From NCBI GenBank assembly GCA_947372865.1, contig CANBVJ010000012.1:1-64000 (forward strand): a stretch of 64,000 nt of DNA, in the 5' to 3' direction. The notes beneath the pieces are model-generated. The model did no database searches and had not been told where the DNA came from. It worked only from the letters and a program-made list of their open reading frames with translations. The number at the start of each line of letters is the position of its first letter. Positions within the stretch are counted from its first letter, which is position 1. The DNA is from Comamonadaceae bacterium. Lineage in GTDB: Bacteria > Pseudomonadota > Gammaproteobacteria > Burkholderiales > Burkholderiaceae_C. The position numbers and the translations under genes were made by a program. Shown here piece by piece: positions 1 to 64,000 of this stretch.

Positions 1-57
1 GATCGGGCGCAAGCAAGGCTTCAGTGATGCGTCCTTTCATGCCGCTACAGTTGGCGC

Positions 58-993
58 ATGAATACCAAACAAGAAACTCTGGGCCTGTGGCTAGGCGTGC
101 TGGGCGTGGCGATCTTTGCCGTGACCCTGCCCATGACGCGGCTGGCCACTGGCACTACCGCCGATCCGCAGCTATCGGCCTGGTTTATTACTTTTGCCCG
201 CGCGGCGCTGGCCGGGGGCTTGTCGATCGTGTTTTTGCTGATCACCCGTTCGCCCTGGCCCTTGTCCACCCAGCGCCTGCCTTTGCTGATGGCGCTCTTG
301 GGCAATGCCATTGGTTTTCCGCTGCTGCTGGGCTTGGCGCTGCGCCAGGTTACGTCCGGCCACGCGGCGGTGTTTACCGCTTTGCTGCCGATGGCCACGG
401 CCGCCATGTCGGCCTGGGTGCTGCACCAGCGCGCGCGCTTGGGGTTTTGGCTGTGCGCGGGCTTTGGGGCTGTGTTGGTGGTGGCTTTCGCTCTGTTGCG
501 CGCGCACCAGCACGGCCAGGGTTTTGGGCTGGAGTGGGCGGACTTGCTGCTGCTGGGCGCGATTGCCTCGGCGGCGGTGGGTTATGTGTTTGGCGCGCAG
601 GTCACGCCCGCCTTGGGCGCCGAGCGCGTGATTTGCTGGGTGTGCGTGATGGCGCTGCCGCTGACCGTGCCCGGCGCGCTGCTGCACTGGCCCGAGCAGG
701 CGATTCGCACCACCTCGTGGCTGGCGCTGGGCTATGTCGGCGTGTTCTCCATGTGGGCTGGCTTCTTTGCCTGGTTTCGCGGCTTGGCGCTGGGCGGCGC
801 GCTGCGGGTGAGCCAGGTGCAACTGGTGCAGCCCTTCTTTAGCATCCTGGCCGCCGTGCCGCTCTTGGGCGAACCGTTGGAAGTCATGACCCTGGGCTTT
901 GCCCTAGCCGTGGTGGCGGTGGTGTTTTTGGGCAAGCGCTTGTCGGCGGCTCCGGCAAAGGCGCCGATTGCATTGAAAGTGACTCAGCCATGA
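58..993 (+). CDS. EamA/DMT-family drug/metabolite transporter
   Basis: 311-aa ORF with ~10 hydrophobic segments; EamA-like pattern. Confidence 0.85.
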   Translation: MNTKQETLGLWLGVLGVAIFAVTLPMTRLATGTTADPQLSAWFITFARAALAGGLSIVFLLITRSPWPLSTQRLPLLMALLGNAIGFPLLLGLALRQVTSGHAAVFTALLPMATAAMSAWVLHQRARLGFWLCAGFGAVLVVAFALLRAHQHGQGFGLEWADLLLLGAIASAAVGYVFGAQVTPALGAERVICWVCVMALPLTVPGALLHWPEQAIRTTSWLALGYVGVFSMWAGFFAWFRGLALGGALRVSQVQLVQPFFSILAAVPLLGEPLEVMTLGFALAVVAVVFLGKRLSAAPAKAPIALKVTQP

Positions 994-1322
994 TCTCGGC
1001 GGCCTTTATTTTTGAGCCCGGCACCTACGACGCGCGCTTTCTGGCGCTAGACGCCAAGATTGAGGCCGCAGCCGTCGCCACCCCCGGCTACCTGGGGCGC
1101 GAGACCTGGCAAAGCGAAGACGGCCTGCGCTTTAACGCCACCTACTACTGGACCGACCTGGACGCGCTCAAAGCCTTTAGCGCCAACGCCGACCACCAAG
1201 AGGCCAAGCGCGACTACAAGCTTTGGTACAAAGGCTTTCACATCGTCATCTCCGAGGTGCTGCGGGCTTATGGGGATGGTGGGGTGACGCACATTACAAG
1301 AGGACAAGGCGCCGCTGAATAG
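990..1322 (+). CDS. Small antibiotic-biosynthesis-monooxygenase-like (dimeric alpha-beta barrel) protein
   Basis: 110-aa ORF overlapping the upstream stop (ATGA); YLGRETWQSEDG...ATYYWTDLDALKAF...HQEAKRDYKLWYKGFHIVISEV pattern. Confidence 0.6.
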   Translation: MISAAFIFEPGTYDARFLALDAKIEAAAVATPGYLGRETWQSEDGLRFNATYYWTDLDALKAFSANADHQEAKRDYKLWYKGFHIVISEVLRAYGDGGVTHITRGQGAAE

Positions 1323-1335
1323 GAAGCGAAAAGCG

Positions 1336-1914
1336 CTATTCCACCAAGGGCACGCCAGACCTCCAAAGAGCGGTTTGCGCGACCTGTAACAGGCGATTCG
1401 TCCCCATTTTGACCAAGCGCTGCGCGCCGCGTTTACCCAATTGGAGGATGCCGCTTTCGAAGAGTGCGACGCAGCTGTGCTGCGGGTGTTGGGCCGATGC
1501 ATACAGAATGCCGTCCAAGTCCATCGCATTGCAGTCCGCAGCAAATTCTTGCGTCTGCGCTATACGCAGCGATTGCAGCACCGGATAAGGCTCCGCCATG
1601 CTGCGCAAATCTGCCAGGCGAAGTGGACCTTTCGTGGCAAATTCCACCAGACATTTGCGCCGCAGCTCGGACAGGCTTCGGCTCACGGTCTCTCGCCGCA
1701 GCAGTGATTCGTACAGCGCGGTCTCCGGGCTATCGGCCAAATAAGCCACTGGCGCATCTTTTAGACAAAACCTACCATGCATCAGCCCCGAGGGCGGCAA
1801 GGACAGTCCATTCAAAACCACGCTGCTTGTGCGTGAACGGATCAGCTGAACGCGGTAGAAAACGTTTGGGGCAGCAAGCTCAATGACCGACGGATTAATG
1901 TCAACAAACCGCAT
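1336..1914 (-). CDS. RES-domain toxin (NAD+-degrading family)
   Basis: FYRVQ...GRF...PVAYLADSPETALYESLLRR... RES-type signature; directly downstream of an HTH antitoxin-like gene. TTG start at 1923 is an alternative. Confidence 0.75.
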   Translation of the reverse strand: MRFVDINPSVIELAAPNVFYRVQLIRSRTSSVVLNGLSLPPSGLMHGRFCLKDAPVAYLADSPETALYESLLRRETVSRSLSELRRKCLVEFATKGPLRLADLRSMAEPYPVLQSLRIAQTQEFAADCNAMDLDGILYASAQHPQHSCVALFESGILQLGKRGAQRLVKMGTNRLLQVAQTALWRSGVPLVE

Positions 1915-1926
1915 GGGTGGCAAGGC

Positions 1927-2397
1927 TTAGTGCCCTTGTGCTGTTGCCAACTCAACGATACGTTTGGCGCTGATGCCGCGCTCTAGTGCCGTGCGCGGGG
2001 CCAAATCATCGAGTGCCGGGAGCGGAGTCTCTAGGAATGACAACAACTGCCAGCCGTCAGTGGTTCCCAGGCTTTCACAGAGTTGCTGGATCACAGGAAA
2101 AACATAGGGTTCGAACTGCCATTTGGGCATCTTGAAGCCACGGCGCAGGTGCGCTACACCAATGCAGCGCCCGCTTTTGATCCAGGCGTTGACGGTGACG
2201 CGCGTTGTGCCACTCAGTTCGGCAGCTTCGTCGGTGGTAACCATGTCGGAGGCATTTATGCGCTCGCGCCGGTAATCGGCGCCACGGCGAAGCAAGGCCG
2301 TGGTCTGCGTTTCAGTGGCGTACGGGTCTGCGGCTGAAGGGCGAGCCGCGCCGATCGAATCAAGAACGGCAGTAAAAGGGTGCGTTATCGTGTTCAT
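1927..2397 (-). CDS. Antitoxin-like protein with HTH and ParS/MbcA-like C-terminal region
   Basis: MVTTDEAAELSGTTRVTVNAWIKSGRCIGV HTH; LLSFLETPLPALDDLAPRTALERG C-terminal pattern typical of Xre/MbcA/ParS partners of RES toxins. Confidence 0.7.
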   Translation of the reverse strand: MNTITHPFTAVLDSIGAARPSAADPYATETQTTALLRRGADYRRERINASDMVTTDEAAELSGTTRVTVNAWIKSGRCIGVAHLRRGFKMPKWQFEPYVFPVIQQLCESLGTTDGWQLLSFLETPLPALDDLAPRTALERGISAKRIVELATAQGH

Positions 2398-2606
2398 GGT
2401 GATTGGGTTTGGGAGCGCCGTTGTGGGCACGACAGTTCAATTCTCGATTGACTGGATTATTTTGTCAATTTCGTTAAGTTGAAAAAATCTCGATTTCCCG
2501 GTTGAAGCCGACGTGGCGCCGTACTGCGAACCAGAAAGCCGGTGTTACAAACGACTGGTATTGTTTTCAGCCCATCGTTGCCACGCACCAAGCTCAGTCC
2601 CCCCCC

Positions 2607-3584
2607 ATGATCCAACGCCCCTTCAAACAAGTAGACGTCTTCACCGCCACCCCCTACCTGGGCAACGCCCTGGCCGTGGTGTTGGACGGCACGGGCTTAA
2701 GCGACGCGCAAATGCAAAACTTTGCCCGCTGGACCAATTTGTCTGAGACCACGTTTTTACTTCCGCCCACGCCCGAGGCTGCCGCCGCTGGTGCCGACTA
2801 CCAAGTGCGCATCTTTGCGCCCGGCTACGAGATGCCGTTTGCCGGCCACCCCACGCTGGGCAGTTGCCATGCCTGGCTGCAAGCCGGTGGCCTGCCGCGC
2901 GACCCGGCGCGGGTGGTGCAGCAGTGCAAGGCGGGTTTGGTGGCCATTAGCCGCACGCCCCACCCGGACTCGCCCGGCGGCCAGCGCCTGGCTTTTGCTG
3001 CGCCGCCCTTGGTGCGCAGCGCGCCCACGCCCGAGGTGGGGGCCGCTTTGGCCGCTGCCCTGGGTTTGCATGCGCGCCAAATTGTGGCCGCCCAGCATCT
3101 GTGCAACGGTCCGCAGCACTTTGGTTTTTTGGTGGACGACGCTGCTACCGTGCTAGCGCTGGAGCCTGACATGGCCGCGCTGGTGCGCTTGCTGCCGCAG
3201 TTCGGCATCAGCGGCGTGGGGCTGGCGGCGGTAGCGTCTGGCGGCGCAGCGCCGGGGCTGATTGGGCGCTCCAACCGCGAGGCGCGCGCCTTCGGGGGCG
3301 TTGGCGCCACTGCGGCGCAGCAGATGCCAGACGAGCCCTCGGTGGACGTGCGCTTCTTTTTCTCCACCGGGCCGCAAATCACCGAAGACCCGGTCACGGG
3401 CAGCTTCAACGCCAGCATGGCGCAGTGGCTGATTGCCGAGGGCCATGCCCCCAGCAGTTACACCGCCGCCCAGGGCAGCTGCCTGGGCGTGGAGGGACGG
3501 GTGCACATCGCCCAAGACGCCAACGGCCAGGTGTGGGTGGGTGGCGATGTGGTGACCTGTGTGGACGGACAGGTTTCGCTTTAG
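2607..3584 (+). CDS. PhzF family phenazine-biosynthesis-like isomerase
   Basis: KQVDVFTATPYLGNALAVVLDGTGLSDAQMQNFARWTNLSETTFL and PFAGHPTLGS motifs. Confidence 0.9.
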   Translation: MIQRPFKQVDVFTATPYLGNALAVVLDGTGLSDAQMQNFARWTNLSETTFLLPPTPEAAAAGADYQVRIFAPGYEMPFAGHPTLGSCHAWLQAGGLPRDPARVVQQCKAGLVAISRTPHPDSPGGQRLAFAAPPLVRSAPTPEVGAALAAALGLHARQIVAAQHLCNGPQHFGFLVDDAATVLALEPDMAALVRLLPQFGISGVGLAAVASGGAAPGLIGRSNREARAFGGVGATAAQQMPDEPSVDVRFFFSTGPQITEDPVTGSFNASMAQWLIAEGHAPSSYTAAQGSCLGVEGRVHIAQDANGQVWVGGDVVTCVDGQVSL

Positions 3585-3658
3585 AAAATCTGAAATACTG
3601 CGCCTAAACTTGCAGCGATTGCCGCCCCAGGGGCAGGCCGCAGACTGAAGGATCCACC

Positions 3659-4378
3659 ATGCACCAACAAGACTACCAATCCCCCACCGTGGCCCGCCTG
3701 CGCGCTGACCTGGCGCTGGCGCTGCGCGCTGCTGCCCACCACGGCCTGAGCGAAGGCGTGTGCAACCACTTCAGCGTGGAGCTGCCCGACGCCAGCGGGC
3801 GCTTTTTGCTCAACCCGCGTGGGCTGTTGTGGAGCGAGATTGGCGCCGACGACATCGTGCTGGTGGACGCCGACGGTACCGTGCTGGCCGGGCGCCATCC
3901 GGTCGAATCTACCGCCATGTTCATCCACGCCGCCGTGCACCGCATTGCGGGCAAGGCCTGCGTGTTGCACACCCACATGCCCTACGCCACAGCGCTCACG
4001 CTCACCCGCTCGCGGGCGCTGGACACCACCTTGTCGCAAAACGCCATGCGCTTTTATGGCCGCCTGGCCATTGACGCCCACTACAACGGCCTGGCGCTGG
4101 ACGCCAGCGAGGGCGAACGCATTGCCACCGCCATGCAAGGCGCCGACGTGGCCTTTTTGGGCAACCACGGCGTGGTGGTCTGCGGCCCGCGCGTGGACTA
4201 CGCCTATGACGACTTGTATTTCCTGGAACGCGCCTGCATGGCCCAGGTGTTGGCCCATTCCACCGGCTTGCCACTGCTGCCGGTCGGCGCCGAAGTGGCT
4301 GCGCTGGTGGCCCAGCAAAGCATGAGCGAGCGCCTGCAGTCGGAGTTGTTTTTTGAGGCGCTGCGGCGTACGGTCTAG
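3659..4378 (+). CDS. Class II aldolase/adducin family protein
   Basis: HGLSEGVCNHFSVELPD...HTHMPYATALT...NHGVVVCG metal-binding motifs. Confidence 0.9.
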   Translation: MHQQDYQSPTVARLRADLALALRAAAHHGLSEGVCNHFSVELPDASGRFLLNPRGLLWSEIGADDIVLVDADGTVLAGRHPVESTAMFIHAAVHRIAGKACVLHTHMPYATALTLTRSRALDTTLSQNAMRFYGRLAIDAHYNGLALDASEGERIATAMQGADVAFLGNHGVVVCGPRVDYAYDDLYFLERACMAQVLAHSTGLPLLPVGAEVAALVAQQSMSERLQSELFFEALRRTV

Positions 4379-4381
4379 GGT

Positions 4382-5608
4382 TTAGGCCAGCGCTGCTTTG
4401 CGGCGGCGCGCGCCCACCAGGTACAGGCTCAGGCCAATCAACAGCATGTCCACCGCCAGCGAGGCCAGGTAGACCGGCACAAACGACTGCTGCTGCTCCC
4501 GCAGCAAGCCGCCCAGCAAGTTACCCAACATCGAGCCCAGCCCCAGCAAGACGTTGCACATGGCAAACACGGCCGTGGCCTTGCGCGCATCAAACGACAG
4601 GCTGACAAATGCCGGAACCAGCCCAAAGATGGCGTTGAACACCAGCCCAAACAGCGCCCCGCCCACCAGCACCTCGGCCAACGATGCGTGGTGCAGAAAC
4701 AGCAAGGTGCACAAGGCCAGCAAAAGGTAGCTCAGGTTCAGCGCCCGGACCACCGTAATCTTGTCGGCCAGCGCGCCCATGGCCAAGCCGCCAAACATGC
4801 CCACAAAACCGATGGTGGACCACACCCAGCCGGCCGACTCGGCGCTGTAGCCCAGCTCTTCGCGCAAAAACGAGACGAGGTAGTTCATGGTCGGCATGCA
4901 GGCGATGCCGTTGAAGAACATCAATAGCAAGACCAGCACCGCCAAGGGATCGCGCACCACAGCGCACCAGCCCAAGTCGCCCAATGGCTGCGGCGCTTGG
5001 ACGTCCGCGTGCAAGGCGGCAGTCGGGTCCACCCGCAGGCGCACGGCGCCCCAGGCCAGGAGCGCAAACGTCAGCGCGGCAGAAAACACCCACACCAGCT
5101 TCCAGCCGCCCAAAGGCAGCAGCGCCGGCGTGCTAAATCCGTTCAAAAACAAGCCGTAAGCCGTGCCCGAGGACAGCAGCCCCAGCACCTTGCCCTGGTG
5201 CTGCGCTGCAATGCCGCCTTGCATTACCGCCACCATAGGCACCCACACGGTGGCCGCCGCGCCACCGGTAATCACCATGAGTGCGGCTATTTGCACCGCA
5301 TTCGTCACCAGCGGCATCAGCGCCAGGCAGGCGCCGCAGGCAAACACCGAAGCCAAGATCAGCCGCACCGCGCCCAACCATCGCACCAGCCGGGCACAGA
5401 TGAACGCACCCACCAAAAACCCCACCTGCCCCAGCCCGGTAATCCAGCCGATCTCGGCGTAGTTCAGGGCCAGCGCCGCGCGCATGTCTGGCAGCAGCGT
5501 AGAAAACAGGTACACGCCAAACGCATAGGTGACCGCAATAAAGCTGGTCAACAGCAGGGTGAGTTCCAGCGGCTGGGTGCGGGCCGGTGTTGGGCGTTGA
5601 GGGTGCAT
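4382..5608 (-). CDS. MFS transporter
   Basis: About 12 hydrophobic segments; start chosen at MHPQRPTP, upstream ATG at 5716 possible. Confidence 0.8.
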   Translation of the reverse strand: MHPQRPTPARTQPLELTLLLTSFIAVTYAFGVYLFSTLLPDMRAALALNYAEIGWITGLGQVGFLVGAFICARLVRWLGAVRLILASVFACGACLALMPLVTNAVQIAALMVITGGAAATVWVPMVAVMQGGIAAQHQGKVLGLLSSGTAYGLFLNGFSTPALLPLGGWKLVWVFSAALTFALLAWGAVRLRVDPTAALHADVQAPQPLGDLGWCAVVRDPLAVLVLLLMFFNGIACMPTMNYLVSFLREELGYSAESAGWVWSTIGFVGMFGGLAMGALADKITVVRALNLSYLLLALCTLLFLHHASLAEVLVGGALFGLVFNAIFGLVPAFVSLSFDARKATAVFAMCNVLLGLGSMLGNLLGGLLREQQQSFVPVYLASLAVDMLLIGLSLYLVGARRRKAALA

Positions 5609-5849
5609 GCGGTAAGGAGTTTTGGCTTGGAGCTTGGGTTGGCAAAGCAAGTTTAGATGCTGGCCCAACGCCGACAAAAAATCTTGTTTTCGTGGGTGGA
5701 AAAGCTTCCACTCCATTGCTGACGCAGCGCAATAAATTTAAAAACAAATTGGCAAAAATCCCGCATTGACGCGATGGCCGTGCCGCCCGGCGCGCATCGC
5801 AATTCAATCGCCTGGCGACCCGCTTCAAGCGCGGCGTCAGGTTTCAAGG

Positions 5850-7316
5850 ATGTCGCTTGCCATGGAAAATTTGCTGACCCGGCGCAACACGGTGGTCGTG
5901 GTCGCCTTGCTTGCCCTGTGGCGCCTGCATTTGTCGGCGGCGCTGCAGTTGCACCCCGACGAGGCCTATTACTGGCTTTGGTCGCGCTACCTTGATTGGA
6001 GCTACTTTGACCACCCGCCCATGGTGGCCTATTTCATTTGGGCCAGCACCTTGGGCTCTAAGTCGGAGCTGTGGGTGCGCTTGTCGGGCTCGCTAGTCTT
6101 GCTGGCGGCCAGCGTGATGATGTGGCGCCTGGCGCTGCAGTTGTTCAAGAGCGAGGCGGTGGCCGCAGGCAGCGTGATGTTGTTCAACCTGTACCCGCTC
6201 ACCATGCTGGGCCTGATCGTGATGACGCCTGACGTGCCGGTGGTGTTTTTCTGGTGCCTGGGGGTGTATTTGTTTTGGCAGGCCTTGCAAAGCGGCCAGG
6301 CCTGGCGCTGGTACCTGCTGGGGCTGGTGTTTGGCCTGGGGCTCTTGTCCAAGTACACGGCGGTGCTGATGGCGCCGTGTTTTTTGCTCTACCTGCTGCT
6401 CACCGACGAGCGGCGCTGGCTTAAAACCGTGCATCCGTATATGGCGCTGCTTTTGGGGTTGGCGGTGTTTGCGCCCGTGGTGTGGTGGAACAGCCAGAAC
6501 GACTGGGTGTCCTTTCGCTGGCAGTTGCACCACGGCCTGGGTGGCAATGCGCTCGATGCGCTCAACGTGGCCGAATACGCGGCCGGCCAGCTGCTTTTGA
6601 CCGGGCCGCTGGTGTGGCTGCTGGGCATGGTGGCCGCAGGCGTGGCGCTGGTGCGCAAAGACAAGGCCATGCTGTTTGTGGTGTGCACCTCGGTGCCGGT
6701 GATCGGGTTTTTTGCGCTCACTTCGCTGCGCAATGTGGCCGGCGCCAACTGGCCGGCGTTTGCCTATTTTTCTTTCAGCATATTGGTCAGCAAATACTGC
6801 CTGGACGGCTATTCGCTCTTACGCCGGGGCCTGTGGTCGGTGGCGCTGGCCATGACGCTGGGCATGGCCATGACGGCCACCTTGCACGCGCGCTTTAGCG
6901 TGCTGCCGCTGGAGCGCTGGTCCGCGTCCATGGCCACGGCCGACGCCACCAACTGGTTTTACGGCTGGCGCGAGCTGGGCGAAGAGCTCAAAAAGCACCC
7001 CGACTACCTGCACGCCGTGTCGCCCTCGCACCAGCTCAGCGCCGAAATCATCTACTACACCGACGCCAGCGTGTCGGCCCAAACCGCCCAGGCCGCGCGC
7101 CCCAGCCAGTTCAACCTGCTGGACGTGGCGCACCAGCCGCGCAGCCGCGACCGGCTGTTTGTCTGGACGGATGCGGATTTTCCGGAATACGGCGCCCTGG
7201 CGCCCGCTGCGGCGCGGCGCAGTGGCCAGTTCAATACCTACCGGGGTGGCAACCTGGTGCGCAGCTATTTCATCAGCGCCGGGCAGGCGCCGGGGGTGCC
7301 GGTGGCCTTGGATTAG
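5850..7316 (+). CDS. GT39/ArnT-like integral membrane glycosyltransferase
   Basis: LHPDEAYYWLWSRYLDWSYFDHPPMVAYFIW signature and multiple TM segments. Confidence 0.85.
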   Translation: MSLAMENLLTRRNTVVVVALLALWRLHLSAALQLHPDEAYYWLWSRYLDWSYFDHPPMVAYFIWASTLGSKSELWVRLSGSLVLLAASVMMWRLALQLFKSEAVAAGSVMLFNLYPLTMLGLIVMTPDVPVVFFWCLGVYLFWQALQSGQAWRWYLLGLVFGLGLLSKYTAVLMAPCFLLYLLLTDERRWLKTVHPYMALLLGLAVFAPVVWWNSQNDWVSFRWQLHHGLGGNALDALNVAEYAAGQLLLTGPLVWLLGMVAAGVALVRKDKAMLFVVCTSVPVIGFFALTSLRNVAGANWPAFAYFSFSILVSKYCLDGYSLLRRGLWSVALAMTLGMAMTATLHARFSVLPLERWSASMATADATNWFYGWRELGEELKKHPDYLHAVSPSHQLSAEIIYYTDASVSAQTAQAARPSQFNLLDVAHQPRSRDRLFVWTDADFPEYGALAPAAARRSGQFNTYRGGNLVRSYFISAGQAPGVPVALD

Positions 7317-7463
7317 GGCCAACGGCGCTGCCCCGGCCCGGTCCCGGGCCTGCTTTGTCCCCTCCGTGACTGGCCTTGCAAGCCCAAACCGGGCCGCTGC
7401 GGGCTTGCTGCGCATAATGAGCCGGTCTTTCCAACCACTGGCCTTTGCGCAAGGCAAACCAAC

Positions 7464-8717
7464 ATGAAATTTTCGACGGCATCTTCCTTTCGCAAGTCAG
7501 CACTCGTGGCGCTTGCAACCCTGGCTTCTATGGCAGCCCTCTCTGCCCACGCCGAAGTCATCAAGATCGGCTTCATCGAAGTGATGTCCGGCCCCTTTGC
7601 CAAGACGGGTGAGGGCTCTTTGAGCCAGTTGCGCGAAGTGGCGTTGCAACTCAACGCCAAGGCCAAGGGCAAAGAACCCACCTTTGAGATCGTGCCCTTT
7701 GACGGCAAGGGCTCGCCCCAAGAAAGCGTGGTGGCGCTCAAGTCTGCGGTGGACCAGGGCATTCACTACATCACCCAGGGCGGCGGCTCGGGCGTGGCGC
7801 TGGCGCTGAGCGACGCAATTGCCAAGCTCGCCGAGCGCGAGCCCGAAAAAGCCGTGGTGTTCATGAACTACGCGGCCATGGACCCTTTGCTCACCAACGA
7901 GCGCTGCAACTTTTGGCATTTCCGCTTCTATCCGTCGAGCGAAATGAAGATCGAGGCCCTGACCACCTATTTGGTCAAGCGTCCGGACGTGAAAAAGGTG
8001 TTTCTGTTCAACCAAAACTACACCCACGGCCAGCAAGTGGCCAAGGCTTCGCGCCTGTACCTGGGCCGCAAGCGCCCGGACGTAGCCATCGTGGGCGACG
8101 ACATGATCCCGATTGCCCAGGTGCGCGACTTTGCGCCCTATGTGGCCAAGATCAAGGCCTCTGGCGCTGACACGGTGATCACCTCCAACTGGGGTAGCGA
8201 CCTGACCCTGTTTTTCAAGGCGGCCAAAGAAGGCGGCTTGAACATCAACTTCTTCACCATGAACGCCAACAACCCCGGCACGCCGGCAGAAATGGGTTCA
8301 TGGGGCGCAGAAAAAGTCGGCGTGATCTGGAACTGGGGCCACAACGCGCCCACGCCTGAGCTGGAAAAAACCTACCTGGCCTACAAAGCCAAGTACAACG
8401 AAGACTTTATCTTCGCCGCCCACTGGAATTCGCTGAGCATGTTGTCAGCCGCCGTGCAAAAAGCCGGTACCGCAGAGCCCAAAAAAGTGGCCTACACGCT
8501 TGAAGGCATGAAGTACAAGAGCCCGATTGGCGAAGTCGAAATGCGCAAAACCGACCACCAGTTGCTCGCCCCCTTGTTCCTGGGCATCTGGGCCAAACAA
8601 GGCAGCAAAGGCGTGAAATACGACGCCGAGAAAACCGGCTACGGTTTCCGCTCTGAGGTGGTGTGGGATTCGTACATCAGCGCCCAGCCCACTTCCTGCC
8701 AAATGGCCCGTCCTTAA
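7464..8717 (+). CDS. Branched-chain amino acid-type ABC transporter periplasmic substrate-binding protein
   Basis: Signal peptide; IKIGFIEVMSGPFAKTGEG; periplasmic binding protein type 1 pattern. Confidence 0.85.
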   Translation: MKFSTASSFRKSALVALATLASMAALSAHAEVIKIGFIEVMSGPFAKTGEGSLSQLREVALQLNAKAKGKEPTFEIVPFDGKGSPQESVVALKSAVDQGIHYITQGGGSGVALALSDAIAKLAEREPEKAVVFMNYAAMDPLLTNERCNFWHFRFYPSSEMKIEALTTYLVKRPDVKKVFLFNQNYTHGQQVAKASRLYLGRKRPDVAIVGDDMIPIAQVRDFAPYVAKIKASGADTVITSNWGSDLTLFFKAAKEGGLNINFFTMNANNPGTPAEMGSWGAEKVGVIWNWGHNAPTPELEKTYLAYKAKYNEDFIFAAHWNSLSMLSAAVQKAGTAEPKKVAYTLEGMKYKSPIGEVEMRKTDHQLLAPLFLGIWAKQGSKGVKYDAEKTGYGFRSEVVWDSYISAQPTSCQMARP

Positions 8718-8736
8718 TCCATTGAAAGCTCCCGCC

Positions 8737-10359
8737 ATGTTCCAACCCGGCCTGATGATGAACCTGCCCTTGCTGCTCTCCAGCGTGATTGAGCACGCCG
8801 CAGCGCAATATGGCGCCGTTGAAGTCGTGTCCCGCGAAACCCACGGCCCCCTGTTTCGCTACACCTACGCCGACTGCGCGGTGCGCGCGCGCAAGCTGGC
8901 CAATGCGCTGGCCGGTTTGGGCCTGACGGGCGGCGACGCAGTGGGCTCAATCGCCTGGAACAACCACCGTCACCTCGAGGCGTATTACGCCGTCTCAGGC
9001 AGCGGCATGGTCATGCACACCTGCAACCCGCGCCTGCAGGCGCAGCAGCTCATCTACATCATCAACCACGCCGAAGACCGCGTGGTCTTGTTCGACGCCA
9101 CCTTTGCGCCCTTGGTCAAAGGCATTGCCGCGCATTGCCCGGGCGTGCGTGCCTGGATCTGTCTGGCCGACGCGGCCAACACGCCGGCCATTGACGGCGT
9201 AGCCAACCTGCTGTCCTACGACGAGCTGATCGCGCCTTGCAGCGAGGTGTTTGCCTGGCCGCAACTCGATGAAAACACCGGTGCGGCGCTGTGCTACACG
9301 TCAGGCACCACCGGCAACCCCAAGGGCGCCATGTATTCGCACCGCGCCCTGGTGCTCAACGCCATGTCGGGCTGCCTGCCGGGCTTGTTGTCGCTCTCAC
9401 CCAGCGACACGATTCTTCCTGTGGTGCCCATGTTCCACATCAATGCCTGGTGCATTCCCTATGCAGCGCCCATTGGCGGCACCAAGCTGGTCTTGCCCGG
9501 CCCCAAGCTCGACGGCCAGTCGCTCTACGAGCTCATGGAGTCCGAAGGCGTGACCATCAGCGCCGGCGTGCCCACCATCTGGCAAGGCCTCTTGGCCTAT
9601 GTGGAACAGCACGGCCTGCGCTTTAGCACCATGCGCCGCACCGGCGTGGGTGGCTCGGCCATGCCGCAGGCGCTGATCGCCAAGTTCATGGACGTGTACG
9701 GCGTGGACGTGCGCCACGGCTGGGGCATGACCGAGACCACCGCCATCGGCACCATGAGCACCCTGCCGCCCCAGTCCAAAGACTGGACCTCAGAACAAAA
9801 ACAGGCCTTGCTGGCCAAACAGGGACGCAGCGCCTTTGGCGTGGAGATCAAGGTCGTCAGCGAAGACGGCGCCACCTTGCCGCGCGACGGCACATCGCAA
9901 GGCGAACTCATGGTGCGCGGCCACTGGATCATTTCTTCCTACTTCAAAGGCGAGAAGTCGCCGCTGGTTGACGGCTGGTTCCCCACCGGCGACATTGCCA
10001 CCATCGCCCCTGACGGCACCATGCAAATCCGCGACCGCACCAAGGACGTGATCAAAACCGGCGGCGAATGGATCAGCTCCATTGACCTGGAAAGCGCCGC
10101 CGTCGGCCACCCCGCTGTGGCCATGGCCGCCGTCATCGGCGTCAAGCACCCCAAGTGGGACGAACGCCCCTTGCTCTTCATCGTGCGCAAACCTGGCGCT
10201 ACTCTGGAGAAGGAAGGAATCCTGAAATTCCTGGAAACCAAAGTCGCCAAATGGTGGGTGCCCGATGACGTGGTGTTCCTCGACTCCCTGCCCGTGGGCG
10301 GCACTGGCAAGGTGCAAAAGGGCGATCTGCGCAAGGAATATGGCGGTGTGTTTAGCTAA
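8737..10359 (+). CDS. Long/medium-chain fatty-acid--CoA ligase
   Basis: CYTSGTTGNPKGAMYSHR, GWGMTETT, GEWISSIDLE motifs. Confidence 0.88.
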   Translation: MFQPGLMMNLPLLLSSVIEHAAAQYGAVEVVSRETHGPLFRYTYADCAVRARKLANALAGLGLTGGDAVGSIAWNNHRHLEAYYAVSGSGMVMHTCNPRLQAQQLIYIINHAEDRVVLFDATFAPLVKGIAAHCPGVRAWICLADAANTPAIDGVANLLSYDELIAPCSEVFAWPQLDENTGAALCYTSGTTGNPKGAMYSHRALVLNAMSGCLPGLLSLSPSDTILPVVPMFHINAWCIPYAAPIGGTKLVLPGPKLDGQSLYELMESEGVTISAGVPTIWQGLLAYVEQHGLRFSTMRRTGVGGSAMPQALIAKFMDVYGVDVRHGWGMTETTAIGTMSTLPPQSKDWTSEQKQALLAKQGRSAFGVEIKVVSEDGATLPRDGTSQGELMVRGHWIISSYFKGEKSPLVDGWFPTGDIATIAPDGTMQIRDRTKDVIKTGGEWISSIDLESAAVGHPAVAMAAVIGVKHPKWDERPLLFIVRKPGATLEKEGILKFLETKVAKWWVPDDVVFLDSLPVGGTGKVQKGDLRKEYGGVFS

Positions 10360-10395
10360 AGGCGCCCTACCGGCGCGGTGCATGGCGATTGCAGC

Positions 10396-11061
10396 ATGAA
10401 GCCGCCGCGCCTGGTGATGTTTGACCTGGACGGCACCCTGGTCGATACCGCCCCCGAGATCTGTGACGCCGTGAACGACACGCTGGGCCACTTTGCGCTG
10501 GCGCCGGTGGCGCTGCAGCAAGTCAAGGACTGGATTGGCCACGGCACGCGCGAGTTGCTGGTGCAGGCCCTGGCCTGCAGCCAGGGCCTGCCGGTGGCGG
10601 CGGTGCGCGCATCTGCTGCCCTGGCCGACATCGCCGCCGTGTTCAAGACCCACTACGCCCAGCGCTGCGGAACCCGCAGCCAGCCCTATGCCGACGTGCT
10701 GCCCACCCTGGAGCGCCTGCGCCAGCGCGGCGTGCACCTAGTGGTGGTCACCAACAAGGAAAGCGCATTTACCCCGGTCGTGCTTGACGCCCATGGCCTG
10801 ACGCGTTTTTTTGGCGCCGTCATTTGCGGCGACACTTTTGCCACCAAAAAGCCTGCGCCCGAAGGCGTGCTGGCCTGTCTGGCACAGTTTGGCGTGGCGC
10901 CGGGGGAGGCGCTGTTTGTGGGCGACTCCAGCATCGATGTGGCCACCGCCCGCAATGCCGGTGTGCCCGTGTGGGTCGTGCCCTATGGCTACAACATGGG
11001 CCAGCCGATTGCAGCCAGCGAGCCGGACCGCACCATTGCCACGATTGGGGCGATTGAATAG
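10396..11061 (+). CDS. gph: Phosphoglycolate phosphatase
   Basis: HAD motifs MFDLDGTLVDTAPEI, VVTNKES, FVGDSSIDVATARNAG. Confidence 0.85.
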   Translation: MKPPRLVMFDLDGTLVDTAPEICDAVNDTLGHFALAPVALQQVKDWIGHGTRELLVQALACSQGLPVAAVRASAALADIAAVFKTHYAQRCGTRSQPYADVLPTLERLRQRGVHLVVVTNKESAFTPVVLDAHGLTRFFGAVICGDTFATKKPAPEGVLACLAQFGVAPGEALFVGDSSIDVATARNAGVPVWVVPYGYNMGQPIAASEPDRTIATIGAIE

Positions 11062-11071
11062 CGCCCGTCGC

Positions 11072-12295
11072 CTACTTCACCAACTGGTTCATCTCAATGA
11101 TCGGCAGCAGCACCGCCAGCACGATCAGCATCACCACCAGGCCCATGGCCACGATCAGGAGCGGCTCGAGCAGCGTGGCCAGGCCCATGGCGCGGCGCTG
11201 CACTTCGGTGCTGAGCTGGGTGGCAGCGCGTTGCAGCATCAGTGGCAACTGGCCGGTCTGTTCGCCCAGGCGGGCAAACATTGCGAGCAGGGGCGGAAAG
11301 CGTTTCTTTTGCGCCAAGGCGGCGGCCAGCGGCGCGCCTTCGCGCACTGCTACCAGGGCGTCTTGCGCGTCTTGGCGCATGGCCTGGTTGCTCAGGGTGT
11401 CGGCGGCGGCTTGCAGGGCTTTGAGAATGGGCACGCCTGCACCGGAGAGCATGGCCAGCGTGCTGGCAAAACGCGCGGTATTGAAGCTGCGCGACAGTTT
11501 GCCCACCACCGGAATGCCCAGCCAGGCCGCGTCAAACCGGTAGCGCAGCGCAGGTGCGCGCAGCGCCAGGCGCAAGCCCACGCCGCCCGCCACGACGCTC
11601 AGCAGCAGCAGCCAGCCGTAGCTGCGCACCAGGCTGCTCACGCCCAGCATCAGCACCGTGAGCAGGGGCAGGGCGCGCTTGCTGCCGGCAAACACGCTGG
11701 CCACCTGCGGCACCACATAGGTCACCAAAAAAACCACAATGCACAGCGCTACCAGGCTGACGATGGCCGGGTAGAGCGCCGCGCCCAGCAGCTTGACGTT
11801 GAGCGCCTGCTGGTCTTCCAGGTCATTGGCCAGGTGCTCCAGCACCGCGCCCAGGCTGCCGCTTTGCTCGCCCGCGCCCACCACCGCCACAAAAATGCCT
11901 GAGAACTCGCCGGGGTGGCGCGCCAGTGCTTTGGCAAAGGTGCTGCCGCTGTTGACCTCAGAACGCAAATCGGCCACCAGATTGCGCTCGGCCTCGCGTT
12001 CAGCCTCGGTGCTGAGTGACGCCAGCGCCCGCTCTAGCGGCAGGCCTGAGGCCACCAGACTGGCCAACTGGCGCGTCCACACGCTCAGGGCGCTGGCGTT
12101 GAACACGCGGCGGCGAAACAGGCCTGCGCTGCCACTGGCCTCGCCTTGCGCACCCGAGGCCACCGGCTCGACCTTGAGCGGCACCAGCGCTTGCGCTCGC
12201 AACTGCGTGCGCGCGGCCTTGGCCGAATCGGCCTCGACCGTGCCCCGGCGCAACTGGCCGTCGGCCGTCAGGGCTTCAAAAGCGTAGGCGGGCAT
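11072..12295 (-). CDS. gspF: Type II secretion system inner membrane protein GspF
   Basis: MPAYAFEALTADGQLRRGTVEADS start; two GspF/PilC domains. Confidence 0.92.
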   Translation of the reverse strand: MPAYAFEALTADGQLRRGTVEADSAKAARTQLRAQALVPLKVEPVASGAQGEASGSAGLFRRRVFNASALSVWTRQLASLVASGLPLERALASLSTEAEREAERNLVADLRSEVNSGSTFAKALARHPGEFSGIFVAVVGAGEQSGSLGAVLEHLANDLEDQQALNVKLLGAALYPAIVSLVALCIVVFLVTYVVPQVASVFAGSKRALPLLTVLMLGVSSLVRSYGWLLLLSVVAGGVGLRLALRAPALRYRFDAAWLGIPVVGKLSRSFNTARFASTLAMLSGAGVPILKALQAAADTLSNQAMRQDAQDALVAVREGAPLAAALAQKKRFPPLLAMFARLGEQTGQLPLMLQRAATQLSTEVQRRAMGLATLLEPLLIVAMGLVVMLIVLAVLLPIIEMNQLVK

Positions 12296-12306
12296 GGACG
12301 CAGCCT

Positions 12307-13695
<1,389 letters not shown>

Positions 13696-13696
13696 G

Positions 13697-15787
13697 TCAG
13701 GGCGCGGCCTTCTTGGGCTGGGCCACTGGGGCGGCCGCAGGCAGGGTGGGCGCCTCGTTGATGGGCACTTTGGCGTCTGGCACGGGTTGGGCGTCTTGCA
13801 TGCCGGTGCGCATTTGCTCGTAGCGGTCCAGCGACAGGCGTTCGGTGGCAGCGCTATCGCGCACCACCACCGGGCGCAGAAACACCATCAGGTTGGTCTT
13901 TTTGCGGGTGCGAGCTTCGCTCTTGAACAGGTTGCCAAAAAACGGCACATCGCTCACGCCCGGCACCTTGTCGCCGTTGCCGGTAAATTCATCTTGCAGC
14001 AAGCCGCCCAGCACCACCACCGAGCCGTCGTCCACCAGCACGTTGGACTCAATCGTGCGCTTGTTGGTCGTCGGCCCGTTGGGCGCCGCCACGGTGGAGG
14101 CCTGCACGCTGGAGACTTCTTGAAAGATGGTCAGCTTGACGGTGCCGTTTTCACTGATTTGCGGCTTGACCTTCAGCGTCAAGCCCACGTCCTTGCGCTC
14201 AATGGTTTGAAACGGGTTAACCGAGCCAGTGCCCGAATTGGTGTTGGTGAACTGGCCGGTCACAAAAGGCACGTTCTGGCCAATCACGATTTTGGCCTCT
14301 TCGTTGTCCAGGGTGAGTAAATTGGGCGTGGACAAGACGTTGCCCGCGCCGCTGGACTCCAAAAACCGGGCCAAAAAGCCCAGCACATAGACGCCGTTGG
14401 TCTGGTTGGCCACGCCAACATTTAGGCCGCTGCCAGGCAGTACCGCGCCGCCGCCCGTGGCCAGGCTGAGGATGTTTTTGCCCGCCGCGCCAAAGTTGGT
14501 GCCCAACAGGCCAATGCTGCTGTCGCCGTTGCTGCCCAAGGCGCGCTGCCATTGCACGCCAAACTCGGCCGCGCGGTCGGCGCTCACTTCGGCAATCAGG
14601 CTTTCCACATAGACCTGCGCCCGGCGGGCGTCTAGGCGTTCAATCACTTCGCGCAACTGGCGGTACTGCGGGTCGGGCGCGGTGATGATGAGCGAGTTGG
14701 TAGACGTGTCGGCCTGTACCTGGCCGCCCGAGGTGACCGCCGGTGGGGCGGCAGCACCCGGCGCTGCACCGGCGCCCGCGCTCGGTGCGGGGTTGACGGC
14801 AGCGCTGCTGATCGCCGCGCGCAAGGTGGCCGCGAGCTTGGTGGCGTCGGCGTTTTTCAAATAGACCACGTGCAGATTGCCCAGGTCGCCATTGCTTTTG
14901 CTGGAAGGCTGGTCGAGCTTTTCCACCAGCGACTTGACCAGCGCCACGCGCGCCGGGTTGGCCGCGCGCACGATCAGCGTGTTGCTGCGCGACTCGGCAA
15001 TTACCGTGGTTTTGAAACCGGTGTCGGCCGCGCCCGCCGGTGCGCCGCCGCTGCTGCTGGCGTCGATGAGTTTGAGGATCAGCGGCGCCAGGTCCACGGC
15101 AATCGCGTTTTTGAGTTCAATCACCTCCACCTCGGTGGCGTTGGACACGTCCATGGCGGCAATGATGCGGCCGATGCGCCGCAGGTTGTCGGCGTAGTCG
15201 GTAATCACCAGGGAGTTGTTGCCTGGGTTGGCGTTGATGGTGTTGTTGGGGCTGATGAGCGGGCGCAGCACGGCCACCAGGTTGGTGGCCGATTCAAAAT
15301 TGAGCCGAAAGATCTGCGTCGTGATCTGGCCGCCGCTGGCGCCCTTGGGCGCGCTGTCGTTGGTTTCTACCGCGCTGCTTTGCAACTTGGCATCAGCCTC
15401 GGGCACGACCTTGAACAGGCCGGCCGATTCCACCATGGTAAAGCCCTGCAAGCGCAGGCTGGTCAAAAACTGCGCCATGGCCGCAGTGCGGTTCACCGGT
15501 TTTTCGGTCACCAGCGTCATGGTGCCTTTGACGCGCGGATCCACCACCACGTTCATGCCGTACAGCAGGCCGATGGTGCGCGCCACCGACTCGATCTCAG
15601 CGTTGCTGAAGTTCAGCGTGATGGGCTCGCCCGGCTTGGGCGCGCTTGCCACAGAGGCGGCCGGCGCGTTTTGTGCCAGTGCCACCGGGCAGAGCCAAGT
15701 GGCCGTACCTGCCAGTACGGTGGCCGCAAACAGGTGGCGCAGGCGCGCCTGGCCGTGAATCGTGGGGGAAATGCGCGTTGGTGTCAT
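13697..15787 (-). CDS. gspD: Type II secretion system secretin GspD
   Basis: N-terminal repeats and secretin domain ([29 protein letters not shown]). Confidence 0.94.
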
Positions 15788-15793
15788 AGAGGT

Positions 15794-16579
15794 TCAACCC
15801 ACTTTGATGATGGAGCGCGCGCCCTCGCGCCGTCCGATGATGTTCAAGAGATTGGACAGCGCGTCCTGGCGCTCGGGCGCGGCGCTGGCCTCGCCTTCAA
15901 AGCGCAGCCGCCCGTCCGTCCACTGGCCGCTGCCAGTCAATTGCAGGCTGCCCTGCGTGGTGCTTAAGCGCAGGCGCGGCGTGTCGCCGCCATCCACCAC
16001 AAAGCGGTAGCTGCCCATGGGCCGCAGGGTGGACAGGCGTGAAGCCATGTCCATCGCATCCACCTGCAACTGGCCTTGCAACGCCAGCCGACCATGAGTC
16101 CATTGCACGCCAAAGCCCTGGCTGGACACGGCCAACTGGCCCTCGGCGCGAATGGTGTTCCAGGGCGTGCCCAGGCCGGTGAGCAGCAGCGCGGGCCACT
16201 GCGAGCGCTGGTCTTGCATGCGCAGGTGCACGCCGCCCCAGCGTAGCGTGAGTTGCAACACCAGGGGCGACTGCATGCAGCAATCGGCAAAAACGGACGC
16301 GCGCAAGTGGCCCCAACCGGCTTGCAAGCGCCATACCAGACGCCCGGGCAGGGTGCTGATGTCGCTGCTGCCGGGCCCGCCGGTCAGGGTGAGCTGGCTT
16401 GAGCCATTCCATACCGTGCCGCGCGCGTCTTGCAGCAGCACTTGCCCGCGGCTGGCTGCTGCCAGGGGCGTGACCAGCCAGCGTGCGGGGGCAAAGGCCA
16501 GCAGCGCCAGCAGCAAACCCAGCGTGGCGCCCAGCAGCGCCCACAGCCAGGGGGTACGAGACGAGGGGGCTTGGGCCAT
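15794..16579 (-). CDS. gspN: Type II secretion system protein GspN
   Basis: Start MAQAPSSRTPWLWALLGATLGLLLALLAF; position in the gsp cluster; the longer ORF to 17365 overlaps gspM and gspL and is rejected. Confidence 0.85.
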   Translation of the reverse strand: MAQAPSSRTPWLWALLGATLGLLLALLAFAPARWLVTPLAAASRGQVLLQDARGTVWNGSSQLTLTGGPGSSDISTLPGRLVWRLQAGWGHLRASVFADCCMQSPLVLQLTLRWGGVHLRMQDQRSQWPALLLTGLGTPWNTIRAEGQLAVSSQGFGVQWTHGRLALQGQLQVDAMDMASRLSTLRPMGSYRFVVDGGDTPRLRLSTTQGSLQLTGSGQWTDGRLRFEGEASAAPERQDALSNLLNIIGRREGARSIIKVG

Positions 16580-16593
16580 GGTGTGCAAGCGGC

Positions 16594-17115
16594 TCAGGGC
16601 GTCTCGCGGCTGGCGACTTGCAACACGATGCGGCCTTTCCAGAGCCCATGGCTTTGCGTCAGGTGCAGCTCTAGCGGGCGGGCGCGGGCATTCAGGCGGG
16701 CCTGGGTCAGCCACTGCGCTAGGGCGTCGGCGCTGCTGCCTTCGAGGGTGACGGTAGCGCGGTCGCCGGTAAGCGACATGCGCGCAGCAGCGCCCAGCGT
16801 GGGCAGGGCGGCTTCGAGCAGGCTTTTGGCGTCTTGGGTTTGCGCCGCAGGCTGGGCTTGCAGCAATTGCGCCTGGGCTTGGAGCTGCAACATGTCTTGC
16901 AACTGCGCGCGCAACTGCGGGCTTTGGGTTTGTGCGCTGCGCAGCGCGCGCAAGGCGGGATTCAGCGCCACAAACCACACCAAAGCCAGCGCCAGCAGGG
17001 CCAGTGCGCCGCGCACCAGGCGCTGCTCGCGCGGGCTGCTTTGCGTCCAGCGCAGTTGCAGGGGTGCACCCACGGTTTTGAGGTGGGCGCGCAGCGTTTC
17101 GGCCACGGCGCTCAT
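16594..17115 (-). CDS. gspM: Type II secretion system protein GspM
   Basis: Single TM, position between gspL and gspN. Confidence 0.85.
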   Translation of the reverse strand: MSAVAETLRAHLKTVGAPLQLRWTQSSPREQRLVRGALALLALALVWFVALNPALRALRSAQTQSPQLRAQLQDMLQLQAQAQLLQAQPAAQTQDAKSLLEAALPTLGAAARMSLTGDRATVTLEGSSADALAQWLTQARLNARARPLELHLTQSHGLWKGRIVLQVASRETP

Positions 17116-18353
17116 AGCCCGGCCTTGAGCAGCAGGTCGGCACCTGCGGGGCGCAGGCTGTAGCCCTGGGCCTGGAGTGAGAGCGTGGCCTCGGCCAGCG
17201 CAGGCGGCGCCAGGGCCAGGCCGCGCAGACGCAGCTCGCCATTGGCAAAGTCCAGCGCGCTGGGCGCAGGGGCGTTGGGCGCGGCGTGCGCCCAGGCGCC
17301 CAGCAGCGTTTCAAAGTCGCGCGGGCCCAGCGCGCCGGTGTTTTGCTGCAGGGCGGCCACCGCACGCTGCATTTGCACCGGTGCGTCCACCACCACCTGC
17401 GTGGCTGGAAAGGTGCGGGTCAGTACCGCGTCAATCGCCTTGCGTTGCGCCTGCAGCGCGGCGCGTTCGGCCCCGGCGCGCACATTGAGGCCCAACAGGT
17501 TGACGGCGATCAGCGCCAGCAGGCTCCAGCGGGCGGCGCGCCAGCGGGGCGCTTGCAGCAGCGCGCGCGCAGCGTTGCCCAGGCGTTTGAGGCTGCGGCT
17601 GCGCTGGTTGTTGAGCAGCTCGAATTGGGCCAGGTCCCAGTCGCTTTGGCAGGCGGCCAGGGCGCGTTCGGCGCGGCTTTGCAAGGTCACGCTGCGCCCA
17701 AAGAGTTGCTCGGCCAGTGCGGCCACGGCAGGTTCGGCGTACAGCGCGGCGTCTGCGGGCCAGCCCAGCCGGGCGACCGTGCTGGCTTGCAGCGGCCATG
17801 GTGTCACCCCACTGGCATTGGCGTGCAACAGCAGGGGCTGGCCGGCGTTGTCGATGGCGTACAGGCTGTCGGCGCCTGCGGCGCTCTGGTTTACATCCGC
17901 CGGGGCGCTGGGCTCCAGCTCGGGCACGATGCGCGCTACCGTGATGCCGGCCGCCTCCAGTGCCTGCAAGCTGCTGCGCAACCAGGCTTTGTCGCACACG
18001 GCCACCCAGGTGGTGGCGTCTTTGGTGCCCCCCGGGGCCAGCGCAAAGTGCAGCGCCGCCGGGTCGTCGAGCAACTGGTCTTCCAGCAGGCCTTCGAGCA
18101 CGGCACGCAGGCGCGTGGCGCTGCTGGCCGCGCCTTTGGGCAGTTGGACTGGGTGCCAGGAAAGCTGGGCGGCGCCGAGCAGCAGCACCGTGTCGGTCAC
18201 CCGGTTTGCCCCGCCGGCTCCGGCGCCGGGCAGCAGGGCCAGCGGCGCACTGGATGCCGCTGCCACGTTCACGCCGTCGGGGGTGAGGACGTAGTCCAGC
18301 GCCGTGCCTGTTTGCAGACCGGTGCGCGGGAGGGTGAGGATCAGGGTGGCCAT
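17112..18353 (-). CDS. gspL: Type II secretion system protein GspL
   Basis: 413 aa, cytoplasmic actin-like domain plus one TM, synteny. Confidence 0.88.
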   Translation of the reverse strand: MATLILTLPRTGLQTGTALDYVLTPDGVNVAAASSAPLALLPGAGAGGANRVTDTVLLLGAAQLSWHPVQLPKGAASSATRLRAVLEGLLEDQLLDDPAALHFALAPGGTKDATTWVAVCDKAWLRSSLQALEAAGITVARIVPELEPSAPADVNQSAAGADSLYAIDNAGQPLLLHANASGVTPWPLQASTVARLGWPADAALYAEPAVAALAEQLFGRSVTLQSRAERALAACQSDWDLAQFELLNNQRSRSLKRLGNAARALLQAPRWRAARWSLLALIAVNLLGLNVRAGAERAALQAQRKAIDAVLTRTFPATQVVVDAPVQMQRAVAALQQNTGALGPRDFETLLGAWAHAAPNAPAPSALDFANGELRLRGLALAPPALAEATLSLQAQGYSLRPAGADLLLKAGL

Positions 18354-18356
18354 GGT

Positions 18357-19388
18357 TCAAAAATCAGCGGTCATTGTAGGTGCCGGGGTGGTCTGCACCG
18401 GGCCAATGGCCGGGTTGAGCGGGCGTTTGCGCCACAGGGTTTTGACGTTCATCACATCGCGTTGCACTACCGAATATTCCTGCACCAGATTGCCGTCGAT
18501 TTGCAGCGTGCCGTTCAGGGAAAAAAAGCGGGTGCTGGTGCCCACCCGTTGAGCGTCGAGCAGGAGCTGCGGCAGCTTGGCGGCTTTTTTCACGTCGTCC
18601 AGGCTTTCCCAGGGGCTCAGGCGGCGGGCGTCGAGCAGGCGCTGGGCGTCGGCCTGGGCCACGCCGTCCAGGCAGGCCATCAGCACCACGCCTGAGGCGG
18701 TATTCAGATTGACCGGCGTGCGCTCAGGCAGCACGGTGATGTGCGGGAGCAACTGGGCCAGTGTGATGGGGTCCAGCCCGAGCCAGGCCAGTTGGTCGGG
18801 CTCTTGCGGCCACAGCGGGCCGTCGGCACGCGCATTCGTGCCCCGGTCGGTTCCGGTGGATGCGGCGCTGGCCCGCTGGGCGCGCAGCAACTGCGCCACC
18901 AGGCGGTCGAGTTGGGCGCGCGGCAATCCCAGTTGCGTGAACAGGCGCTCAAACATGCGCAGCGTGGGCGGGTGCACTTTGCCGTCTTGCAGCAAGTTAG
19001 TCAGGTTCAGCCGCGCCTGCAGGTCGCTGATCCGACCGGACAAAAAGGCGTTGGTACTGGCATCGGCGGCCAGGGTGTCGCTGCGGTCGGCGGCCAAAAA
19101 GGTGGACAGGCGCGCTTGTTCGAGCGGCATGGCCCAGGGTTCGGCCAGGTGGTCGGCGCCGCCCTTGCGGGCGTCCTCGGCCAGGATCAGCCGCGCCCAG
19201 TCCAGCGCGCCCGTCAGCACCCAGGACGACTGCGCGCGGGTGCGCTCGGCGCTTTCCACCTCGACCGCGCGCCACTGCTGCCACAGCGCCGCCGAGGCCA
19301 GCGTGGCCACCAGCACCACCGTGAGCATGGCCATGAGGATGGCCGCACCACGCTGGCGCGTGCGCTTGGTGCTTGCGCCATAGGTCAT
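18357..19388 (-). CDS. gspK: Type II secretion system minor pseudopilin GspK
   Basis: RQRGAAILMAMLTVVLVATLAS prepilin N-terminus, size, synteny. Confidence 0.9.
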   Translation of the reverse strand: MTYGASTKRTRQRGAAILMAMLTVVLVATLASAALWQQWRAVEVESAERTRAQSSWVLTGALDWARLILAEDARKGGADHLAEPWAMPLEQARLSTFLAADRSDTLAADASTNAFLSGRISDLQARLNLTNLLQDGKVHPPTLRMFERLFTQLGLPRAQLDRLVAQLLRAQRASAASTGTDRGTNARADGPLWPQEPDQLAWLGLDPITLAQLLPHITVLPERTPVNLNTASGVVLMACLDGVAQADAQRLLDARRLSPWESLDDVKKAAKLPQLLLDAQRVGTSTRFFSLNGTLQIDGNLVQEYSVVQRDVMNVKTLWRKRPLNPAIGPVQTTPAPTMTADF

Positions 19389-20155
19389 TGCGCGCCTCCC
19401 AAACCGGGGCGGGCCCAGTCGCGTGTCAACACGCCAGAGATGGCCTGGCCTGGCGGCAGCGTCAGCAGCAGGCGCACGCCGTCTGGCATGGCGCCAGCCA
19501 CTGCACTGCGCGTGGGGTCGCCCAGCCCTGCGCCCGCAGGCAGGCTGGGCACCGGCGCACCGGATGCGGCTGCCGCCGGGGCCGCAGCTTCAGCAGGCGC
19601 GCTGCCATCGGCCGACGACAAGGGATTGGTCCAGGCGCCGCCGCGGTAGAAAAAAATCTGCCAGCCCGCCAACGGCGTGACGCGCACCTCGAAGCGGCGG
19701 TCCTCGTCGCTGGGGTTTTGGCCCCAGCGCGCTGCTTGGCTCCAGGCGGCTTGCAGTTCGGCGCGGGTGGTCAGCGCGGGCGACTGCCAGCGCAGCCACT
19801 GCGCGCTACCGCCCACCAGCCGCTGCGACCAGGCCACCACGTGCAGGCCCTCGCGGGTGGATTGGCTGCCCCGGCGCAGCAGGCGCAGGGCCCGGCCGTC
19901 CCAGTCAATGCTAGGGGTGTTGGGCTGCTGCGCCAGCGCGTCCAGGTCGGTGCCCCATTGCGCCAGAGCGGTTTGCAGGGTGAGCACGTCGTCTGAATGC
20001 TGGGCCAGGCGCTTTTGCGCACCCACCATGCCGTCCAGGCCACGCCAGGACATGGCCGCCATCAGCGCCATCAGCGCCAGCGCCACCAGCAGCTCGATCA
20101 GGGTAAAGCCGCGCTGGCATTTGCGGCCCATGTATATGGTGCGCGGCGCGGCCAT
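19385..20155 (-). CDS. gspJ: Type II secretion system minor pseudopilin GspJ
   Basis: KCQRGFTLIELLVALALMALMAAMSWRGLDGM; start at 20155 overlaps the gspI stop. Confidence 0.9.
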   Translation of the reverse strand: MAAPRTIYMGRKCQRGFTLIELLVALALMALMAAMSWRGLDGMVGAQKRLAQHSDDVLTLQTALAQWGTDLDALAQQPNTPSIDWDGRALRLLRRGSQSTREGLHVVAWSQRLVGGSAQWLRWQSPALTTRAELQAAWSQAARWGQNPSDEDRRFEVRVTPLAGWQIFFYRGGAWTNPLSSADGSAPAEAAAPAAAASGAPVPSLPAGAGLGDPTRSAVAGAMPDGVRLLLTLPPGQAISGVLTRDWARPGLGGAQ

Positions 20156-20538
20156 CAGTTGCGTCCCACGATGGTGGACAGGCGCAGCACCGGCTCGGTG
20201 GCATTGCGCACCTGGGCGTCTACCCGCACAAAGTTGGGGTTGGGCGTAGGCTGCACATTGAGCAGCAGGGTGAAGGTTTGGCCGCCCTGCACGCATTCGC
20301 GGCTGCTTTCGCCCACGCCGGGTATCTGGCGGCCCAGGCGGATTTGGTGGAGTGCGTTTTCGGCGCAGAGTTGGCCCAGCAGCACATCGCTTTGGCGCTG
20401 GACGTGCAGCGTCAGGGCTCCGGTGGCTTTGAGGCCTGCCAGCAAGGCCACGCCCACGATGGTGAGCGCTACCAGCACTTCTACCAAGGTAAAGCCGCGC
20501 CCAGGGGCGCGGGCGGGGTGGCGCCGGGCTGGTGTCAT
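20155..20538 (-). CDS. gspI: Type II secretion system minor pseudopilin GspI
   Basis: GRGFTLVEVLVALTIVGVALLAGLKATGAL. Confidence 0.9.
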   Translation of the reverse strand: MTPARRHPARAPGRGFTLVEVLVALTIVGVALLAGLKATGALTLHVQRQSDVLLGQLCAENALHQIRLGRQIPGVGESSRECVQGGQTFTLLLNVQPTPNPNFVRVDAQVRNATEPVLRLSTIVGRN

Positions 20539-21134
20539 GGCATCGCACCTGGCGTTGTTCCCAGCGCCGTGCCTACGGGCACCAGGGCAAAGGGGCGCAG
20601 GCCGTCGGTGGCGAGTTGCAGGCGGATTTCGGGCTTGCTGCGCGCGACCAGAACCACGGCCTGGGCGTCCAATATCGGCTCGGGCCCCAGGCTCAGGCGG
20701 TCCGTGCTGGCATGGGGCGCGCCGGGCGCCGGGTTGTGCTGTAGCAGGGCGCCTACAGTGGTATCGGCGCTCAGCCAGGGTTGGGGCGGCAGGGGCGGGT
20801 TCAGGCCGTCGAGCACAAAACCGCCGGGCACAGCGCGCCAAACCACCGGCGTGCCCTGCATGCGCGACTGGGCGCGGCCCGATTCCAGCACGGCGGCCAG
20901 GCGCTGGGCGTCGCGTTCCAGGTCAGAGGCGCTGCTGTCGCGTAGGGTGAGCACCACGCCGGCCGAGGCAATGGCCACAATGGCCATCACTACCAGAAGC
21001 TCCAGCAGGGTAAAGCCGCGCTGGCCTCGGGGGTCGCGCAAGGCCGCCGGGCGGTGCGGCGTTCCAGAGGCGACGCTGCTAAGCCAGGCGTGCAGGCGGC
21101 TGGGCTTAGGGCTGCCAGCTGCCAATGTCGGCAT
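20535..21134 (-). CDS. gspH: Type II secretion system minor pseudopilin GspH
   Basis: RGQRGFTLLELLVVMAIVAIASAGVVLTLRD; exact start uncertain (21134 or 21185). Confidence 0.85.
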   Translation of the reverse strand: MPTLAAGSPKPSRLHAWLSSVASGTPHRPAALRDPRGQRGFTLLELLVVMAIVAIASAGVVLTLRDSSASDLERDAQRLAAVLESGRAQSRMQGTPVVWRAVPGGFVLDGLNPPLPPQPWLSADTTVGALLQHNPAPGAPHASTDRLSLGPEPILDAQAVVLVARSKPEIRLQLATDGLRPFALVPVGTALGTTPGAMP

Positions 21135-21570
21135 TTTTGCCCTCGCCGCCTGACTGGCCGTCGGCGCCGAAGGACATGACGTCAATCTCGCCTTTGACCC
21201 CGGGGTTCAGGTAGACATAGGGCTTGCCCCAGGGGTCGTTGGGCAGCTGGTCGAGGTTTTTCTTCCAGTTGGGCGGCACCGGCTCGGTGGTGGGCTTGCT
21301 CACCAGCGCGGGCAAGCCTTGCTCGGCGCTGGGGTAGCGGCCGTTGTCGAGCTTGTAGAGCTTGAGCGCCTGCATCAGGTTGCTGACATCCGTCTTGGCG
21401 GCGGTGGCCTTGGCGTCGTCGGCCCGGTCCAGCACATTGGGCACGATGAGCGCGGCCAGCACGCCGATGATGAGCAGCACGACCATCAGCTCGATGAGGG
21501 TGAAGCCTGTCTGCAGGCGCGTCATGGCACGCTTGGCAAGCGCAGTGGGCTGAAAAATGGGTGGATTCAT
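21106..21570 (-). CDS. gspG: Type II secretion system major pseudopilin GspG
   Basis: QTGFTLIELMVVLLIIGVLAALIVPNVLDRADDAK and LDNGRYPSAEQGLPAL. Confidence 0.95.
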   Translation of the reverse strand: MNPPIFQPTALAKRAMTRLQTGFTLIELMVVLLIIGVLAALIVPNVLDRADDAKATAAKTDVSNLMQALKLYKLDNGRYPSAEQGLPALVSKPTTEPVPPNWKKNLDQLPNDPWGKPYVYLNPGVKGEIDVMSFGADGQSGGEGKNADIGSWQP

Positions 21571-21711
21571 GGGCTGAGCTGCCTCTAAGGGCCGCCATTT
21601 TGAGGTCAGCGTTCAGTTTAGCCAGAAATCAAGGCCTAGCCCTTGTGTTTGGTCATGGCGGCTGCAAGCAAACGCCCCTGAGGTGCGGGCAAGTTCCCCG
21701 ATAATGCCTGC

Positions 21712-22161
21712 ATGCCTATCGCTTCCTCCCGCCCCTGGGCGCTTTACTTGATGACGTTTGTGACGGCGCTGCTGGCCGCCGCGAGCGCGGTGTATTGGGT
21801 GCTGGGCGTGGCTGGCGTGGCGGGGCAGCGAACACCAGTCACCTCTACCCCGATCGAACCCGCTGCGCCGGATGCCAAAGACCTGGCGCGCGCTTTGGGC
21901 GGCGCTCTTGCGCCGCAAGCCAAACCGGCTGAAGCCATCAGCACCCAATACCAGTTACTCGGCGTTGTGGCCGGCCCGGTGGGCAAGGGGTATGCCTTGT
22001 TGGCTGTGGATGGTGCGCCGCCCAAGACCTACGCCGTGGGCGCTGCGCTGGGCGACGGCCAGGTGCTGCAGTCGGTGTCCGCGCGCGGCGCCAAGATTGG
22101 CAGCACCTTGCAGGGCGACGCGGCGGTCGAGCTCGCTTTGCCCAAACTGCCGGGCGTGTAG
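21712..22161 (+). CDS. gspC: Type II secretion system protein GspC (short, no PDZ), divergent from gspG
   Basis: N-terminal TM plus HR-like domain (YQLLGVVAG..GYALLAVDGAPPKTYAVGAAL); divergent to gspG. Confidence 0.78.
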   Translation: MPIASSRPWALYLMTFVTALLAAASAVYWVLGVAGVAGQRTPVTSTPIEPAAPDAKDLARALGGALAPQAKPAEAISTQYQLLGVVAGPVGKGYALLAVDGAPPKTYAVGAALGDGQVLQSVSARGAKIGSTLQGDAAVELALPKLPGV

Positions 22162-22315
22162 GTCAGCGTTTCAGTGCACGCCAGCCTGGGCATCCAAGTG
22201 GGCGCCGCCGTTTGCTCGCCACCAGGGGGCTGCGGGTTTTCACCCCCTGAGAAGCGCACTGGAATTCATGTAAGCTTGACGACAGTTATTGTCCCACCTC
22301 CCCAGGAGCGAATCC

Positions 22316-23446
22316 ATGCAAATAGGCGTGCCTGCCGAGACCGCAACGGGTGAAACCCGTGTCGCGGTCACCCCTGAAACGGTGAAAAAACTCATCGCCC
22401 AAGGCCATACGGTGCGGGTGCAATCCGGCGCCGGTGTGCGCGCCAGCGTCACCGATGCCGCGTATGTCGCGGTAGGTGCCGAAATCTGTGACGCCGCCGC
22501 TGCCTTGTCCAGCGCTCTGGTACTCAAGGTGGTAGCGCCAAGCGTTGAAGAACTTGCGCACATGGCCTCGGGAGCCGCTTTGGTGGGCATGCTCAATCCC
22601 TTTGACGCTGAAGGCCTTGCGCGCATGGCCGGCGCAGGCCTGACCAGCTTTGCGCTGGAAGCTGCGCCGCGCACCACCCGCGCCCAAAGCATGGACGTGT
22701 TGTCCAGCCAGGCCAATATTGCGGGCTACAAGGCGGTTATGGTGGCCGCCGACAAATACCAGCGCTTCTTTCCCATGCTGATGACCGCTGCGGGCACCGT
22801 TAAGGCGGCGCGCGTGGTGATTTTGGGCGTAGGCGTGGCCGGTTTGCAGGCGATTGCCACGGCCAAGCGCCTGGGCGCGGTGATTGAGGCCTCGGACGTG
22901 CGCCCAAGCGTCAAGGAACAAATCGAATCCTTGGGCGGCAAATTCATTGAAGTGTCCTACGACACGCCCGAAGAAAAAGAAGCGGCTGTCGGTGTGGGCG
23001 GCTACGCCCGCCCCATGCCGCAAAGCTGGCTGGACCGGCAAAAGGCCGAAGTCGCCAAGCGCGTGGCGCTGGCGGACGTGGTGATTTCCACGGCATTGAT
23101 TCCCGGCCGTGCCGCGCCGGTACTGGTGACCGAAGAGATGGTCAAGAGCATGAAGCCCGGCTCGGTGATCGTAGACATTGCCGCCGGCAAGGCCGCCGAC
23201 GGCGTGGGTGGCAACTGCGTGCTCACCGAAGCCGGCAAAACCGTGGTCAAGCACGGTGTCACGCTGGTCGGTGAAACCAACCTCGCGGCATTGGTGGCGG
23301 CAGACGCCTCTGCTTTGTACGCCCGCAACGTGCTGGACTTTTTGAAGCTGGTGCTGAGCAAAGACGGCCAGTTTAAGGTCGACATGGAAGACGACATCGT
23401 GGCCGCCTGCCTGATGACGCAAGACGGCGCCGTCAAGCGCAAATAA
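22316..23446 (+). CDS. pntA: NAD(P) transhydrogenase subunit alpha part 1
   Basis: MQIGVPAETATGETRVAVTPETVKKL...; alanine dehydrogenase/PNT domains. Confidence 0.93.
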   Translation: MQIGVPAETATGETRVAVTPETVKKLIAQGHTVRVQSGAGVRASVTDAAYVAVGAEICDAAAALSSALVLKVVAPSVEELAHMASGAALVGMLNPFDAEGLARMAGAGLTSFALEAAPRTTRAQSMDVLSSQANIAGYKAVMVAADKYQRFFPMLMTAAGTVKAARVVILGVGVAGLQAIATAKRLGAVIEASDVRPSVKEQIESLGGKFIEVSYDTPEEKEAAVGVGGYARPMPQSWLDRQKAEVAKRVALADVVISTALIPGRAAPVLVTEEMVKSMKPGSVIVDIAAGKAADGVGGNCVLTEAGKTVVKHGVTLVGETNLAALVAADASALYARNVLDFLKLVLSKDGQFKVDMEDDIVAACLMTQDGAVKRK

Positions 23447-23475
23447 GTCACCCCCCATTTACGAGGACTAAGAAC

Positions 23476-23796
23476 ATGGAAGTTGTATCTCCCACCATAC
23501 TGAACCTGATCATCTTTGTGCTGGCCATTTACGTGGGCTACCACGTGGTGTGGACGGTGACGCCCGCGCTGCACACGCCGCTGATGGCAGTGACGAACGC
23601 TATTTCCGCCATCGTGATCGTGGGCGCCATGCTGGCGGCTGCGCTGACCGAGACCACGCTGGGTAAAAGCATGGGCGTGCTGGCCGTGGCGCTGGCGGCG
23701 GTCAATGTGTTTGGTGGCTTTATGGTCACCCGGCGAATGCTGGAGATGTTCAAGAAGAAAGAGAAAAAAGTCGCGGTTAAGGAGGGTGCGCAATGA
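23476..23796 (+). CDS. pntAB: NAD(P) transhydrogenase subunit alpha part 2
   Basis: 106 aa, TM segments, between pntA and pntB. Confidence 0.9.
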   Translation: MEVVSPTILNLIIFVLAIYVGYHVVWTVTPALHTPLMAVTNAISAIVIVGAMLAAALTETTLGKSMGVLAVALAAVNVFGGFMVTRRMLEMFKKKEKKVAVKEGAQ

Positions 23797-25232
23797 GCCT
23801 GAACCTCGTCACCCTTCTGTATTTATTTGCCAGCGTCTGCTTTATCCAGGCGCTCAAGGGCCTGTCGCACCCTACCACCTCGATTCGCGGCAACTTGTTT
23901 GGAATGATCGGCATGGCCGTGGCTGCCGTCACCACAGCCGCTCTGATTTACAAACTGGCTACCCACATGGGGCAAGACGGCTTTACCGGTCTGGGCTGGG
24001 TGCTGGGTGCCTTGTTGGTGGGCGGCACCGTGGGGACCGTGATGGCGCAGCGCGTCGAGATGACCAAAATGCCTGAGCTGGTGGCTTTCATGCACAGCAT
24101 GATCGGTCTGGCGGCGGTGTTCATCGCCGTGGCGGCCGTGGCCGAGCCTAGTGCGCTTTTGCACGGGCTGGAAAAGGGTGCGCCGATTCCTGCGGGCAAC
24201 CGCCTGGAGCTGTTTTTGGGCGCGGCCATTGGTGCCATCACGTTTAGCGGCTCGGTGATTGCCTTTGGCAAGCTCTCGGGCAAGTACAAGTTCCGCCTGT
24301 TCCAGGGCGCGCCGGTGCAGTTCGCCGGCCAGCACAAGCTCAATCTGGTGCTGGGCCTGACCACGCTAGGCCTGGGCCTGGTCTTTACCGCCACGGGCGA
24401 CTGGAACGCATTTTTTGCCATGCTGGCGCTGTCCTTTGTGATGGGCGTGCTCATCATCATTCCGATTGGCGGGGCCGACATGCCGGTGGTGGTGTCCATG
24501 CTCAACAGCTATTCGGGATGGGCGGCAGCGGGCATTGGCTTTAGCCTGAACAACAGCATGCTCATCATTGCGGGCAGCCTGGTGGGTTCGAGCGGCGCGA
24601 TTCTGAGCTACATCATGTGCAAGGCCATGAACCGCTCGTTCTTTAATGTGATTTTGGGCGGCTTTGGTGGTGACGCCACGGCCGCAGCCAGCGGCAGCAC
24701 CGAGCAGCGCCCGGTCAAGAGCGGCAGCGCCGACGACGCGGCTTTTGTCTTGGGCAACGCCGAGACCGTGGTCATCGTGCCCGGTTACGGCCTGGCGGTG
24801 GCGCGCGCGCAGCACGCCGTCAAAGAGCTGGCCGCCAAGCTCACGGCCAAAGGAATTACCGTGAAATACGCCATTCACCCGGTGGCTGGGCGCATGCCAG
24901 GCCACATGAACGTGCTGCTGGCCGAGGCCGAAGTGCCCTATGACCAGGTGTTCGAGATGGAAGACATCAATGGCGAATTCGGCCAGGTCGATGTGGCCAT
25001 TATTTTGGGCGCCAACGACGTGGTCAACCCTGCTGCCCATATCAAGGGCAGCGCCATCTACGGCATGCCGATTCTGGAGGCCTACAAGGCCAAAACCATC
25101 ATCGTCAACAAACGCTCCATGGCCGCAGGCTACGCTGGGCTGGACAACGAGTTGTTCTACATGGACAAGACCATGATGGTGTTTGGTGACGCAAAGAAGG
25201 TGGTCGAAGACATGGTCAAGGCCATTGAATAG
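23793..25232 (+). CDS. pntB: NAD(P) transhydrogenase subunit beta
   Basis: Strong PntB motifs: VPGYGLAVARAQHAVKEL, HPVAGRMPGHMNVLLAEA. Confidence 0.95.
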   Translation: MSLNLVTLLYLFASVCFIQALKGLSHPTTSIRGNLFGMIGMAVAAVTTAALIYKLATHMGQDGFTGLGWVLGALLVGGTVGTVMAQRVEMTKMPELVAFMHSMIGLAAVFIAVAAVAEPSALLHGLEKGAPIPAGNRLELFLGAAIGAITFSGSVIAFGKLSGKYKFRLFQGAPVQFAGQHKLNLVLGLTTLGLGLVFTATGDWNAFFAMLALSFVMGVLIIIPIGGADMPVVVSMLNSYSGWAAAGIGFSLNNSMLIIAGSLVGSSGAILSYIMCKAMNRSFFNVILGGFGGDATAAASGSTEQRPVKSGSADDAAFVLGNAETVVIVPGYGLAVARAQHAVKELAAKLTAKGITVKYAIHPVAGRMPGHMNVLLAEAEVPYDQVFEMEDINGEFGQVDVAIILGANDVVNPAAHIKGSAIYGMPILEAYKAKTIIVNKRSMAAGYAGLDNELFYMDKTMMVFGDAKKVVEDMVKAIE

Positions 25233-25252
25233 GGCGCGCTGAAGGCATACCC

Positions 25253-26929
25253 ATGACCGCCCACACCTGGCTTAGCGCCTACCCGCCGGGAGTTCCGGCA
25301 GAGATTGACCCTACGCAATACCAGTCGCTGGTCGCGCTGATGGAAGAGGCGTTTGCCAAGTACGCCAACCGGGTGGCTTACAGCTTCATGGGCGTGGACA
25401 TCAGTTTTGCCCAAACCGATCGCCTGAGCCTGAGCGTGGCGGCCTATTTGCAAGGCTTAGGCTTGGCCAAGGGCGACCGTGTCGCCATCATGATGCCCAA
25501 CGTGCCGCAATATCCGGTGGCGGTGGCAGCGATATTGCGGGCTGGCTATGTGGTGGTCAACGTCAACCCGCTCTACACCCCCCGCGAGTTGGAGCACCAG
25601 CTCAAGGACGCGGGCGCAAAAGCGATTTTTATCCTGGAAAACTTTGCCAGCACGCTGCAAAAGTGCCTGCCGGCCACGCCGATAAAACACATTGTGATGT
25701 GCGCCATGGGTGACCAGCTCGGCCTGTTCAAGGGCGCGCTGGTGAACTACGTGGTGCGCTCGCGCAAAAAGCTGGTGCCCGCCTATGACCTGCCGCAGGC
25801 GGTGCGCTTTAACGCTGCTGTGGCCAAGGGCGGCAAGTCCGGCTTTGCCAAGCCCGCCTTGAACTCCAATGACGTGGCAGTCTTGCAATACACGGGTGGC
25901 ACCACCGGAGTGTCCAAAGGCGCCGTGCTGCTGCATCGCAACCTGATTGCCAATGTGCTGCAGTCCGAGGCCTGGAACCAGCCGGTCATGCAGGACTTGC
26001 CCGCCGACCAGCAGCCCACCAGCGTGTGCGCCTTGCCGCTGTACCATATCTTCGCGTTCACCATTGGCATGATGTTGAGCATGCGCATGGGCGGCAAGCT
26101 GCTACTGATTCCCAATCCGCGCGACATTCCTGCGGTGCTCAAAGAGCTGCAAAAGCACACCATCCACAGTTTTCCGGCCGTCAACACCTTGTTCAACGGC
26201 CTGGCCAACCACCCAGACTTCAACACCGTGGACTGGAGCCACCTGCGCGTGTCGCTGGGCGGCGGCACGGCGGTGCAAAGCAGCGTGGCCAAGCTCTGGT
26301 TCGAGAAAACCGGCTGCCCGATTTGTGAGGGCTACGGCCTGAGCGAAACCTCGCCCTCGGTGAGCTGCAACCCGGTGACGGGCAAGGAATTCACCGGCAC
26401 CATTGGCGTGCCGATCCCGGGTACCGCCATGAAGCTGCTCGACGAGGACGGCAATCTGTGCGCGCCGGGCGAGCGCGGCGAAATCGCCATCAAGGGCCCG
26501 CAGGTCATGGCCGGCTACTGGCAGCGCCCGGAGGAAACCGCCAAGGTCATGACGGCTGACGGCTACTTCAAGTCGGGCGACATTGGCACCATGGATGAGC
26601 GCGGCTATTTCAAAATCGTGGACCGCAAAAAGGACATGATTTTGGTCAGCGGCTTCAACGTGTTTCCCACCGAGCTCGAAGACGTGGTGGCCCAATTGGC
26701 CGGGGTAATGGAATGCGCCTGTATTGGCATGCCCGATGACAAGACGGGCGAGGCGGTCAAACTCGTGATCGTCAAAAAAGACCCGGACCTGACCGAGGCC
26801 GCGGTGCGCGCCCACTGCCGCGAAAACCTGACCGGTTACAAGCAGCCCAAAGTGGTGGAGTTTCGCGCCGACTTGCCCAAGACGCCGGTGGGTAAGATAT
26901 TGCGGCGCGAACTGCGACCAGCCCCCTAG
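25253..26929 (+). CDS. fadD: Long-chain fatty-acid--CoA ligase
   Basis: QYTGGTTGVSKGAVLLHRN, EGYGLSETSP, LVSGFNVFPTELED. Confidence 0.92.
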   Translation: MTAHTWLSAYPPGVPAEIDPTQYQSLVALMEEAFAKYANRVAYSFMGVDISFAQTDRLSLSVAAYLQGLGLAKGDRVAIMMPNVPQYPVAVAAILRAGYVVVNVNPLYTPRELEHQLKDAGAKAIFILENFASTLQKCLPATPIKHIVMCAMGDQLGLFKGALVNYVVRSRKKLVPAYDLPQAVRFNAAVAKGGKSGFAKPALNSNDVAVLQYTGGTTGVSKGAVLLHRNLIANVLQSEAWNQPVMQDLPADQQPTSVCALPLYHIFAFTIGMMLSMRMGGKLLLIPNPRDIPAVLKELQKHTIHSFPAVNTLFNGLANHPDFNTVDWSHLRVSLGGGTAVQSSVAKLWFEKTGCPICEGYGLSETSPSVSCNPVTGKEFTGTIGVPIPGTAMKLLDEDGNLCAPGERGEIAIKGPQVMAGYWQRPEETAKVMTADGYFKSGDIGTMDERGYFKIVDRKKDMILVSGFNVFPTELEDVVAQLAGVMECACIGMPDDKTGEAVKLVIVKKDPDLTEAAVRAHCRENLTGYKQPKVVEFRADLPKTPVGKILRRELRPAP

Positions 26930-26982
26930 TTCCCTGAAGCACGAAGCCTGTGCCGCGTGCCGCAGGAGTCTCTAGCGCTCCT

Positions 26983-29280
26983 CTAAAAGCGTGCGGTGTA
27001 GCGCATTCCCACAACAGTCTGAGCTGGCGCGTTGGCGTCGTGGTTGGGGTCAAGGAGTAACTGGGCGATAGCCCCCAGCGCGGCCAGTGGACCAAAGGGT
27101 CGCATGTAGCTGAGCTCAAGGCGTCTTTCGATACCACTGGGCGCCAAGTCCAGGCTGTGTTGGGTGTATATCAGGTGGCCGTCGTTGGCATCTTGTTCCG
27201 TAGCCGTGGTTACCCGCATTTGCCCGTTCGTCGTGCGGGCGGGCATGGCCACACTTAAGCCGATTTGGTCGCCCGTGCGCCAGACGTCAGTCTGGCGCAG
27301 ACCCAGCGACCATGCCAGGGACGTCGACGGGTCCGCCCCGTCAATCAGGGACCCCCCTGTATTTTGGTAAGCATCGGTAAAGCCCCAGCTCACCATGGCC
27401 GATAGCGCGGTGCGTGCCGACCACTGGTGGCTCGATGCCAGCGTCACGAAGCGTGTAGACGGGTTTGCATTCAACGCCAAAGCGCCAGCCCCCTGCGCGC
27501 CCAACACCGATTGTTGTTCTTGTAGCTGACCCAGCGACAACACCCAGACCGTGTCATTGGATTGCTGTTGCAGCTCCAGCAGCGCCATGGACTTCGCTTG
27601 CACCGCTTCCAGCGGCGTCACCAAAGCGGCGGTGCCATCGGTAGCGCTTGCTGCTTGCCACAACCAACCGGCACGCATACTCCATTGCGGCGAAAGCGGG
27701 TATCCAAACCCGGTGTGCACCGCTTGGGGCATCAGGTTGAGGTAAGGCACGCTGAAGAGTCGCTCCCTTCCTGACAAACGAAGCGGTGCCAGGCCACTGG
27801 ATTCCAGGCCAAAAAACTCAGACGCGGTTCCCTCGGTTCCCACGCCCCAAGATCGACCGGCGTTGTCAGTCCAGCGTGCGCGCAGGCGGCTCCAGCCGGG
27901 CGGCGTACCCCTATCGGCGTTGGCCTCCATAGATGGCTCGCTGTTGGCCAGATCGAAAGAAAAAAGGCCATTGCCCGACTGAACCCGCACCGGCGCATTG
28001 GCCGGAATTGCGGAGGTGGTGGCCGCCGCTAAAGCGACCGGGGTGCCTATTTGAACTTTGAATCCACGATTAAAGCTGTCCGTCGCCAGGCTGGTGAGTC
28101 CGGACAGGGCGGACGGCGTACCCGATTTGGGACTGGCAAACTGGGTGCCAGCCAAACTTAGCGTCTGCCCGCTCGGCGCGCTCAGGCTTAGCGTACCCAG
28201 GGGTTGCAGCGACGCGCTTACATTGATCAAACCCCAGCCGTACACCTTGTCCACAATGGTACGTGCCGCGCATGTGCTAGCGCTCACTCGGTCACTGCAA
28301 AGGTGTGTGGCGGATTGAAAAATAATTTTTGCCAGATTGGGTGCCGTCAAAAAGTTCCAATTGCTCTTGATCAGCGCCGCTTCCCCCGCCACCATTGGTG
28401 TGGCCATTGAGGTGCCGCTCATGTATTGGTACGCGCTGGTAGTACCAGGAACGGAGTAACTCGACGCAATGTCCACCCCCGGCGCAAACACCGTCCACTG
28501 GGCCAGTGAAGTGTCGAAATTGCTGAAGGATGCGCGTGTGTTGTTGGCATCGAGCGCGCCTACCGCAATGAGCTGTCCCTTGGCCCAGGATTGCTTGGCA
28601 AACTCTGCCGGCCAAGAGGCTTTGCTGCGGCCATCATTGCCCATTGCAATCGTGACCAAAGTACCCTTGGCTACCGCATTGCGCAGGTTGGACTCGGCGA
28701 ACGCGCTGGGGCCTCCCAGGCTAAGGGACAATATTGGCGCCTTCACGGTATTGACCACCCAATCAATGCCGCGCCCGATGGTGGCGCCATCTGCGCCGCC
28801 CGTGGCAAACACCTTGGCCATTGCCAAGCTGGCCCCGGGGGCCAGGCCCTCCAAGGGCGAACCGTTTTGCAACTCGCCCGCCAAAATGCCAGAGACATGG
28901 GTGCCATGGCCAAGTTGGTCGGTCACCGTGCTGCCGCCGCTGATGGCGTTGTAGCTGCTGACCACCTTGCCCAGTAGCTCAGGGTGGTCCACTTGCACGC
29001 CTGAGTCCACAACGCCAACGGTCACGCCTGCGCCGTTGCCAATGCCGAGTTGGTTTGCGAAGGGCTTTTTAATCTGGTTGAGCCAGGGCTGGTACTGACG
29101 CGCCGTCAACTCTGCTGCGCTTGGGCTGGCGGTCTCCAGCGTACTGGCGCTTTGAAGGGGCGCAGGCCTGGTGGCCAGTAGTTCGCCCATTGTGGGCTCG
29201 TTGTTCTCCAGCCCCTGGGCTGCAAGCTGTGCAGAACCCAGTAGTGTGCAAATGGCCAGCGAGATGGGTAGGAGCTTCAT
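26983..29280 (-). CDS. S8 (subtilisin-like) serine protease with C-terminal probable outer-membrane barrel (autotransporter-like)
   Basis: Signal peptide; triad VGVVDSGVQVDHPEL, GHGTHVSGILAGE, SGTSMATPMVAGEAAL; C-terminus alternating, aromatic-rich and ending in F (MRYTARF). Confidence 0.85.
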   Translation of the reverse strand: MKLLPISLAICTLLGSAQLAAQGLENNEPTMGELLATRPAPLQSASTLETASPSAAELTARQYQPWLNQIKKPFANQLGIGNGAGVTVGVVDSGVQVDHPELLGKVVSSYNAISGGSTVTDQLGHGTHVSGILAGELQNGSPLEGLAPGASLAMAKVFATGGADGATIGRGIDWVVNTVKAPILSLSLGGPSAFAESNLRNAVAKGTLVTIAMGNDGRSKASWPAEFAKQSWAKGQLIAVGALDANNTRASFSNFDTSLAQWTVFAPGVDIASSYSVPGTTSAYQYMSGTSMATPMVAGEAALIKSNWNFLTAPNLAKIIFQSATHLCSDRVSASTCAARTIVDKVYGWGLINVSASLQPLGTLSLSAPSGQTLSLAGTQFASPKSGTPSALSGLTSLATDSFNRGFKVQIGTPVALAAATTSAIPANAPVRVQSGNGLFSFDLANSEPSMEANADRGTPPGWSRLRARWTDNAGRSWGVGTEGTASEFFGLESSGLAPLRLSGRERLFSVPYLNLMPQAVHTGFGYPLSPQWSMRAGWLWQAASATDGTAALVTPLEAVQAKSMALLELQQQSNDTVWVLSLGQLQEQQSVLGAQGAGALALNANPSTRFVTLASSHQWSARTALSAMVSWGFTDAYQNTGGSLIDGADPSTSLAWSLGLRQTDVWRTGDQIGLSVAMPARTTNGQMRVTTATEQDANDGHLIYTQHSLDLAPSGIERRLELSYMRPFGPLAALGAIAQLLLDPNHDANAPAQTVVGMRYTARF

Positions 29281-29391
29281 GGTTCAAGAATTATGGGGGA
29301 TTCAAGTCGCAAATATCGAAAAAAATCAGAAAATTTGAAGAATTCGGTTGAGAGCGCGGCGAAGCGACTGCTCGCGCGCTAATATGAAACG

Positions 29392-30819
29392 ATGTCAGAC
29401 AATGCACACAGCCCGACCACCGCGAGCTTTATCTCCTACCACGCCGGCCTGGGGTCCAGGGTCGCCGTGGAGTTGGATCGTGGCGGGGTCAGTTATGCCC
29501 AACTCGACAGCGATATCGCTTTAGCCTGCCGCTACCTGGGGCAGCAAACGCTGCGCTACAAGGACCTGCTGGTAATCGGCCTAAGTGATCCTTATGCCCA
29601 CTTGGTCTTTGTTTTGGCTGCCGAGCTGCTCGGGCTGATGTCGTGTTCGATACAAATGAGCGAAGAGGTACTGCCGCTCGATGTGATGGCCAGGGCTCAA
29701 TTGGTGCTTACGCAACACAGCGTGCCGCCTGATGCGGGCGTGCACCATCAGCTACCACCGGACTGGCGCGCTTTGGCCAAGGACTATGCGTCTGTGCGTC
29801 TCGTAGCATTGCAAGATGCCGACCCGGTGCGCCTGGTGCGCTCGTCCGGTACGACCGGTACGCCCAAAAAGATCGTTATCCGCCGCGCCCAGCAGGCCCG
29901 GTGGCTGGCTTACCTGGCGTTTTCGGCCGGTTACGGCCCGCAGACGCGGTTTTACGTGGCAGCGGCTTTTCCGGTGAACACTTTTTACATGCGGGCGGTG
30001 CTGTGCCTGCGCATGGGGGGCTGTTTGTTGATGGGTGGCTTGTCACTGCTCAGCCGTGCCACGCACACTTGGATGTTGCCCACGACGCTGGAGCAGGTGA
30101 TGGACGAACTGCCGGCCAGCTTTGTCAAACCTGAGCGATTGGAGATCAGCACTGCAGGCGCGGCGCTGGCGAACGCCACACGACTGCGGGTATGTGGCGC
30201 CTTGGCCAGCAGTATCGTCAACACTTACGGCAGCAACGAGGTGGGCCCCGTGTGCACCATGACCGATGACGGACGCGGCGTGGTTGTGCCTGGCACGGAT
30301 GTACAGGTGGTCGACGACCAAGACCAAGTGCTGCCGCCGGGGACGCCTGGACAACTGCGCGCGCGCAACGCCATCATGGCCGAGGGCTACCTCGACCACC
30401 CTGATGCGACTGCCGAGCGCTTCAAGCACGGCTGGTTTTACCCCGGGGATGAAGCGCTGTTGCTGGCGCCGGGAGAGTTGCGACTGCTTGGGCGCAGGGA
30501 TGACATGCTCAATTTCGCCGGTTTCAAGCGCAGGCCGGAAGAGGTCGAGGCATTGCTTAAAACCGTGCCCGGCGTGCGCGATGCCGCTGCGCTGACGCAG
30601 CACAACCGAGATGGCGTGGTCAGCCTGTACCTGGGTTTGGTCTTGCACCCCGGCGTGACCCCCGACGCGGTGCTTCCGTCCTTGCGCTCGGTGCTCAAAC
30701 TGCCTGTCAAGGAGCTGGTGGTACGCCAGTTCAACGCGCTGCCTCGCACCAGCACCGGAAAACTGCGCCGCAACGCCCTGCTGCCTTTTTTTGCTGAAAC
30801 CCCAAAAAGCGAGGGCTGA
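29392..30819 (+). CDS. AMP-binding (ANL superfamily) acyl/aryl-adenylate synthetase
   Basis: VRSSGTTGTPKKIVI, NTYGSNEVGPVC, FYPGDEALL, RTSTGKLRRN. Confidence 0.85.
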   Translation: MSDNAHSPTTASFISYHAGLGSRVAVELDRGGVSYAQLDSDIALACRYLGQQTLRYKDLLVIGLSDPYAHLVFVLAAELLGLMSCSIQMSEEVLPLDVMARAQLVLTQHSVPPDAGVHHQLPPDWRALAKDYASVRLVALQDADPVRLVRSSGTTGTPKKIVIRRAQQARWLAYLAFSAGYGPQTRFYVAAAFPVNTFYMRAVLCLRMGGCLLMGGLSLLSRATHTWMLPTTLEQVMDELPASFVKPERLEISTAGAALANATRLRVCGALASSIVNTYGSNEVGPVCTMTDDGRGVVVPGTDVQVVDDQDQVLPPGTPGQLRARNAIMAEGYLDHPDATAERFKHGWFYPGDEALLLAPGELRLLGRRDDMLNFAGFKRRPEEVEALLKTVPGVRDAAALTQHNRDGVVSLYLGLVLHPGVTPDAVLPSLRSVLKLPVKELVVRQFNALPRTSTGKLRRNALLPFFAETPKSEG

Positions 30820-30820
30820 G

Positions 30821-31324
30821 ATGTCTTTGAGCCAATTGAACGCCGGTTACGACGTCCGCGAAGACCGCATTGTTTTGCGCGTCAACACCAAGACTGGCGA
30901 AGAGTACCGCCTTTTTTTGACCCGCAGAATCACCCTGCAGTTGGTGGCGTTCTCCCAGCAACAGCTGGTAGACCTGTTGGCCCGCGACCATGGCCCGCAA
31001 GCGGCGCGGGCGATTGCCGATTTTCGGCAAGACGCCGCGCAGCAGCAAACCGATTTCAACGTGGCGTTTAAAGTAGCCCAGCACTATCCCTTGGGCCTGG
31101 ACCCCAAGCTCGTTGTGTCATTCCAAGGCCTATTGGCGCCTCGCTTGCAACTCAAACTCGGTCTCAAAGAGGGAACGGTGCTGACGCTGCCCTTGGACGA
31201 AGCAACGCTGCGCTCCCTGTGCTTGCTGCTTGAGCGTACCGTGGGCTTGACGCAGTGGCAGAGCGCGCCAGAAGTGCCTGCCCCGCCCACTCCTTCGAGC
31301 GCGCCACGCGCGCCCATGCACTAA
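30821..31324 (+). CDS. Conserved hypothetical protein of accessory locus
   Basis: 167-aa ORF starting 1 nt after the AMP-ligase stop; EDRIVLRVNTKTGEEYRLFLTRRITLQLVAF motif; no assignment. Confidence 0.7.
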   Translation: MSLSQLNAGYDVREDRIVLRVNTKTGEEYRLFLTRRITLQLVAFSQQQLVDLLARDHGPQAARAIADFRQDAAQQQTDFNVAFKVAQHYPLGLDPKLVVSFQGLLAPRLQLKLGLKEGTVLTLPLDEATLRSLCLLLERTVGLTQWQSAPEVPAPPTPSSAPRAPMH

Positions 31325-31347
31325 ACACGGCGTGCATACCGTTCGTC

Positions 31348-32118
31348 TTAGGGTGCAGCCTCTGGCGCCGACGTGCTGCTGGCCAACGCTTTGGGCAGCA
31401 GCAGTGGAACTACCGCCATCACGCTGTCGCGGTAAATTTCAAAAGGACGTTTGTCCGCGCGCGGGTTGATGGATACGGCCTCAGGCACTTCTGCCTGTCC
31501 GGCCAACAGTTCGGCCAGCAAGCTGGACTTGATGGCGTAGTTCACATTTTGCGGCACGTCCATTTTCTGGTCTTTGAGCGGCACCGCCGCCAGCTTGGAA
31601 AGCACGACCCCCACCACTGCGCCATCGGCCGCCAGCAAGGGTCCGCCGGAATTTCCCCGCTGTATTTCTGCGCTGAACTGAAAGTGCCTGGAACTACCGC
31701 GCAGCCCGGCGCTGCTATTGATAATGCCGGCGGTGAACTTGGGGCTGAGGCCCTGTATGTCGATTTGCGGGTAGCCAATCGCATACACCTCCAGGCCCAC
31801 CGGGATGTTGTCGGTGCGTCCCAAACGCAGAAAGGGTACGGGCGACTTCGCTACCCGCAGCAAAGCCAGGTCGTTCGCCGTATCGGTCTTGATTACCTGG
31901 GCTGCCACCAGGCGCCCACCGTACAGGACCATGGCTTTTTCATGCCCCTGCACCACGTGCGCGGCGGTCACCAGCAAACCGTCGCTGCTGACAAAAAAGC
32001 CGCTTCCAGACCCTTCAAACTTGGTTTGGCCCCACAGTAAAGCAGGGCACAAGCACATCAGCCCCAGCCCCAGCGCCAGTTGCCAGCGTTGGCCCCAGCG
32101 CGGCGCTTGCGCAGTCAT
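31348..32118 (-). CDS. Trypsin-like (S1C-type) serine protease without PDZ domain
   Basis: SGSGFFVSSDGLLVTAAHVVQG, NDLALLRV, QRGNSGGPLLAADGAVVGVV; start overlaps the upstream stop (ATGA). Confidence 0.85.
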   Translation of the reverse strand: MTAQAPRWGQRWQLALGLGLMCLCPALLWGQTKFEGSGSGFFVSSDGLLVTAAHVVQGHEKAMVLYGGRLVAAQVIKTDTANDLALLRVAKSPVPFLRLGRTDNIPVGLEVYAIGYPQIDIQGLSPKFTAGIINSSAGLRGSSRHFQFSAEIQRGNSGGPLLAADGAVVGVVLSKLAAVPLKDQKMDVPQNVNYAIKSSLLAELLAGQAEVPEAVSINPRADKRPFEIYRDSVMAVVPLLLPKALASSTSAPEAAP

Positions 32119-34070
32119 GCTCCAACGGCGCTGCCCTGGCCGAGTTGCTTCAAGTCGTCGGCGAGTTCGTCCAGCACGGTGTCCCAATCGTGCGGCCTAT
32201 GCTGACGGTACAGGCGCATGGAAGGGTACCAGGGCGTGTCCTTGCGCTCGAGCATCCAGCGCCAGTCGGGCGCATAGGGTGTCAGCATCCACACCGGGCA
32301 GCCCAAGGCGCCCGCCAGGTGCGCTACCGAGGTGTCGACCGACACCACCAGGTCGAGGTTGGAAATCAGACCCGCAGTGTCGGCAAAATTGTCCAGTTCT
32401 TGGCTGAAATCGCGCACTTGGGTCTGCGAACTCAGGTAGACCTGGTCCTCCGGGCGCACTTCTTTCATCAAGGACACGGCGGTAAACGGCGTGCTGCCCA
32501 GCGCCTCCATTAAATCCTTCAGGGCCAGCGAGCGGTTGCGGTCGTTGGCGTGCTTGGGGTTGCCCGACCACACCAGGCCTATGCGCAGGCCGGAGGCGTC
32601 TTTCAGGAGCTCGCCGAAATACGCCTTGCGCTCAGGCCTTGCGCTCAGGTAGGCCTGTGGGCCTGGAATGCTGGCCATGGTCGTGCCTAACAAGGTGGGA
32701 ATCGAGAGCAGAGGGCAATACAGGTCAAATTCCGGAAACTTGCGGGTGCCGCGCTCTATCCACACCACACCGGGTGCGTAGTCCTTGGCAATTTCCAGCA
32801 GTGGCTCGGGGAACTCCGCCAACACCTGGGCACCCTGGGCTTGCAGCATAGGCAAATAGCGCATGAACTGGATGTGGTCCCCCATGCCTTGCTCGGAATG
32901 GACAAACAGTCTCTTGCCTTGGATCGACTCGCCCTTTTTCCACTGCGGCTTGCCGAGTTTGCGTGGGCGCAACTCTTTGACCCCGCCACGCCAACGCCAC
33001 TCGTAGGCTTCAAACCCCTCTTCAATCCGCCCCAGCAGCAGCAAGGACAGCGACCGGTTCCACTGCGCGTCCGGGAAACTGTCTTTTTGCGAGATCGCCT
33101 TCTCCAAGCCGGCCAGAGATTCTTCCACGCGGTTGAGTCGCCGCAAGGTGATAGCGTAGTTGTTCCAGGCCTCGGGGTAGATGTCCTGTCGGTCCAAGGC
33201 CAGACGGTAATTCGCCAAGGCCTCGTCATAACGGTTGGCCTTGCTATAAAAGTTGCCCAGGTTGTTGTAAACAGCCGCCTGATCGGGAAACATTTCCTTG
33301 AGCTTGGTGAACTGCGCTTCTGCCGTGTCGTACTGGTCCGTCGCCAAATAGGCGTTGCCCAGGTTGGTCATCACGTCCAGCCGGTCCGGCGCGTCGCGCA
33401 GCACCTCGGCGTAGTGGCTAATGGCCTCTTTGTGGCGTCCGAGCTTCATCAGCACATGGCCTAGTGACATGCGGGCGGCCCATATCGTGGGGTCCAGGTC
33501 CAAAGCGCGGTACAAAACGGGCAAGGCGCGTTTGTCTAGCTTGAGCTGTGCAAAGAGCGTACCAAGCGTGTGCAAGTAGGGAGCAAAGTCAGGCCGCAAC
33601 GCCAGCGCACGCCCTATGCTTTTGACGGCCGCGTCGAGTTGCTTCGCCGCACCCAGTGCCTGACCTTTGTAATAGTGCAAGTCTGGGTCTTTGTCCAAGG
33701 CAGGCTCGGCCTTGGCAAACTCTTCTACTGCTGCCTCGGGTTTTGATTGGCGCAACAGTGCCAGGCCCAGCAGCTTGTGGGCCGGCGCCTGGTCTGGCTG
33801 CTGAGTGATGCATTTACGCAACAGCTCCTCGGCCAGTGAGTTCTCGCCGGACTGCAGCTTTACCAAGCCGTACTGCAGCAGCAGCTTGGGGTGGTCGGGG
33901 TGGCTTTTGAGCAGTCGCTGAAACAGCGCATTGGCCGAATCAAAGTCCTTGGCTTGGGCAAACTTGGCGCCGCGGACCAAAGCCTCCTCCAGCGTCTCCC
34001 CCACGTGTGTGGTGGTGGGCGCTTTCACAGCGGGCTTCGGTTTGTTGGGTTTTACTTGAATTTTGGTCAT
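32115..34070 (-). CDS. TPR-repeat protein fused to a GT9-like glycosyltransferase domain
   Basis: Multiple TPR units followed by HSEQGMGDHIQFMRYLPMLQ...RIGLVWSGNPKHANDRNRSL...VDTSVAHLAGALGCPVWMLTP. Confidence 0.85.
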   Translation of the reverse strand: MTKIQVKPNKPKPAVKAPTTTHVGETLEEALVRGAKFAQAKDFDSANALFQRLLKSHPDHPKLLLQYGLVKLQSGENSLAEELLRKCITQQPDQAPAHKLLGLALLRQSKPEAAVEEFAKAEPALDKDPDLHYYKGQALGAAKQLDAAVKSIGRALALRPDFAPYLHTLGTLFAQLKLDKRALPVLYRALDLDPTIWAARMSLGHVLMKLGRHKEAISHYAEVLRDAPDRLDVMTNLGNAYLATDQYDTAEAQFTKLKEMFPDQAAVYNNLGNFYSKANRYDEALANYRLALDRQDIYPEAWNNYAITLRRLNRVEESLAGLEKAISQKDSFPDAQWNRSLSLLLLGRIEEGFEAYEWRWRGGVKELRPRKLGKPQWKKGESIQGKRLFVHSEQGMGDHIQFMRYLPMLQAQGAQVLAEFPEPLLEIAKDYAPGVVWIERGTRKFPEFDLYCPLLSIPTLLGTTMASIPGPQAYLSARPERKAYFGELLKDASGLRIGLVWSGNPKHANDRNRSLALKDLMEALGSTPFTAVSLMKEVRPEDQVYLSSQTQVRDFSQELDNFADTAGLISNLDLVVSVDTSVAHLAGALGCPVWMLTPYAPDWRWMLERKDTPWYPSMRLYRQHRPHDWDTVLDELADDLKQLGQGSAVGA

Positions 34071-34134
34071 GGGTAATCGGTATTCACCAAAATTGTAAAT
34101 GCGACATGACTAACATGATTTCATCGTTTCAACT

Positions 34135-34163
34135 TTGAATTGTGGTAAAAACGCAGGTAGAGC
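34135..34163 (+). promoter_or_regulatory. Weak candidate sigma70-like promoter upstream of giant repeat gene
   Basis: TTGAAT-17 nt-TAGAGC inside the AT-rich 116-bp divergent intergenic region; poor -10 match. Confidence 0.2.
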
Positions 34164-34186
34164 TAATTTAACCCAGGAATCACCAC

Positions 34187-37100
34187 ATGAGCAACCTCGC
34201 CCCAGGATCGAACGAATCCATGCAAGACCAAGACGCAGCCCTGACCAAGAAGCAAAAGAAGAATCTCTCAGGGGCTAAAGGCTCGGCAGCTGCCCAGACG
34301 GGCGTGGTTGCGCCGGAGTCGGCGCTTGCAGTCAAAAAGCTACGCCGTAAATTGGTGGCTGACGATAGTGTTCTCGGGGCTGCAGGCGATGACCTGGGCA
34401 GCAGTGGTGCCGTGGTTAGTGATGTAGACGCGAGTGCACTCAACGATGGTGGAACCTGGCAGTTGGCGCAAGCGGAAACTGGTGCGGTGCTGCCCGGTGT
34501 TGGCGGAGCGGCTGGTGGCGCTGGTGGTGCCGCAGCAGCAGGTTCTGGTGGTGCAGCTGCTGCGGCCGCAGGCTCTGGTGGTGCGGCGGCAGCGGGTGCT
34601 GGTGCCGCCGGCGCAGGCGCTGCAATGGGCGCAGGTGCTGCTGCAGCGGGCGCAGGCCTTGGCCTCGGTGGTGTTGCCGCGGCAGCGGCGGGTGGATTGG
34701 CGCTGGCAGGCGGTGGCGGCGGTTCGTCGGCACCGGCCCCCACGCCTCCTGGTGCGCCCTCCATCAGCACCGTAGCTGCTAACGACGTCGTCAACGGCGC
34801 AGAAAACACTGCGGGCGTGACTATTAGCGGCCAAGCTGCAGCAAACTCCACCGTGCGCGTATACGATGGTGTGACGCTAATTGGTACAACCACTGCTGAC
34901 GGCAGTGGCAACTACAGCCTAACTGGCGTGCACTTTGCAACCTCGACAGGCGCCAGCCATAGCCTGACTGCTACTGCCACAAACAGCGTAGGCACTGGCG
35001 CAGCCAGTACTGCGCACACCGTGCAGGTTGACACAGAGTTGCAGGTGCCCACGGCTGCCATTGCGCACACCGTGCTTAATGACACAGGTAGCTCTTCAAG
35101 CGACAGTATCACCGCCAACACCGCGCCGGTCATCAATGGCACTGCAGAAGCTGGCGCGCGCGTGACCGTTGTGGTTGGTGGGGTAAACGGGCAAACCCTG
35201 ACGACTACAGCAGACGGATCGGGTAACTTCAGTGTTACGCCTGTGTCATTGGCCAATGGCACGTATACCGTGGCGATCACTACGAGTGATGCGGCTGGAA
35301 ACACCAACACTGCCTTTGGAACGCCTTTCACCATCGGTTCAGCGCTGAGTGCGCCCACCATCAGTACCGTGGCTGGTAACGACATCGTTAATGGCGCAGA
35401 AAACACCGCAGGCGTGACCATCAGCGGCGTGGCTGATGCAAACTCCACCGTGAAGGTGTACGACGGTGCAACGCTCATCGGCACAACCACTGCGGACAGC
35501 CATGGCAGTTACAGCATCACAGGTGTTCAATTTGCAACATCGGCAGGCGCCAGCCATAGCCTGACTGCGACTTCCACCAACAACGTAGGTACCAGCGCCG
35601 CCAGTGCCGCGCACACCGTGCAGGTTGACACCGTGGCGCCAGGCGCGCCCGCTGCGGCCATTGCGCACACCGCGCTCAACGACACGGGCAGCTCTTCGAG
35701 CGACAGCATCACCTCCAACGCCACGCCAGTCATCACCGGTACTGCCGATGCTGGTACGCAAGTCACAGTGGTGGTGGGTGGGCAAACCCTCACGACTACT
35801 GCAGACGGCTCGGGCAACTTCAGTGTGACCCCCGCAGCATTAGCCAACGGCACCTACACCGTGGCGATCACGACGACCGACGCGGCTGGCAACAGCAGCT
35901 CTGGCACTGGAACCCCTTTCACCATTGGTACAGCGCTGAATGTCCCCACAATCAGCACCGTAGCCGGCAACGACGTCGTTAGCGCCGCAGAAAACACCGC
36001 AGGCGTGACCATCAGCGGCGTGGCGGCTGCAAACTCTACCGTGCGTGTATACGACGGTGCAACGCTCATCGGCACAACCACTGCAGACGGCAGCGGTAAC
36101 TACAGCATCACAGGCGTGCAATTTGCACTCTCGGCAGGCGCCAGCCATAGCCTGACTGCGACTTCCACCAACAACGTAGGCACCAGCGCCGCCAGTGCCG
36201 CGCACACCGTGCAGGTTGACACCGTGGCGCCAGGCGCGCCCGCTGCGGCCATCGCGCACACCGCGCCCAATGACACCGGTAATTCGTCAAGCGACAGCAT
36301 CACAGCCAACACCACGCCAGTCATCACTGGCACTGCCGATGCTGGAACGCAAGTTACTGTTGTGGTTGGTGGTCAAACCCTGACGACCACGACGGACGGC
36401 ACGGGCCACTTCAGCGTGACACCTGCGACACTGGCCATTGGTACATACACCGTGGCGATCACGACGACAGACGCGGCCGGCAACAGCAGCTCTGGCACTG
36501 GAACCCCTTTCACCATCGGTGCGGCGCTGAGCGCTCCCACCATTGGCACCGTAGCTGGTAACGACATCGTTAATGGCGCGGAAAACACCGCAGGCGTGAC
36601 CATCAGCGGCATGGCGGCTGCAAACTCTACCGTGCGTGTATACGACGGTGCAACGCTCATCGGCACAACCACTGCAGACGGCAGCGGTAACTACAGCATC
36701 ACGGACGTGCACTTTGCACTCTCGGCAGGCGCCAGCCATAGCCTGACAGCTACTGCCACCAACAACGTAGGCACCAGCGCTGCCAGCGCAGCGCACGCGG
36801 TGCAAGTTGACACCTTAGCACCAGTTGTGCCCGCTGCGGCCATCGCGCATACCGCGCTTAATGACACGGGTGACTCGTCAAGCGACGACCTCACTTCCAA
36901 CACGGCTCCCGTCATCACCGGAACAGCCGAAATCGGTGCGCAAGTCACCGTTGTGGTTGGTGGACAAACCCTCACGACCACTGCAAACGGCTCGGGTCAC
37001 TTCAGCGTGACGCCTGCACCGTTGGCCAGCGGCACCTATACCGTGGCGATCACTACGACTGATGCGGCAGGCAACAGCAGCTCTGCCGCTGGGGCACCGT

Positions 37101-40100
37101 TCGAAGTTGATCACATCGCGCCGGGCACACCTAGCGCTGCCATTGCGCACACCGTGCTCAACGACACGGGTACATCTGCAACTGACAGCGTCACCCTCAA
37201 CACCACGCCTGACATCACCGGCACCGCCGAAATCGGCGCGCACGTGAATGTTGTGGTGGGCGGGCAAACCCTCACCGCCATCGCTAATGGCTCGGGCATT
37301 TTCACTGTGACGCCATCAGAAATGGCGCCTGGCACCTACACTCCTGTGGTTACCGTGACCGACGCTGCTGGCAACTCCAGCGTCCCGTTCAACGGCACGC
37401 CTTTCACCGTGGAAGCGCTCCCTGCGCCTAGCACCGCGACTCCGCTGGCCACCAACAGCACCCTGGAGCACCCCACGGCAATTATCCATGGCCACGCGGA
37501 TGTTGACTCCTGCGCTGATGGCGGCGTGACCGTGATTTTTGAAGGTACGACCTATTCTCAAAGCGGCCTTGAGCTGATTGTTGACGACAACGGCAATTGG
37601 TACCTGGATGTGGGCGCGCAAGTGCTTGCCGAAGGCATTCAAGATGGCCACTATGACGTGACTGTCCGCGCAACCAACTTGGCTGGTGGAGAGACCACCA
37701 CCACGCTGACCGACGTGCTGTGGTTGGTCAATGGATGCCAGACCTTTAACGCAAACTCCTTGCCCGAAGACAACCATTGGAATATCACTGGTGAGTCCGG
37801 CATGGAAACCCTGGGCGTGGACTTTGGCGTTTACGTGACATCTTTGGGTGGCATCGAGGTGACCGACTTTGTGGTGTCGGATTTCAATCTCGACGCGCAA
37901 AACGTGACGCTGGCCGAATGTGGCATCGACGTGTCCCATGGCAACGCAACGTTCCACTCCAACAACATCACTCTTGACGGCAGCAGCATCTCCGTGTCGG
38001 ATACGGCAGTGCGCCACAGTGAATACAACCAAGTGCTGGACGCTGGCATTACCCTGGCAGCCAATGGTTCCATCGTGATGCTGGGCTATGGCGACACGGG
38101 TGGCGGCATTGCGCCGCAGACCCAGGCGTCCGGCAACGGCGGTCTGGTGACCTTGTCTGAAACAAACACTGGCTTTAATGGTCAGTACGGTGGCGCCGAT
38201 GTGTACGCTGCCGATGCCGGTATTTATTTGACGGCAAGCGACAGTATTTCGATCACAGTTGACGGCCACACCACAGCCGGTGTCACCCTATCGCAAAGCG
38301 ACCTGGGCCAAGGTGAAGACGCGAATGTGTACGTTAACAATGCGCACATTGACCTACTGGCTGGTGGCGGCATCTCCTTGCTGGAGACCTATACCGACGT
38401 GTATGAAAGCGGTACTTACACTCTGGTGGACAACGGAATCTCCCGCACTGCTACCGAATCGAGCACCATCTCTGGTGGTTCGGGACTGGACATCGAGCTC
38501 TTGCAAAACCACCTGAGCGCCTATGACCTGGTGGATGCATCTAACGCTAGCATTTCTTTGGGCGCAGACTGGATTGCCGCAGGCTCGGTCCTGCTTGAAC
38601 AGCAATCATTCCAGGGCTCGGGCGTGGACCTGTCAAATGCCCATGTCGACGTGTTTGGCAATGGTGTGAGCTTGATGGACAGCTTCGTGACGTCGTTCTC
38701 AGAGGCCGACTTGGGCAACTCTTACGAGTCGCACCACAGTTCTTACTGGGATTCGGGTAGCGTGCACATTTTGCAAAGTGCAGTCACCGCCTTCGACGGA
38801 TCAATTGATGCGCACGACGCTCAGATCTCTGTGGGCGCCAACTTTGTTGCGGTGGGTGAGGTTGGCGTTGAGCAATCAGATATGCACGCCTCCCAGGGGA
38901 TTGATTTGTCTGGCGCCCATGCCGTGGTTAATTCCGCGGGTCGGTTTGATATGGGTGCTGTAAGTTTTGAAGACGACTACGCTTACTCCCAAACTTTGGA
39001 CGGTTACCAGGGTGACTTCTACTCCAGCGCGACCGACGTGGTGTTTAGTGCATCAGACGTGTATGTCAATCAGTACGACATCCATGCTGACCACGGCGAC
39101 ATTAATGCCGCGGGTGCCACTGCTTCAAATGGTGCGGACTATGAAGGGTCATTTTTCGTTCCACAACAAGGCAGCGTGGAGGTTTACCAAGAAAGCATCA
39201 CCGCCCTTGACGGCAGTGTGACCATTGCCAACGCTGAAGCCAGTAAATACGCCCATGAAGAGTCGTATTGGTTTGGTGGGTCGAACGACTTTGGTGTGTT
39301 TAACTATTTCAGTGCTGGCTATACATCCGTGCAAGACCACACGGTGTACGACGCTTTCAGTTACCAAGACTATGACCGCACTGCCAGTAACATGTCGGCA
39401 GATGGATCCAATGTTGCTGTGGACCAGCATTACATTCGTGCTGCTAATGGCATTGTTGCCGATGGCGCGTCCGCTGGACTGGGTATTGATCACAACTACG
39501 ATTTCCCCGTGGTGTTTGGCGGTGACGTCTCGGTCAGCCAGACGTATTTCACGGCGCAGGGTCTTGACGGTGGTGGCATCAACCTGAACAACGCCCAAGT
39601 CTGGCTCTCAAGCCAAGACGACTTTGTGCTGTTGCACCATACCGCGACCGCCGATGTGAGCGTGTACGAGTACTACGTGGAAACCGTGGGTGGTTTGAAC
39701 TCAGGCCATCTGAACACCTCTTTGCACGAGTACACCCTGTCCTCCGACACGATCGACTTTGCCAGCGTGCATGTGGACCAGATCCTCATCCACGCCGCTG
39801 CAGGCGACATCAGCGCTGTAAATGCGGCGGTGGACATCAGTGTTGGTGGCTTGTATTCGGGTGACCTGTATATCTCGCAAGACTACATGACGGCGCAAAA
39901 CGGCAGCATCGATGTGCACGGCGCACATGTGGCTGTGTCTGCGGCAGGCGCCATCACCCTAGTCAACTCGGTCGTCTCGTTCTGGGAAAGCGCGCACGAT
40001 TCGTCTTCGACTTTTGGCGGATCGAGCACTTCGTTTAGCACACTCGATTACAGCGACTACAACACGAATGTAGGCTCGATTTACTTGGAGCAAATTGCGT

Positions 40101-43100
40101 TGACGGCCGAAAGCGGTGGCGTGGATCTGTCCAGTGCGACCATTTCCGTGACTGCCGGCGAAGGGATTAGCGCTGACAGCGTCTACGTGACACAGCATGC
40201 TGTGTGGGCCTTCGGCGGAGATGTGGATGCCAGTGGTGCTGCGGTTGACGTTACCGTGGGCGACTACGCCCAAATGGAGCTGAACGGTAATGCTTACGTT
40301 ACGCAGAATCAGATCGTCGCCCTTGGTGGCTCTATCAGCGCAAGCGGCGCGCAGGTAACGCTTGCGGCGGGTAACAACAGCTACATCTCTGCCGACAATG
40401 TGTACGTGGCGCAAACTGGGTTCTATGCAACGTCTGACATTGACATGTGGAATGCACGTGCAGTGGTCAGTGCCGGTGAAGGCGCAAATGTGGATGTGCC
40501 TTACGCAGTGTTTGTGGAGCAGAACTATATCTCGGCGGGTGGCTACCTGGACGCGAGCGGTGCGCAAGTGGGCATCACAGTGGGTAGCGACACGACTAAC
40601 TATGACGCCAGTATCTACACCGATGGCGCCTATGTGTCGCAAGATCACCTGACCGCACACTACGGCATGGACATCGACAACGCCGGTGTTAATGTGGTGG
40701 GTGGCAACGGTGCAACCGTTTACATCGATGGTAGCGCCTACGTATCCCAAACGGATAACTATGCAGGCTACAACAGTGAACTCAATGCCGCCAATGTCCA
40801 TGTGACCGTTGGGGCAGGTGACAATGCTTATGTGTCTGCTACTTCGGCCTTCATCGAGCAGAACAACATGACTGCCGGTTCTGTCGACATCAGTGCTGCC
40901 AGCGTTGAGGTCAGTGTGGGCAGCGATGCTGAGCTCCTATTGAGCGGAAATGCCTCCATTGACCAGAACTGGATCCTCGCCCGCAACGGCGACGTCAGCG
41001 TAACCGGCGCCAATGTCACACTGGCAGCTGGTAACAACAGCCTCGTCTCTGCCGACAACGTGTATATCTCACAAACTGAAATCACGGCGGCTTACGACAT
41101 TGACATGTGGGATGCGCGTGCGGTAGTCAGCGCCGGCGATGGCGCGCATGTGGATGTGCCTTACGCAGTGTTTGTGCAGCAAAACTATATCTCGGCGGGC
41201 GGTTACTTGGATGCGACCGGTGCACAAGTAGGTATCACCGTCGGAAGTGATGACAGCAACAACGCAAGTATTTATACCGATGGCGCCTATGTGTCGCAAA
41301 ACAGCTTGCTGGCCGATGACTGGATGGACATCGACAACGCGGGTGTGAACGTGGTGGGCGGTGATGGTGCATCCATCTATATCGACGGCAGCGCCTACCT
41401 CTCGCAAACGGACAACTATGCGGGCTACAGCAGTGAACTCTATGCTGCCTACGGTCACGTTTCCGTTGCGGCGGGTGACGATTCCTTTGTAAGGGCAAAC
41501 ACTGTCTTTATCGAGCAGAACAACATGGCTGCCGGCTCTGTCGACATCAGTGCTGCCACCGTTGAGGTCAGTGTGGGAGGCAACGCCCAAATTATGCTGA
41601 ACGGAGATGCCTACATTGAGCAGTACAACATCCTCGCCCACAACGGATTTCTTGACGCAAACGGCGCAGCTGTCACACTAGCGGCGGGCAGCGATAGCTA
41701 TATCTCCGCCGGCAACGTGTATGTGTCGCAAACTGAGCTCACTGCGGCTGGAGGCGTCGGCCTTTGGGACGCGCGTGCGGTGGTCAGTGCTGGCGATAGC
41801 GCGTATGTGACTGTGCCTGGCTCGGTATATGTGGCACAGAAATACATCTCGGCAGGCTACGCCATTTGGGCGACTGGTGCGCAAGTTGACATCACTGTGG
41901 GCGACAGCTACACAACTAACTATGACGCCAGCATCTACACCGATGGCGCTTTTGTGTCGCAGTACGAATTTACGGCCGATGGCTGGATTAATATCGCCGG
42001 TGCAGGTGTGAATGTGGTAGGTGGCAATGGCGCAGTCATTGAGATCGATGGCAGTGCCTATGTGTCGCAACAGTACATCTATGCAAACGAATATAACTGG
42101 TCAGATGGTGGTCTGAATGCTGCCGATGCCCATGTGACCGTTGCCGCAGGTAACAATGCGGTGGTTACGGCAAACGAAGTCTTCATCGCGCAGAGCGACA
42201 TGACGGGTCACTGGGTCGACGTCAGCGCAGCCAGCGTTGAAGTCAGCGTGGCTGATAGTGGCCACATCTCGCTTGAGTACGGTGCTTATATTGACCAGCA
42301 CAACATTCTTGCCAGCGACAACACAACCTACTACAGCGGCTTCGTGCATGGCGAGGACGCTAGCATTCGCATAACCGGCGGAAATGATGCAACGATCACG
42401 ATCGACAGCACGATGTATGCCAATAACTACAACGGAACTTATAGTGGCGGGCACGCTAATTGGGCGCCTTATTGGCCAGGGGTCAACAATGCCGCCGGCT
42501 TAGGTGACATATCCGTTTGGACTGACACCCACAACACCTACGATGGTGCAAGCATCTATATTAGCCAAACAGAAATTGCGGCGACTAATGGTATAGATTT
42601 GTCGGGCGCGTCTATTGTGGTGGGTGCCGGTGGTATTGCGCCAAATAGCTCATCCTTGCCAAGCAACCTGGATGTCGTATTGAGCGGAGTCGCGGTGACG
42701 ATTGACCAATCGACTATCTACTCTGACAACCTGAGCGTGGACTTGAGCTCTGCTCACGTAGGCGTACTGGTGGGTGACTACGGAAACATCGATGTCACGC
42801 CGCAAACGACGCAGGACGGAACCGACTACTACCGGTCGTACTCCTATGTGACTGATTTTGGAAATGACGATTGGAACTACAGGTCTTGGACGACCGAAGT
42901 CATCACGAATACCCATGCGGAAAACAACCGAATTGGTATTGCGCAGTTCGACATCCGAGCCGCTGGTGATATTTATGCAAACGATAACATCGTAGAAATC
43001 GCAGCAGGCGACCAGAGTTCGATTTCTCTGGATGCAACGTCCGTGCTGGTGGACCAGTCGGACATGCATGCAACACATGGCAGCATTGAAGCGACCGCCG

Positions 43101-46100
43101 CGAGTGTGATTATTGAGATTGGCCAGTTAAGCGAATTGAATATGACGCCCGAGCGTGACGGCTATTCATATGCAGATATGTATAGAAACTTCTTTTTAGG
43201 GATTGATGTCGGTCACTACCATCACTACTACGACACCTATGTGGAGTACCGCACCTCCTACGAGAATATCTATGGTGATGTGGCTGTGTGGCAAAATGAT
43301 TTGACCGCCGGATCCTCTGTTAATGTGGATGGTGCCAATGTTCGGATTTCAGAAGCTGACTATTCCGACATTAACCTCACTGGTATTTCTGTCGATATCA
43401 ATCAATCGCGACTGATTGCGGAGTCGGGTAATGTGAACGCCCGTGATGCGGTAGTGACGATCAACGCTGGAGACCACTCCGGCGTGACTTTGGTTGCTGC
43501 GTTGGAGCTGAATTTCACCATGGGCTCACATTATTACCATGAGAATTGGAGCGAAGGCGACTACCAATCTGGAACCGGCACCCTGACGAGCTTGTTGAGC
43601 GAGCAAGAGTTCAGCATCAACGTTGGGCAAGACCACCTGACCGCTACCGATGGCGACATCAATGCCACCGGCGCTGCTGTCAATATGAATGTGGGCAATA
43701 GCTCAGATATCTTCCTGCACGGTGCAAATGTTTTCGTTTCACAGTACGATGTTGTTGCCGACGGCGGCAATGTGGACCTGAGCAATGCAGCCGTTGCACT
43801 GACTGGCGGCACCAACAGTCGCATCGAGATTGAGCAAGGCACTGAGACCGCATGGGAGCAGCATGAGTCGGGCTGGTTCCAGAACTGGACCAATCAGAGC
43901 GTCGTTTACCGAAACTCTTATGCAGCTGACGTATATATCGCTCAGTCATTCATCTATGCCCAAGAATCCTTGTCCGGCACTGCCTACGAGGTTACGTCGG
44001 GTGGCGAAGTCAACATGAATGACGTGGCAATTAATCTCTCTGTGGGTGATGCCGACAACTGGAATCAAGGCTGGATTTCTGCCCATAATGTGACCATTGA
44101 ACAGACGTATATCGCTGCAGATGAAAACCTGTATGCGACCGCAGTGAGCGTGAACGTTGAGGCTGGTGTCAATGCGTTTATCGAGATTCACAATGCAGAC
44201 GTTATCCAGGCGCAAATGCATGCTGGCAATGTGTTGACGTCCAAGCTGGTTGGTGATTACTTCGACGGGAACCTGACGGACGGCACGACCAACACGGATC
44301 TTCCTATTGCGTATTGGGGAACCTTGGACTTGTCGGGTGCCGCTGTCAAGCTGTCGGCGGGCGCCAATGTCTATGCGCATGAAGCGATCGTTGCCCAGAA
44401 TAACCTGTGGGCAGGCGAGACGGTTGATTTGTCGTCTGCAACCATCAACGTCACCGGTGATGATTACGTTTCGGTTGACCAAGTGGTAATCGCCCAAAGT
44501 GACGTGACGGCCGGCGGGGTGGTTTATTACTACGATACAACGGGTATTGAAGACTACTCACATTACCAACTTGACCAGTTGCAAACCCTCACGGTGCGCG
44601 ACCCACTTACGTTCGTTCCCACGACCATTACTGGTTTGGTTGATCTGGCGAATGCAAGTATTGACATCAGCGCCGGTTGGAATTACGTAGGCGATGTGGT
44701 AGCTATAGAACGCAATAATATTGTGTCGGGCCAATTAGTTGATGCGCATAACAACCGCATTGATATCACTGCATCGGATATGACCATTGGTGATATTCAT
44801 AACTGGCTTGGTGTGGATGGCTATTACTCAGACGGCAACTACGATAATTTGGTTGACGGTGTCACTGCTGCAACGTTTGACTTCAGTAATAACGTGATTG
44901 CATTGGCGGCGTGGAATGGCGATATTGATGTCAGTAACTATGTTGAACAGTACCGTTTCGTGACAGCCTCTGTCATCAATGCCGACGACAACTATGTTGG
45001 GCTGACGGCGTCGGGCAGTATCTACGTTGGATCGTCGGTGGGTATTGGTAACGAGGTCGTTGCTTCCATCTACGAGGAGCCCGTTGTAGTCAACATGAGC
45101 GGTAATGCTGTTGACATTATTGCTGGCGGCAATGTGAATGTGTCCGATGTTTATATTGGCGTTTCAAGCGATAACAACAGTACGCTGGATCTGACCATGA
45201 ACGACAACAGCATCTACATCTCCGCGGACAATGTGTATGGCGGTAGTATTTGCAACGTGGAGGTCGATGCCCTGTTGACAGACGGCAGCTCGGTGAATCA
45301 CAACTCCCTGCAGGTGACTGCCAATGAGAATTGGGGAAGTATCGACTTCACCAGCGTTCACTTGTCGGGTACTGATGCCTACGCCAAATTGTGGGGTAAC
45401 GATATCTCTGTCGGATCTATGACTGCACAGAATATGGATGAAAGTCACATCACCGTTGGTGCGGAGTATTTGACGCTCTTCGCTGATTCGGCGATGACCA
45501 TCGATTTGATTGATCTGTCTAGCCAGGACGTTGCCGGTTACTCTTTGCCATCTAAGGATTACTGGTGGCAGTCCGATGCCACGATTGGCTCGAACTCGAC
45601 GCTCAACATAACGCAGCTCAAACTCGATGGTGCGCAAGCTTTCCTGGAGTTTGACGTGAGTACTGTCTCAACCATCCACTACGACATTACGGTCGATCAG
45701 TTGGGTATTGGCCAGAACAACGGCGATTTGAGTTATTTGGGTCATTCTGGAAGTGCGGTTTCTGAATTCGGCATTAACAACATGACGCACGATTGGTCGC
45801 AACAGTACGATCTGATTGATTTGAGTGATTTGGGTATCACCAGCGCCGATCAGCTGAACTGGAGCGTGACCTTGGGTAGTGGGTTTGCGGCGGGGGTAGT
45901 GGAGAATATTCACTTCTCGCTGAACTCGACTTCCGGAACAAACCTGGCCGCAGGCAGTACCGTAGAGTTTGATCTGCAAAACGTGCGACTCGACAGCAGC
46001 GCGCGTCATGACTATTCCGCGCAGTCCGGTCAGGGTGCGGTTGGACAAGTGGATAGCACTGATGTCTGGTATGCCTTCTGGAACTACTCGCTGCACCTGC

Positions 46101-46114
46101 AGGGACCCGTCTAA
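34187..46114 (+). CDS. Giant (3975 aa) repetitive, probably T1SS-exported surface protein: Gly/Ala-rich segment, tandem Ig-like domains, long predicted beta-solenoid
   Basis: Single uninterrupted ORF; internal DNA- and protein-level repeats; T1SS genes immediately downstream. Confidence 0.92.
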   Translation: MSNLAPGSNESMQDQDAALTKKQKKNLSGAKGSAAAQTGVVAPESALAVKKLRRKLVADDSVLGAAGDDLGSSGAVVSDVDASALNDGGTWQLAQAETGAVLPGVGGAAGGAGGAAAAGSGGAAAAAAGSGGAAAAGAGAAGAGAAMGAGAAAAGAGLGLGGVAAAAAGGLALAGGGGGSSAPAPTPPGAPSISTVAANDVVNGAENTAGVTISGQAAANSTVRVYDGVTLIGTTTADGSGNYSLTGVHFATSTGASHSLTATATNSVGTGAASTAHTVQVDTELQVPTAAIAHTVLNDTGSSSSDSITANTAPVINGTAEAGARVTVVVGGVNGQTLTTTADGSGNFSVTPVSLANGTYTVAITTSDAAGNTNTAFGTPFTIGSALSAPTISTVAGNDIVNGAENTAGVTISGVADANSTVKVYDGATLIGTTTADSHGSYSITGVQFATSAGASHSLTATSTNNVGTSAASAAHTVQVDTVAPGAPAAAIAHTALNDTGSSSSDSITSNATPVITGTADAGTQVTVVVGGQTLTTTADGSGNFSVTPAALANGTYTVAITTTDAAGNSSSGTGTPFTIGTALNVPTISTVAGNDVVSAAENTAGVTISGVAAANSTVRVYDGATLIGTTTADGSGNYSITGVQFALSAGASHSLTATSTNNVGTSAASAAHTVQVDTVAPGAPAAAIAHTAPNDTGNSSSDSITANTTPVITGTADAGTQVTVVVGGQTLTTTTDGTGHFSVTPATLAIGTYTVAITTTDAAGNSSSGTGTPFTIGAALSAPTIGTVAGNDIVNGAENTAGVTISGMAAANSTVRVYDGATLIGTTTADGSGNYSITDVHFALSAGASHSLTATATNNVGTSAASAAHAVQVDTLAPVVPAAAIAHTALNDTGDSSSDDLTSNTAPVITGTAEIGAQVTVVVGGQTLTTTANGSGHFSVTPAPLASGTYTVAITTTDAAGNSSSAAGAPFEVDHIAPGTPSAAIAHTVLNDTGTSATDSVTLNTTPDITGTAEIGAHVNVVVGGQTLTAIANGSGIFTVTPSEMAPGTYTPVVTVTDAAGNSSVPFNGTPFTVEALPAPSTATPLATNSTLEHPTAIIHGHADVDSCADGGVTVIFEGTTYSQSGLELIVDDNGNWYLDVGAQVLAEGIQDGHYDVTVRATNLAGGETTTTLTDVLWLVNGCQTFNANSLPEDNHWNITGESGMETLGVDFGVYVTSLGGIEVTDFVVSDFNLDAQNVTLAECGIDVSHGNATFHSNNITLDGSSISVSDTAVRHSEYNQVLDAGITLAANGSIVMLGYGDTGGGIAPQTQASGNGGLVTLSETNTGFNGQYGGADVYAADAGIYLTASDSISITVDGHTTAGVTLSQSDLGQGEDANVYVNNAHIDLLAGGGISLLETYTDVYESGTYTLVDNGISRTATESSTISGGSGLDIELLQNHLSAYDLVDASNASISLGADWIAAGSVLLEQQSFQGSGVDLSNAHVDVFGNGVSLMDSFVTSFSEADLGNSYESHHSSYWDSGSVHILQSAVTAFDGSIDAHDAQISVGANFVAVGEVGVEQSDMHASQGIDLSGAHAVVNSAGRFDMGAVSFEDDYAYSQTLDGYQGDFYSSATDVVFSASDVYVNQYDIHADHGDINAAGATASNGADYEGSFFVPQQGSVEVYQESITALDGSVTIANAEASKYAHEESYWFGGSNDFGVFNYFSAGYTSVQDHTVYDAFSYQDYDRTASNMSADGSNVAVDQHYIRAANGIVADGASAGLGIDHNYDFPVVFGGDVSVSQTYFTAQGLDGGGINLNNAQVWLSSQDDFVLLHHTATADVSVYEYYVETVGGLNSGHLNTSLHEYTLSSDTIDFASVHVDQILIHAAAGDISAVNAAVDISVGGLYSGDLYISQDYMTAQNGSIDVHGAHVAVSAAGAITLVNSVVSFWESAHDSSSTFGGSSTSFSTLDYSDYNTNVGSIYLEQIALTAESGGVDLSSATISVTAGEGISADSVYVTQHAVWAFGGDVDASGAAVDVTVGDYAQMELNGNAYVTQNQIVALGGSISASGAQVTLAAGNNSYISADNVYVAQTGFYATSDIDMWNARAVVSAGEGANVDVPYAVFVEQNYISAGGYLDASGAQVGITVGSDTTNYDASIYTDGAYVSQDHLTAHYGMDIDNAGVNVVGGNGATVYIDGSAYVSQTDNYAGYNSELNAANVHVTVGAGDNAYVSATSAFIEQNNMTAGSVDISAASVEVSVGSDAELLLSGNASIDQNWILARNGDVSVTGANVTLAAGNNSLVSADNVYISQTEITAAYDIDMWDARAVVSAGDGAHVDVPYAVFVQQNYISAGGYLDATGAQVGITVGSDDSNNASIYTDGAYVSQNSLLADDWMDIDNAGVNVVGGDGASIYIDGSAYLSQTDNYAGYSSELYAAYGHVSVAAGDDSFVRANTVFIEQNNMAAGSVDISAATVEVSVGGNAQIMLNGDAYIEQYNILAHNGFLDANGAAVTLAAGSDSYISAGNVYVSQTELTAAGGVGLWDARAVVSAGDSAYVTVPGSVYVAQKYISAGYAIWATGAQVDITVGDSYTTNYDASIYTDGAFVSQYEFTADGWINIAGAGVNVVGGNGAVIEIDGSAYVSQQYIYANEYNWSDGGLNAADAHVTVAAGNNAVVTANEVFIAQSDMTGHWVDVSAASVEVSVADSGHISLEYGAYIDQHNILASDNTTYYSGFVHGEDASIRITGGNDATITIDSTMYANNYNGTYSGGHANWAPYWPGVNNAAGLGDISVWTDTHNTYDGASIYISQTEIAATNGIDLSGASIVVGAGGIAPNSSSLPSNLDVVLSGVAVTIDQSTIYSDNLSVDLSSAHVGVLVGDYGNIDVTPQTTQDGTDYYRSYSYVTDFGNDDWNYRSWTTEVITNTHAENNRIGIAQFDIRAAGDIYANDNIVEIAAGDQSSISLDATSVLVDQSDMHATHGSIEATAASVIIEIGQLSELNMTPERDGYSYADMYRNFFLGIDVGHYHHYYDTYVEYRTSYENIYGDVAVWQNDLTAGSSVNVDGANVRISEADYSDINLTGISVDINQSRLIAESGNVNARDAVVTINAGDHSGVTLVAALELNFTMGSHYYHENWSEGDYQSGTGTLTSLLSEQEFSINVGQDHLTATDGDINATGAAVNMNVGNSSDIFLHGANVFVSQYDVVADGGNVDLSNAAVALTGGTNSRIEIEQGTETAWEQHESGWFQNWTNQSVVYRNSYAADVYIAQSFIYAQESLSGTAYEVTSGGEVNMNDVAINLSVGDADNWNQGWISAHNVTIEQTYIAADENLYATAVSVNVEAGVNAFIEIHNADVIQAQMHAGNVLTSKLVGDYFDGNLTDGTTNTDLPIAYWGTLDLSGAAVKLSAGANVYAHEAIVAQNNLWAGETVDLSSATINVTGDDYVSVDQVVIAQSDVTAGGVVYYYDTTGIEDYSHYQLDQLQTLTVRDPLTFVPTTITGLVDLANASIDISAGWNYVGDVVAIERNNIVSGQLVDAHNNRIDITASDMTIGDIHNWLGVDGYYSDGNYDNLVDGVTAATFDFSNNVIALAAWNGDIDVSNYVEQYRFVTASVINADDNYVGLTASGSIYVGSSVGIGNEVVASIYEEPVVVNMSGNAVDIIAGGNVNVSDVYIGVSSDNNSTLDLTMNDNSIYISADNVYGGSICNVEVDALLTDGSSVNHNSLQVTANENWGSIDFTSVHLSGTDAYAKLWGNDISVGSMTAQNMDESHITVGAEYLTLFADSAMTIDLIDLSSQDVAGYSLPSKDYWWQSDATIGSNSTLNITQLKLDGAQAFLEFDVSTVSTIHYDITVDQLGIGQNNGDLSYLGHSGSAVSEFGINNMTHDWSQQYDLIDLSDLGITSADQLNWSVTLGSGFAAGVVENIHFSLNSTSGTNLAAGSTVEFDLQNVRLDSSARHDYSAQSGQGAVGQVDSTDVWYAFWNYSLHLQGPV
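34481..34735 (+). repeat. Low-complexity Gly/Ala-rich coding segment
   Basis: GAVLPGVGGAAGGAGGAAAAGSGGAAAAAAGSGG...GGVAAAAAGGLALAGGGGGSS. Confidence 0.9.
34764..37100 (+). repeat. Four tandem ~591-597 bp coding repeats (paired Ig-like domains)
   Basis: Start phrase (TCAGCACCGTAGCTG.TAACGAC or variant) at 34764, 35361, 35952, 36543; spacings 597, 591, 591 bp. Confidence 0.93.
40290..42320 (+). repeat. About three tandem ~660 bp higher-order coding repeats within the solenoid region
   Basis: Equivalent phrases (e.g. CTACATCTCTGCCGACAATGTGTA) at 40381, 41041, 41698; spacings 660 and 657 bp. Confidence 0.88.
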
Positions 46115-46122
46115 GGACACTG

Positions 46123-47142
46123 ATGCAGATATTGGTATCCTTACTCGGGGCGCAGGGTGACGCGGTAGCCCGCGCCACGGCATTGGGCAAGTTGCTGACG
46201 GCGCGGGGTCACAGCCTGACGTTTTTGGGGGATTTCCCCGAAAACGCCTTGCAAGAGATTGCGGCGCTGCCGGCCCAGGCGCTCAAGCAGGTGTCGGACC
46301 AAAAGTTTGACGCATTGCTGGTGGCTGCCTTGGGTGGGCCAGAGCGACTGGCTGCCATTGCCCGGAAACTACCGACGCTGGTCTGGGTGCAAGAGAGCTT
46401 TTTGGACCTGATGGCGCTCAAGGGCGACTTTGTCCATTGGGTTACTTTGTTTCGCCACGCCAAGCGCATTGTGTTTCTGACCGAACGGCAAAAGGACAAG
46501 ACCTTTGCGTCGTTTACTTCGGGCTTGGATGACAAGATTGCGGTGATGGCCTGTGGTGCTCCAGCCGACATTGGCAAGCTGCGCGTGCCATCGGAAAAAG
46601 AGCACTTTGGCGTGGTGATGCACGCTCCAGTGCTGCCGCACAAGCGTCAGCAAGACCTGATTGCCGCAGGCGAGCGCCTGCGTGACTTCAACCTGAGCTT
46701 CACCTTTATCGGTGAAATGCAAGGTATGGGAGGCATGCCCGAGGGCATGCGCAAGATTGTGGAGCGCCAGCCGGAGCGCTATAACTTTGTTGGCTACCAG
46801 ACCGGTGCGCAAACGCGTGCGTTGCTGGCCAAGAACGATTTGTACGTGCACACTTCCTCCGACGAAGCGTGGCCGCAGTCGGTGATAGACGCTGCAGCTA
46901 TGGGCTTGCCTCTGATGCTCAGCGAGATTGAGGCCTTTTCCAAGGTGTGGGTGCACGGGGTGAACTGTTTGAAATTCCCCACCAACAACCCGGACTTTCT
47001 CGCCTCGAGCCTGCGTATGATTCTGCAGGACGATGTGCTGCGCCACAATCTCTCGGTGCAGTCGGGCAACACGGCGAAGCGTTTTTCTGGCGAACGTTTT
47101 TATGGTGCTCTGGTGCAAATGGTTGAAGGTCTGGCGCCGTGA
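46123..47142 (+). CDS. GT4-like (GT-B) glycosyltransferase
   Basis: VVMHAPVLPHKRQQDLI..., VHTSSDEAWPQSVIDAAAMGLPLMLSEIEAF; begins 8 nt after the giant gene. Confidence 0.8.
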   Translation: MQILVSLLGAQGDAVARATALGKLLTARGHSLTFLGDFPENALQEIAALPAQALKQVSDQKFDALLVAALGGPERLAAIARKLPTLVWVQESFLDLMALKGDFVHWVTLFRHAKRIVFLTERQKDKTFASFTSGLDDKIAVMACGAPADIGKLRVPSEKEHFGVVMHAPVLPHKRQQDLIAAGERLRDFNLSFTFIGEMQGMGGMPEGMRKIVERQPERYNFVGYQTGAQTRALLAKNDLYVHTSSDEAWPQSVIDAAAMGLPLMLSEIEAFSKVWVHGVNCLKFPTNNPDFLASSLRMILQDDVLRHNLSVQSGNTAKRFSGERFYGALVQMVEGLAP

Positions 47143-48413
47143 AGCTGCGCAGCCCCATGCTGGGCTTGCTGTTGTCGGCGCTGGTCGGGACCGTTTGGGC
47201 AGAAGGTCAGGAGCTTTCGTTTACCGAGGTGCTACGCCTGGCTTTGGCCAATAGCCCGTCGGTACAGGCCAAGGCACGGGAGCTGGACGCGGCTGACAGC
47301 ACGCTCAAGGGCGCGCAGTGGGGCCGCTACCCGGCGTTCTCGGCGTCTCTGGCCACCGCGCCCGCCGCCGTGGACAGTAATCTGGCGCCCAGCCAGTCGG
47401 CACCATCGTCGTACTTGCGGGTGGACCAGCCGCTATACGCCTGGGGCGGCATCGATGCACGCATCAAGACCGCGGACCTGCAAAAAAACGCGGCCAAGCT
47501 GGCGATAGACAGTGAACGCAACAGTGTGGCCGACCGTGTGATTGGTGCCTACGGCCAGATCGTGGCCGCGCAAGAAAAAATTGGCGTGCAGCAAGATGCG
47601 GTCTCGCGCTTGGTGGAGTTTGAGGGCATCATCGGCCGACGCTTGGCCACGCAATTGAGCTCGAAAAATGACGCTTCCTTGGTGAACTCGCGCTTGCAGC
47701 AGGCACGCTCTGAGCTGGTGCAAAGCCATGCCACCGTGACGCGTGCACGCGCGCAGCTAGAAGAGATTATTGGCCAGTCGCTCAAAGGCAAGATGCAGGC
47801 TACGCCCGCTGCCGTGGACTGGGCCAATCTGGACGCACTGCAGCTGAGTTGTCTAGACAGTGCCAGTGAGTTGGCCTCCGCGCGCGTGGGTCGCGACCTC
47901 GCCGAAAACCAGATCAAGCAGCGCAGCGCCGACTTGTTCCCCCGTCTGGTGGGACGTGTGGAGCGCATTCACGCACCCTCGGTAGGATTGGGAAGCAGTG
48001 ACTACACCCAGGCCTATGTGGTGCTGGAAGCGAGTTTAGGCAATGGGCTTTCGGCGCTTGAGGGTGTGAACGAGAGCTCAGCGCGCTTGCAGGCCAGTGA
48101 ACAGCAAATCGAATTAACGCGCCGGGCCCTGATGCAACAGACGGCCAGCGCTTGGAGCGACCTCCAGTCCTATGCGGACCAGGAGAGCATACTCAAAGAA
48201 ATAACGTCAGAGAATCAGGAAATCGTGGAATCATTTATCAGGCAATACCTCGCAGGTAAGAAAAGTTGGCTTGACGTGTTGAACGTTGAGCGGGAGCTGG
48301 TGCAAAGCCGCCTTCAAATGGCCGACATTCGTTCAACGCTGATGACGGTCGCGCTGCGGCTGCAGCGTCTGGGCGGGCATTTGAATCTCGCGGTAGGATC
48401 CACAGCTCCATGA
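47139..48413 (+). CDS. TolC-family outer membrane efflux/secretion protein
   Basis: Signal peptide; LSFTEVLRLALANSPSVQAKARELDAADSTLKGAQWGRYPAFSASL; GTG start overlapping the previous stop. Confidence 0.88.
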   Translation: MKLRSPMLGLLLSALVGTVWAEGQELSFTEVLRLALANSPSVQAKARELDAADSTLKGAQWGRYPAFSASLATAPAAVDSNLAPSQSAPSSYLRVDQPLYAWGGIDARIKTADLQKNAAKLAIDSERNSVADRVIGAYGQIVAAQEKIGVQQDAVSRLVEFEGIIGRRLATQLSSKNDASLVNSRLQQARSELVQSHATVTRARAQLEEIIGQSLKGKMQATPAAVDWANLDALQLSCLDSASELASARVGRDLAENQIKQRSADLFPRLVGRVERIHAPSVGLGSSDYTQAYVVLEASLGNGLSALEGVNESSARLQASEQQIELTRRALMQQTASAWSDLQSYADQESILKEITSENQEIVESFIRQYLAGKKSWLDVLNVERELVQSRLQMADIRSTLMTVALRLQRLGGHLNLAVGSTAP

Positions 48414-50605
48414 TCGATGCCATCGCCCAAGACACACTCCCATTAACTCCACAGCCCGCACCGAATCACGGTGACGAGTTGCTGGCAGCGCTGCTCTCAC
48501 GCCTTGCCGCGCTGCAGGGGCATGCGGTAGGTCGGGTCACCATGCTGATGACCCAAACCGGTCTGCAGGGTGCCGACATTGCCGACATGGGCCGCGCCGA
48601 GCAGGCCTTGGAGATTTGGTCGGCGGTGTTTCCGTCCGGCCAGGCTCGCCGAATAGACCAGTTGCCCGAGCCGCATGACATGCCGCTGCTATGGCTTGAT
48701 GTCACAGGCGAACAGGCCCTGATTCTGACCGGGCAGCTCAGCATGGGCAGCTACCAAGCGCTTACGTCCGACGGTGCCAAAGCAACCGTCACGATGGAGC
48801 AAATGCTGTCAGGCCATGTGCTGAACCTGCGTTGCGATGTGCAGAACCTGCAAGAAGACAGCGACCGCCCGGTGACCGCGCGGGATTGGTTCAAATACGC
48901 CCTTTTCAAGCGCAAGAAGACCTTTTTCGAGGCATCCATTGCCACCGCCTTCATCAACGTCTTGGCCTTGGTGAGTTCGCTGTACTCGATGAATATTTAC
49001 GACCGGGTAGTGCCTTCCAAGACCTCGTCGACCCTGTGGGTGCTGAGCGTGGGCGTGGTGCTGGCCTATGTTTTTGACCATGTGCTCAAGCATGTGCGCG
49101 CCAAATACGTGGAGCAGGCCTGCCGCGAGATCGACAACGAGCTTTCAGGTGTGTTCTTCGACAAAATGCTTAGCATCCGCATGGATGCTCGACCGGCCGC
49201 GGTGGGCACCTTTGCCTCGCAGTTACGCCAGTTTGAGACGGTGCGTAATGTGCTTACGGCCACCACCATGTTTGTGCTGGTGGATGCGCCGTTTTCTTTG
49301 GTGTTTATTGGCGTCATCGCCCTGATTGCCGGCCCCATTGCGCTCATCCCATTGATGCTGCTGCCGCTGACCATGGGTATTGCGTTCTTGTCGAAGGGCC
49401 GCTTTGAACGTTTGGCGCGCGAAAAGGTGGGTGAGACCAATCAGCGCAACGGCCTGTTGGTTGAGGTGATCTCGGGTATCGAATCGGTCAAGGCCGCGCA
49501 GGGCGGTTGGAAGTTTGCCCGCCGCTGGAGCCAGCTCAACGAGTCGCTGGCGACCAACGACCTCACGACCCGACTGCACTCGCAGTCACTGATGAACTCG
49601 GTGCAGATGATTCAGCAGTTGCTGTATGTCGCGATCATGGTGGCGGGTGTCTATGCCATTCATGACGGGCAAATGACCACAGGTTCATTGATCGCCTGCA
49701 CCATTATTGGTTCGCGCGCCTTGGCTCCGGCGGCCGGATTGGCCGGCATTGTTGCGCAGTGGCAGGGTGCCAAAGCCGCGCTGGCAGTGCTGGAAAGAAT
49801 CATGGTGCTGCCTTCTGACACGCGGGCGGACCAGAGGCCCATCATTCCGGAGTCTTGCACCGGAAACCTGACGCTCGAAGGCATTCGCTACCAATATGGT
49901 GAAGGCATTCCCGCAAGTTTGCAGCTCGACGGCGTGCAGTACAAGCCCGGCGAGCGCGTGGTGGTGATGGGCGCTTCGGGTTCGGGCAAGTCGACCATGC
50001 TCAAAGTCGCCTCGGGCCTGTATGCGCCCACCCAGGGCAAGGTGCAGCTCGATGGCCTAGACATGGCACAGCTCGCGCCAGGTTATCTGCGTGAGCACAT
50101 TGGCTACCTGCCGCAGGATGTGTGGCTGTTTGAAGGCACACTGCGCGACAACATCATCATGGGTTTGCACTCGCCGAGCGATGCCCAAATTCTGCGGGCT
50201 GCAGAATTGACCGGCCTGATTGCGGTCATTCGCGCACATCCGCAAGGTCTGGCTTTGCCTATCTCCGAGGGCGGACGTGGACTGTCGGTGGGGCAAAGGC
50301 AGTTGGTGGGGCTGACTCGCCTGCTGATTGCGCAGCCTAAAGTCATGTTGCTGGATGAACCCACGGCAGCGCTGGACAACCGGCTTGAACAGTACGTGAT
50401 CCAGCAGCTGGTGACCCACATTGCGCCCGACTCGGTACTGGTATTGGTGACGCACAAGGCGGAGTTGATGCGCTTTGCCACCCGTGTGCAAATTATTGAC
50501 GGTGGCAAGGTGGTGCTTGATGGGCCACGTGACCTGGTCGTTGAAAAGCTGAAAAACCGCTTGAACGCGAACGCCGGCGCCCCCCCTGCAGTGACGCAGG
50601 CTTAA
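48410..50605 (+). CDS. Type I secretion system ABC permease/ATPase (LssB/LapB-like)
   Basis: N-terminal C39-like domain without obvious catalytic Cys; TM domain SLYSMNIYDRVVPSKTSSTLWVLSVGV; GASGSGKSTMLK, LSVGQRQLVGLTRLLI, MLLDEPTAALD. Confidence 0.9.
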   Translation: MIDAIAQDTLPLTPQPAPNHGDELLAALLSRLAALQGHAVGRVTMLMTQTGLQGADIADMGRAEQALEIWSAVFPSGQARRIDQLPEPHDMPLLWLDVTGEQALILTGQLSMGSYQALTSDGAKATVTMEQMLSGHVLNLRCDVQNLQEDSDRPVTARDWFKYALFKRKKTFFEASIATAFINVLALVSSLYSMNIYDRVVPSKTSSTLWVLSVGVVLAYVFDHVLKHVRAKYVEQACREIDNELSGVFFDKMLSIRMDARPAAVGTFASQLRQFETVRNVLTATTMFVLVDAPFSLVFIGVIALIAGPIALIPLMLLPLTMGIAFLSKGRFERLAREKVGETNQRNGLLVEVISGIESVKAAQGGWKFARRWSQLNESLATNDLTTRLHSQSLMNSVQMIQQLLYVAIMVAGVYAIHDGQMTTGSLIACTIIGSRALAPAAGLAGIVAQWQGAKAALAVLERIMVLPSDTRADQRPIIPESCTGNLTLEGIRYQYGEGIPASLQLDGVQYKPGERVVVMGASGSGKSTMLKVASGLYAPTQGKVQLDGLDMAQLAPGYLREHIGYLPQDVWLFEGTLRDNIIMGLHSPSDAQILRAAELTGLIAVIRAHPQGLALPISEGGRGLSVGQRQLVGLTRLLIAQPKVMLLDEPTAALDNRLEQYVIQQLVTHIAPDSVLVLVTHKAELMRFATRVQIIDGGKVVLDGPRDLVVEKLKNRLNANAGAPPAVTQA

Positions 50606-50630
50606 AGCACGCCCACCGAGGAGTATTTCC

Positions 50631-51797
50631 GTGAACCCCAACCGTCCATCCAAAGCAGCGCCCGGCGGGCGCTGGGCCCTATGGGCCATTATGGCCAGCC
50701 TAGTCGTATTTTTCACCTGGGCATATTACAGCGAGCTTGAGCAGGTTACCCGGGCACCTGGCCAGGTGATCGCGAGTTCGCGTACCCAAATCATCCAGTC
50801 TTTGGACGGTGGCGTGATCGAGAGCGTTGCCGTGAAAGAAGGCGCCACCGTGCGTGCCAACCAGGTGCTGCTGAAGTTCAGTGCCGCGCGGGCTGATTCA
50901 GCCTGGCGCGAAACCCGCGCCCGTGCGGCGGCGCTGGCCGCCGCAGTAGCGCGCCTGCGTACGGAGGTGTTTGACGAACCCATGGTGTTTAACGATTTGG
51001 TCAAGGCCCATCCCGGCTTTGCGGAAAACCAAAAAGAACTGTACAAAAAACGCAAGCGTGCGATTGACGACGAGTTGGCGGCTTACAAAAAGGCCTTGGC
51101 GCTGGCGCAGGAAGAATTGCAAGCAACAGAACCTTTGCTCAAAAATGGCGATGTCGGCCTGGCCGATGTGCTGCGACTGCGCCGCCAGGTGATGGACCTT
51201 GAAGGCCAAATCGCCAACCGCAAGAACAAGTATTTCCAAGACGCGCAGACCGAGTTGGCTAAGGCGCAGGAAGAGTTGGCGTCAGTATCGCAAGCCATGG
51301 AGCAACGCAAAATACAGCTCGACAACACCGTGGTTCTGGCACCGCGTGCCGGTATTGTCAAAAATATCCGCTTTACTACCTTGGGCGCAGTGGTGAAGTC
51401 GGGCGACGATATCTTAGAGCTGGTGCCCGCAGACAGTGATTTGGTGGTGGAAGCCAAGGTAAAGCCCGCCGACATTGGCTTTATTCACATGGGTTTGCCT
51501 GCCACGCTCAAGGTCGATGCCTATGACTACTCGGTTTTTGGAGCGCTGCAAGGTAAAGTGATTTACATCAGCGCGGACACCATGAAGGAAGACACGCGCG
51601 GTTTGCAGGATCAGACTTATTACTTGGTGCGGGTCAAAGCCGATGCCGCCCATCTGCTGGGACGCAATGGCGAAGAGATGGCCGTCACGCCCGGCATGAC
51701 CGCTACGGTAGAAGTCTTGACCGGCAAAAAAACCATCCTGAACTACCTGCTCAAGCCGATCGTAAAAACCTTGCACGAGTCGATGAGCGAGCGCTAG
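50631..51797 (+). CDS. HlyD-family type I secretion periplasmic adaptor
   Basis: GTG start; single TM, long coiled coil, VLAPRAGIVKNIRFTTLGAVVKSGDDILELVP. Confidence 0.9.
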   Translation: MNPNRPSKAAPGGRWALWAIMASLVVFFTWAYYSELEQVTRAPGQVIASSRTQIIQSLDGGVIESVAVKEGATVRANQVLLKFSAARADSAWRETRARAAALAAAVARLRTEVFDEPMVFNDLVKAHPGFAENQKELYKKRKRAIDDELAAYKKALALAQEELQATEPLLKNGDVGLADVLRLRRQVMDLEGQIANRKNKYFQDAQTELAKAQEELASVSQAMEQRKIQLDNTVVLAPRAGIVKNIRFTTLGAVVKSGDDILELVPADSDLVVEAKVKPADIGFIHMGLPATLKVDAYDYSVFGALQGKVIYISADTMKEDTRGLQDQTYYLVRVKADAAHLLGRNGEEMAVTPGMTATVEVLTGKKTILNYLLKPIVKTLHESMSER

Positions 51798-51801
51798 GGC
51801 G

Positions 51802-52986
51802 GTGATTCACTTCATTCAACATGGCTTGCGCGACTGCCACAGCCATTTTTATGGGGAAACTCTTGGATTCTTACAGGCGGCGCGCGAACTGAACGTTGGC
51901 TTGCAAGTGTGGACGCATGCCAAATGTGAGCCGGAAATTCTTGCGGCCTGCAATGCCAAAGCGGTATTCCCGCTACAGACCGATGGAGTGCTGGATCTCG
52001 ACCCAGTGAGTGCCGAGTTGTCCAGCTATATCGTGGGTGCTACAGCCTTCGCTGGTATCCTGAGCAAATACCTGACGACCGATATTTCGGCCGTTGATTG
52101 GGTTTTCGTGGCTTATGCCTCGCAAAACGAAGCCTATGCGCTTGCGTTATGGCTACAGACCTTGCCAAGCGGGAAAAGGCCGCAGGTTGCTCTTTTTTGC
52201 CACCGCCCCGAGCTGAAATGGAATATTGGCCCACAGCGTGAAAAGATGTCGGCAAATGCTTCATTTTGGCGTTTTGCCGCCTTGATTTTTGAAAAAATCG
52301 GCATCAAAGACCGTGTACATGTGTTCGCGCCCGATGCTCGGCTGGCAAACGTCTTGGCAATGGCGTCTGGGCTTCAGGTGCAAACCACCGGAATCGCCAC
52401 CCCGTACTTTTTGACGCCCGAACAGGTGTTGGAAGTCCCCAAAAAATTCGATATTGGCTTGATCGGCGAGTTTCGTTCCGAGCGCGGCAGTGATCTGGTT
52501 CCGGATTTGATGGTCGAATTGGACCAGCAACGACCTGGCATGCGTTATGTGTTGCAGCTTAGAACCGCAAACGAGACGGGAAAAGTTCGGCGGCGATTGG
52601 CCGATAAGGGTTTTGCGGGCGAGTTACTCCTTGTCCCGAGCACGATGCTGGAGCCGGCCGAATTTGCCCGGCTTATTCCACAAATGCGTCTGATGGTCTT
52701 GCCGTATTTTCCTGATCGCTACCGTATGCGCAGCTCGGGAGTATTGTCCGAGTGCATTGCTTACGCAACGCCCTGCGTAGTTCCGGTCGATACCTGGCTC
52801 GGTGACCAAGTGCAAAGCGGCGCTGCCGCAGGTGTGGTGTTTGCCGAATGGACAAGCCAGGCGATTTGCGCTGCCACCCTGAACGCTTTGGACCAGTTGA
52901 ACGCCTTGTCCGACTCCGCCAAAGAAAAAATGCAGCCCTGGCGGCAACAAAACTGCGCGCGGGCGATGCTTGAGCGTCTCGTTTAA
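51802..52986 (+). CDS. GT-B fold glycosyltransferase-like protein
   Basis: GEFRSERGSDLVPDLMVEL..., VLPYFPDRYRMRSSGVLSECIAYATPCVVP; GTG start, follows the HlyD gene by 4 nt. Confidence 0.65.
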   Translation: MIHFIQHGLRDCHSHFYGETLGFLQAARELNVGLQVWTHAKCEPEILAACNAKAVFPLQTDGVLDLDPVSAELSSYIVGATAFAGILSKYLTTDISAVDWVFVAYASQNEAYALALWLQTLPSGKRPQVALFCHRPELKWNIGPQREKMSANASFWRFAALIFEKIGIKDRVHVFAPDARLANVLAMASGLQVQTTGIATPYFLTPEQVLEVPKKFDIGLIGEFRSERGSDLVPDLMVELDQQRPGMRYVLQLRTANETGKVRRRLADKGFAGELLLVPSTMLEPAEFARLIPQMRLMVLPYFPDRYRMRSSGVLSECIAYATPCVVPVDTWLGDQVQSGAAAGVVFAEWTSQAICAATLNALDQLNALSDSAKEKMQPWRQQNCARAMLERLV

Positions 52987-53041
52987 ATCATCCCCCGACA
53001 CGCTCACGCGACGCCGGGGGGTGACTGCTCAGGAGCGCCGT

Positions 53042-53338
53042 TTATTTGGCTACGCAGAGAAATCCGCCGGCGGCAAATGACTCGCCTTGTTCATTCATAG
53101 CACGGCTGTGGTAGCCGCCAGACTTGGCCGTACTTTTGTCTCCGCCACAGGCAGCGACACCGGCAGCCAATTTGTCGGCGGGCACGGGCCCAAACGCAGT
53201 GGGACGGTCCCAGGCCACTACGCCCGACGCGTCTTTGACCAGGCGTGGAGGAGTTTTGTCTTCGCTGGCGCCCGGGCCGGTGGAGGCGCAAGCGGCCAAA
53301 AATGCCAGAGAAGCCAAAGCCAGAAATTGCAAACGCAT
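53042..53338 (-). CDS. Small lipoprotein, unknown function
   Basis: 98 aa; signal peptide with lipobox LAAC (FLALASLAFLAAC). Confidence 0.7.
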   Translation of the reverse strand: MRLQFLALASLAFLAACASTGPGASEDKTPPRLVKDASGVVAWDRPTAFGPVPADKLAAGVAACGGDKSTAKSGGYHSRAMNEQGESFAAGGFLCVAK

Positions 53339-53456
53339 GGGATGTGTCCTTTAAATGGTTGTTACTAAAATCACAGATTGAAACTGCAAAAAATTTGACA
53401 TGCATATTATAAAGTGCTGCAGTGTAAAATTGTTGTCGTCGAATTTAGTATTGATT

Positions 53457-54428
53457 ATGAGAATAAATGTTATAAATATAATAAAGTGGGCCGCACTGTT
53501 GACGCTGCCCCTCGCCTTTACGAACCCTGTGTCAGCATGTCAAAACTATCCCTGCAAGCCCATTAAGTTGGTGGTGCCGTCCGAGCCTGGTGGCGGCATT
53601 GACAGCATGGCGCGTATGCTGGCCCAGGTATTTAGCGTGCGGCTGAAGACGGATGTGGTGGTGATGAATAAGCCGGGTGCGTTTGGCGCTGTAGGTGCGG
53701 TCTGGACGTCCAAAGCGCCGGAGGATGGCTACACCCTGCTAGTCAACGGTCTGAGCCATGTCTCCACGCCCGTGCTGTCTGAGCGCGCGCCCTACGATGC
53801 GGTGCAGGATTTTGTGCCGATTGCCAAAATTGCCGAGGCGCCTCATGTCTTGCTGGTCAACAGCGAGTTGCCTGTCAGCAGCTTGGCTGATTTAACCCGG
53901 CTGGCGCGTCAGCGGATCCAGGGCGTCACATATGCTGCAGCCGGTGGTGCTACGAGTTTCGCGGCAGAGTCGTTTAAGCAACGCGCCGGCGGAAACTGGT
54001 TACACGTCCCCTACAAGGGTAGTGCACAGGCGCTGCGCTCCACGATGACCGGCGAGACCGATTTGATTTTTGTCGCCAGCCAATTGGCCCAGACCGCACT
54101 AGAAAGTGGGCGGGTGAAGGCCTTGGCGATCAGCCACCCCAAACGGTTGGATTATCTGCCGGCGGTCCCTACCTTGCGGGAATTGGGTTATGACGATGTC
54201 GACACTTCCCAGTGGTATGGCGTATTTGCGCCAGCCGGAACGCCGGTGGCGGTCATCGACGTATTAGATAAGGCGATCCGTGAAGAGTTAATGCCCGGAG
54301 GTTTGTTGCAAAAATATATTCAAAGTAACAGGATGGAGCCAGCGTATTTAGCCAAGCAGAATTTTAAGATTTTCTTGCAAGAGCAGACCAAGCGTATTAA
54401 ACAACTCAATATTGAAATTGAAAATTAA
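53457..54428 (+). CDS. Bug/TctC-family tripartite tricarboxylate transporter substrate-binding protein
   Basis: PCKPIKLVVPSEPGGGIDSMARMLAQ, LHVPYKGSAQALRSTMTGETDLIF, PAVPTLRELGY; start chosen at MRINVINIIKW. Confidence 0.88.
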   Translation: MRINVINIIKWAALLTLPLAFTNPVSACQNYPCKPIKLVVPSEPGGGIDSMARMLAQVFSVRLKTDVVVMNKPGAFGAVGAVWTSKAPEDGYTLLVNGLSHVSTPVLSERAPYDAVQDFVPIAKIAEAPHVLLVNSELPVSSLADLTRLARQRIQGVTYAAAGGATSFAAESFKQRAGGNWLHVPYKGSAQALRSTMTGETDLIFVASQLAQTALESGRVKALAISHPKRLDYLPAVPTLRELGYDDVDTSQWYGVFAPAGTPVAVIDVLDKAIREELMPGGLLQKYIQSNRMEPAYLAKQNFKIFLQEQTKRIKQLNIEIEN

Positions 54429-54441
54429 TGGAGTTATTTGA

Positions 54442-55920
54442 ATGGATTTTGTAGAATGTAGTGCGAACACCAGCGAGTACGTAGCCGTTCATGCGGCCAT
54501 GGAGCCTGCGCGGCCGGCGGTCGTGGTCGGTGGTCAGGTGGTCAGCTACGGCCTGGTGTTTGAGCAGATTAAAAACTTCACGCTCGCCATGCACGCACTC
54601 GGCATCAAGGCCGGCGACCGGTGTATCGTCAATGTCGCGCATCCTTATGTGCATTGGTTGATTTTGCTGGCGCTGGAAAACTTGGCGGCGGTGTCATGTT
54701 CGGCGCGCCCGGACGAAGAGGCTTCGCTAAGGGCATTGATGGCCAGTATGGATAAGCTCATTTGCCAGGAAACCAGAGTGCCTGATGGGCCGGTGGAGCT
54801 GGTTCATGTGCCATTGGAGTGGATTCAGACCCAGCTCAATGCGCGCACCGACGACGTGCGTTACCGCGAAGTGCTGCGCTTTCTGGGGCCCCAGGCTGGC
54901 CAGCGTATCAAGCGATCCTCGGGTACGACCGGTGGGATGAAGACCATGCTTTCGTCGAACCAGGGCGAAGAGGCATTCATCAAGGCGTATGCCGACGTTA
55001 TGGGTTTCACCCGGGATACGCGGTATTTGGTGGCCAACGGTTTTGTAATCACCTCGGTACACCTGTGCGCCACACTGTGCCTGCGCTTGGGCGCAATGGT
55101 GATTTTTGACCAGGGAGAAAATCGCCTGCAACTGATTGTCCGCCACCGGGTGACGCATGTGCGCTTTTTTCCGCAGCAGTTGCTCGATCTACTCAAGGTA
55201 ATGGAGGCGGGCTCTCTGCCCAAGCCGAAAGACTTGACGGTGATTTTGGGTGCCGCACCTGTTTCGCGCATTCTTTGGGACCGTGTTTTGGCTTTGATCG
55301 CCAGCAACATTGTGTACACCTACAACACCAACGAGTGTGGCTCTATTTGCGTCATGGGGCCCGATGGGGTAGGGGTGGTGCGTGCCGGTGTCCAGGTGAG
55401 CATTGTGGGCCCCGATGACCAGGTGCTTGCGCCGGGTCAAACCGGTCGCATCCGTGTCAAAGTGCCGCACGCGGTGCGGGCCTACCTCGACAGCCCCTTG
55501 GCCACCCAGAATAACTTCAAGGAGGGGTGGTTTTATACCGGTGACGCCGGCCATTTCATCGGCTCCAGGCATCTTAAGCTGGTCGGCCGCATCGATGATG
55601 TGCTTGTTTTTGCCGGCTTTAAGCGTGGTGCCGACGAGTACGAGGCAGAAGTCTGCACGGTTGACGGGGTTCAGGAGGCCTGTGCACTGTCAGCACCAGA
55701 TGCGCTAGGAATAGACCGCTTGGTGGTTTGTGCCGTGGCGGCACCTGCAGCAAAGAGACCGGTATTGGTACAGGCGTTGAGGAAACTCTTTCCCCCCTAT
55801 ATTTCCGAAGGTGCACGGGTGTTTTTTGTCGACAGTTTGCCGCGCACGGACAACGGCAAGCTCCAGCGCGCCGCGATGAAATCCCGCTTGCCGCAGCTCA
55901 CCGGGGGCCACGCTCTCTAA
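54442..55920 (+). CDS. AMP-binding (ANL superfamily) adenylate-forming enzyme
   Basis: KRSSGTTGGMKTML, TYNTNECGSIC, WFYTGDAGHF, RTDNGKLQRA. Confidence 0.85.
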   Translation: MDFVECSANTSEYVAVHAAMEPARPAVVVGGQVVSYGLVFEQIKNFTLAMHALGIKAGDRCIVNVAHPYVHWLILLALENLAAVSCSARPDEEASLRALMASMDKLICQETRVPDGPVELVHVPLEWIQTQLNARTDDVRYREVLRFLGPQAGQRIKRSSGTTGGMKTMLSSNQGEEAFIKAYADVMGFTRDTRYLVANGFVITSVHLCATLCLRLGAMVIFDQGENRLQLIVRHRVTHVRFFPQQLLDLLKVMEAGSLPKPKDLTVILGAAPVSRILWDRVLALIASNIVYTYNTNECGSICVMGPDGVGVVRAGVQVSIVGPDDQVLAPGQTGRIRVKVPHAVRAYLDSPLATQNNFKEGWFYTGDAGHFIGSRHLKLVGRIDDVLVFAGFKRGADEYEAEVCTVDGVQEACALSAPDALGIDRLVVCAVAAPAAKRPVLVQALRKLFPPYISEGARVFFVDSLPRTDNGKLQRAAMKSRLPQLTGGHAL

Positions 55921-57388
55921 GCGTACGCAGGTCCTGCAACCGCGCGCGCAATGCCGCGCGCTGGACTTTGCCTGTGGGCGTGCGGGGAATGGCGTCTACC
56001 TGCGCCCATTCCACCAGATGCCCAAAAGCTGCCATGCTGGTCGCCGTTTCTTTTTGCAGGCGCTCCAGACGACCGGTGGTAGTAAAGACGACCACAATTA
56101 CCACGACCTGCGCACCCTCCGGGCCTGACCCCATCAGCACTGCGGCATCCTGAACATAGTCCAGGCTACGCAGCTTGGACTCGGCTGCGGCAGGGTTGAC
56201 TTTGATGCCTCCGATATTGATCAGGTCGTCTTTGCGACCCGTGAGCTCCAGCCACCCATTGGGCAGCAATCGGCCCAGGTCGCCCGGCCAGAACCAGCTA
56301 TTGATGAAGTGGGTGGAGGTGGTTTCGGGCTCGCCTTCGTAGCGTGCAGCCATGTGGGGGGTACGCACCTTAATATGACCGACTTCCCCCGGGGCCAGCG
56401 CATGGTCCAGATCATTCACGATACGTACGTCGACCCCGGGCAGTAGCGAAATACCTGGGGTGTCGTTTTCGCAAGGTCCCGCGGACTGTGCACCGATGAA
56501 CCCTACCTCGTTGGTGCCGTACATGTCGACCACAGTATGGGCAAATACGTCCAGGCATTGCGCCACCGTGTCCGCTGGCAATACGCCACCAAAAGCGGTG
56601 AGCATGATTTTTTGTTGAACCGCAGGAGTTTCGTGCTGGGTTCGCGTGATGTTGGCCAAGTCCATGGGTAGCACGGTCGCGTGGCTGACACCAAAATCAT
56701 GCAGCGCCTGCAAAAACGAACGTTCGTCGCGCTTGACCACTGTGCCGCCAGCGCGCAGACAGGCAGTGGCTGCGGCGTATATGCCGCCGACAGAGAAGGG
56801 GTGCTGGATCAGGCAGACGCTGTCGGGTCCGTAGTGGCAAAACCATTGCCAGCGCTCGGTCCAGCCATCCCACATGCGCCTATCCAAGACAATGCGTTTG
56901 GATTCGCCGGTGGTGCCCGAGGTGCGTAGCAGGCGCAGTGCTGTTTTTTGGTAGCGGTCTTGTTCTGGTGGCTGAATGCTCGCGTCACTGTCCTGCGCAC
57001 CCAGGGCCTGCGCATTGACGGCCAGTACTGGTACTGGCAACACCTGGGCCACCTGCGAGAGCAGCGCACCCACCCCAAACTGATGTAGAAAGGCGGTGTT
57101 CACTTCGCTGGGCAGGACCGTCATACTGCAGTGGCCCAGATTTTCCAGCGCCAGCAAGCTGACCCATTGCCACAAAAAGTCCTCTGTAGACACTGCCACG
57201 ATCTGGTCTTTTGCAAGTACTGGCAGGTTGTTGCGCAGGAATGCCGTGCAGAGGGTCAGTCGCGCGTGCAATTGAGTAAAAGTGCAAGAGTTAGCGCCCC
57301 ATTGCAAAGCGGTTTTATCCGGCGTTTTTCGGGCATAGAACAGCAACAAATCGGCCGTCGTTGGAAGGGGGCTGCTAACATCGTTCAT
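55898..57388 (-). CDS. AMP-binding (ANL superfamily) adenylate-forming enzyme
   Basis: LRTSGTTGESKRIVLDRR, DMYGTNEVGFIG, WFWPGDLGRL, RTPTGKVQRA. Confidence 0.85.
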   Translation of the reverse strand: MNDVSSPLPTTADLLLFYARKTPDKTALQWGANSCTFTQLHARLTLCTAFLRNNLPVLAKDQIVAVSTEDFLWQWVSLLALENLGHCSMTVLPSEVNTAFLHQFGVGALLSQVAQVLPVPVLAVNAQALGAQDSDASIQPPEQDRYQKTALRLLRTSGTTGESKRIVLDRRMWDGWTERWQWFCHYGPDSVCLIQHPFSVGGIYAAATACLRAGGTVVKRDERSFLQALHDFGVSHATVLPMDLANITRTQHETPAVQQKIMLTAFGGVLPADTVAQCLDVFAHTVVDMYGTNEVGFIGAQSAGPCENDTPGISLLPGVDVRIVNDLDHALAPGEVGHIKVRTPHMAARYEGEPETTSTHFINSWFWPGDLGRLLPNGWLELTGRKDDLINIGGIKVNPAAAESKLRSLDYVQDAAVLMGSGPEGAQVVVIVVVFTTTGRLERLQKETATSMAAFGHLVEWAQVDAIPRTPTGKVQRAALRARLQDLRTLRERGPR

Positions 57389-57449
57389 AGATTTAGGGAT
57401 TTTGGAGTTTTTATTGAAAGCTGGACTTTATCCGTACAGCACGGCGATG

Positions 57450-59039
57450 GCGCCGCGCCAGGGCTTGTATGACGTAGCCGTGATTTTGCCCACCATCGGA
57501 CGCTGGACTACGCTGCAAGCTATTGAATCGGTGTACGCACAAGTCGATGCAGGCTGTATTCAATTATTGGTGGGGATTGACGCGGTGGAGCACGATTTTT
57601 TGCGCATAGAGCAATTGTTGCAGTCGCCACCACCGCATGTCGATGTGCTTCTTTTCTACCCTGGTTATTCCACATCGGTGCGCCACGGTGGCGTGCATAC
57701 ATCTGGCAGCGGCGGCGCCTTGCGGTCGGTATTGAGTTATCTGGCGCATAGCAAATACCTGTGTTATCTGGATGATGACAACTGGTGGGCGCCACAACAT
57801 TTGAGCACGCTATTGCGCGCGGTGCAGGGAAAAAGCTGGGCCTTTGCGGGCCGCAGCTTTGTGCATCCTGAACAAGACGATTTGCAGTGTCCGGACGATT
57901 GGGAGTCTGTCGGTTTGAACGGCGGAGTTTTCGCGGCGGAGTTTGGCGGTTGGGTGGATCCCAATTGTTTGATTCTTGATAAAACCCTCTGCGCCGAAGC
58001 CTTGGGATTGTGGAGCGACGCTCTGAAGCTCAATGCACAGGGCTGGGGTTTGGCGGCCGATCGCCGGGTTTTCGCATGGCTACGCCAAAAACCGGTCGGT
58101 GCGACCGGCGCGCACACGGTGTATTACCGTATTCGGTCCGACGATCCCAATTTTATAAACCGCATTCACCATCTGCGAAAAATCGAAGCAGCGGAGTTCT
58201 ACCTCCCAAAGCAGCACAGCAAAGCAACAGCTGCCATGGTGATTGTGTGCAAAGGCCGCTTGCAACACCTCAAGCAAAGCCTCCCTTTGGTGGCCGGCAT
58301 GGACGATTTGCAGGTGATTGTGGTGGATGACGATTGTCCCGAGCACTCTGGCGAATGGGTTGCTCAAAACTATCCTGCGGTGCAAGTGGTGCGCCCCTCT
58401 GAGCCAAGGCCGTTTAATTTGGCACGCGCGCGTAATTTAGGTGCGACTGCTGTCACCGCCCCGTGGATCGTTTTCATGGACGCCGATGTGCTGGCCAAGC
58501 CCCCGTTTGCACATTGGTTGGCCCAGCGGCGTGATCCTGGCTTCTTCTACTGCAATAGTCAGGAGGTGCCGGAGCTTCTGGGCACCTTTGTCTGCACTAC
58601 CCAAGCGTTTAAAGCGGTGGGTGGATACGACGAAAATTTTAGAAGCTGGGGTGGCGAAGATGCTGATATCTACCGCCGCCTGGAACAAGCAGGCTACGCC
58701 AAGGTGGCAATTCCTGCCGCCCTATGGGACCCCATATGGCATGACGATGCCTTGCGATTTACTTTTGTTGCTGGACCTCCGTCCAAGATGGTTTCGATTC
58801 TGCAGACGCATTTTTATTCAACCATCAAATACGATTTTCAAGCGCTTGGATTTGATTTTTCCAAGCTGCCGCAATTCGAGTCGGTTTTGCAAAAAATAGA
58901 TGCCTCGGTGTTGGATGCCATCGCTCAAAAAAGAGCGCAGGAATTTGTATTCAATCTGGGGCGGCGAAAAAAACTTTTGATGGCTAACGGTTTTTTCGTA
59001 AGTCGAAAAATAATTTATCAAATCAGCCAAGAGGCCTGA
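57450..59039 (+). CDS. Bifunctional GT2-family glycosyltransferase with two GT-A domains
   Basis: Domain 1 VAVILPTIGRWTTLQAIESVYAQ...YLDDDNWW; domain 2 MVIVCKGRLQHLKQSLPLVAG...NLARARNLGATAVTAPWIVFMDADV...WGGEDADIYRRL. TTG start at 57402 possible. Confidence 0.82.
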   Translation, partial: APRQGLYDVAVILPTIGRWTTLQAIESVYAQVDAGCIQLLVGIDAVEHDFLRIEQLLQSPPPHVDVLLFYPGYSTSVRHGGVHTSGSGGALRSVLSYLAHSKYLCYLDDDNWWAPQHLSTLLRAVQGKSWAFAGRSFVHPEQDDLQCPDDWESVGLNGGVFAAEFGGWVDPNCLILDKTLCAEALGLWSDALKLNAQGWGLAADRRVFAWLRQKPVGATGAHTVYYRIRSDDPNFINRIHHLRKIEAAEFYLPKQHSKATAAMVIVCKGRLQHLKQSLPLVAGMDDLQVIVVDDDCPEHSGEWVAQNYPAVQVVRPSEPRPFNLARARNLGATAVTAPWIVFMDADVLAKPPFAHWLAQRRDPGFFYCNSQEVPELLGTFVCTTQAFKAVGGYDENFRSWGGEDADIYRRLEQAGYAKVAIPAALWDPIWHDDALRFTFVAGPPSKMVSILQTHFYSTIKYDFQALGFDFSKLPQFESVLQKIDASVLDAIAQKRAQEFVFNLGRRKKLLMANGFFVSRKIIYQISQEA

Positions 59040-59077
59040 GTTCCATCCAAGGCAAGGTACATGCGAGCCGGCAAATT

Positions 59078-59923
59078 ATGAATGCAACAACACAAACCCA
59101 AGTTTGGCAGCAGCATGCGTCCCAATGGGATCTTGTAGGCGCTCCACTGCGCCCCTCGCCCATAGACGCTGAGCTCATGCGCGCCGCCATCCTCGGGCGC
59201 CACGGCGAAGACCTGCAAGGCCTTCAAGTCGCTGTATTGGGCGTTACGCCCGAAGTGGTGGGGCTCGCTTGGCCCCTGGCTTCAACCATCCGTGCCTTTG
59301 ACCACAGTGCGGACATGGTGCGCAAGGTCTGGCGGCCGCACCCTACGCTAGCCTCTGAAGTTTGTTTGGCGGACTGGTCCGGGCTGCCCCTGGCCTCCGG
59401 CTCGGTGGATGTCTTTGCGGGTGACAATTCCTTGGGCGCTTTACCCACTTTTGTCACGTGCCAAAATGTGCTGCGCGAACTGCACCGCGTATTAAAGCGC
59501 TCAGGCACCTTGTGCTTGCGCTGCTTTATTGCGCCGGAGGTGCCTGAGTCTTTTGCGAGCATCAGCGAGGATGTGGCCCATGGACGTGTGCTTAGTTTTC
59601 ACGCGCTCAAGTGGCGTTTGGCCATGGCGCTGTGTACGGGCCCGGATCAAAACGTGGTCGTGCACCGTATTTTTCAGTGCTTTGAATCTGTGTTTCCTGA
59701 CCGGCTGGCTTTAGCGCGCATGACCGGCTGGTCCGCGGAAGTGATCAACACAATTGACGTGTACCGCGACAGCGACACCGTGTACACCTTTTTTACCATT
59801 GCGTCATTGAGGCGTTTGGCCATGCCGTGGTTCAGCGTGCAAAGCATTCAGTACCCGGACTATGAGCTCGCGGCTAGGTGCCCGACGGTGACGCTGGTGC
59901 CCCACGCCAGCGTGGCACCGTGA
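59078..59923 (+). CDS. Class I SAM-dependent methyltransferase
   Basis: VAVLGVTPEVVGLAWPLASTIRAFDHSADMV...GSVDVFAGDNSLGALPTFVTCQNVLRELHRVLKRSGTLCLRCF. Confidence 0.75.
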   Translation: MNATTQTQVWQQHASQWDLVGAPLRPSPIDAELMRAAILGRHGEDLQGLQVAVLGVTPEVVGLAWPLASTIRAFDHSADMVRKVWRPHPTLASEVCLADWSGLPLASGSVDVFAGDNSLGALPTFVTCQNVLRELHRVLKRSGTLCLRCFIAPEVPESFASISEDVAHGRVLSFHALKWRLAMALCTGPDQNVVVHRIFQCFESVFPDRLALARMTGWSAEVINTIDVYRDSDTVYTFFTIASLRRLAMPWFSVQSIQYPDYELAARCPTVTLVPHASVAP

Positions 59924-61851
59924 CAGCGCTCTCCCCTGCACGTCACTGTGCCCTGCTCAGTCCCGCCCATTTCCTGCGTGGCTTTGCCTTTGGCTTGCGT
60001 TACCCGGCCTTGGTGGTTGCTGTTGCGTGGGATATGCCTCCTGACACGCGCTGGCTCGATGCGCTGCAGCAGCAGGTGCCAGCTATCCCTGGCCTGGCCC
60101 GTGTCTGGACCGCGGCGGACTGGGAGGCTCTGCGCACTGAACCGCACCAAGACGCGCAGGCCTTGTTACGGGTCTTGCATGTACTCCAGCGGGCCGCCGC
60201 TTTGCCCTTGTTTGAAGAGGGCAAGATCATTTCCATCAGTGGCACGACACACCGCTATGCGGTGCCCATTTTTGCGCGCAGCGCCCAAGCCATGCTGGCC
60301 ACGGTGCGGGCTTTGCTACAGGTGGTGGAGCAGCTCGCCGCTGGTGTGCGCAACCCGCCCCTTGCCGAGCTGGAGTTGGCCCTGAGGGCCCTGGCGGGAA
60401 GCTATGTTTGCGGCTCGAACGTTCCGCCATTTTTGCAGGCCGCTTTGGCCCGTGAACTGCCGTTTTATGAGGTGGCGGGCGATGTCATTCAGTTTGGTCA
60501 GGGACGCCGTGGACGGTGGTTGCAAAGCTCGTTTACCGACACCACACCCCAAATCGCAGCTACGCTGTCGCGTGATAAAAAGCTCTGCGCCCAGGTCTTA
60601 AAGCGCGCAGGCATTCCCGTGCCAGCGCATGAGACCGTGCGATCGGTCGAAGAGTTGGGTCCGGCAGCGCAGCGCTTGGGGTATCCGGTGGTGATTAAGC
60701 CCGCTGACCTGGACGGCGGCGTAGGTGTGGCTGCGGGTCTGGACAGCGCCCAGGAGGTCGCACAGGCTTATGCGCAGGCGCTAAAACATTCCCGCAACAT
60801 TTTGATTGAAAAGCACATACCGGGGCGCGATTACCGGCTCACCGTATTTCACAAGGAGGTGGTTTGGACCATTGAGCGCCAGCCCGCAGGCTTGCACGGC
60901 GACGGCGTTTCCACTGTCGAACAACTGTTGGCCTTGGCTAACCAAGACACACGACGTGGCGACGGAGCGCATGCGTCGCTGAAAAAACTGGTGCTCGATG
61001 GGGAGGCGCAGTCGCTTCTGCGCCGCCAAGCCCTGGGTGGCCAGTCTGTCCCACCCAAGGGAAAGTTTGTTCGCTTGCGGCGCAGTGCCAATATCGCTAG
61101 CGGAGGCTTGCCGATCGCCGTGGTGGCAGATATACACCCCGACAACCTCGCCCTGGCGGTGCGGGCCGCACAAGCGCTCAAATTGGACTTGGCTGGTGTG
61201 GACTTGTTGATTCCGGATATCAAAGTGTCCTGGCTGGCCGGCGGCGCTGCTGTGTGCGAGGTAAACGCCCAACCGCAACTCGGACGAACTACCAGCTTGC
61301 ATTTGTACCCATTAGTGCTGGGCAAACTCGTTCCCGGTAATGGGCGTATTCCCATTGTGTTGGCCTTTGGCGCCGGACAGGCCCAGGCGTTGGTGCAATC
61401 GCTAGAAGCGCAATGGGGCGCCCTGGGGCGCAGCTTGGGCGTGGCCGATGCCGCGGGGGTGCGGCTCGGCGGTGTGCAGATTGGCAAGGCCGGCACATCG
61501 GCCTACGACGCCGGTGCGTTGTTGCTGGCGAACACCCAAGTAGATGCGATAGCTTTGGTCATCGACGACAGAAGTCTGTTGGAAAACGGCTTCCCATTTT
61601 CAGCGTTTGACATACTTTTGGTGACAGATGACCATCGTTGGCGCTCTCCTGCACAGGCAGGCGCGGCGCCCGACTTCATTGCCTGCCAACCGGCGTGCGA
61701 TGGGTTTTTCATAGCGACGGGATTTGATGAAGAAAAAAAGAGATTGCTTGCAAGCTACAGCACGGAACTGTTCGAACATTTTGACGTCGCAGGTCAGGGT
61801 TTGTTGGACCGCTTGTGCAGTATTTACCACAACCATGGTGAGGCAGTTTGA
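59920..61851 (+). CDS. Cyanophycin synthetase-like ATP-grasp protein with truncated/degenerate Mur-ligase-like C-terminal half
   Basis: GQGRRGRWLQSSFTDTTPQIAATLSRDKKLCAQVLKRAGIPVPAHETV..YPVVIKPADLDGGVGV; GTG start overlapping the previous TGA. Confidence 0.75.
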   Translation: MTALSPARHCALLSPAHFLRGFAFGLRYPALVVAVAWDMPPDTRWLDALQQQVPAIPGLARVWTAADWEALRTEPHQDAQALLRVLHVLQRAAALPLFEEGKIISISGTTHRYAVPIFARSAQAMLATVRALLQVVEQLAAGVRNPPLAELELALRALAGSYVCGSNVPPFLQAALARELPFYEVAGDVIQFGQGRRGRWLQSSFTDTTPQIAATLSRDKKLCAQVLKRAGIPVPAHETVRSVEELGPAAQRLGYPVVIKPADLDGGVGVAAGLDSAQEVAQAYAQALKHSRNILIEKHIPGRDYRLTVFHKEVVWTIERQPAGLHGDGVSTVEQLLALANQDTRRGDGAHASLKKLVLDGEAQSLLRRQALGGQSVPPKGKFVRLRRSANIASGGLPIAVVADIHPDNLALAVRAAQALKLDLAGVDLLIPDIKVSWLAGGAAVCEVNAQPQLGRTTSLHLYPLVLGKLVPGNGRIPIVLAFGAGQAQALVQSLEAQWGALGRSLGVADAAGVRLGGVQIGKAGTSAYDAGALLLANTQVDAIALVIDDRSLLENGFPFSAFDILLVTDDHRWRSPAQAGAAPDFIACQPACDGFFIATGFDEEKKRLLASYSTELFEHFDVAGQGLLDRLCSIYHNHGEAV

Positions 61852-61948
61852 AACTGGACTCAGCCTAAAACCTGCGCCGCGCATTTGTCTGAATATTCGC
61901 CACAGGCAAGGCTCAGCGTGCGCGTAGCACGTATTCAAGGAAATTTAA

Positions 61949-62830
61949 GTGAAAAAAATATTCCAAACTGCTGATGAGTTATTTAGGTTGGAGGCAGCGC
62001 TGCTGCGAGATTATTTGCCTACAGATCGAGAAGGGGATCTGATTTATTCGCTCATCAGCTTTGTTCGGTCGCACGCCAGGCTTCCAACAGAAAATAAAAT
62101 ATTTAATGATGTGCTTTTTAAAATAAACACCAGCGATGAAATACTAAATCCACTGCGCGTTTTTGTATCCGATAAAGAACATGGAAAACAATACATAAAA
62201 AGTATTTTGGGTAATGATGTCAATGTTCCTACACTTCGGATCTTAAGAAATAAAGAGGATATCTTGTCGTATCATTTTCCGGAGCGTTGTGTTATCAAGC
62301 CCACGCACGCCTCGGGCGAGGTAATTATTCGCGAAGCAGGTGAGCGGCTGGACTTGGCAAAGCTCCAGTCGTGGCTCGCATTGAGTTATTATAAAAAAAC
62401 ACGTGAGGCAAATTATCGCTACCTTGAGCCAAAAATATTGGTCGAACCTATATTATTCGATGATCCCAATCTCAGTGATATCAAAGTTTTTTGTTTCCAG
62501 GGCAAGGCGAAATTATTATTCGTTGATTTGAATGTGCGAGTCAAGCATCAAAGAAAATTTTACGATGTCCATTGGAATCCATTAAACTTTTCTCTGCGAT
62601 ACCCTAACCCGGCAGCCCTTTCCCTGCTCCGACCTTTAAACCTGGACGCCATGCTGGCTGCGGCCGAGCGGCTAAGTGAGCAGTTTTCCTTCGTAAGAAT
62701 AGATTTTTATTCCAACCAAGAGCGGTTTTATGTGGGTGAAATTACCAACTGTTCTGGGGCGGGACTCGCGAAGTTTGATTCCTACGAAAATGAGTTGCGC
62801 GCTTCTGAGATTATCTTTGGACCCTATTAA
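61949..62830 (+). CDS. TupA-like ATP-grasp amidoligase family protein
   Basis: FPERCVIKPTHASGEVIIREAG...ILVEPILFDDPNLSDIKVFCFQGKAKLLFVDLN..FSFVRIDFYSNQERFYVGEITNCSGAGLAKF. Confidence 0.78.
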   Translation: MKKIFQTADELFRLEAALLRDYLPTDREGDLIYSLISFVRSHARLPTENKIFNDVLFKINTSDEILNPLRVFVSDKEHGKQYIKSILGNDVNVPTLRILRNKEDILSYHFPERCVIKPTHASGEVIIREAGERLDLAKLQSWLALSYYKKTREANYRYLEPKILVEPILFDDPNLSDIKVFCFQGKAKLLFVDLNVRVKHQRKFYDVHWNPLNFSLRYPNPAALSLLRPLNLDAMLAAAERLSEQFSFVRIDFYSNQERFYVGEITNCSGAGLAKFDSYENELRASEIIFGPY

Positions 62831-62936
62831 ACTCCGAACTACTTACTTCCAGTCACGGTGGCACGTGCCCCCGGGGTGGCAAATTTGGTGATTTTTGCTG
62901 CCTTGAGTCCCTCTTCCCGCCAGAGTTGGCCGTCGC

Positions 62937-63926
62937 TTATTTCAGCCAGCCGCGTTTGCCAAAATACCACATGGGCACCAGCGCGCTGCAAACCATCAGC
63001 GCCACCGTGTAGGGGTAGCTCCAGGCGCCCAGAAATTCCAGCTCAGGAAACTTCAGGTTCATGCCGTAGACGCTGGCAATCAGCGTGGGCGGTAGCAGCG
63101 CCACGCTGGCCACCGAGAAGATCTTGATGACCTTGTTCTGGTTGATGTTGATGAAACCGACCGTGGCATCCATCAAGAAGTTGATCTTGTCAAACAGAAA
63201 CGCGGTGTGCGAATCGAGTGAATCAATGTCGCGCAAAATCTGGCGCGCCTCTTCAAACTGCTCGGCGTTGAGCATTTTGGAGCGCATCATGAAACTCACG
63301 GCGCGCCGGGTGTCCATCACATTGCGCCGGATGCGCCCGCTCAAATCCTCGTGGCGGGCAATGGCGCCCAGTGCTTCGCCGGCAATCGCGTCGGTCACGT
63401 CGCCTGAGAGCACTTTTTTACTGACTTTTTCCAGCTCGTCGTAAATGCCTTCGAGCGTGTCGGCGGAGTATTCGGCGTCGGCGTCAAACAGCTTGAGCAG
63501 CACTTCCTTGGCGTCTTCAATCAGCCCGGGTGCGCGGCGGGCGCGCATGCGCAGCAGGCGAAACACCGGCACGTCTTCGTCGTGGATGGAAAACAGCACG
63601 CCTTTGCTTTTGAGGCTGTCGTTGACCAGGTTCAGGATAAAAGCGGCGCGCACCGTGCGCGGCTCGTCTTCGTCGGCGATCAAGAAGTCGCTGCGAATGT
63701 GCAGTTCGCCGTTGTCTTCGGTATAAAAACGGGCCGATTCCTCGATGTCCTCGTCCATCGCATCTTCGGGGATGGACAGGCCGTAGTACTGCTTGATCCA
63801 GCGTTTTTCTTCAACGGTGGGGGATTCCAGATCGACCCAGATGGGCTGGAACTTGGAGAGCTCTTCCAGGGACTCGATTTCTTCCTGGAACAGGCGGCCA
63901 TTGGCCAAGGTAAAGATGTTGAGCAT
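62937..63926 (-). CDS. corA: Magnesium/cobalt transporter CorA
   Basis: C-terminal YGMNLKFPELEF GMN motif and two TM helices. Confidence 0.93.
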   Translation of the reverse strand: MLNIFTLANGRLFQEEIESLEELSKFQPIWVDLESPTVEEKRWIKQYYGLSIPEDAMDEDIEESARFYTEDNGELHIRSDFLIADEDEPRTVRAAFILNLVNDSLKSKGVLFSIHDEDVPVFRLLRMRARRAPGLIEDAKEVLLKLFDADAEYSADTLEGIYDELEKVSKKVLSGDVTDAIAGEALGAIARHEDLSGRIRRNVMDTRRAVSFMMRSKMLNAEQFEEARQILRDIDSLDSHTAFLFDKINFLMDATVGFININQNKVIKIFSVASVALLPPTLIASVYGMNLKFPELEFLGAWSYPYTVALMVCSALVPMWYFGKRGWLK

Positions 63927-64000
63927 AGGCGGGGGTGGCTGAGGTTCGGGGCCCATCGTGCGATGGGGCGAAGGTGCTGCTGCAGCTTTCGAACGACGGG

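Follow-up and report, generated by a model that had tools for sequence, protein, structure and literature searches.

A 36-kb island encoding a giant exported protein together with glycosyltransferases, adenylating enzymes and ATP-grasp ligases in a Comamonadaceae bacterium

Do the genes that surround a giant protein gene in this Comamonadaceae bacterium form one system, and could their products decorate that protein? The window analyzed here is a stretch of 64,000 nucleotides (contig CANBVJ010000012.1). A sequence-only reading of it had suggested that a glycan carrying adenylate-activated and ATP-grasp-ligated substituents is assembled by the locus and attached to the giant protein. The components named in that reading are all present: three AMP-ligases, glycosyltransferases (GTs), a methyltransferase, two ATP-grasp ligases, two serine proteases, a Bug-type binding protein, and a type I secretion system (T1SS) with its giant cargo. 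ORF and profile annotation places them in a 36-kb gene block (26983–62830). The same reading knew of no named pathway with this set, and we likewise found neither such a pathway nor a matching system for this gene combination in the literature.

Insertion between fadD and corA

The whole island (26917–62936, no strand) lies between fadD (25253–26929) and corA (62937–63956). In relatives of the genus these two genes adjoin, with a few tens of bp between them in the four sites read base by base. Compared with the empty sites of four relatives, the sequence is homologous as far as 26916 and again from 62932–62937. Because fadD and corA are neighbors in the relatives, the block is one insertion of ∼36 kb, which entered as a single unit at a site flanked by housekeeping genes in a bacterium of Burkholderiales type. 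Its GC content is 57%, against 42% for the TupA gene.

Four genomes, which span at least three genera, share a core of the island (the present one and the relatives G225, G497, and G049). In the relatives it lies at other sites wherever the flanks could be read, and the island appears to be mobile and horizontally moving. The core consists of the p177/trypsin/TPR-GT genes, divergent from a giant-GT4-TolC-ABC-HlyD-GT4 series, together with AMP-ligases and the Bug protein.

The giant protein and the proteins encoded with it

The giant T1SS-type protein (34187–46114, + strand) has 3,975 aa. Profile searches and AF2 modeling gave an A/G-rich N-terminus (residues 1–190), Big_13/Big_6 repeats (∼190–1080) and a β-solenoid region; beyond residue 190 the K content is 0.21%. 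Residues 1881–2480 were modeled by AF2 as a β-solenoid (pLDDT 91.6, pTM 0.90). A PDB fold search with this segment returned mostly β-helix proteins (alginate lyases, pertactin, Ag43, PfbA, and SRRP), none at E < 0.1, and only the fold class is therefore claimed. No family of RTX hemolysin-type calcium-binding nonapeptide repeats was among the Pfam matches of the protein. Downstream on the same strand lie a TolC-type outer-membrane channel (47139–48413, PF02321), an LssB-like ABC exporter (48410–50605, TIGR03375, E 2.6e-204; 680.5 bits, cut-off 693.1), and a HlyD-type membrane-fusion protein (50631–51797, PF13437). A complete T1SS is thereby encoded with its cargo, and it is kept in all three relatives.

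The five GT-type domains counted in the sequence-only reading are backed to different degrees. Pfam supports GT4a (46123–47142, + strand, PF00534, 51.6 bits) and the second half of the double GT2-type enzyme (57402–59039, + strand, PF00535/PF02709), the first half of which is recognized through homologs, namely stand-alone proteins of 291 and 301 aa in G049. The TPR-GT (32115–34070, − strand) is divergent from the giant gene; its TPR part is strong (TPR_2, E 2e-32) and has OGT TPRs among its PDB matches, and its GT9/GT-B-like domain is marginal (Glyco_transf_9, 21.7 bits, cut-off 22.0). GT4b (51802–52986, + strand) is GT-B-like by sequence pattern only and had no match in Pfam or NCBIfam.

The three acyl/aryl-adenylating ligases are AMP1 (29392–30819, + strand, PF00501, E 3.4e-20), AMP2 (54442–55920, + strand, PF00501 and PF13193), and AMP3 (55898–57388, − strand, PF00501). 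AMP3 scores 142–149 bits to AMP1 and AMP2 but at most 86 bits to the other adenylating enzymes of the genome, so that it was fair to call these ligases “atypical.” Their tree resolves three ortholog groups with 100% bootstrap. The ANL motifs A3, A5, A7, A8, and A10, including the A10 lysine, are intact in AMP1–3 and their full-length orthologs. The α-amino-binding Asp of the NRPS FDxS motif was sought as well: AMP3 is gapped at the LgrA FDIS, and the A4 regions of AMP1–3 contain no Asp. The nearest PDB entries to AMP2 are a salicylate-AMP ligase and a 4-coumarate:CoA ligase. Next to AMP2, here and in all three relatives, lies the Bug/TctC periplasmic binding protein (53400–54428, + strand, PF03401, E 9.6e-53).

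Further along the + strand are a class I methyltransferase (59078–59923, PF08241, 25.8 bits), a CphA-like ATP-grasp ligase without a working MurE-like (M) domain (59878–61851), and a TupA-like ATP-grasp ligase (61949–62830, PF14305, E 6.4e-42). The CphA-like ligase matches PRK14016 (E 1.6e-94), far under the NCBIfam cut-off. Mapping its active site with the CphA1 residue roles of PMC9427784 showed that the ATP-grasp site is retained (K220, K261, R309, R323, N394, and the metal-binding E/N). The cyanophycin-primer site is lost (E215 to T, H267 to G, R458 absent), as is the Arg-adding P-loop of the M domain, where LAFGAGQAQA replaces SVTGTNGKTT; on the strength of this map, cyanophycin synthesis was rejected.

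The two proteases, both on the − strand, are an S8 subtilase-type protease with a C-terminal extension of ∼400 aa (26983–29280, PF00082, E 1.9e-46) and a trypsin-like serine protease (31348–32118, PF13365, E 1.6e-30), whose longest frame reaches 32187, the likely start being at 32118. Annotation added p177 (30821–31324, + strand), an unannotated α/β protein of 167 aa that the sequence-only reading had not mentioned. Its AF2 model has a pLDDT of 90.7, and the predicted fold had no significant match in the PDB. We considered p177 as a glycosylation adaptor and set this aside, given the lack of a significant PDB fold match and a wider family that often stands beside clpB- and moaE/moeA-like housekeeping genes. 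One p177 paralog adjoins a TPR/GT41-like gene (G225:C94).

Conservation of the core and of its accessory enzymes

G225 has an identical gene order at 74–93% identity. In G497 a single contig carries this gene set, with sulfotransferase-like and APS-kinase genes in addition. The divergent layout is intact in G049, which possesses the giant/T1SS/TPR-GT core; its GT2s are single-domain only, and no close CphA-like, methyltransferase or TupA ortholog was found in it. The giant itself has orthologs at 51–60% and 30–33% identity in these comparisons. TPR-GT orthologs occupy the same divergent position (87% in G225, 72% in G497, 60% in G049), and p177 stays beside the trypsin/TPR-GT genes in G497 and G049. 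Orthologs of the trypsin-like protease were found in G225 (85%) and G049 (61%), with a trypsin-family gene at the equivalent place in G497; that of the S8 protease (76%) lies beside the AMP1 start in G225 (C127). GT4b is kept beside HlyD in G225, G497 (53%), and G049 (43%). GT4a has orthologs in G225 (89%), G497 (73%), and G049 (60%), is absent at E ≤ 1e-40 from 101 other genomes of the genus and a 400-genome sample of the order, and tracks the giant system. For the AMP-ligases, AMP2 orthologs are present in 4/4 core genomes, those of AMP1 in G225 (72%) and G497 (59%), and those of AMP3 in G225 (74%) and G049 (40%).

The expectation that the partner genes co-travel with the giant gene holds for the core, found in four genomes and here inserted as one piece. 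It does not extend to the methyltransferase, CphA-like ligase, double GT2 (75% in G225, 50% in G497), and TupA, which are accessory, nor strictly to the AMP-ligases, a family that G135, G297, and G505 have without a giant. TupA has an ortholog only in G225. A real co-inherited system is nevertheless supported.

CphA-like ligases without the M domain occur in Pseudomonadota, Chlorobiota, and Cyanobacteriota. T1SS genes lie within 10 kb of such a ligase in six other lineages (L030, L040, L068, L078, L083, and L089); the chance frequency to set against this, ∼1% per locus, is a rough estimate. In L030 the T1SS, methyltransferase, and CphA-like ligase stand in a row. Two independent clusters resemble the island in part, that of L068 (GTs, T1SS, and CphA-like ligase) and that of L072 (a CphA-like ligase and an AMP-ligase with two GT-like genes), which supports the reading of one system. 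The methyltransferase/CphA-like pair of the island recurs in G225, G497, Chlorobiaceae, and a Solemya symbiont, and in the latter two settings it adjoins an O-methyltransferase and an alcohol dehydrogenase, not a T1SS; the Solemya symbiont locus additionally has a PKS.

A possible route to a decorated surface protein

Of the readings considered, the likeliest is that the island is a mobile system for a decorated giant surface protein, with glycosylation and acyl/aminoacyl decoration in the cytoplasm before T1SS export, although for this reading as a whole we regard the case as evenly balanced. The giant protein would be synthesized unfolded in the cytoplasm and held by the TPR superhelix of the TPR-GT, which might add the first sugar in the way that FlmG glycosylates flagellin. 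This sugar would then be lengthened by GT4a, GT4b, and the double GT2. AMP1–3 would convert three different carboxylic acids, probably aryl or acyl, to adenylates or CoA esters, one acid building block possibly being captured by the Bug protein. Amino acids would be added by the CphA-like and TupA-like ligases; residues for holding the side chain of Asp are retained in the CphA-like site. Capping of the product would fall to the methyltransferase. The finished glycoprotein would leave through the dedicated TolC-ABC-HlyD exporter to form a β-solenoid coat or adhesin fiber, processed or released outside the cytoplasm by the trypsin-like and S8 proteases. We infer the substrates and order of these steps, as well as the attachment to the giant, the placing of the acyl/aminoacyl groups on its glycan, and a product shared by the ligases. 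Annotation of the island genes showed no Wzx/Wzy/Wzm-type flippase, polymerase or Wzm/Wzt exporter family and no oligosaccharyltransferase, which fits glycosylation in the cytoplasm. Against the reading, the island shows neither an acyltransferase nor an acyl-carrier protein, and no pathway for nucleotide sugars either. The marginal GT9 match, the AMP-ligases found without a giant, the G049 gene content, and the methyltransferase/CphA-like pairs away from any T1SS also count against it.

The GTs, AMP-ligases, and ATP-grasp ligases might instead make a separate acylated/aminoacylated surface glycan or small molecule, the giant being an ordinary co-inherited T1SS adhesin. Small-molecule-like clusters with the methyltransferase/CphA-like pair and no T1SS (L033, L034, and L036) and the GT/CphA-like/AMP cluster of G505, also with no T1SS nearby, speak for this, but polysaccharide export and polymerization genes were not seen among those of the island, the T1SS genes stand between GT4a and GT4b in each of the four core genomes, and the TPR-GT is of the type of cytoplasmic protein glycosyltransferases; we consider a separate product rather improbable. 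Somewhat easier to entertain, though still unlikely, is a mixed island, in which the giant, T1SS, and TPR-GT form one system, the AMP-ligases and Bug protein an independent cassette for uptake and CoA activation of aromatic/aliphatic acids, and the CphA-like/methyltransferase/TupA genes a third module. It would fit the presence of the AMP family without a giant in G135 and G297, the odd GC content and two-genome distribution of TupA, and the many AMP-ligase genes of G049, scattered among housekeeping genes. One of these, however, directly follows GT4b, each of AMP1, AMP2, and AMP3 has orthologs in other giant-bearing genomes, and the island showed neither a catabolic oxygenase nor an acyl-CoA dehydrogenase.

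An assembly chimera or chance clustering could be suspected from a draft of 84 contigs that is 96% complete, but is hardly credible beside the gene order of G225 and the single contig of G497. A defense island was rejected as well, since a PADLOC search of 10 proteins gave generic TPR matches only. The sheaths of Leptothrix and Sphaerotilus contain amide-substituted sugars. These sheaths were considered as the known counterpart for that reason and set aside: a literature search gave nothing decisive, and no Leptothrix/Sphaerotilus locus was among the CphA-like matches.

If the decorated-protein reading is true, the island would be a dedicated, horizontally moving machinery that puts acids, amino acids, and sugars on a giant exported protein, and it would suggest a function for two orphan groups, the adenylating clade of AMP1–3 and the CphA-like ligases lacking the M domain. 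Three relatives with the same core and differing accessory enzymes offer a clean comparative test set. Only tentatively would we go further and propose a surface polymer of a kind not described before, in which the glycan of a giant β-solenoid glycoprotein bears several different acyl/aryl groups, each owed to one AMP-ligase, along with ATP-grasp-ligated amino acids. Every one of these groups would be added in the cytoplasm before type I export, and the CEVNAQP-type CphA-like ligases would include a cross-phylum class of peptide ligases dedicated to exported polymers.

Several known systems resemble parts of the island. TupA-like and related ATP-grasp ligases have been proposed to modify surface polymers such as teichuronopeptide (principle in PMC4431377 and PMC2824669); the island likewise places ATP-grasp peptide ligases in the setting of a surface polymer but has no uronic-acid polymer genes. 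The CphA-like ligase keeps the ATP, metal, and Asp-β-carboxylate residues (R323 and N394) of the CphA1 ATP-grasp (G) domain, yet has 657 aa against ∼870 and stands in a T1SS/GT context, not one of nitrogen storage. Giant T1SS adhesins like LapA, BapA, and SiiE combine a TolC-ABC(LssB-like)-HlyD operon with bacterial Ig-like repeats and an acidic, lysine-poor cargo. The island shares all of these features, but its giant has no RTX Pfam match and a predicted β-solenoid center, and it comes with dedicated GTs and ligases. FlmG is a cytoplasmic TPR-glycosyltransferase for O-glycosylation of Caulobacter flagellin (PMC7591256). By domain layout the TPR-GT is comparable, with a TPR N-terminus, a GT-B-like C-terminus, and a secreted repetitive protein next door as its likely client, for which modification before export would be expected. 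Unlike in the FlmG system, the client here is a T1SS protein of 3,975 aa, accompanied by three further GT genes and by acyl- and aminoacyl-activating enzymes.

Gene content and insertion site

The window is part of one contig (66.7 kb) in a draft genome of 3.0 Mb. Each gene listed in the sequence-only reading was found where it had been placed; absent from that list was p177, an unannotated protein of 167 aa (30821–31324). The second protease, trypsin-like, lies on the minus strand (31348–32187, probable start 32118), and its start overlaps the stop of the gene for TPR-GT (TPR domain plus GT9/GT-B-like domain). GT4b had no match in Pfam or NCBIfam and is called GT-B-like on sequence pattern and context alone. 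A p177 paralog in G225 (L146, 1942–3914) adjoins a TPR/GT41-like gene and a UDP-sugar-dehydrogenase-like gene, and the wider p177 family is often found near clpB and moaE/moeA-like genes.

The flanking genes fadD and corA were searched for in 60 genomes of the genus (completeness ≥90%, the window's included) and found in the relatives; in ≈47 of the 59 others, counted from the search list, both are on one contig, a few kb apart. At four empty sites, where the fadD–corA gap is a few tens of bases, the match to the window always ends at 26916 on the left and restarts at 62932–62937 on the right. Given these sites and the adjacency of fadD and corA in relatives, the block is a single ≈36-kb insertion between them, with edges that coincide with the limits drawn earlier. 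The island's GC content is 57.2%, against 64.6% in the left flank and 57.9% in the short right flank, and no integrase was seen among the annotated genes. Outside the island, the window holds a PMT_2-type mannosyltransferase-like gene (5766–7316) and a type II secretion cluster (12307–20548).

Distribution of core and accessory genes

Four genomes carry the system: the window's, G225, G497 and G049. G225, of the same genus, has the same gene order (protein identity mostly 70–93%), and G497, a Comamonadaceae draft genome, has all parts on contig C18 (49–82%). The flanking genes of both are unlike the window's, and the block therefore stands at other sites there. G049 (2.4 Mb), of a different genus (30–72%), has the genes spread over many contigs and keeps both the divergent layout of p177–trypsin–TPR-GT versus the giant gene and the run giant–GT4a–TolC–ABC–HlyD–GT4b.

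The glycosyltransferase-type gene GT4a is the most specific marker, with zero matches at E ≤ 1e-40 in 101 other genomes of the genus and in 399 others of an order-level sample. For the adenylating ligase AMP2, one other genome among 400 of the family, G049, matched at E ≤ 1e-65, and G297 and G135 matched more weakly. The proposal that all parts travel with the giant gene thus held for the core, because of the four-genome recurrence and these searches, and only partly for the accessories: the double GT2 (GT2x2), the methyltransferase (MT) and the CphA-like ligase occur in 3/4 genomes and TupA in 2/4. G497 instead has genes for a sulfotransferase-like protein and for an APS kinase.

The giant protein and the ligases

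A family search gave no RTX match for the giant protein, which has 3,975 aa and a predicted pI of 4.05. Eight of its 16 lysines fall within the first 190 residues, leaving eight in the 3,785 residues 191–3975 (0.21%; window 34757–46114), and the giants of relatives are comparably lysine-poor. This scarcity may reflect protease resistance or avoidance of acylation. The gene for this nearly lysine-free protein stands beside that of the trypsin-like protease. Residues ≈190–1080 comprise Big_13/Big_6 Ig-like repeats. For residues 1881–2480, AlphaFold2 predicted a β-solenoid (pLDDT 91.6, pTM 0.90) from an input of just three sequences. Foldseek returned mostly β-helix proteins, none significant, so for this model we claim the β-solenoid fold class and no specific relative.

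Compared with Trichodesmium CphA1, whose residue roles are described (including primer binding by E215; PMC9427784), the CphA-like ligase retains the ATP lysines, R309, R323, N394 and the metal-binding E/N, and has lost E215, H267, R458 and the M-domain P-loop. Judged by these residues, it is an active-looking ATP-grasp ligase but no cyanophycin synthetase. The 15 relatives examined, which come from Pseudomonadota and Chlorobiota, all share the losses and a CEVNAQP motif; one has Lys for R323. T1SS genes lie near the ligase in six other lineages (L030, L040, L068, L078, L083, L089), and a strict count gave an ABC/HlyD pair at 6/68 loci; the chance rate, ≈1% per locus, is a rough estimate. A large, acidic, lysine-poor putative cargo accompanies the exporter at L030 and L040, and GT genes do at L068. 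These ligases look like a general T1SS-associated class of peptide ligases. At L072 (6807–12953, Lake Erken proteobacterium), two GT-like genes, a CphA-like ligase and an AMP2-like ligase stand in a row, with no T1SS within 10 kb. In Chlorobiaceae and Solemya symbionts (L033, L034, L036) the MT/CphA-like pair occurs with an O-methyltransferase and an alcohol dehydrogenase, and in the Solemya-symbiont cluster a PKS adjoins it. These are probably small-molecule pathways, a warning that the MT/ligase module can also serve other products.

AMP1 and AMP2 are the adenylating enzymes nearest to AMP3 within the window's genome, and a tree with relatives gave three ortholog groups, each with 100% bootstrap (AMP1, 3 genomes; AMP2, 4; AMP3, 3). 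Since all three retain the P-loop, A5, A7, A8 and A10-lysine motifs, they should be catalytically active. The closest solved structures to AMP2 are a salicylate-AMP ligase and a 4-coumarate:CoA ligase, and the A4 region of AMP1–3, as aligned, shows no counterpart of the aspartate that holds an amino group in NRPS domains; these findings suggest aryl or acyl acids as substrates, not amino acids. About eight AMP-ligase paralogs are dispersed among housekeeping genes in G049 (contigs C10, C27, C79, C122, C157, C160 and C163; L019–L024, L119).

Proposed route and known systems

The architecture of TPR-GT resembles that of FlmG, whose TPR domain binds flagellins and which glycosylates them in the cytoplasm (PMC7591256), and its gene is divergent from and adjoins the giant gene in 4/4 genomes. 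The island showed no polysaccharide flippase or polymerase. In the simplest reading, the giant protein would be glycosylated in the cytoplasm, its sugar lengthened by GT4a, GT4b and GT2x2 and decorated with acids activated by AMP1–3 and amino acids attached by the ATP-grasps, and the product exported via the T1SS. The glycan may instead be separate from the giant protein. The AMP-ligases may likewise belong with the Bug-type binding protein, which adjoins AMP2 in all four genomes, in a cassette for acid uptake. Neither an acyltransferase nor a carrier protein could be recognised in the island, which counts against the full version of decoration and export of the giant, and we give that full model an even chance.

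Giant T1SS adhesins are a known kind, and so is the glycosylation of a secreted protein in the cytoplasm by a dedicated system. In the open-licence papers searched, no case turned up that joins the two with three acyl-adenylating enzymes and ATP-grasp ligases; next to these known kinds, a categorically new surface polymer would be the upper case for the island's product.

Follow-up and report, generated by a model that had tools for sequence, protein, structure and literature searches.

The described ANL enzymes closest to the three ligases analyzed in this work are the salicylate-AMP ligase CahJ, 4-chlorobenzoate-CoA ligase and THR1, which share with them the same fold, the ATP-binding motifs, the A10 lysine and a length of about 490 amino acids. 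However, the window ligases are only about 19–23% identical to these enzymes, carry Asn rather than Thr or Ser before the A5 glutamate, and have neither the A4 histidine nor the aspartate of NRPS adenylation domains. Here, the window is the whole 64-kb stretch of DNA analyzed, which belongs to a Comamonadaceae bacterium. Amide bond synthetases, such as McbA and the ABS of S. hindustanus, are carrier-free ANL enzymes, and the window genome likewise has no dedicated carrier.

Carrier-free chemistry combining ANL and ATP-grasp enzymes is known from the E-64 pathway (PMC12568646) and, with an additional methyltransferase, from the cystargolide pathway (PMC11427300). In both pathways, as in the window, the ANL enzyme is found beside ATP-grasp enzymes. 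However, these pathways yield soluble inhibitors, whereas the window genes are located with an adhesin, a type I secretion system (T1SS) and glycosyltransferases, and the ATP-grasp enzyme in the window is cyanophycin-synthetase-like.

For the surface genes, two described systems are comparable. The giant T1SS adhesin SiiE (PMC6272769), like the adhesin in the window, is very large, is built of Ig repeats and has a T1SS of its own, although the window adhesin has a solenoid-like second half and its locus contains a dense set of tailoring enzymes. FlmG is a cytoplasmic O-glycosyltransferase of flagellins (PMC7591256), in which an N-terminal domain binding the substrate protein is followed by a C-terminal glycosyltransferase. 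The gene neighborhoods described below suggest that the three ligases are probably linked to the chemical decoration of the giant adhesin.

Results and Discussion

The three ligases are encoded by intact ORFs, ligase 1 at 29392–30819 (+ strand), ligase 2 at 54442–55920 (+ strand) and ligase 3 at 55898–57388 (− strand), where ligases 2 and 3 are convergent and overlap by 23 nt at their 3′ ends. All three match PF00501 above the cut-off and retain the A3 P-loop, the A5 Glu, the A7 GD, the A8 Arg/Asp and the A10 Lys (PRTSTGK, PRTDNGK and PRTPTGK in ligases 1, 2 and 3). The A5 motifs are YGSNEVG, YNTNECG and YGTNEVG, and the A3 motifs are RSSGTTGTPKK, RSSGTTGGMKT and RTSGTTGESKR, respectively, while the other two ligases of the window have YGLSET (25253) and WGMTET (8722) at A5. 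The translations of the ORFs thus reproduce the motifs read in the initial annotation, namely N-E at A5, the A3 loops and T/S-E in the two other ligases. Among the 25 PF00501 matches in the genome, ligases 1–3 are the only ones with an alignable A5 that have Asn before the Glu; this residue is T or S in all other alignable matches except two divergent ones, which read T-A-D.

The three ligases are mutual best matches within the genome, and the remaining ligases score below 49 bits against them, which confirms the proposed paralogy. Their pairwise identity is 25–34%, the values relative to ligase 2 being 34% and 28%. Ligases 1 and 2 have orthologues in locus L037 (11759–13183 and 4096–5565, each 59% identical), for which pN is 0.28–0.29 and pS is 0.77–0.79, with dS saturated; purifying selection is acting on both genes.

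As for the phylogeny, ligases 1–3 are not scattered among ANL families but fall into one 15-member clade, with a support of 100/94 in a careful 72-row tree. The same clade was recovered, weakly, with a support of 79–86 in a 111-row tree constructed without the A5 columns. The distinct subfamily suggested initially is therefore supported, and the three ligases, which are related but diverged, represent a small and hitherto undescribed offshoot within a very large family of enzymes. The shared Asn, which had been taken as its hallmark, is present in 14 of the 15 members; the remaining member, from genome G108, has Val instead (YGAVE). Outside the clade, N-E recurs in four or more further ANL lineages, among them ANL/ATP-grasp fusions, Rhodobacteraceae ligases, an actinomycete ligase and L080, and the Asn was therefore rejected as a unique signature. 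The ANL/ATP-grasp fusions were also rejected as close kin, because their ANL part lies across well-supported branches of the 72-row tree, and they serve as an analogy only.

The AF2 model of ligase 2 has the full two-domain ANL fold (pLDDT 87). It matches hundreds of solved chains at Z > 8, the top rows of which are all ANL enzymes, and the best matches, which are 4-chlorobenzoyl-CoA ligase, stand-alone and NRPS A domains, CahJ and an amide bond synthetase, are tied at Z of about 38–40. The amide bond synthetase structures 8pyy and 8pyx are among the matches, and they fit no better than the CoA ligases.

At the position of the A4 Asp of NRPS adenylation domains (PheA 235), the three ligases have T, N or G, and this Asp is absent in all 14 clade members aligned; judged by this residue, the ligases are not NRPS adenylation domains for alpha-amino acids. 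The A4 His, which is usual in the acyl-CoA ligases of this genome, is also absent. The initial annotation reported no carrier-protein gene nearby, and a search of the whole genome (about 96% complete) with the PF00550 (ACP) profile bears this out, the sole match being located on another contig. Carrier-dependent activation of the NRPS or DltA type was rejected on the basis of this single ACP and the absent A4 Asp. Each ligase would probably adenylate a different carboxylic acid, rather than an alpha-amino acid bound in the manner typical of NRPS domains. As the genome has no dedicated carrier protein, CoA or an amine itself may then accept the acyl group.

Ligase 2 is preceded at a distance of 13 nt by a gene for a TctC/Bug solute-binding protein (53400–54428, + strand), and this pair is conserved in L037. 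This arrangement would fit ordinary catabolic acyl-CoA ligases, where TctC brings in an environmental carboxylate, the ligases add CoA and the proximity of the adhesin is incidental. TctC also remains with clade ligases in genomes G1061 and G1062, and acyl-CoA ligases are among the best matches of the modeled fold. Pairs of TctC with acyl-CoA-type ligases outside the clade (L124, L040/L044) point in the same direction and count against a role specific to the adhesin. However, no beta-oxidation or ring-cleavage genes were recognized in the cluster, no TctA or TctB gene adjoins TctC, the A4 motif lacks the His mentioned above, and the linkage to glycan and secretion genes recurs. The catabolic explanation is therefore unlikely, although it is the strongest of the alternatives.

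After the ligases, the window continues with genes for a family 2 glycosyltransferase (GT2; 57402–59039, + strand; 50% identical in L037) and for a methyltransferase (59078–59923, + strand), which overlaps a gene for a cyanophycin-synthetase-like ATP-grasp ligase of 657 aa (59878–61851, + strand). The latter is truncated, with no match to the Mur-ligase part, and scores 283 bits against the cyanophycin synthetase equivalog, the cut-off of which is 850; by sequence, it is not a full cyanophycin synthetase. The methyltransferase/ATP-grasp pair is conserved in L037 and in G305, a member of another genus of the family. A TupA-like ATP-grasp gene (61949–62830, + strand) follows in the window; the L037 locus showed no such gene but has an APS kinase and a sulfotransferase-like gene.

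By analogy with cystargolide, of which ANL, methyltransferase and ATP-grasp constitute the enzyme set, these genes could produce a carrier-free small molecule, such as a pseudopeptide or amide, that is not bound to the adhesin. The natural ANL/ATP-grasp fusions are in line with such a product, though their ANL part belongs to another clade. In contrast, no dedicated exporter or resistance gene was seen, glycosyltransferases are interleaved among the genes, the L037 pair stands with the APS kinase and sulfotransferase-like gene, and the adhesin locus of G305, which is bordered by ATP-grasps, has no ligase. A small-molecule pathway thus appears somewhat less probable than the catabolic role.

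The region between ligases 1 and 2 is occupied by the adhesin locus. Downstream of ligase 1 is a conserved protein (30791–31324, + strand, likely start 30836) with no Pfam or NCBIfam match and an unreliable AF2 model (pLDDT 42, from two sequences). It is followed by a trypsin-like serine protease (31348–32187, − strand), a conserved component of the locus, and by a TPR protein with a C-terminal glycosyltransferase-9-like region (TPR-GT; 32115–34070, − strand), in which the TPR is clear and Glyco_transf_9 scores 21.7 bits, just below the Pfam cut-off of 22. The layout of this protein would be FlmG-like and, as in the setting of FlmG, its gene adjoins the gene of a large extracellular protein, from which it diverges. 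Unlike for FlmG, its target would be a T1SS adhesin, and the donor would not be pseudaminic acid made by the NeuB route. Nonulosonic acid was rejected as the common glycan donor because no NeuB was found in the window genome or G108.

The giant repetitive secreted protein (34187–46114, + strand) consists of 3975 aa, with bacterial Ig-like repeats followed by solenoid-like repeats. Next, on the same strand, are a group 1 glycosyltransferase (46123–47142) and the T1SS, which comprises a TolC-type outer-membrane efflux protein (47139–48413), an ABC transporter (48410–50605; 81, 72 and 61% identical in G1061, G108 and G1062) and a HlyD-type membrane fusion protein (50631–51797). A locus-specific protein (51802–52986, + strand), with no Pfam match and perhaps a glycosyltransferase, is present in 2 of 299 family genomes. 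It is followed by a small lipoprotein (53042–53338, − strand), whose homologue in the G305 adhesin locus consists of three tandem copies in one protein.

In three other genomes, clade ligases are likewise neighbors of this adhesin/T1SS locus; genes there were called by a longest-ORF/GC3 heuristic, and some unmatched ORFs are surely spurious. In G1061, ligases 1 and 2 share one contig with the T1SS, the giant adhesin, the TPR-GT, the protease and the small protein. Relative to the adhesin locus, the block of TctC, ligase 2, GT2, methyltransferase and ATP-grasp is on one side in the window and on the other in G1061, and is still linked to it. G1062 has the TPR-GT, a 5242-aa adhesin ORF, the T1SS and TctC, as well as two clade ligases and a further ANL. 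The homologues of the T1SS and of the 51802–52986 protein in G108 are immediately followed by a clade ligase. Given the window genome, the sole other carrier of the 51802–52986 protein among 298 family genomes has clade ligases (about 0.01 by chance), where the statistics are thin, with three other genomes containing clade ligases.

The initial suggestion that the subfamily is dedicated to this locus therefore holds in part. Seven clade copies are scattered in G108, most of them away from the adhesin locus, and G258 and G194 each have one copy in an ordinary gene context without adhesin or T1SS neighbors. The absence of these partners outside the locus counts against a role of the ligases in adhesin modification. 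In addition, the adhesin locus of G305 has no ANL. It consists of a T1SS, a 3348-aa adhesin-like ORF and a TPR-sulfotransferase, with the methyltransferase/ATP-grasp pair and two further ATP-grasps of this kind at its flanks, and an adhesin system of this type can thus do without the ligases. On the other hand, the enzymes found around the ligases, which are the overlapping methyltransferase and ATP-grasp, the glycosyltransferases and the TPR-GT, recur with giant adhesins, in this one instance with no ligase present, and this recurrence favors a role in adhesin modification.

Unrelated or decaying ligases that landed in a surface-gene island, with no common role there, could account for the low identity among the three, for ligase 3, which is missing between ligase 2 and GT2 in L037 and appears as an insertion relative to it, for an ANL in G1062 that has lost A3, A5 and A10, and for single clade members between housekeeping genes in G108. 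This is improbable, as the catalytic motifs are kept in all three ligases, and as ligases 1 and 2 have orthologues that evolve under purifying selection and are retained in the same G1061 locus despite rearrangement.

Conclusions

Based on their motifs, the three ligases would be catalytically active in adenylate formation, and they belong to a single small ANL subfamily, which is uncharacterized and has an altered active-site motif. The best explanation, to which we assign a probability of roughly 45%, is that they are accessory carrier-free acid-activating enzymes supplying acyl or amide groups to modify the adhesin or its glycan. The ligases, the methyltransferase/ATP-grasp pair, the second ATP-grasp and the glycosyltransferases may constitute a cytoplasmic tailoring machinery, accessory and variable in composition, that makes or attaches such substituents, and the modification would precede export through the neighboring type I system.

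A broader and more doubtful extension is that interchangeable cytoplasmic enzymes act on the giant T1SS adhesins of the family. This set, in which TPR-guided glycosyl- or sulfotransferases and a methyltransferase are joined by ATP-grasp amide ligases and ANL ligases that need no carrier, would provide the adhesins with amide-linked or acyl substituents. A search of the available literature found no paper combining ATP-grasp, adhesin and type I secretion, and none combining cyanophycin synthetase, ATP-grasp, AMP-binding and fusion. If the extension is true, carrier-free amide chemistry of the natural-product type would be applied to a surface protein or its glycan.

The recurrent neighborhood of amide- and acyl-forming enzymes around a giant secreted adhesin is a more useful outcome than the subfamily itself. 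If the link is functional, it would mean that the surface adhesins of these bacteria carry chemical decorations so far undescribed, produced by types of enzymes hitherto known from small-molecule pathways.

Three related ligases in the window

The three ORFs that the initial annotation had described as paralogous AMP-ligases, 29392-30819(+), 54442-55920(+) and 55898-57388(-) (ligases 1, 2 and 3), are real and intact, and their motifs read as given there; ligase 3 is on the minus strand and shares 23 nt with the end of ligase 2. The pairwise identities among the three are 25-34%, and they are nearer to each other than to any other ligase of the genome; with ligase 2 as the query, ligases 1 and 3 scored 216 and 142 bits, and the next best ligase scored 49 bits. 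Among the 25 PF00501 matches of the genome, the Asn preceding the A5 Glu occurs only in these three ligases, and the other matches with an alignable A5 read T-E or S-E, with two exceptions of T-A-D. The A10 Lys, A7 and A8 are present in all three, which indicates, as judged from the motifs, that all three should be capable of adenylation.

Extent of the subfamily

Relatives were gathered from samples at the genus, family, order and phylum level, and from a single scan of genome contigs. In the careful 72-row tree, ligases 1-3 fall inside one 15-row clade with a support of 100/94, where 14 rows carry N-E and the remaining row carries V-E. A 111-row tree computed with the A5 columns removed gave the same group again with weak support (79-86). 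N-E was also found in at least four other places outside the clade, namely in ANL/ATP-grasp fusions, Rhodobacteraceae ligases, an actinomycete ligase and the compared stretch L080. The inclusion of N-E in the contig-scan pattern raises its frequency among these outsiders but does not affect its repeated origin, since the starred branches of the tree force at least four changes. Close members of the clade were found in 4 of the 299 family genomes, including that of the window, and in two more genomes from the contig scan. The subfamily proposed earlier is genuine, and small; the Asn that was taken as its mark is usual in it, but neither unique nor invariant.

Near the clade in the tree are ANL sequences with an A5 of YATSE or YVTSE (stretches L090, L091 and L092), whose source genomes, G1031, G971 and G733, are 2-2.5 Mb in size; the one in G1031 adjoins a polyketide-synthase-like ORF of 2180 aa. 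The fusions of ~1100 aa (L118:5167-8484, L119:8970-12209, L120:7640-10939, L121:6397-9672 and L122:6714-10031) join an ANL ligase with N-E in A5 to a cyanophycin-synthetase-like ATP-grasp, and three of the five adjoin type IV pilus-like genes. In L122, from genome G489, the fusion shares one 20-kb stretch with three further ATP-grasps of the cyanophycin-synthetase-like kind and with several genes that resemble sulfotransferases.

Linkage to the adhesin locus

The ligases of the window flank a repetitive protein of 3975 aa (34187-46114(+)) with its own TolC, ABC and HlyD proteins (47139-51797), in a locus that also holds two glycosyltransferases (GT) or GT-like proteins, a TPR-glycosyltransferase (TPR-GT, 32115-34070(-)), a protease (31348-32187(-)) and a conserved small protein. 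The protein at 51802-52986(+) was found in only 2 of the 299 family genomes, those of the window and G108. In four genomes, a conserved protein with no family match (30791-31324 in the window) adjoins the adhesin locus at its protease/TPR-GT end. Upstream of ligase 1 is a subtilase with a probable autotransporter-like C-terminus (26983-29280(-)), and its homologue, L055:3-821, shares a G108 contig with another clade ligase.

The Comamonadaceae MAG record G1061 has the same adhesin system on a single 46-kb contig, where the ABC transporter is 81% identical and orthologues of ligases 1 and 2 (59%) are accompanied by methyltransferase, ATP-grasp, GT2 and TctC genes. In G1061, all of the ligase and tailoring genes lie on the same side of the adhesin as the TPR-GT, whereas most of them lie on the T1SS side in the window; that they stay linked despite this rearrangement speaks for a shared role. 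In genome G1062, the genes run from the TPR-GT through the giant adhesin, a GT and the T1SS to two clade ligases, TctC and another ANL. Here, beside intact clade ligases, a full-length ANL-like ORF (L038:7960-9549) takes the place of the 51802-52986 protein; it lacks A3 (reading FGRDAMPR), A5 and the A10 Lys, and is likely a pseudoenzyme by these losses. In G108, a clade ligase directly follows the T1SS and the 51802-52986 homologue, and further copies are elsewhere, some among housekeeping genes (seven clade ligases in all, if the fragments at the edges of contigs C10 and C122 are counted as one gene). The idea of ligases dedicated to this locus is thus half right: they occur in the adhesin/T1SS loci of G1061, G1062 and G108, but other G108 copies do not. 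The comparison covers a small sample of adhesin loci, of which four have ligases and one has none, mostly from metagenome-assembled or draft genomes, with heuristic gene calls outside the window.

The locus without ligases was reached through the window ATP-grasp (59878-61851(+)), whose closest relatives pointed to G305, a genome of another genus; these relatives are 40-48% identical to it, compared to 31-36% for longer family members of cyanophycin-synthetase size. Around its T1SS and an adhesin-like ORF of 3348 aa are a methyltransferase/ATP-grasp pair, two more such ATP-grasps, a second methyltransferase and a TPR-sulfotransferase (L214:13747-15852), which adjoins the giant ORF as the counterpart of the window TPR-glycosyltransferase. 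The homologue of the small lipoprotein of the window (53042-53338(-)) is there one protein of three tandem copies. No ANL was found in ~79 kb around this locus; so the methyltransferase/ATP-grasp chemistry belongs to such adhesin loci, with ligases or not, and the ligases appear to be accessory to it.

Possible chemistry

No dedicated carrier protein for the ligases was found in the genome. At the position corresponding to the NRPS Asp, which binds the α-amino group, the ligases have T, N or G, and the A4 His, common among the acyl-CoA ligases of the genome, is absent from all three. The AF2 model of ligase 2 is that of a normal ANL enzyme, and its solved-structure matches are tied at Z 38-40, which gives no distinction between a CoA ligase, an A domain and an amide bond synthetase. 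In the biosynthesis of E-64, ANL and ATP-grasp enzymes cooperate without a carrier (PMC12568646); in the cystargolide pathway, they do so along with a methyltransferase (PMC11427300). FlmG, a glycosyltransferase of the cytoplasm, binds its target protein through a domain of its own, and this target is exported afterwards (PMC7591256); the enzyme is a precedent for such modification before export. The genes of the ligases and the adhesin locus are linked, and the ligases would most likely supply activated acyl groups to decorate the giant adhesin or its glycan, where the substrate, acceptor and product are putative.

Follow-up and report, generated by a model that had tools for sequence, protein, structure and literature searches.

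Why should a gene for a protein of 3975 amino acids (aa) be packed together with type I secretion system (T1SS) genes and glycosyltransferase (GT) genes? The locus that raises this question lies in a 64,000-nucleotide stretch (the window; contig C12) from a 3.0 Mb, 95.6% complete Comamonadaceae assembly, and the host is a freshwater-type bacterium. The reading that we favour, with a probability of roughly 0.6, is that the locus makes one giant glycoprotein adhesin, which would be glycosylated in the cytoplasm by three GTs and then exported by a dedicated T1SS.

Gene content and layout of the locus

Six genes lie in a row on the + strand: the gene of the giant protein, which is presumed to be exported (34187-46114); GT1, a GT4-type glycosyltransferase of 339 aa (46123-47142; Glycos_transf_1, 1e-13); a TolC-type outer membrane factor of 424 aa (47139-48413; OEP 2e-36, type_I_sec_TolC TIGR01844 2e-41); an LssB-type T1SS ABC transporter of 731 aa (48410-50605; TIGR03375 type_I_sec_LssB 3e-204, where 680.5 bits is below the cut-off of 693.1); a HlyD-type periplasmic adaptor of 388 aa (50631-51797; TIGR01843 type_I_hlyD, 316.8 bits, above cut-off); and GT2, a 394-aa probable glycosyltransferase to which a GT-B fold is assigned from a predicted model only (51802-52986). 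The names GT1 and GT2 are labels for genes of this locus and not CAZy families. A seventh gene (TPR-GT9, 651 aa, 32115-34070, - strand), encoding a candidate protein O-glycosyltransferase, is divergent from the giant gene across a gap of 116 nt.

The junctions from the giant gene through GT1, TolC, ABC and HlyD to GT2 are an 8-nt gap, two 4-nt overlaps, a 25-nt gap and a 4-nt gap. The six open reading frames, their order, common strand and coordinates are exactly those of the first-pass annotation, with 25 nt as the largest gap. Terminator-like and promoter-like matches in the region were no more frequent than in shuffled sequence, so the layout is compatible with one transcription unit, which it fits but does not prove. 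The ABC transporter, HlyD adaptor and TolC factor are contiguous and have the gene content of a type I secretion system. Because the giant gene is closely packed with a complete T1SS, this system would be expected to export the adjacent giant protein.

Other genes of the window were recorded. Type II secretion genes lie at 13697-21600 (- strand; GspD, N, L, K and a pseudopilin-type N_methyl protein), where the G+C content reaches 0.70; it falls to 0.50 in the solenoid-coding part of the giant gene. Downstream of GT2, 53400-62830 encodes a TctC receptor, two facing AMP-binding enzymes, a family-2 GT, a methyltransferase, a RimK-like ATP-grasp enzyme and a TupA-like ATP-grasp enzyme; these genes may form a locus of their own for a glycan or for amide modification. 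Between GT2 and TctC is a 98-aa open reading frame with a lipoprotein-like start (53042-53338, - strand), to which the intergenic sequence of a second genome (G075, below) is similar by eye.

Architecture of the giant protein

The N-terminal ~190 aa (34187-34756, +) consist of a Lys-rich start, conserved in the alignment with G075, and an Ala/Gly-rich stretch, and may form a retention or anchoring segment. They are followed by Ig-like, Ca2+-stabilised adhesin repeats with 29% Ser+Thr (34754-37546, +; Big_13 7e-95, Big_6 2e-50, Ca_tandemer 5e-87). In NCBIfam/Pfam profile searches Ca_tandemer matched the protein in 10 stretches, and the tandem Ca_tandemer and Big_13 repeats place it with the Ca2+-stabilised Ig-repeat adhesins. 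Repeats had been noticed before, in what was called a giant repeat protein, but the larger part of the chain had been overlooked: a beta-solenoid rod in which a ~36-aa unit with a VxVxQ core recurs about 50 times (38282-45736, +; 50 anchors counted).

An AlphaFold model of residues 2221-2660 (440 residues) is a beta-solenoid with pLDDT 95.2 and pTM 0.93; its input was a three-row alignment, two rows of which were overlapping stretches of the window protein itself. The top VIA-align matches of the model were Vag8 and the secretion domains of EtpA and HMW1 (Z 19.1-19.8), with AlgE4 at 16.6; for the HMW1 and EtpA domains, Z was 19.1-19.4 and rmsd 3.5-3.7 over 270-271 aligned residues. Judged by the model, the solenoid is an HMW1/EtpA-like beta-helix, with its right-handedness taken from the matches and not read off the model. 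A Foldseek search gave no match at E <= 0.001, and the beta-helix matches come from VIA-align alone. Arithmetic on assumed spacings (0.48 nm for each of ~138 coils, a coil being 18 residues, with some ten Ig domains added) suggests a rod of ~100 nm.

The conserved C-terminal ~475 aa (44687-46111, +; alignment with G075) have no RTX repeats and presumably hold the T1SS signal. In the whole protein there was no HemolysinCabind match and one isolated GGxGxD-like match. The number of NxS/T sequons (75, against 53 in shuffled sequence) is suggestive only. A 3.6-kb piece of the giant gene had no DNA match among plasmid sequences. The protein probably works in adhesion.

LapA, BapA and SiiE are giant Ig-repeat proteins with dedicated LssB-type T1SS genes, and the window locus resembles them, as they are commonly described, in both respects; it differs in that its protein is mostly solenoid and lacks an RTX block, in that GT genes are interleaved with the exporter genes, and in that no LapG was found. 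It is very unlikely, in our estimate, that the giant protein is a Lap-type adhesin with an N-terminal retention module and release by the LapG protease, free of glycosylation. The LssB type of the transporter, the Ala/Gly-rich N-terminus and the likeness of the Ig repeats to those of other BapA/Bap-type proteins speak for such an adhesin, but it would lack the RTX block, and three GT genes would be left unexplained. Moreover, LapG (PF06035) had no match in the genome, while the positive control in Caulobacter was matched; the absence of LapG first noticed in the window thus extends to the 95.6%-complete assembly, and LapG regulation is unlikely. LapD (PF16448) also had no match in the genome, but neither had any control. 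Neighbours resembling lapD or lapG were expected beside LssB-like T1SS relatives, and none was seen among the products scanned.

Three candidate glycosyltransferases

Two GTs had been recognised in the first-pass annotation, and both were found again (the fold of GT2 from its model); the gene at 32115-34070 had been missed. The candidate glycosylation set of the locus would therefore comprise three enzymes (TPR-GT9, GT1 and GT2) and not two. In the TPR-GT9 product the Pfam TPRs are clear, and the C-terminal Glyco_transf_9 match (E 1.4e-4, 21.7 bits) is just below the cut-off of 22; the same family scores far above cut-off in TPR-GT homologues (8.8e-18 in L057, 1e-13 in L033). A PDB sequence search with the C-terminal domain gave no match.

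The GT2 product matched no Pfam or NCBIfam family, a PDB sequence search returned a single non-significant row, and plasmid sequences gave two weak partial matches. Its AlphaFold model, built from a two-sequence alignment, is of medium confidence (pLDDT 61.5). The best PDB matches were GT4/GT1 enzymes and UDP-GlcNAc 2-epimerases, from which the fold is likely GT-B and the protein a probable glycosyltransferase. The closeness of the two enzyme kinds raises the possibility, unlikely in our judgement, that GT2 is a UDP-GlcNAc 2-epimerase-like sugar-nucleotide enzyme that supplies a donor rather than transferring a sugar. Non-hydrolysing UDP-GlcNAc 2-epimerases were indeed the top VIA-align rows (Z 17.0; the best GT4 row reached 15.5), a difference that is not decisive at a pLDDT of 61.5; Foldseek placed glycosyltransferases first (best E 6e-10) with epimerases close behind. 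Against an epimerase are also the lack of a Pfam epimerase match and the fusion of a GT2 homologue to GT9 domains in the distant genome G695, described below.

Conservation in a second genome

Of 198 relatives searched, two (the source genome and G075, a metagenome-assembled genome, MAG) contained the central portion of the giant protein, and the same two had strong GT2 matches; three more had weak partial ones. G075 carries a cluster of the six genes in the same order, and on a separate short contig its TPR-GT gene is divergent from the giant N-terminus, as in the window; we infer that the two contigs join into one locus. This bears out the co-occurrence and gene order proposed earlier: the one further genome in which the giant protein was detected has kept every gene. 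No other genome has a strong match to either the giant protein or GT2, and this one has both, which argues for a giant glycoprotein adhesin.

The giant proteins are 59% identical over the C-terminal 2782 columns and 55% over 422 at the N-terminus. Amino-acid identity is 89% for GT1, 86% for TolC, 95% for ABC, 93% for HlyD, 69% for GT2 and 86% (over 474 aa) for TPR-GT; two downstream genes are 75-79% identical. By these identities the exporter, GT1 and TPR-GT are more conserved than their downstream neighbours, and the giant protein and GT2 less. The dN/dS values between the two genomes were 0.04-0.21 for the six clustered genes, and every computed value was below 0.25. The retention of all genes at 59-95% identity and these dN/dS values argue that the locus did not arise by chance, and gene content and conservation together support the earlier view that this is a self-contained T1SS locus, dedicated to a giant surface protein and interleaved with two GT-B genes. 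In addition, window positions 46154-52728 are identical to a 6575-bp contig of a Comamonadaceae MAG.

Synteny with G075 continues through the downstream genes to 62827 (70-78% identity), so the GTs might serve another glycan. On the main rival explanation, the T1SS exports the giant adhesin, and the GT genes are mere neighbours that make an envelope polysaccharide. This is rather unlikely, although it deserves the most serious hearing among the alternatives. The family-2 GT, methyltransferase and two ATP-grasp enzymes encoded in the syntenic 53400-62830 region favour it, but in both genomes GT1 and GT2 form part of the T1SS gene set, spaced from their neighbours or overlapping them by a few nucleotides.

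Related arrangements in other genomes

The GT2 profile matched 14 of 398 genomes of the phylum, own genome included. Seven of the 13 other neighbourhoods were examined, and a T1SS adaptor gene was present in one, that of G695, a distant proteobacterium; the six without an adaptor favour an envelope polysaccharide. In G695 a 2093-aa protein joins a full-length GT2 homologue (E 7e-46) to three TPR-GT9 units, with HlyD encoded before it and a GT1 homologue (27% identity) and a GDP-mannose dehydratase after it. This fusion beside HlyD and a GT1 homologue speaks against the polysaccharide explanation and for the glycoprotein adhesin, against which weighs the fact that this single case is on a contig that begins at HlyD, has no cargo or ABC gene and belongs to a bin with 8% contamination. 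Among 48 genomes of its order, GT2 homologues are present in 7 and the very long frame in G695 only.

TPR-GT homologues were found in 69 of 103 same-genus genomes and in 131 of 275 genomes of the order, mostly away from T1SS genes, which again favours the polysaccharide explanation. A TPR-GT and a T1SS HlyD lay no more than 20 kb apart in 13 of the 69 same-genus genomes (~1.14 expected) and in 1 of 91 in the order sample outside the genus (0.63 expected). The latter count led us to reject such linkage as a general rule of the order, and the lack of enrichment outside the genus weighs against the glycoprotein adhesin. The linkage is a feature of some loci and not a rule of TPR-GT genes.

Among the first 12 regions around same-genus TPR-GT genes, three had T1SS genes of another lineage beside the TPR-GT. 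In 16 further same-genus regions, T1SS and TPR-GT were found together in five of the seven not chosen for an LssB-like HlyD, and a GT1, GT2 or TPR-GT homologue was alongside in none of the nine T1SS loci that were so chosen, a result that weighs against our preferred reading. In total, 11 further same-genus genomes have a different, only distantly related T1SS lineage with TPR-GT genes adjoining. This second lineage argues for the glycoprotein adhesin; it also tempers the earlier view of the arrangement as unusual, in that the locus is real but GT-bearing T1SS loci occur in these genomes too, with a different T1SS and with TPR-GT genes. The 11 loci are probably one inherited ancestral locus (a judgement based on the tree for seven members and, for the other four, on where they lie and how long their HlyD is), so the independent cases are few, which again weighs against the glycoprotein adhesin: about three in the genus (the window locus, the 11-genome locus and G092) and G695. 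The TPR-GT label has to change 4 times on the HlyD tree; well-supported branches force at least 3 of these changes, subject to a long-branch warning, and the changes count in favour.

Further features of these loci were noted. The cargo of the other T1SS lineage in G007 is a 4779-aa protein with an RTX C-terminus, and FkbM methyltransferases are near. Loci L033, L039, L043 and L109-L112 of that lineage have ABC-HlyD-TolC genes, with a ~1460-aa multi-unit TPR-GT in several. In G094 and G004, a TPR-sulfotransferase (864/868 aa, Sulfotransfer_3; L101:6371-8962, L102:3154-5757) is divergent from an LssB-type T1SS and is perhaps another cargo-modifying enzyme. In G259, a 2696-aa open reading frame with no Pfam match (L017:2186-10273) is divergent from a TolC-ABC-HlyD set.

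Proposed mechanism and comparison with known systems

In the mechanism that we propose, the 3975-aa polypeptide would be kept unfolded in the cytoplasm, where the TPR-GT9 enzyme would bind it through its TPR domain and start glycans, for which Ser/Thr residues in the Ig repeats are the most plausible sites; these glycans would then be extended or diversified by GT1 and GT2. The dedicated LssB-type ABC/HlyD/TolC channel would then export the protein in one step, and outside the cell the solenoid and the Ca2+-stabilised Ig repeats would fold into the ~100 nm rod. Glycosylation itself, its linkage and the order of the enzymes are proposed from gene content.

HMW1C is reported to glycosylate HMW1, beside which it is encoded, in the cytoplasm, and EtpC to modify EtpA likewise (PMC3983070). 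As described there, the HMW1A-HMW1B-HMW1C and EtpB-EtpA-EtpC sets resemble the window locus in that the gene of a large beta-helical adhesin has next to it an export gene of its own and one for a cytoplasmic glycosyltransferase dedicated to it, and the match of the solenoid to these adhesins is a reason for the glycoprotein reading. The export parts differ, being type I (ABC/HlyD/TolC) in the window, whereas HMW1 and EtpA use Sec and TpsB; no TpsB pore gene was seen among the gene products scanned beside the giant gene. Where HMW1 and EtpA have one GT41, the window has three candidate GTs, and these linked enzymes match GT4, GT9-like and unassigned GT-B types instead of an HMW1C-type GT41. The Ig repeats are additional in the window protein. 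We read the logic as HMW1/EtpA-like and the route as T1SS.

FlmG, in the published description, binds flagellins through its TPR domain and is the enzyme that glycosylates them (PMC7591256), which favours our reading by showing that a TPR domain is able to capture a glycosylation substrate. The likeness to the window enzyme is in the N-terminal TPR and C-terminal GT domains, FlmG acting on protein; the window C-terminal domain is instead GT9-like and its presumed substrate a T1SS cargo. SwmA and oscillin, T1SS-type proteins, are reported to be glycosylated (PMC3034196), a further point in favour; they are described as RTX proteins of cyanobacteria, unlike the window protein.

In open full-text literature, judged by title and abstract opening, no description was found of TPR glycosyltransferases dedicated to a T1SS adhesin locus, nor of a locus in which a T1SS and three linked GT enzymes accompany an HMW1-like solenoid. 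The parts of the locus are of known kinds and their combination is apparently new.

A bolder proposal is possible but somewhat doubtful: that the T1SS cargo is pre-decorated by a three-enzyme cytoplasmic line (started by TPR-GT9, extended by GT1 and GT2), that the glycans keep the solenoid unfolded or safe from proteases until export, and that TPR-guided modifying enzymes have been recruited repeatedly to T1SS cargo. The last part draws on the GT9 types in the window, the 11 other genomes and G695, and on the TPR-sulfotransferase by the T1SS of G004 and G094.

Implications

An HMW1-like solenoid is found here beside a different export machine. If our preferred reading holds, the type I secretion route would, for giant adhesins, be tied to protein glycosylation in the cytoplasm, just as the two-partner route is for HMW1 and EtpA. 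The locus would then be a compact system for asking whether a chain that is heavily glycosylated can go through a T1SS and how TPR domains choose their protein, and it would give a clue to the role of the many uncharacterised TPR-GT9 proteins of the order.
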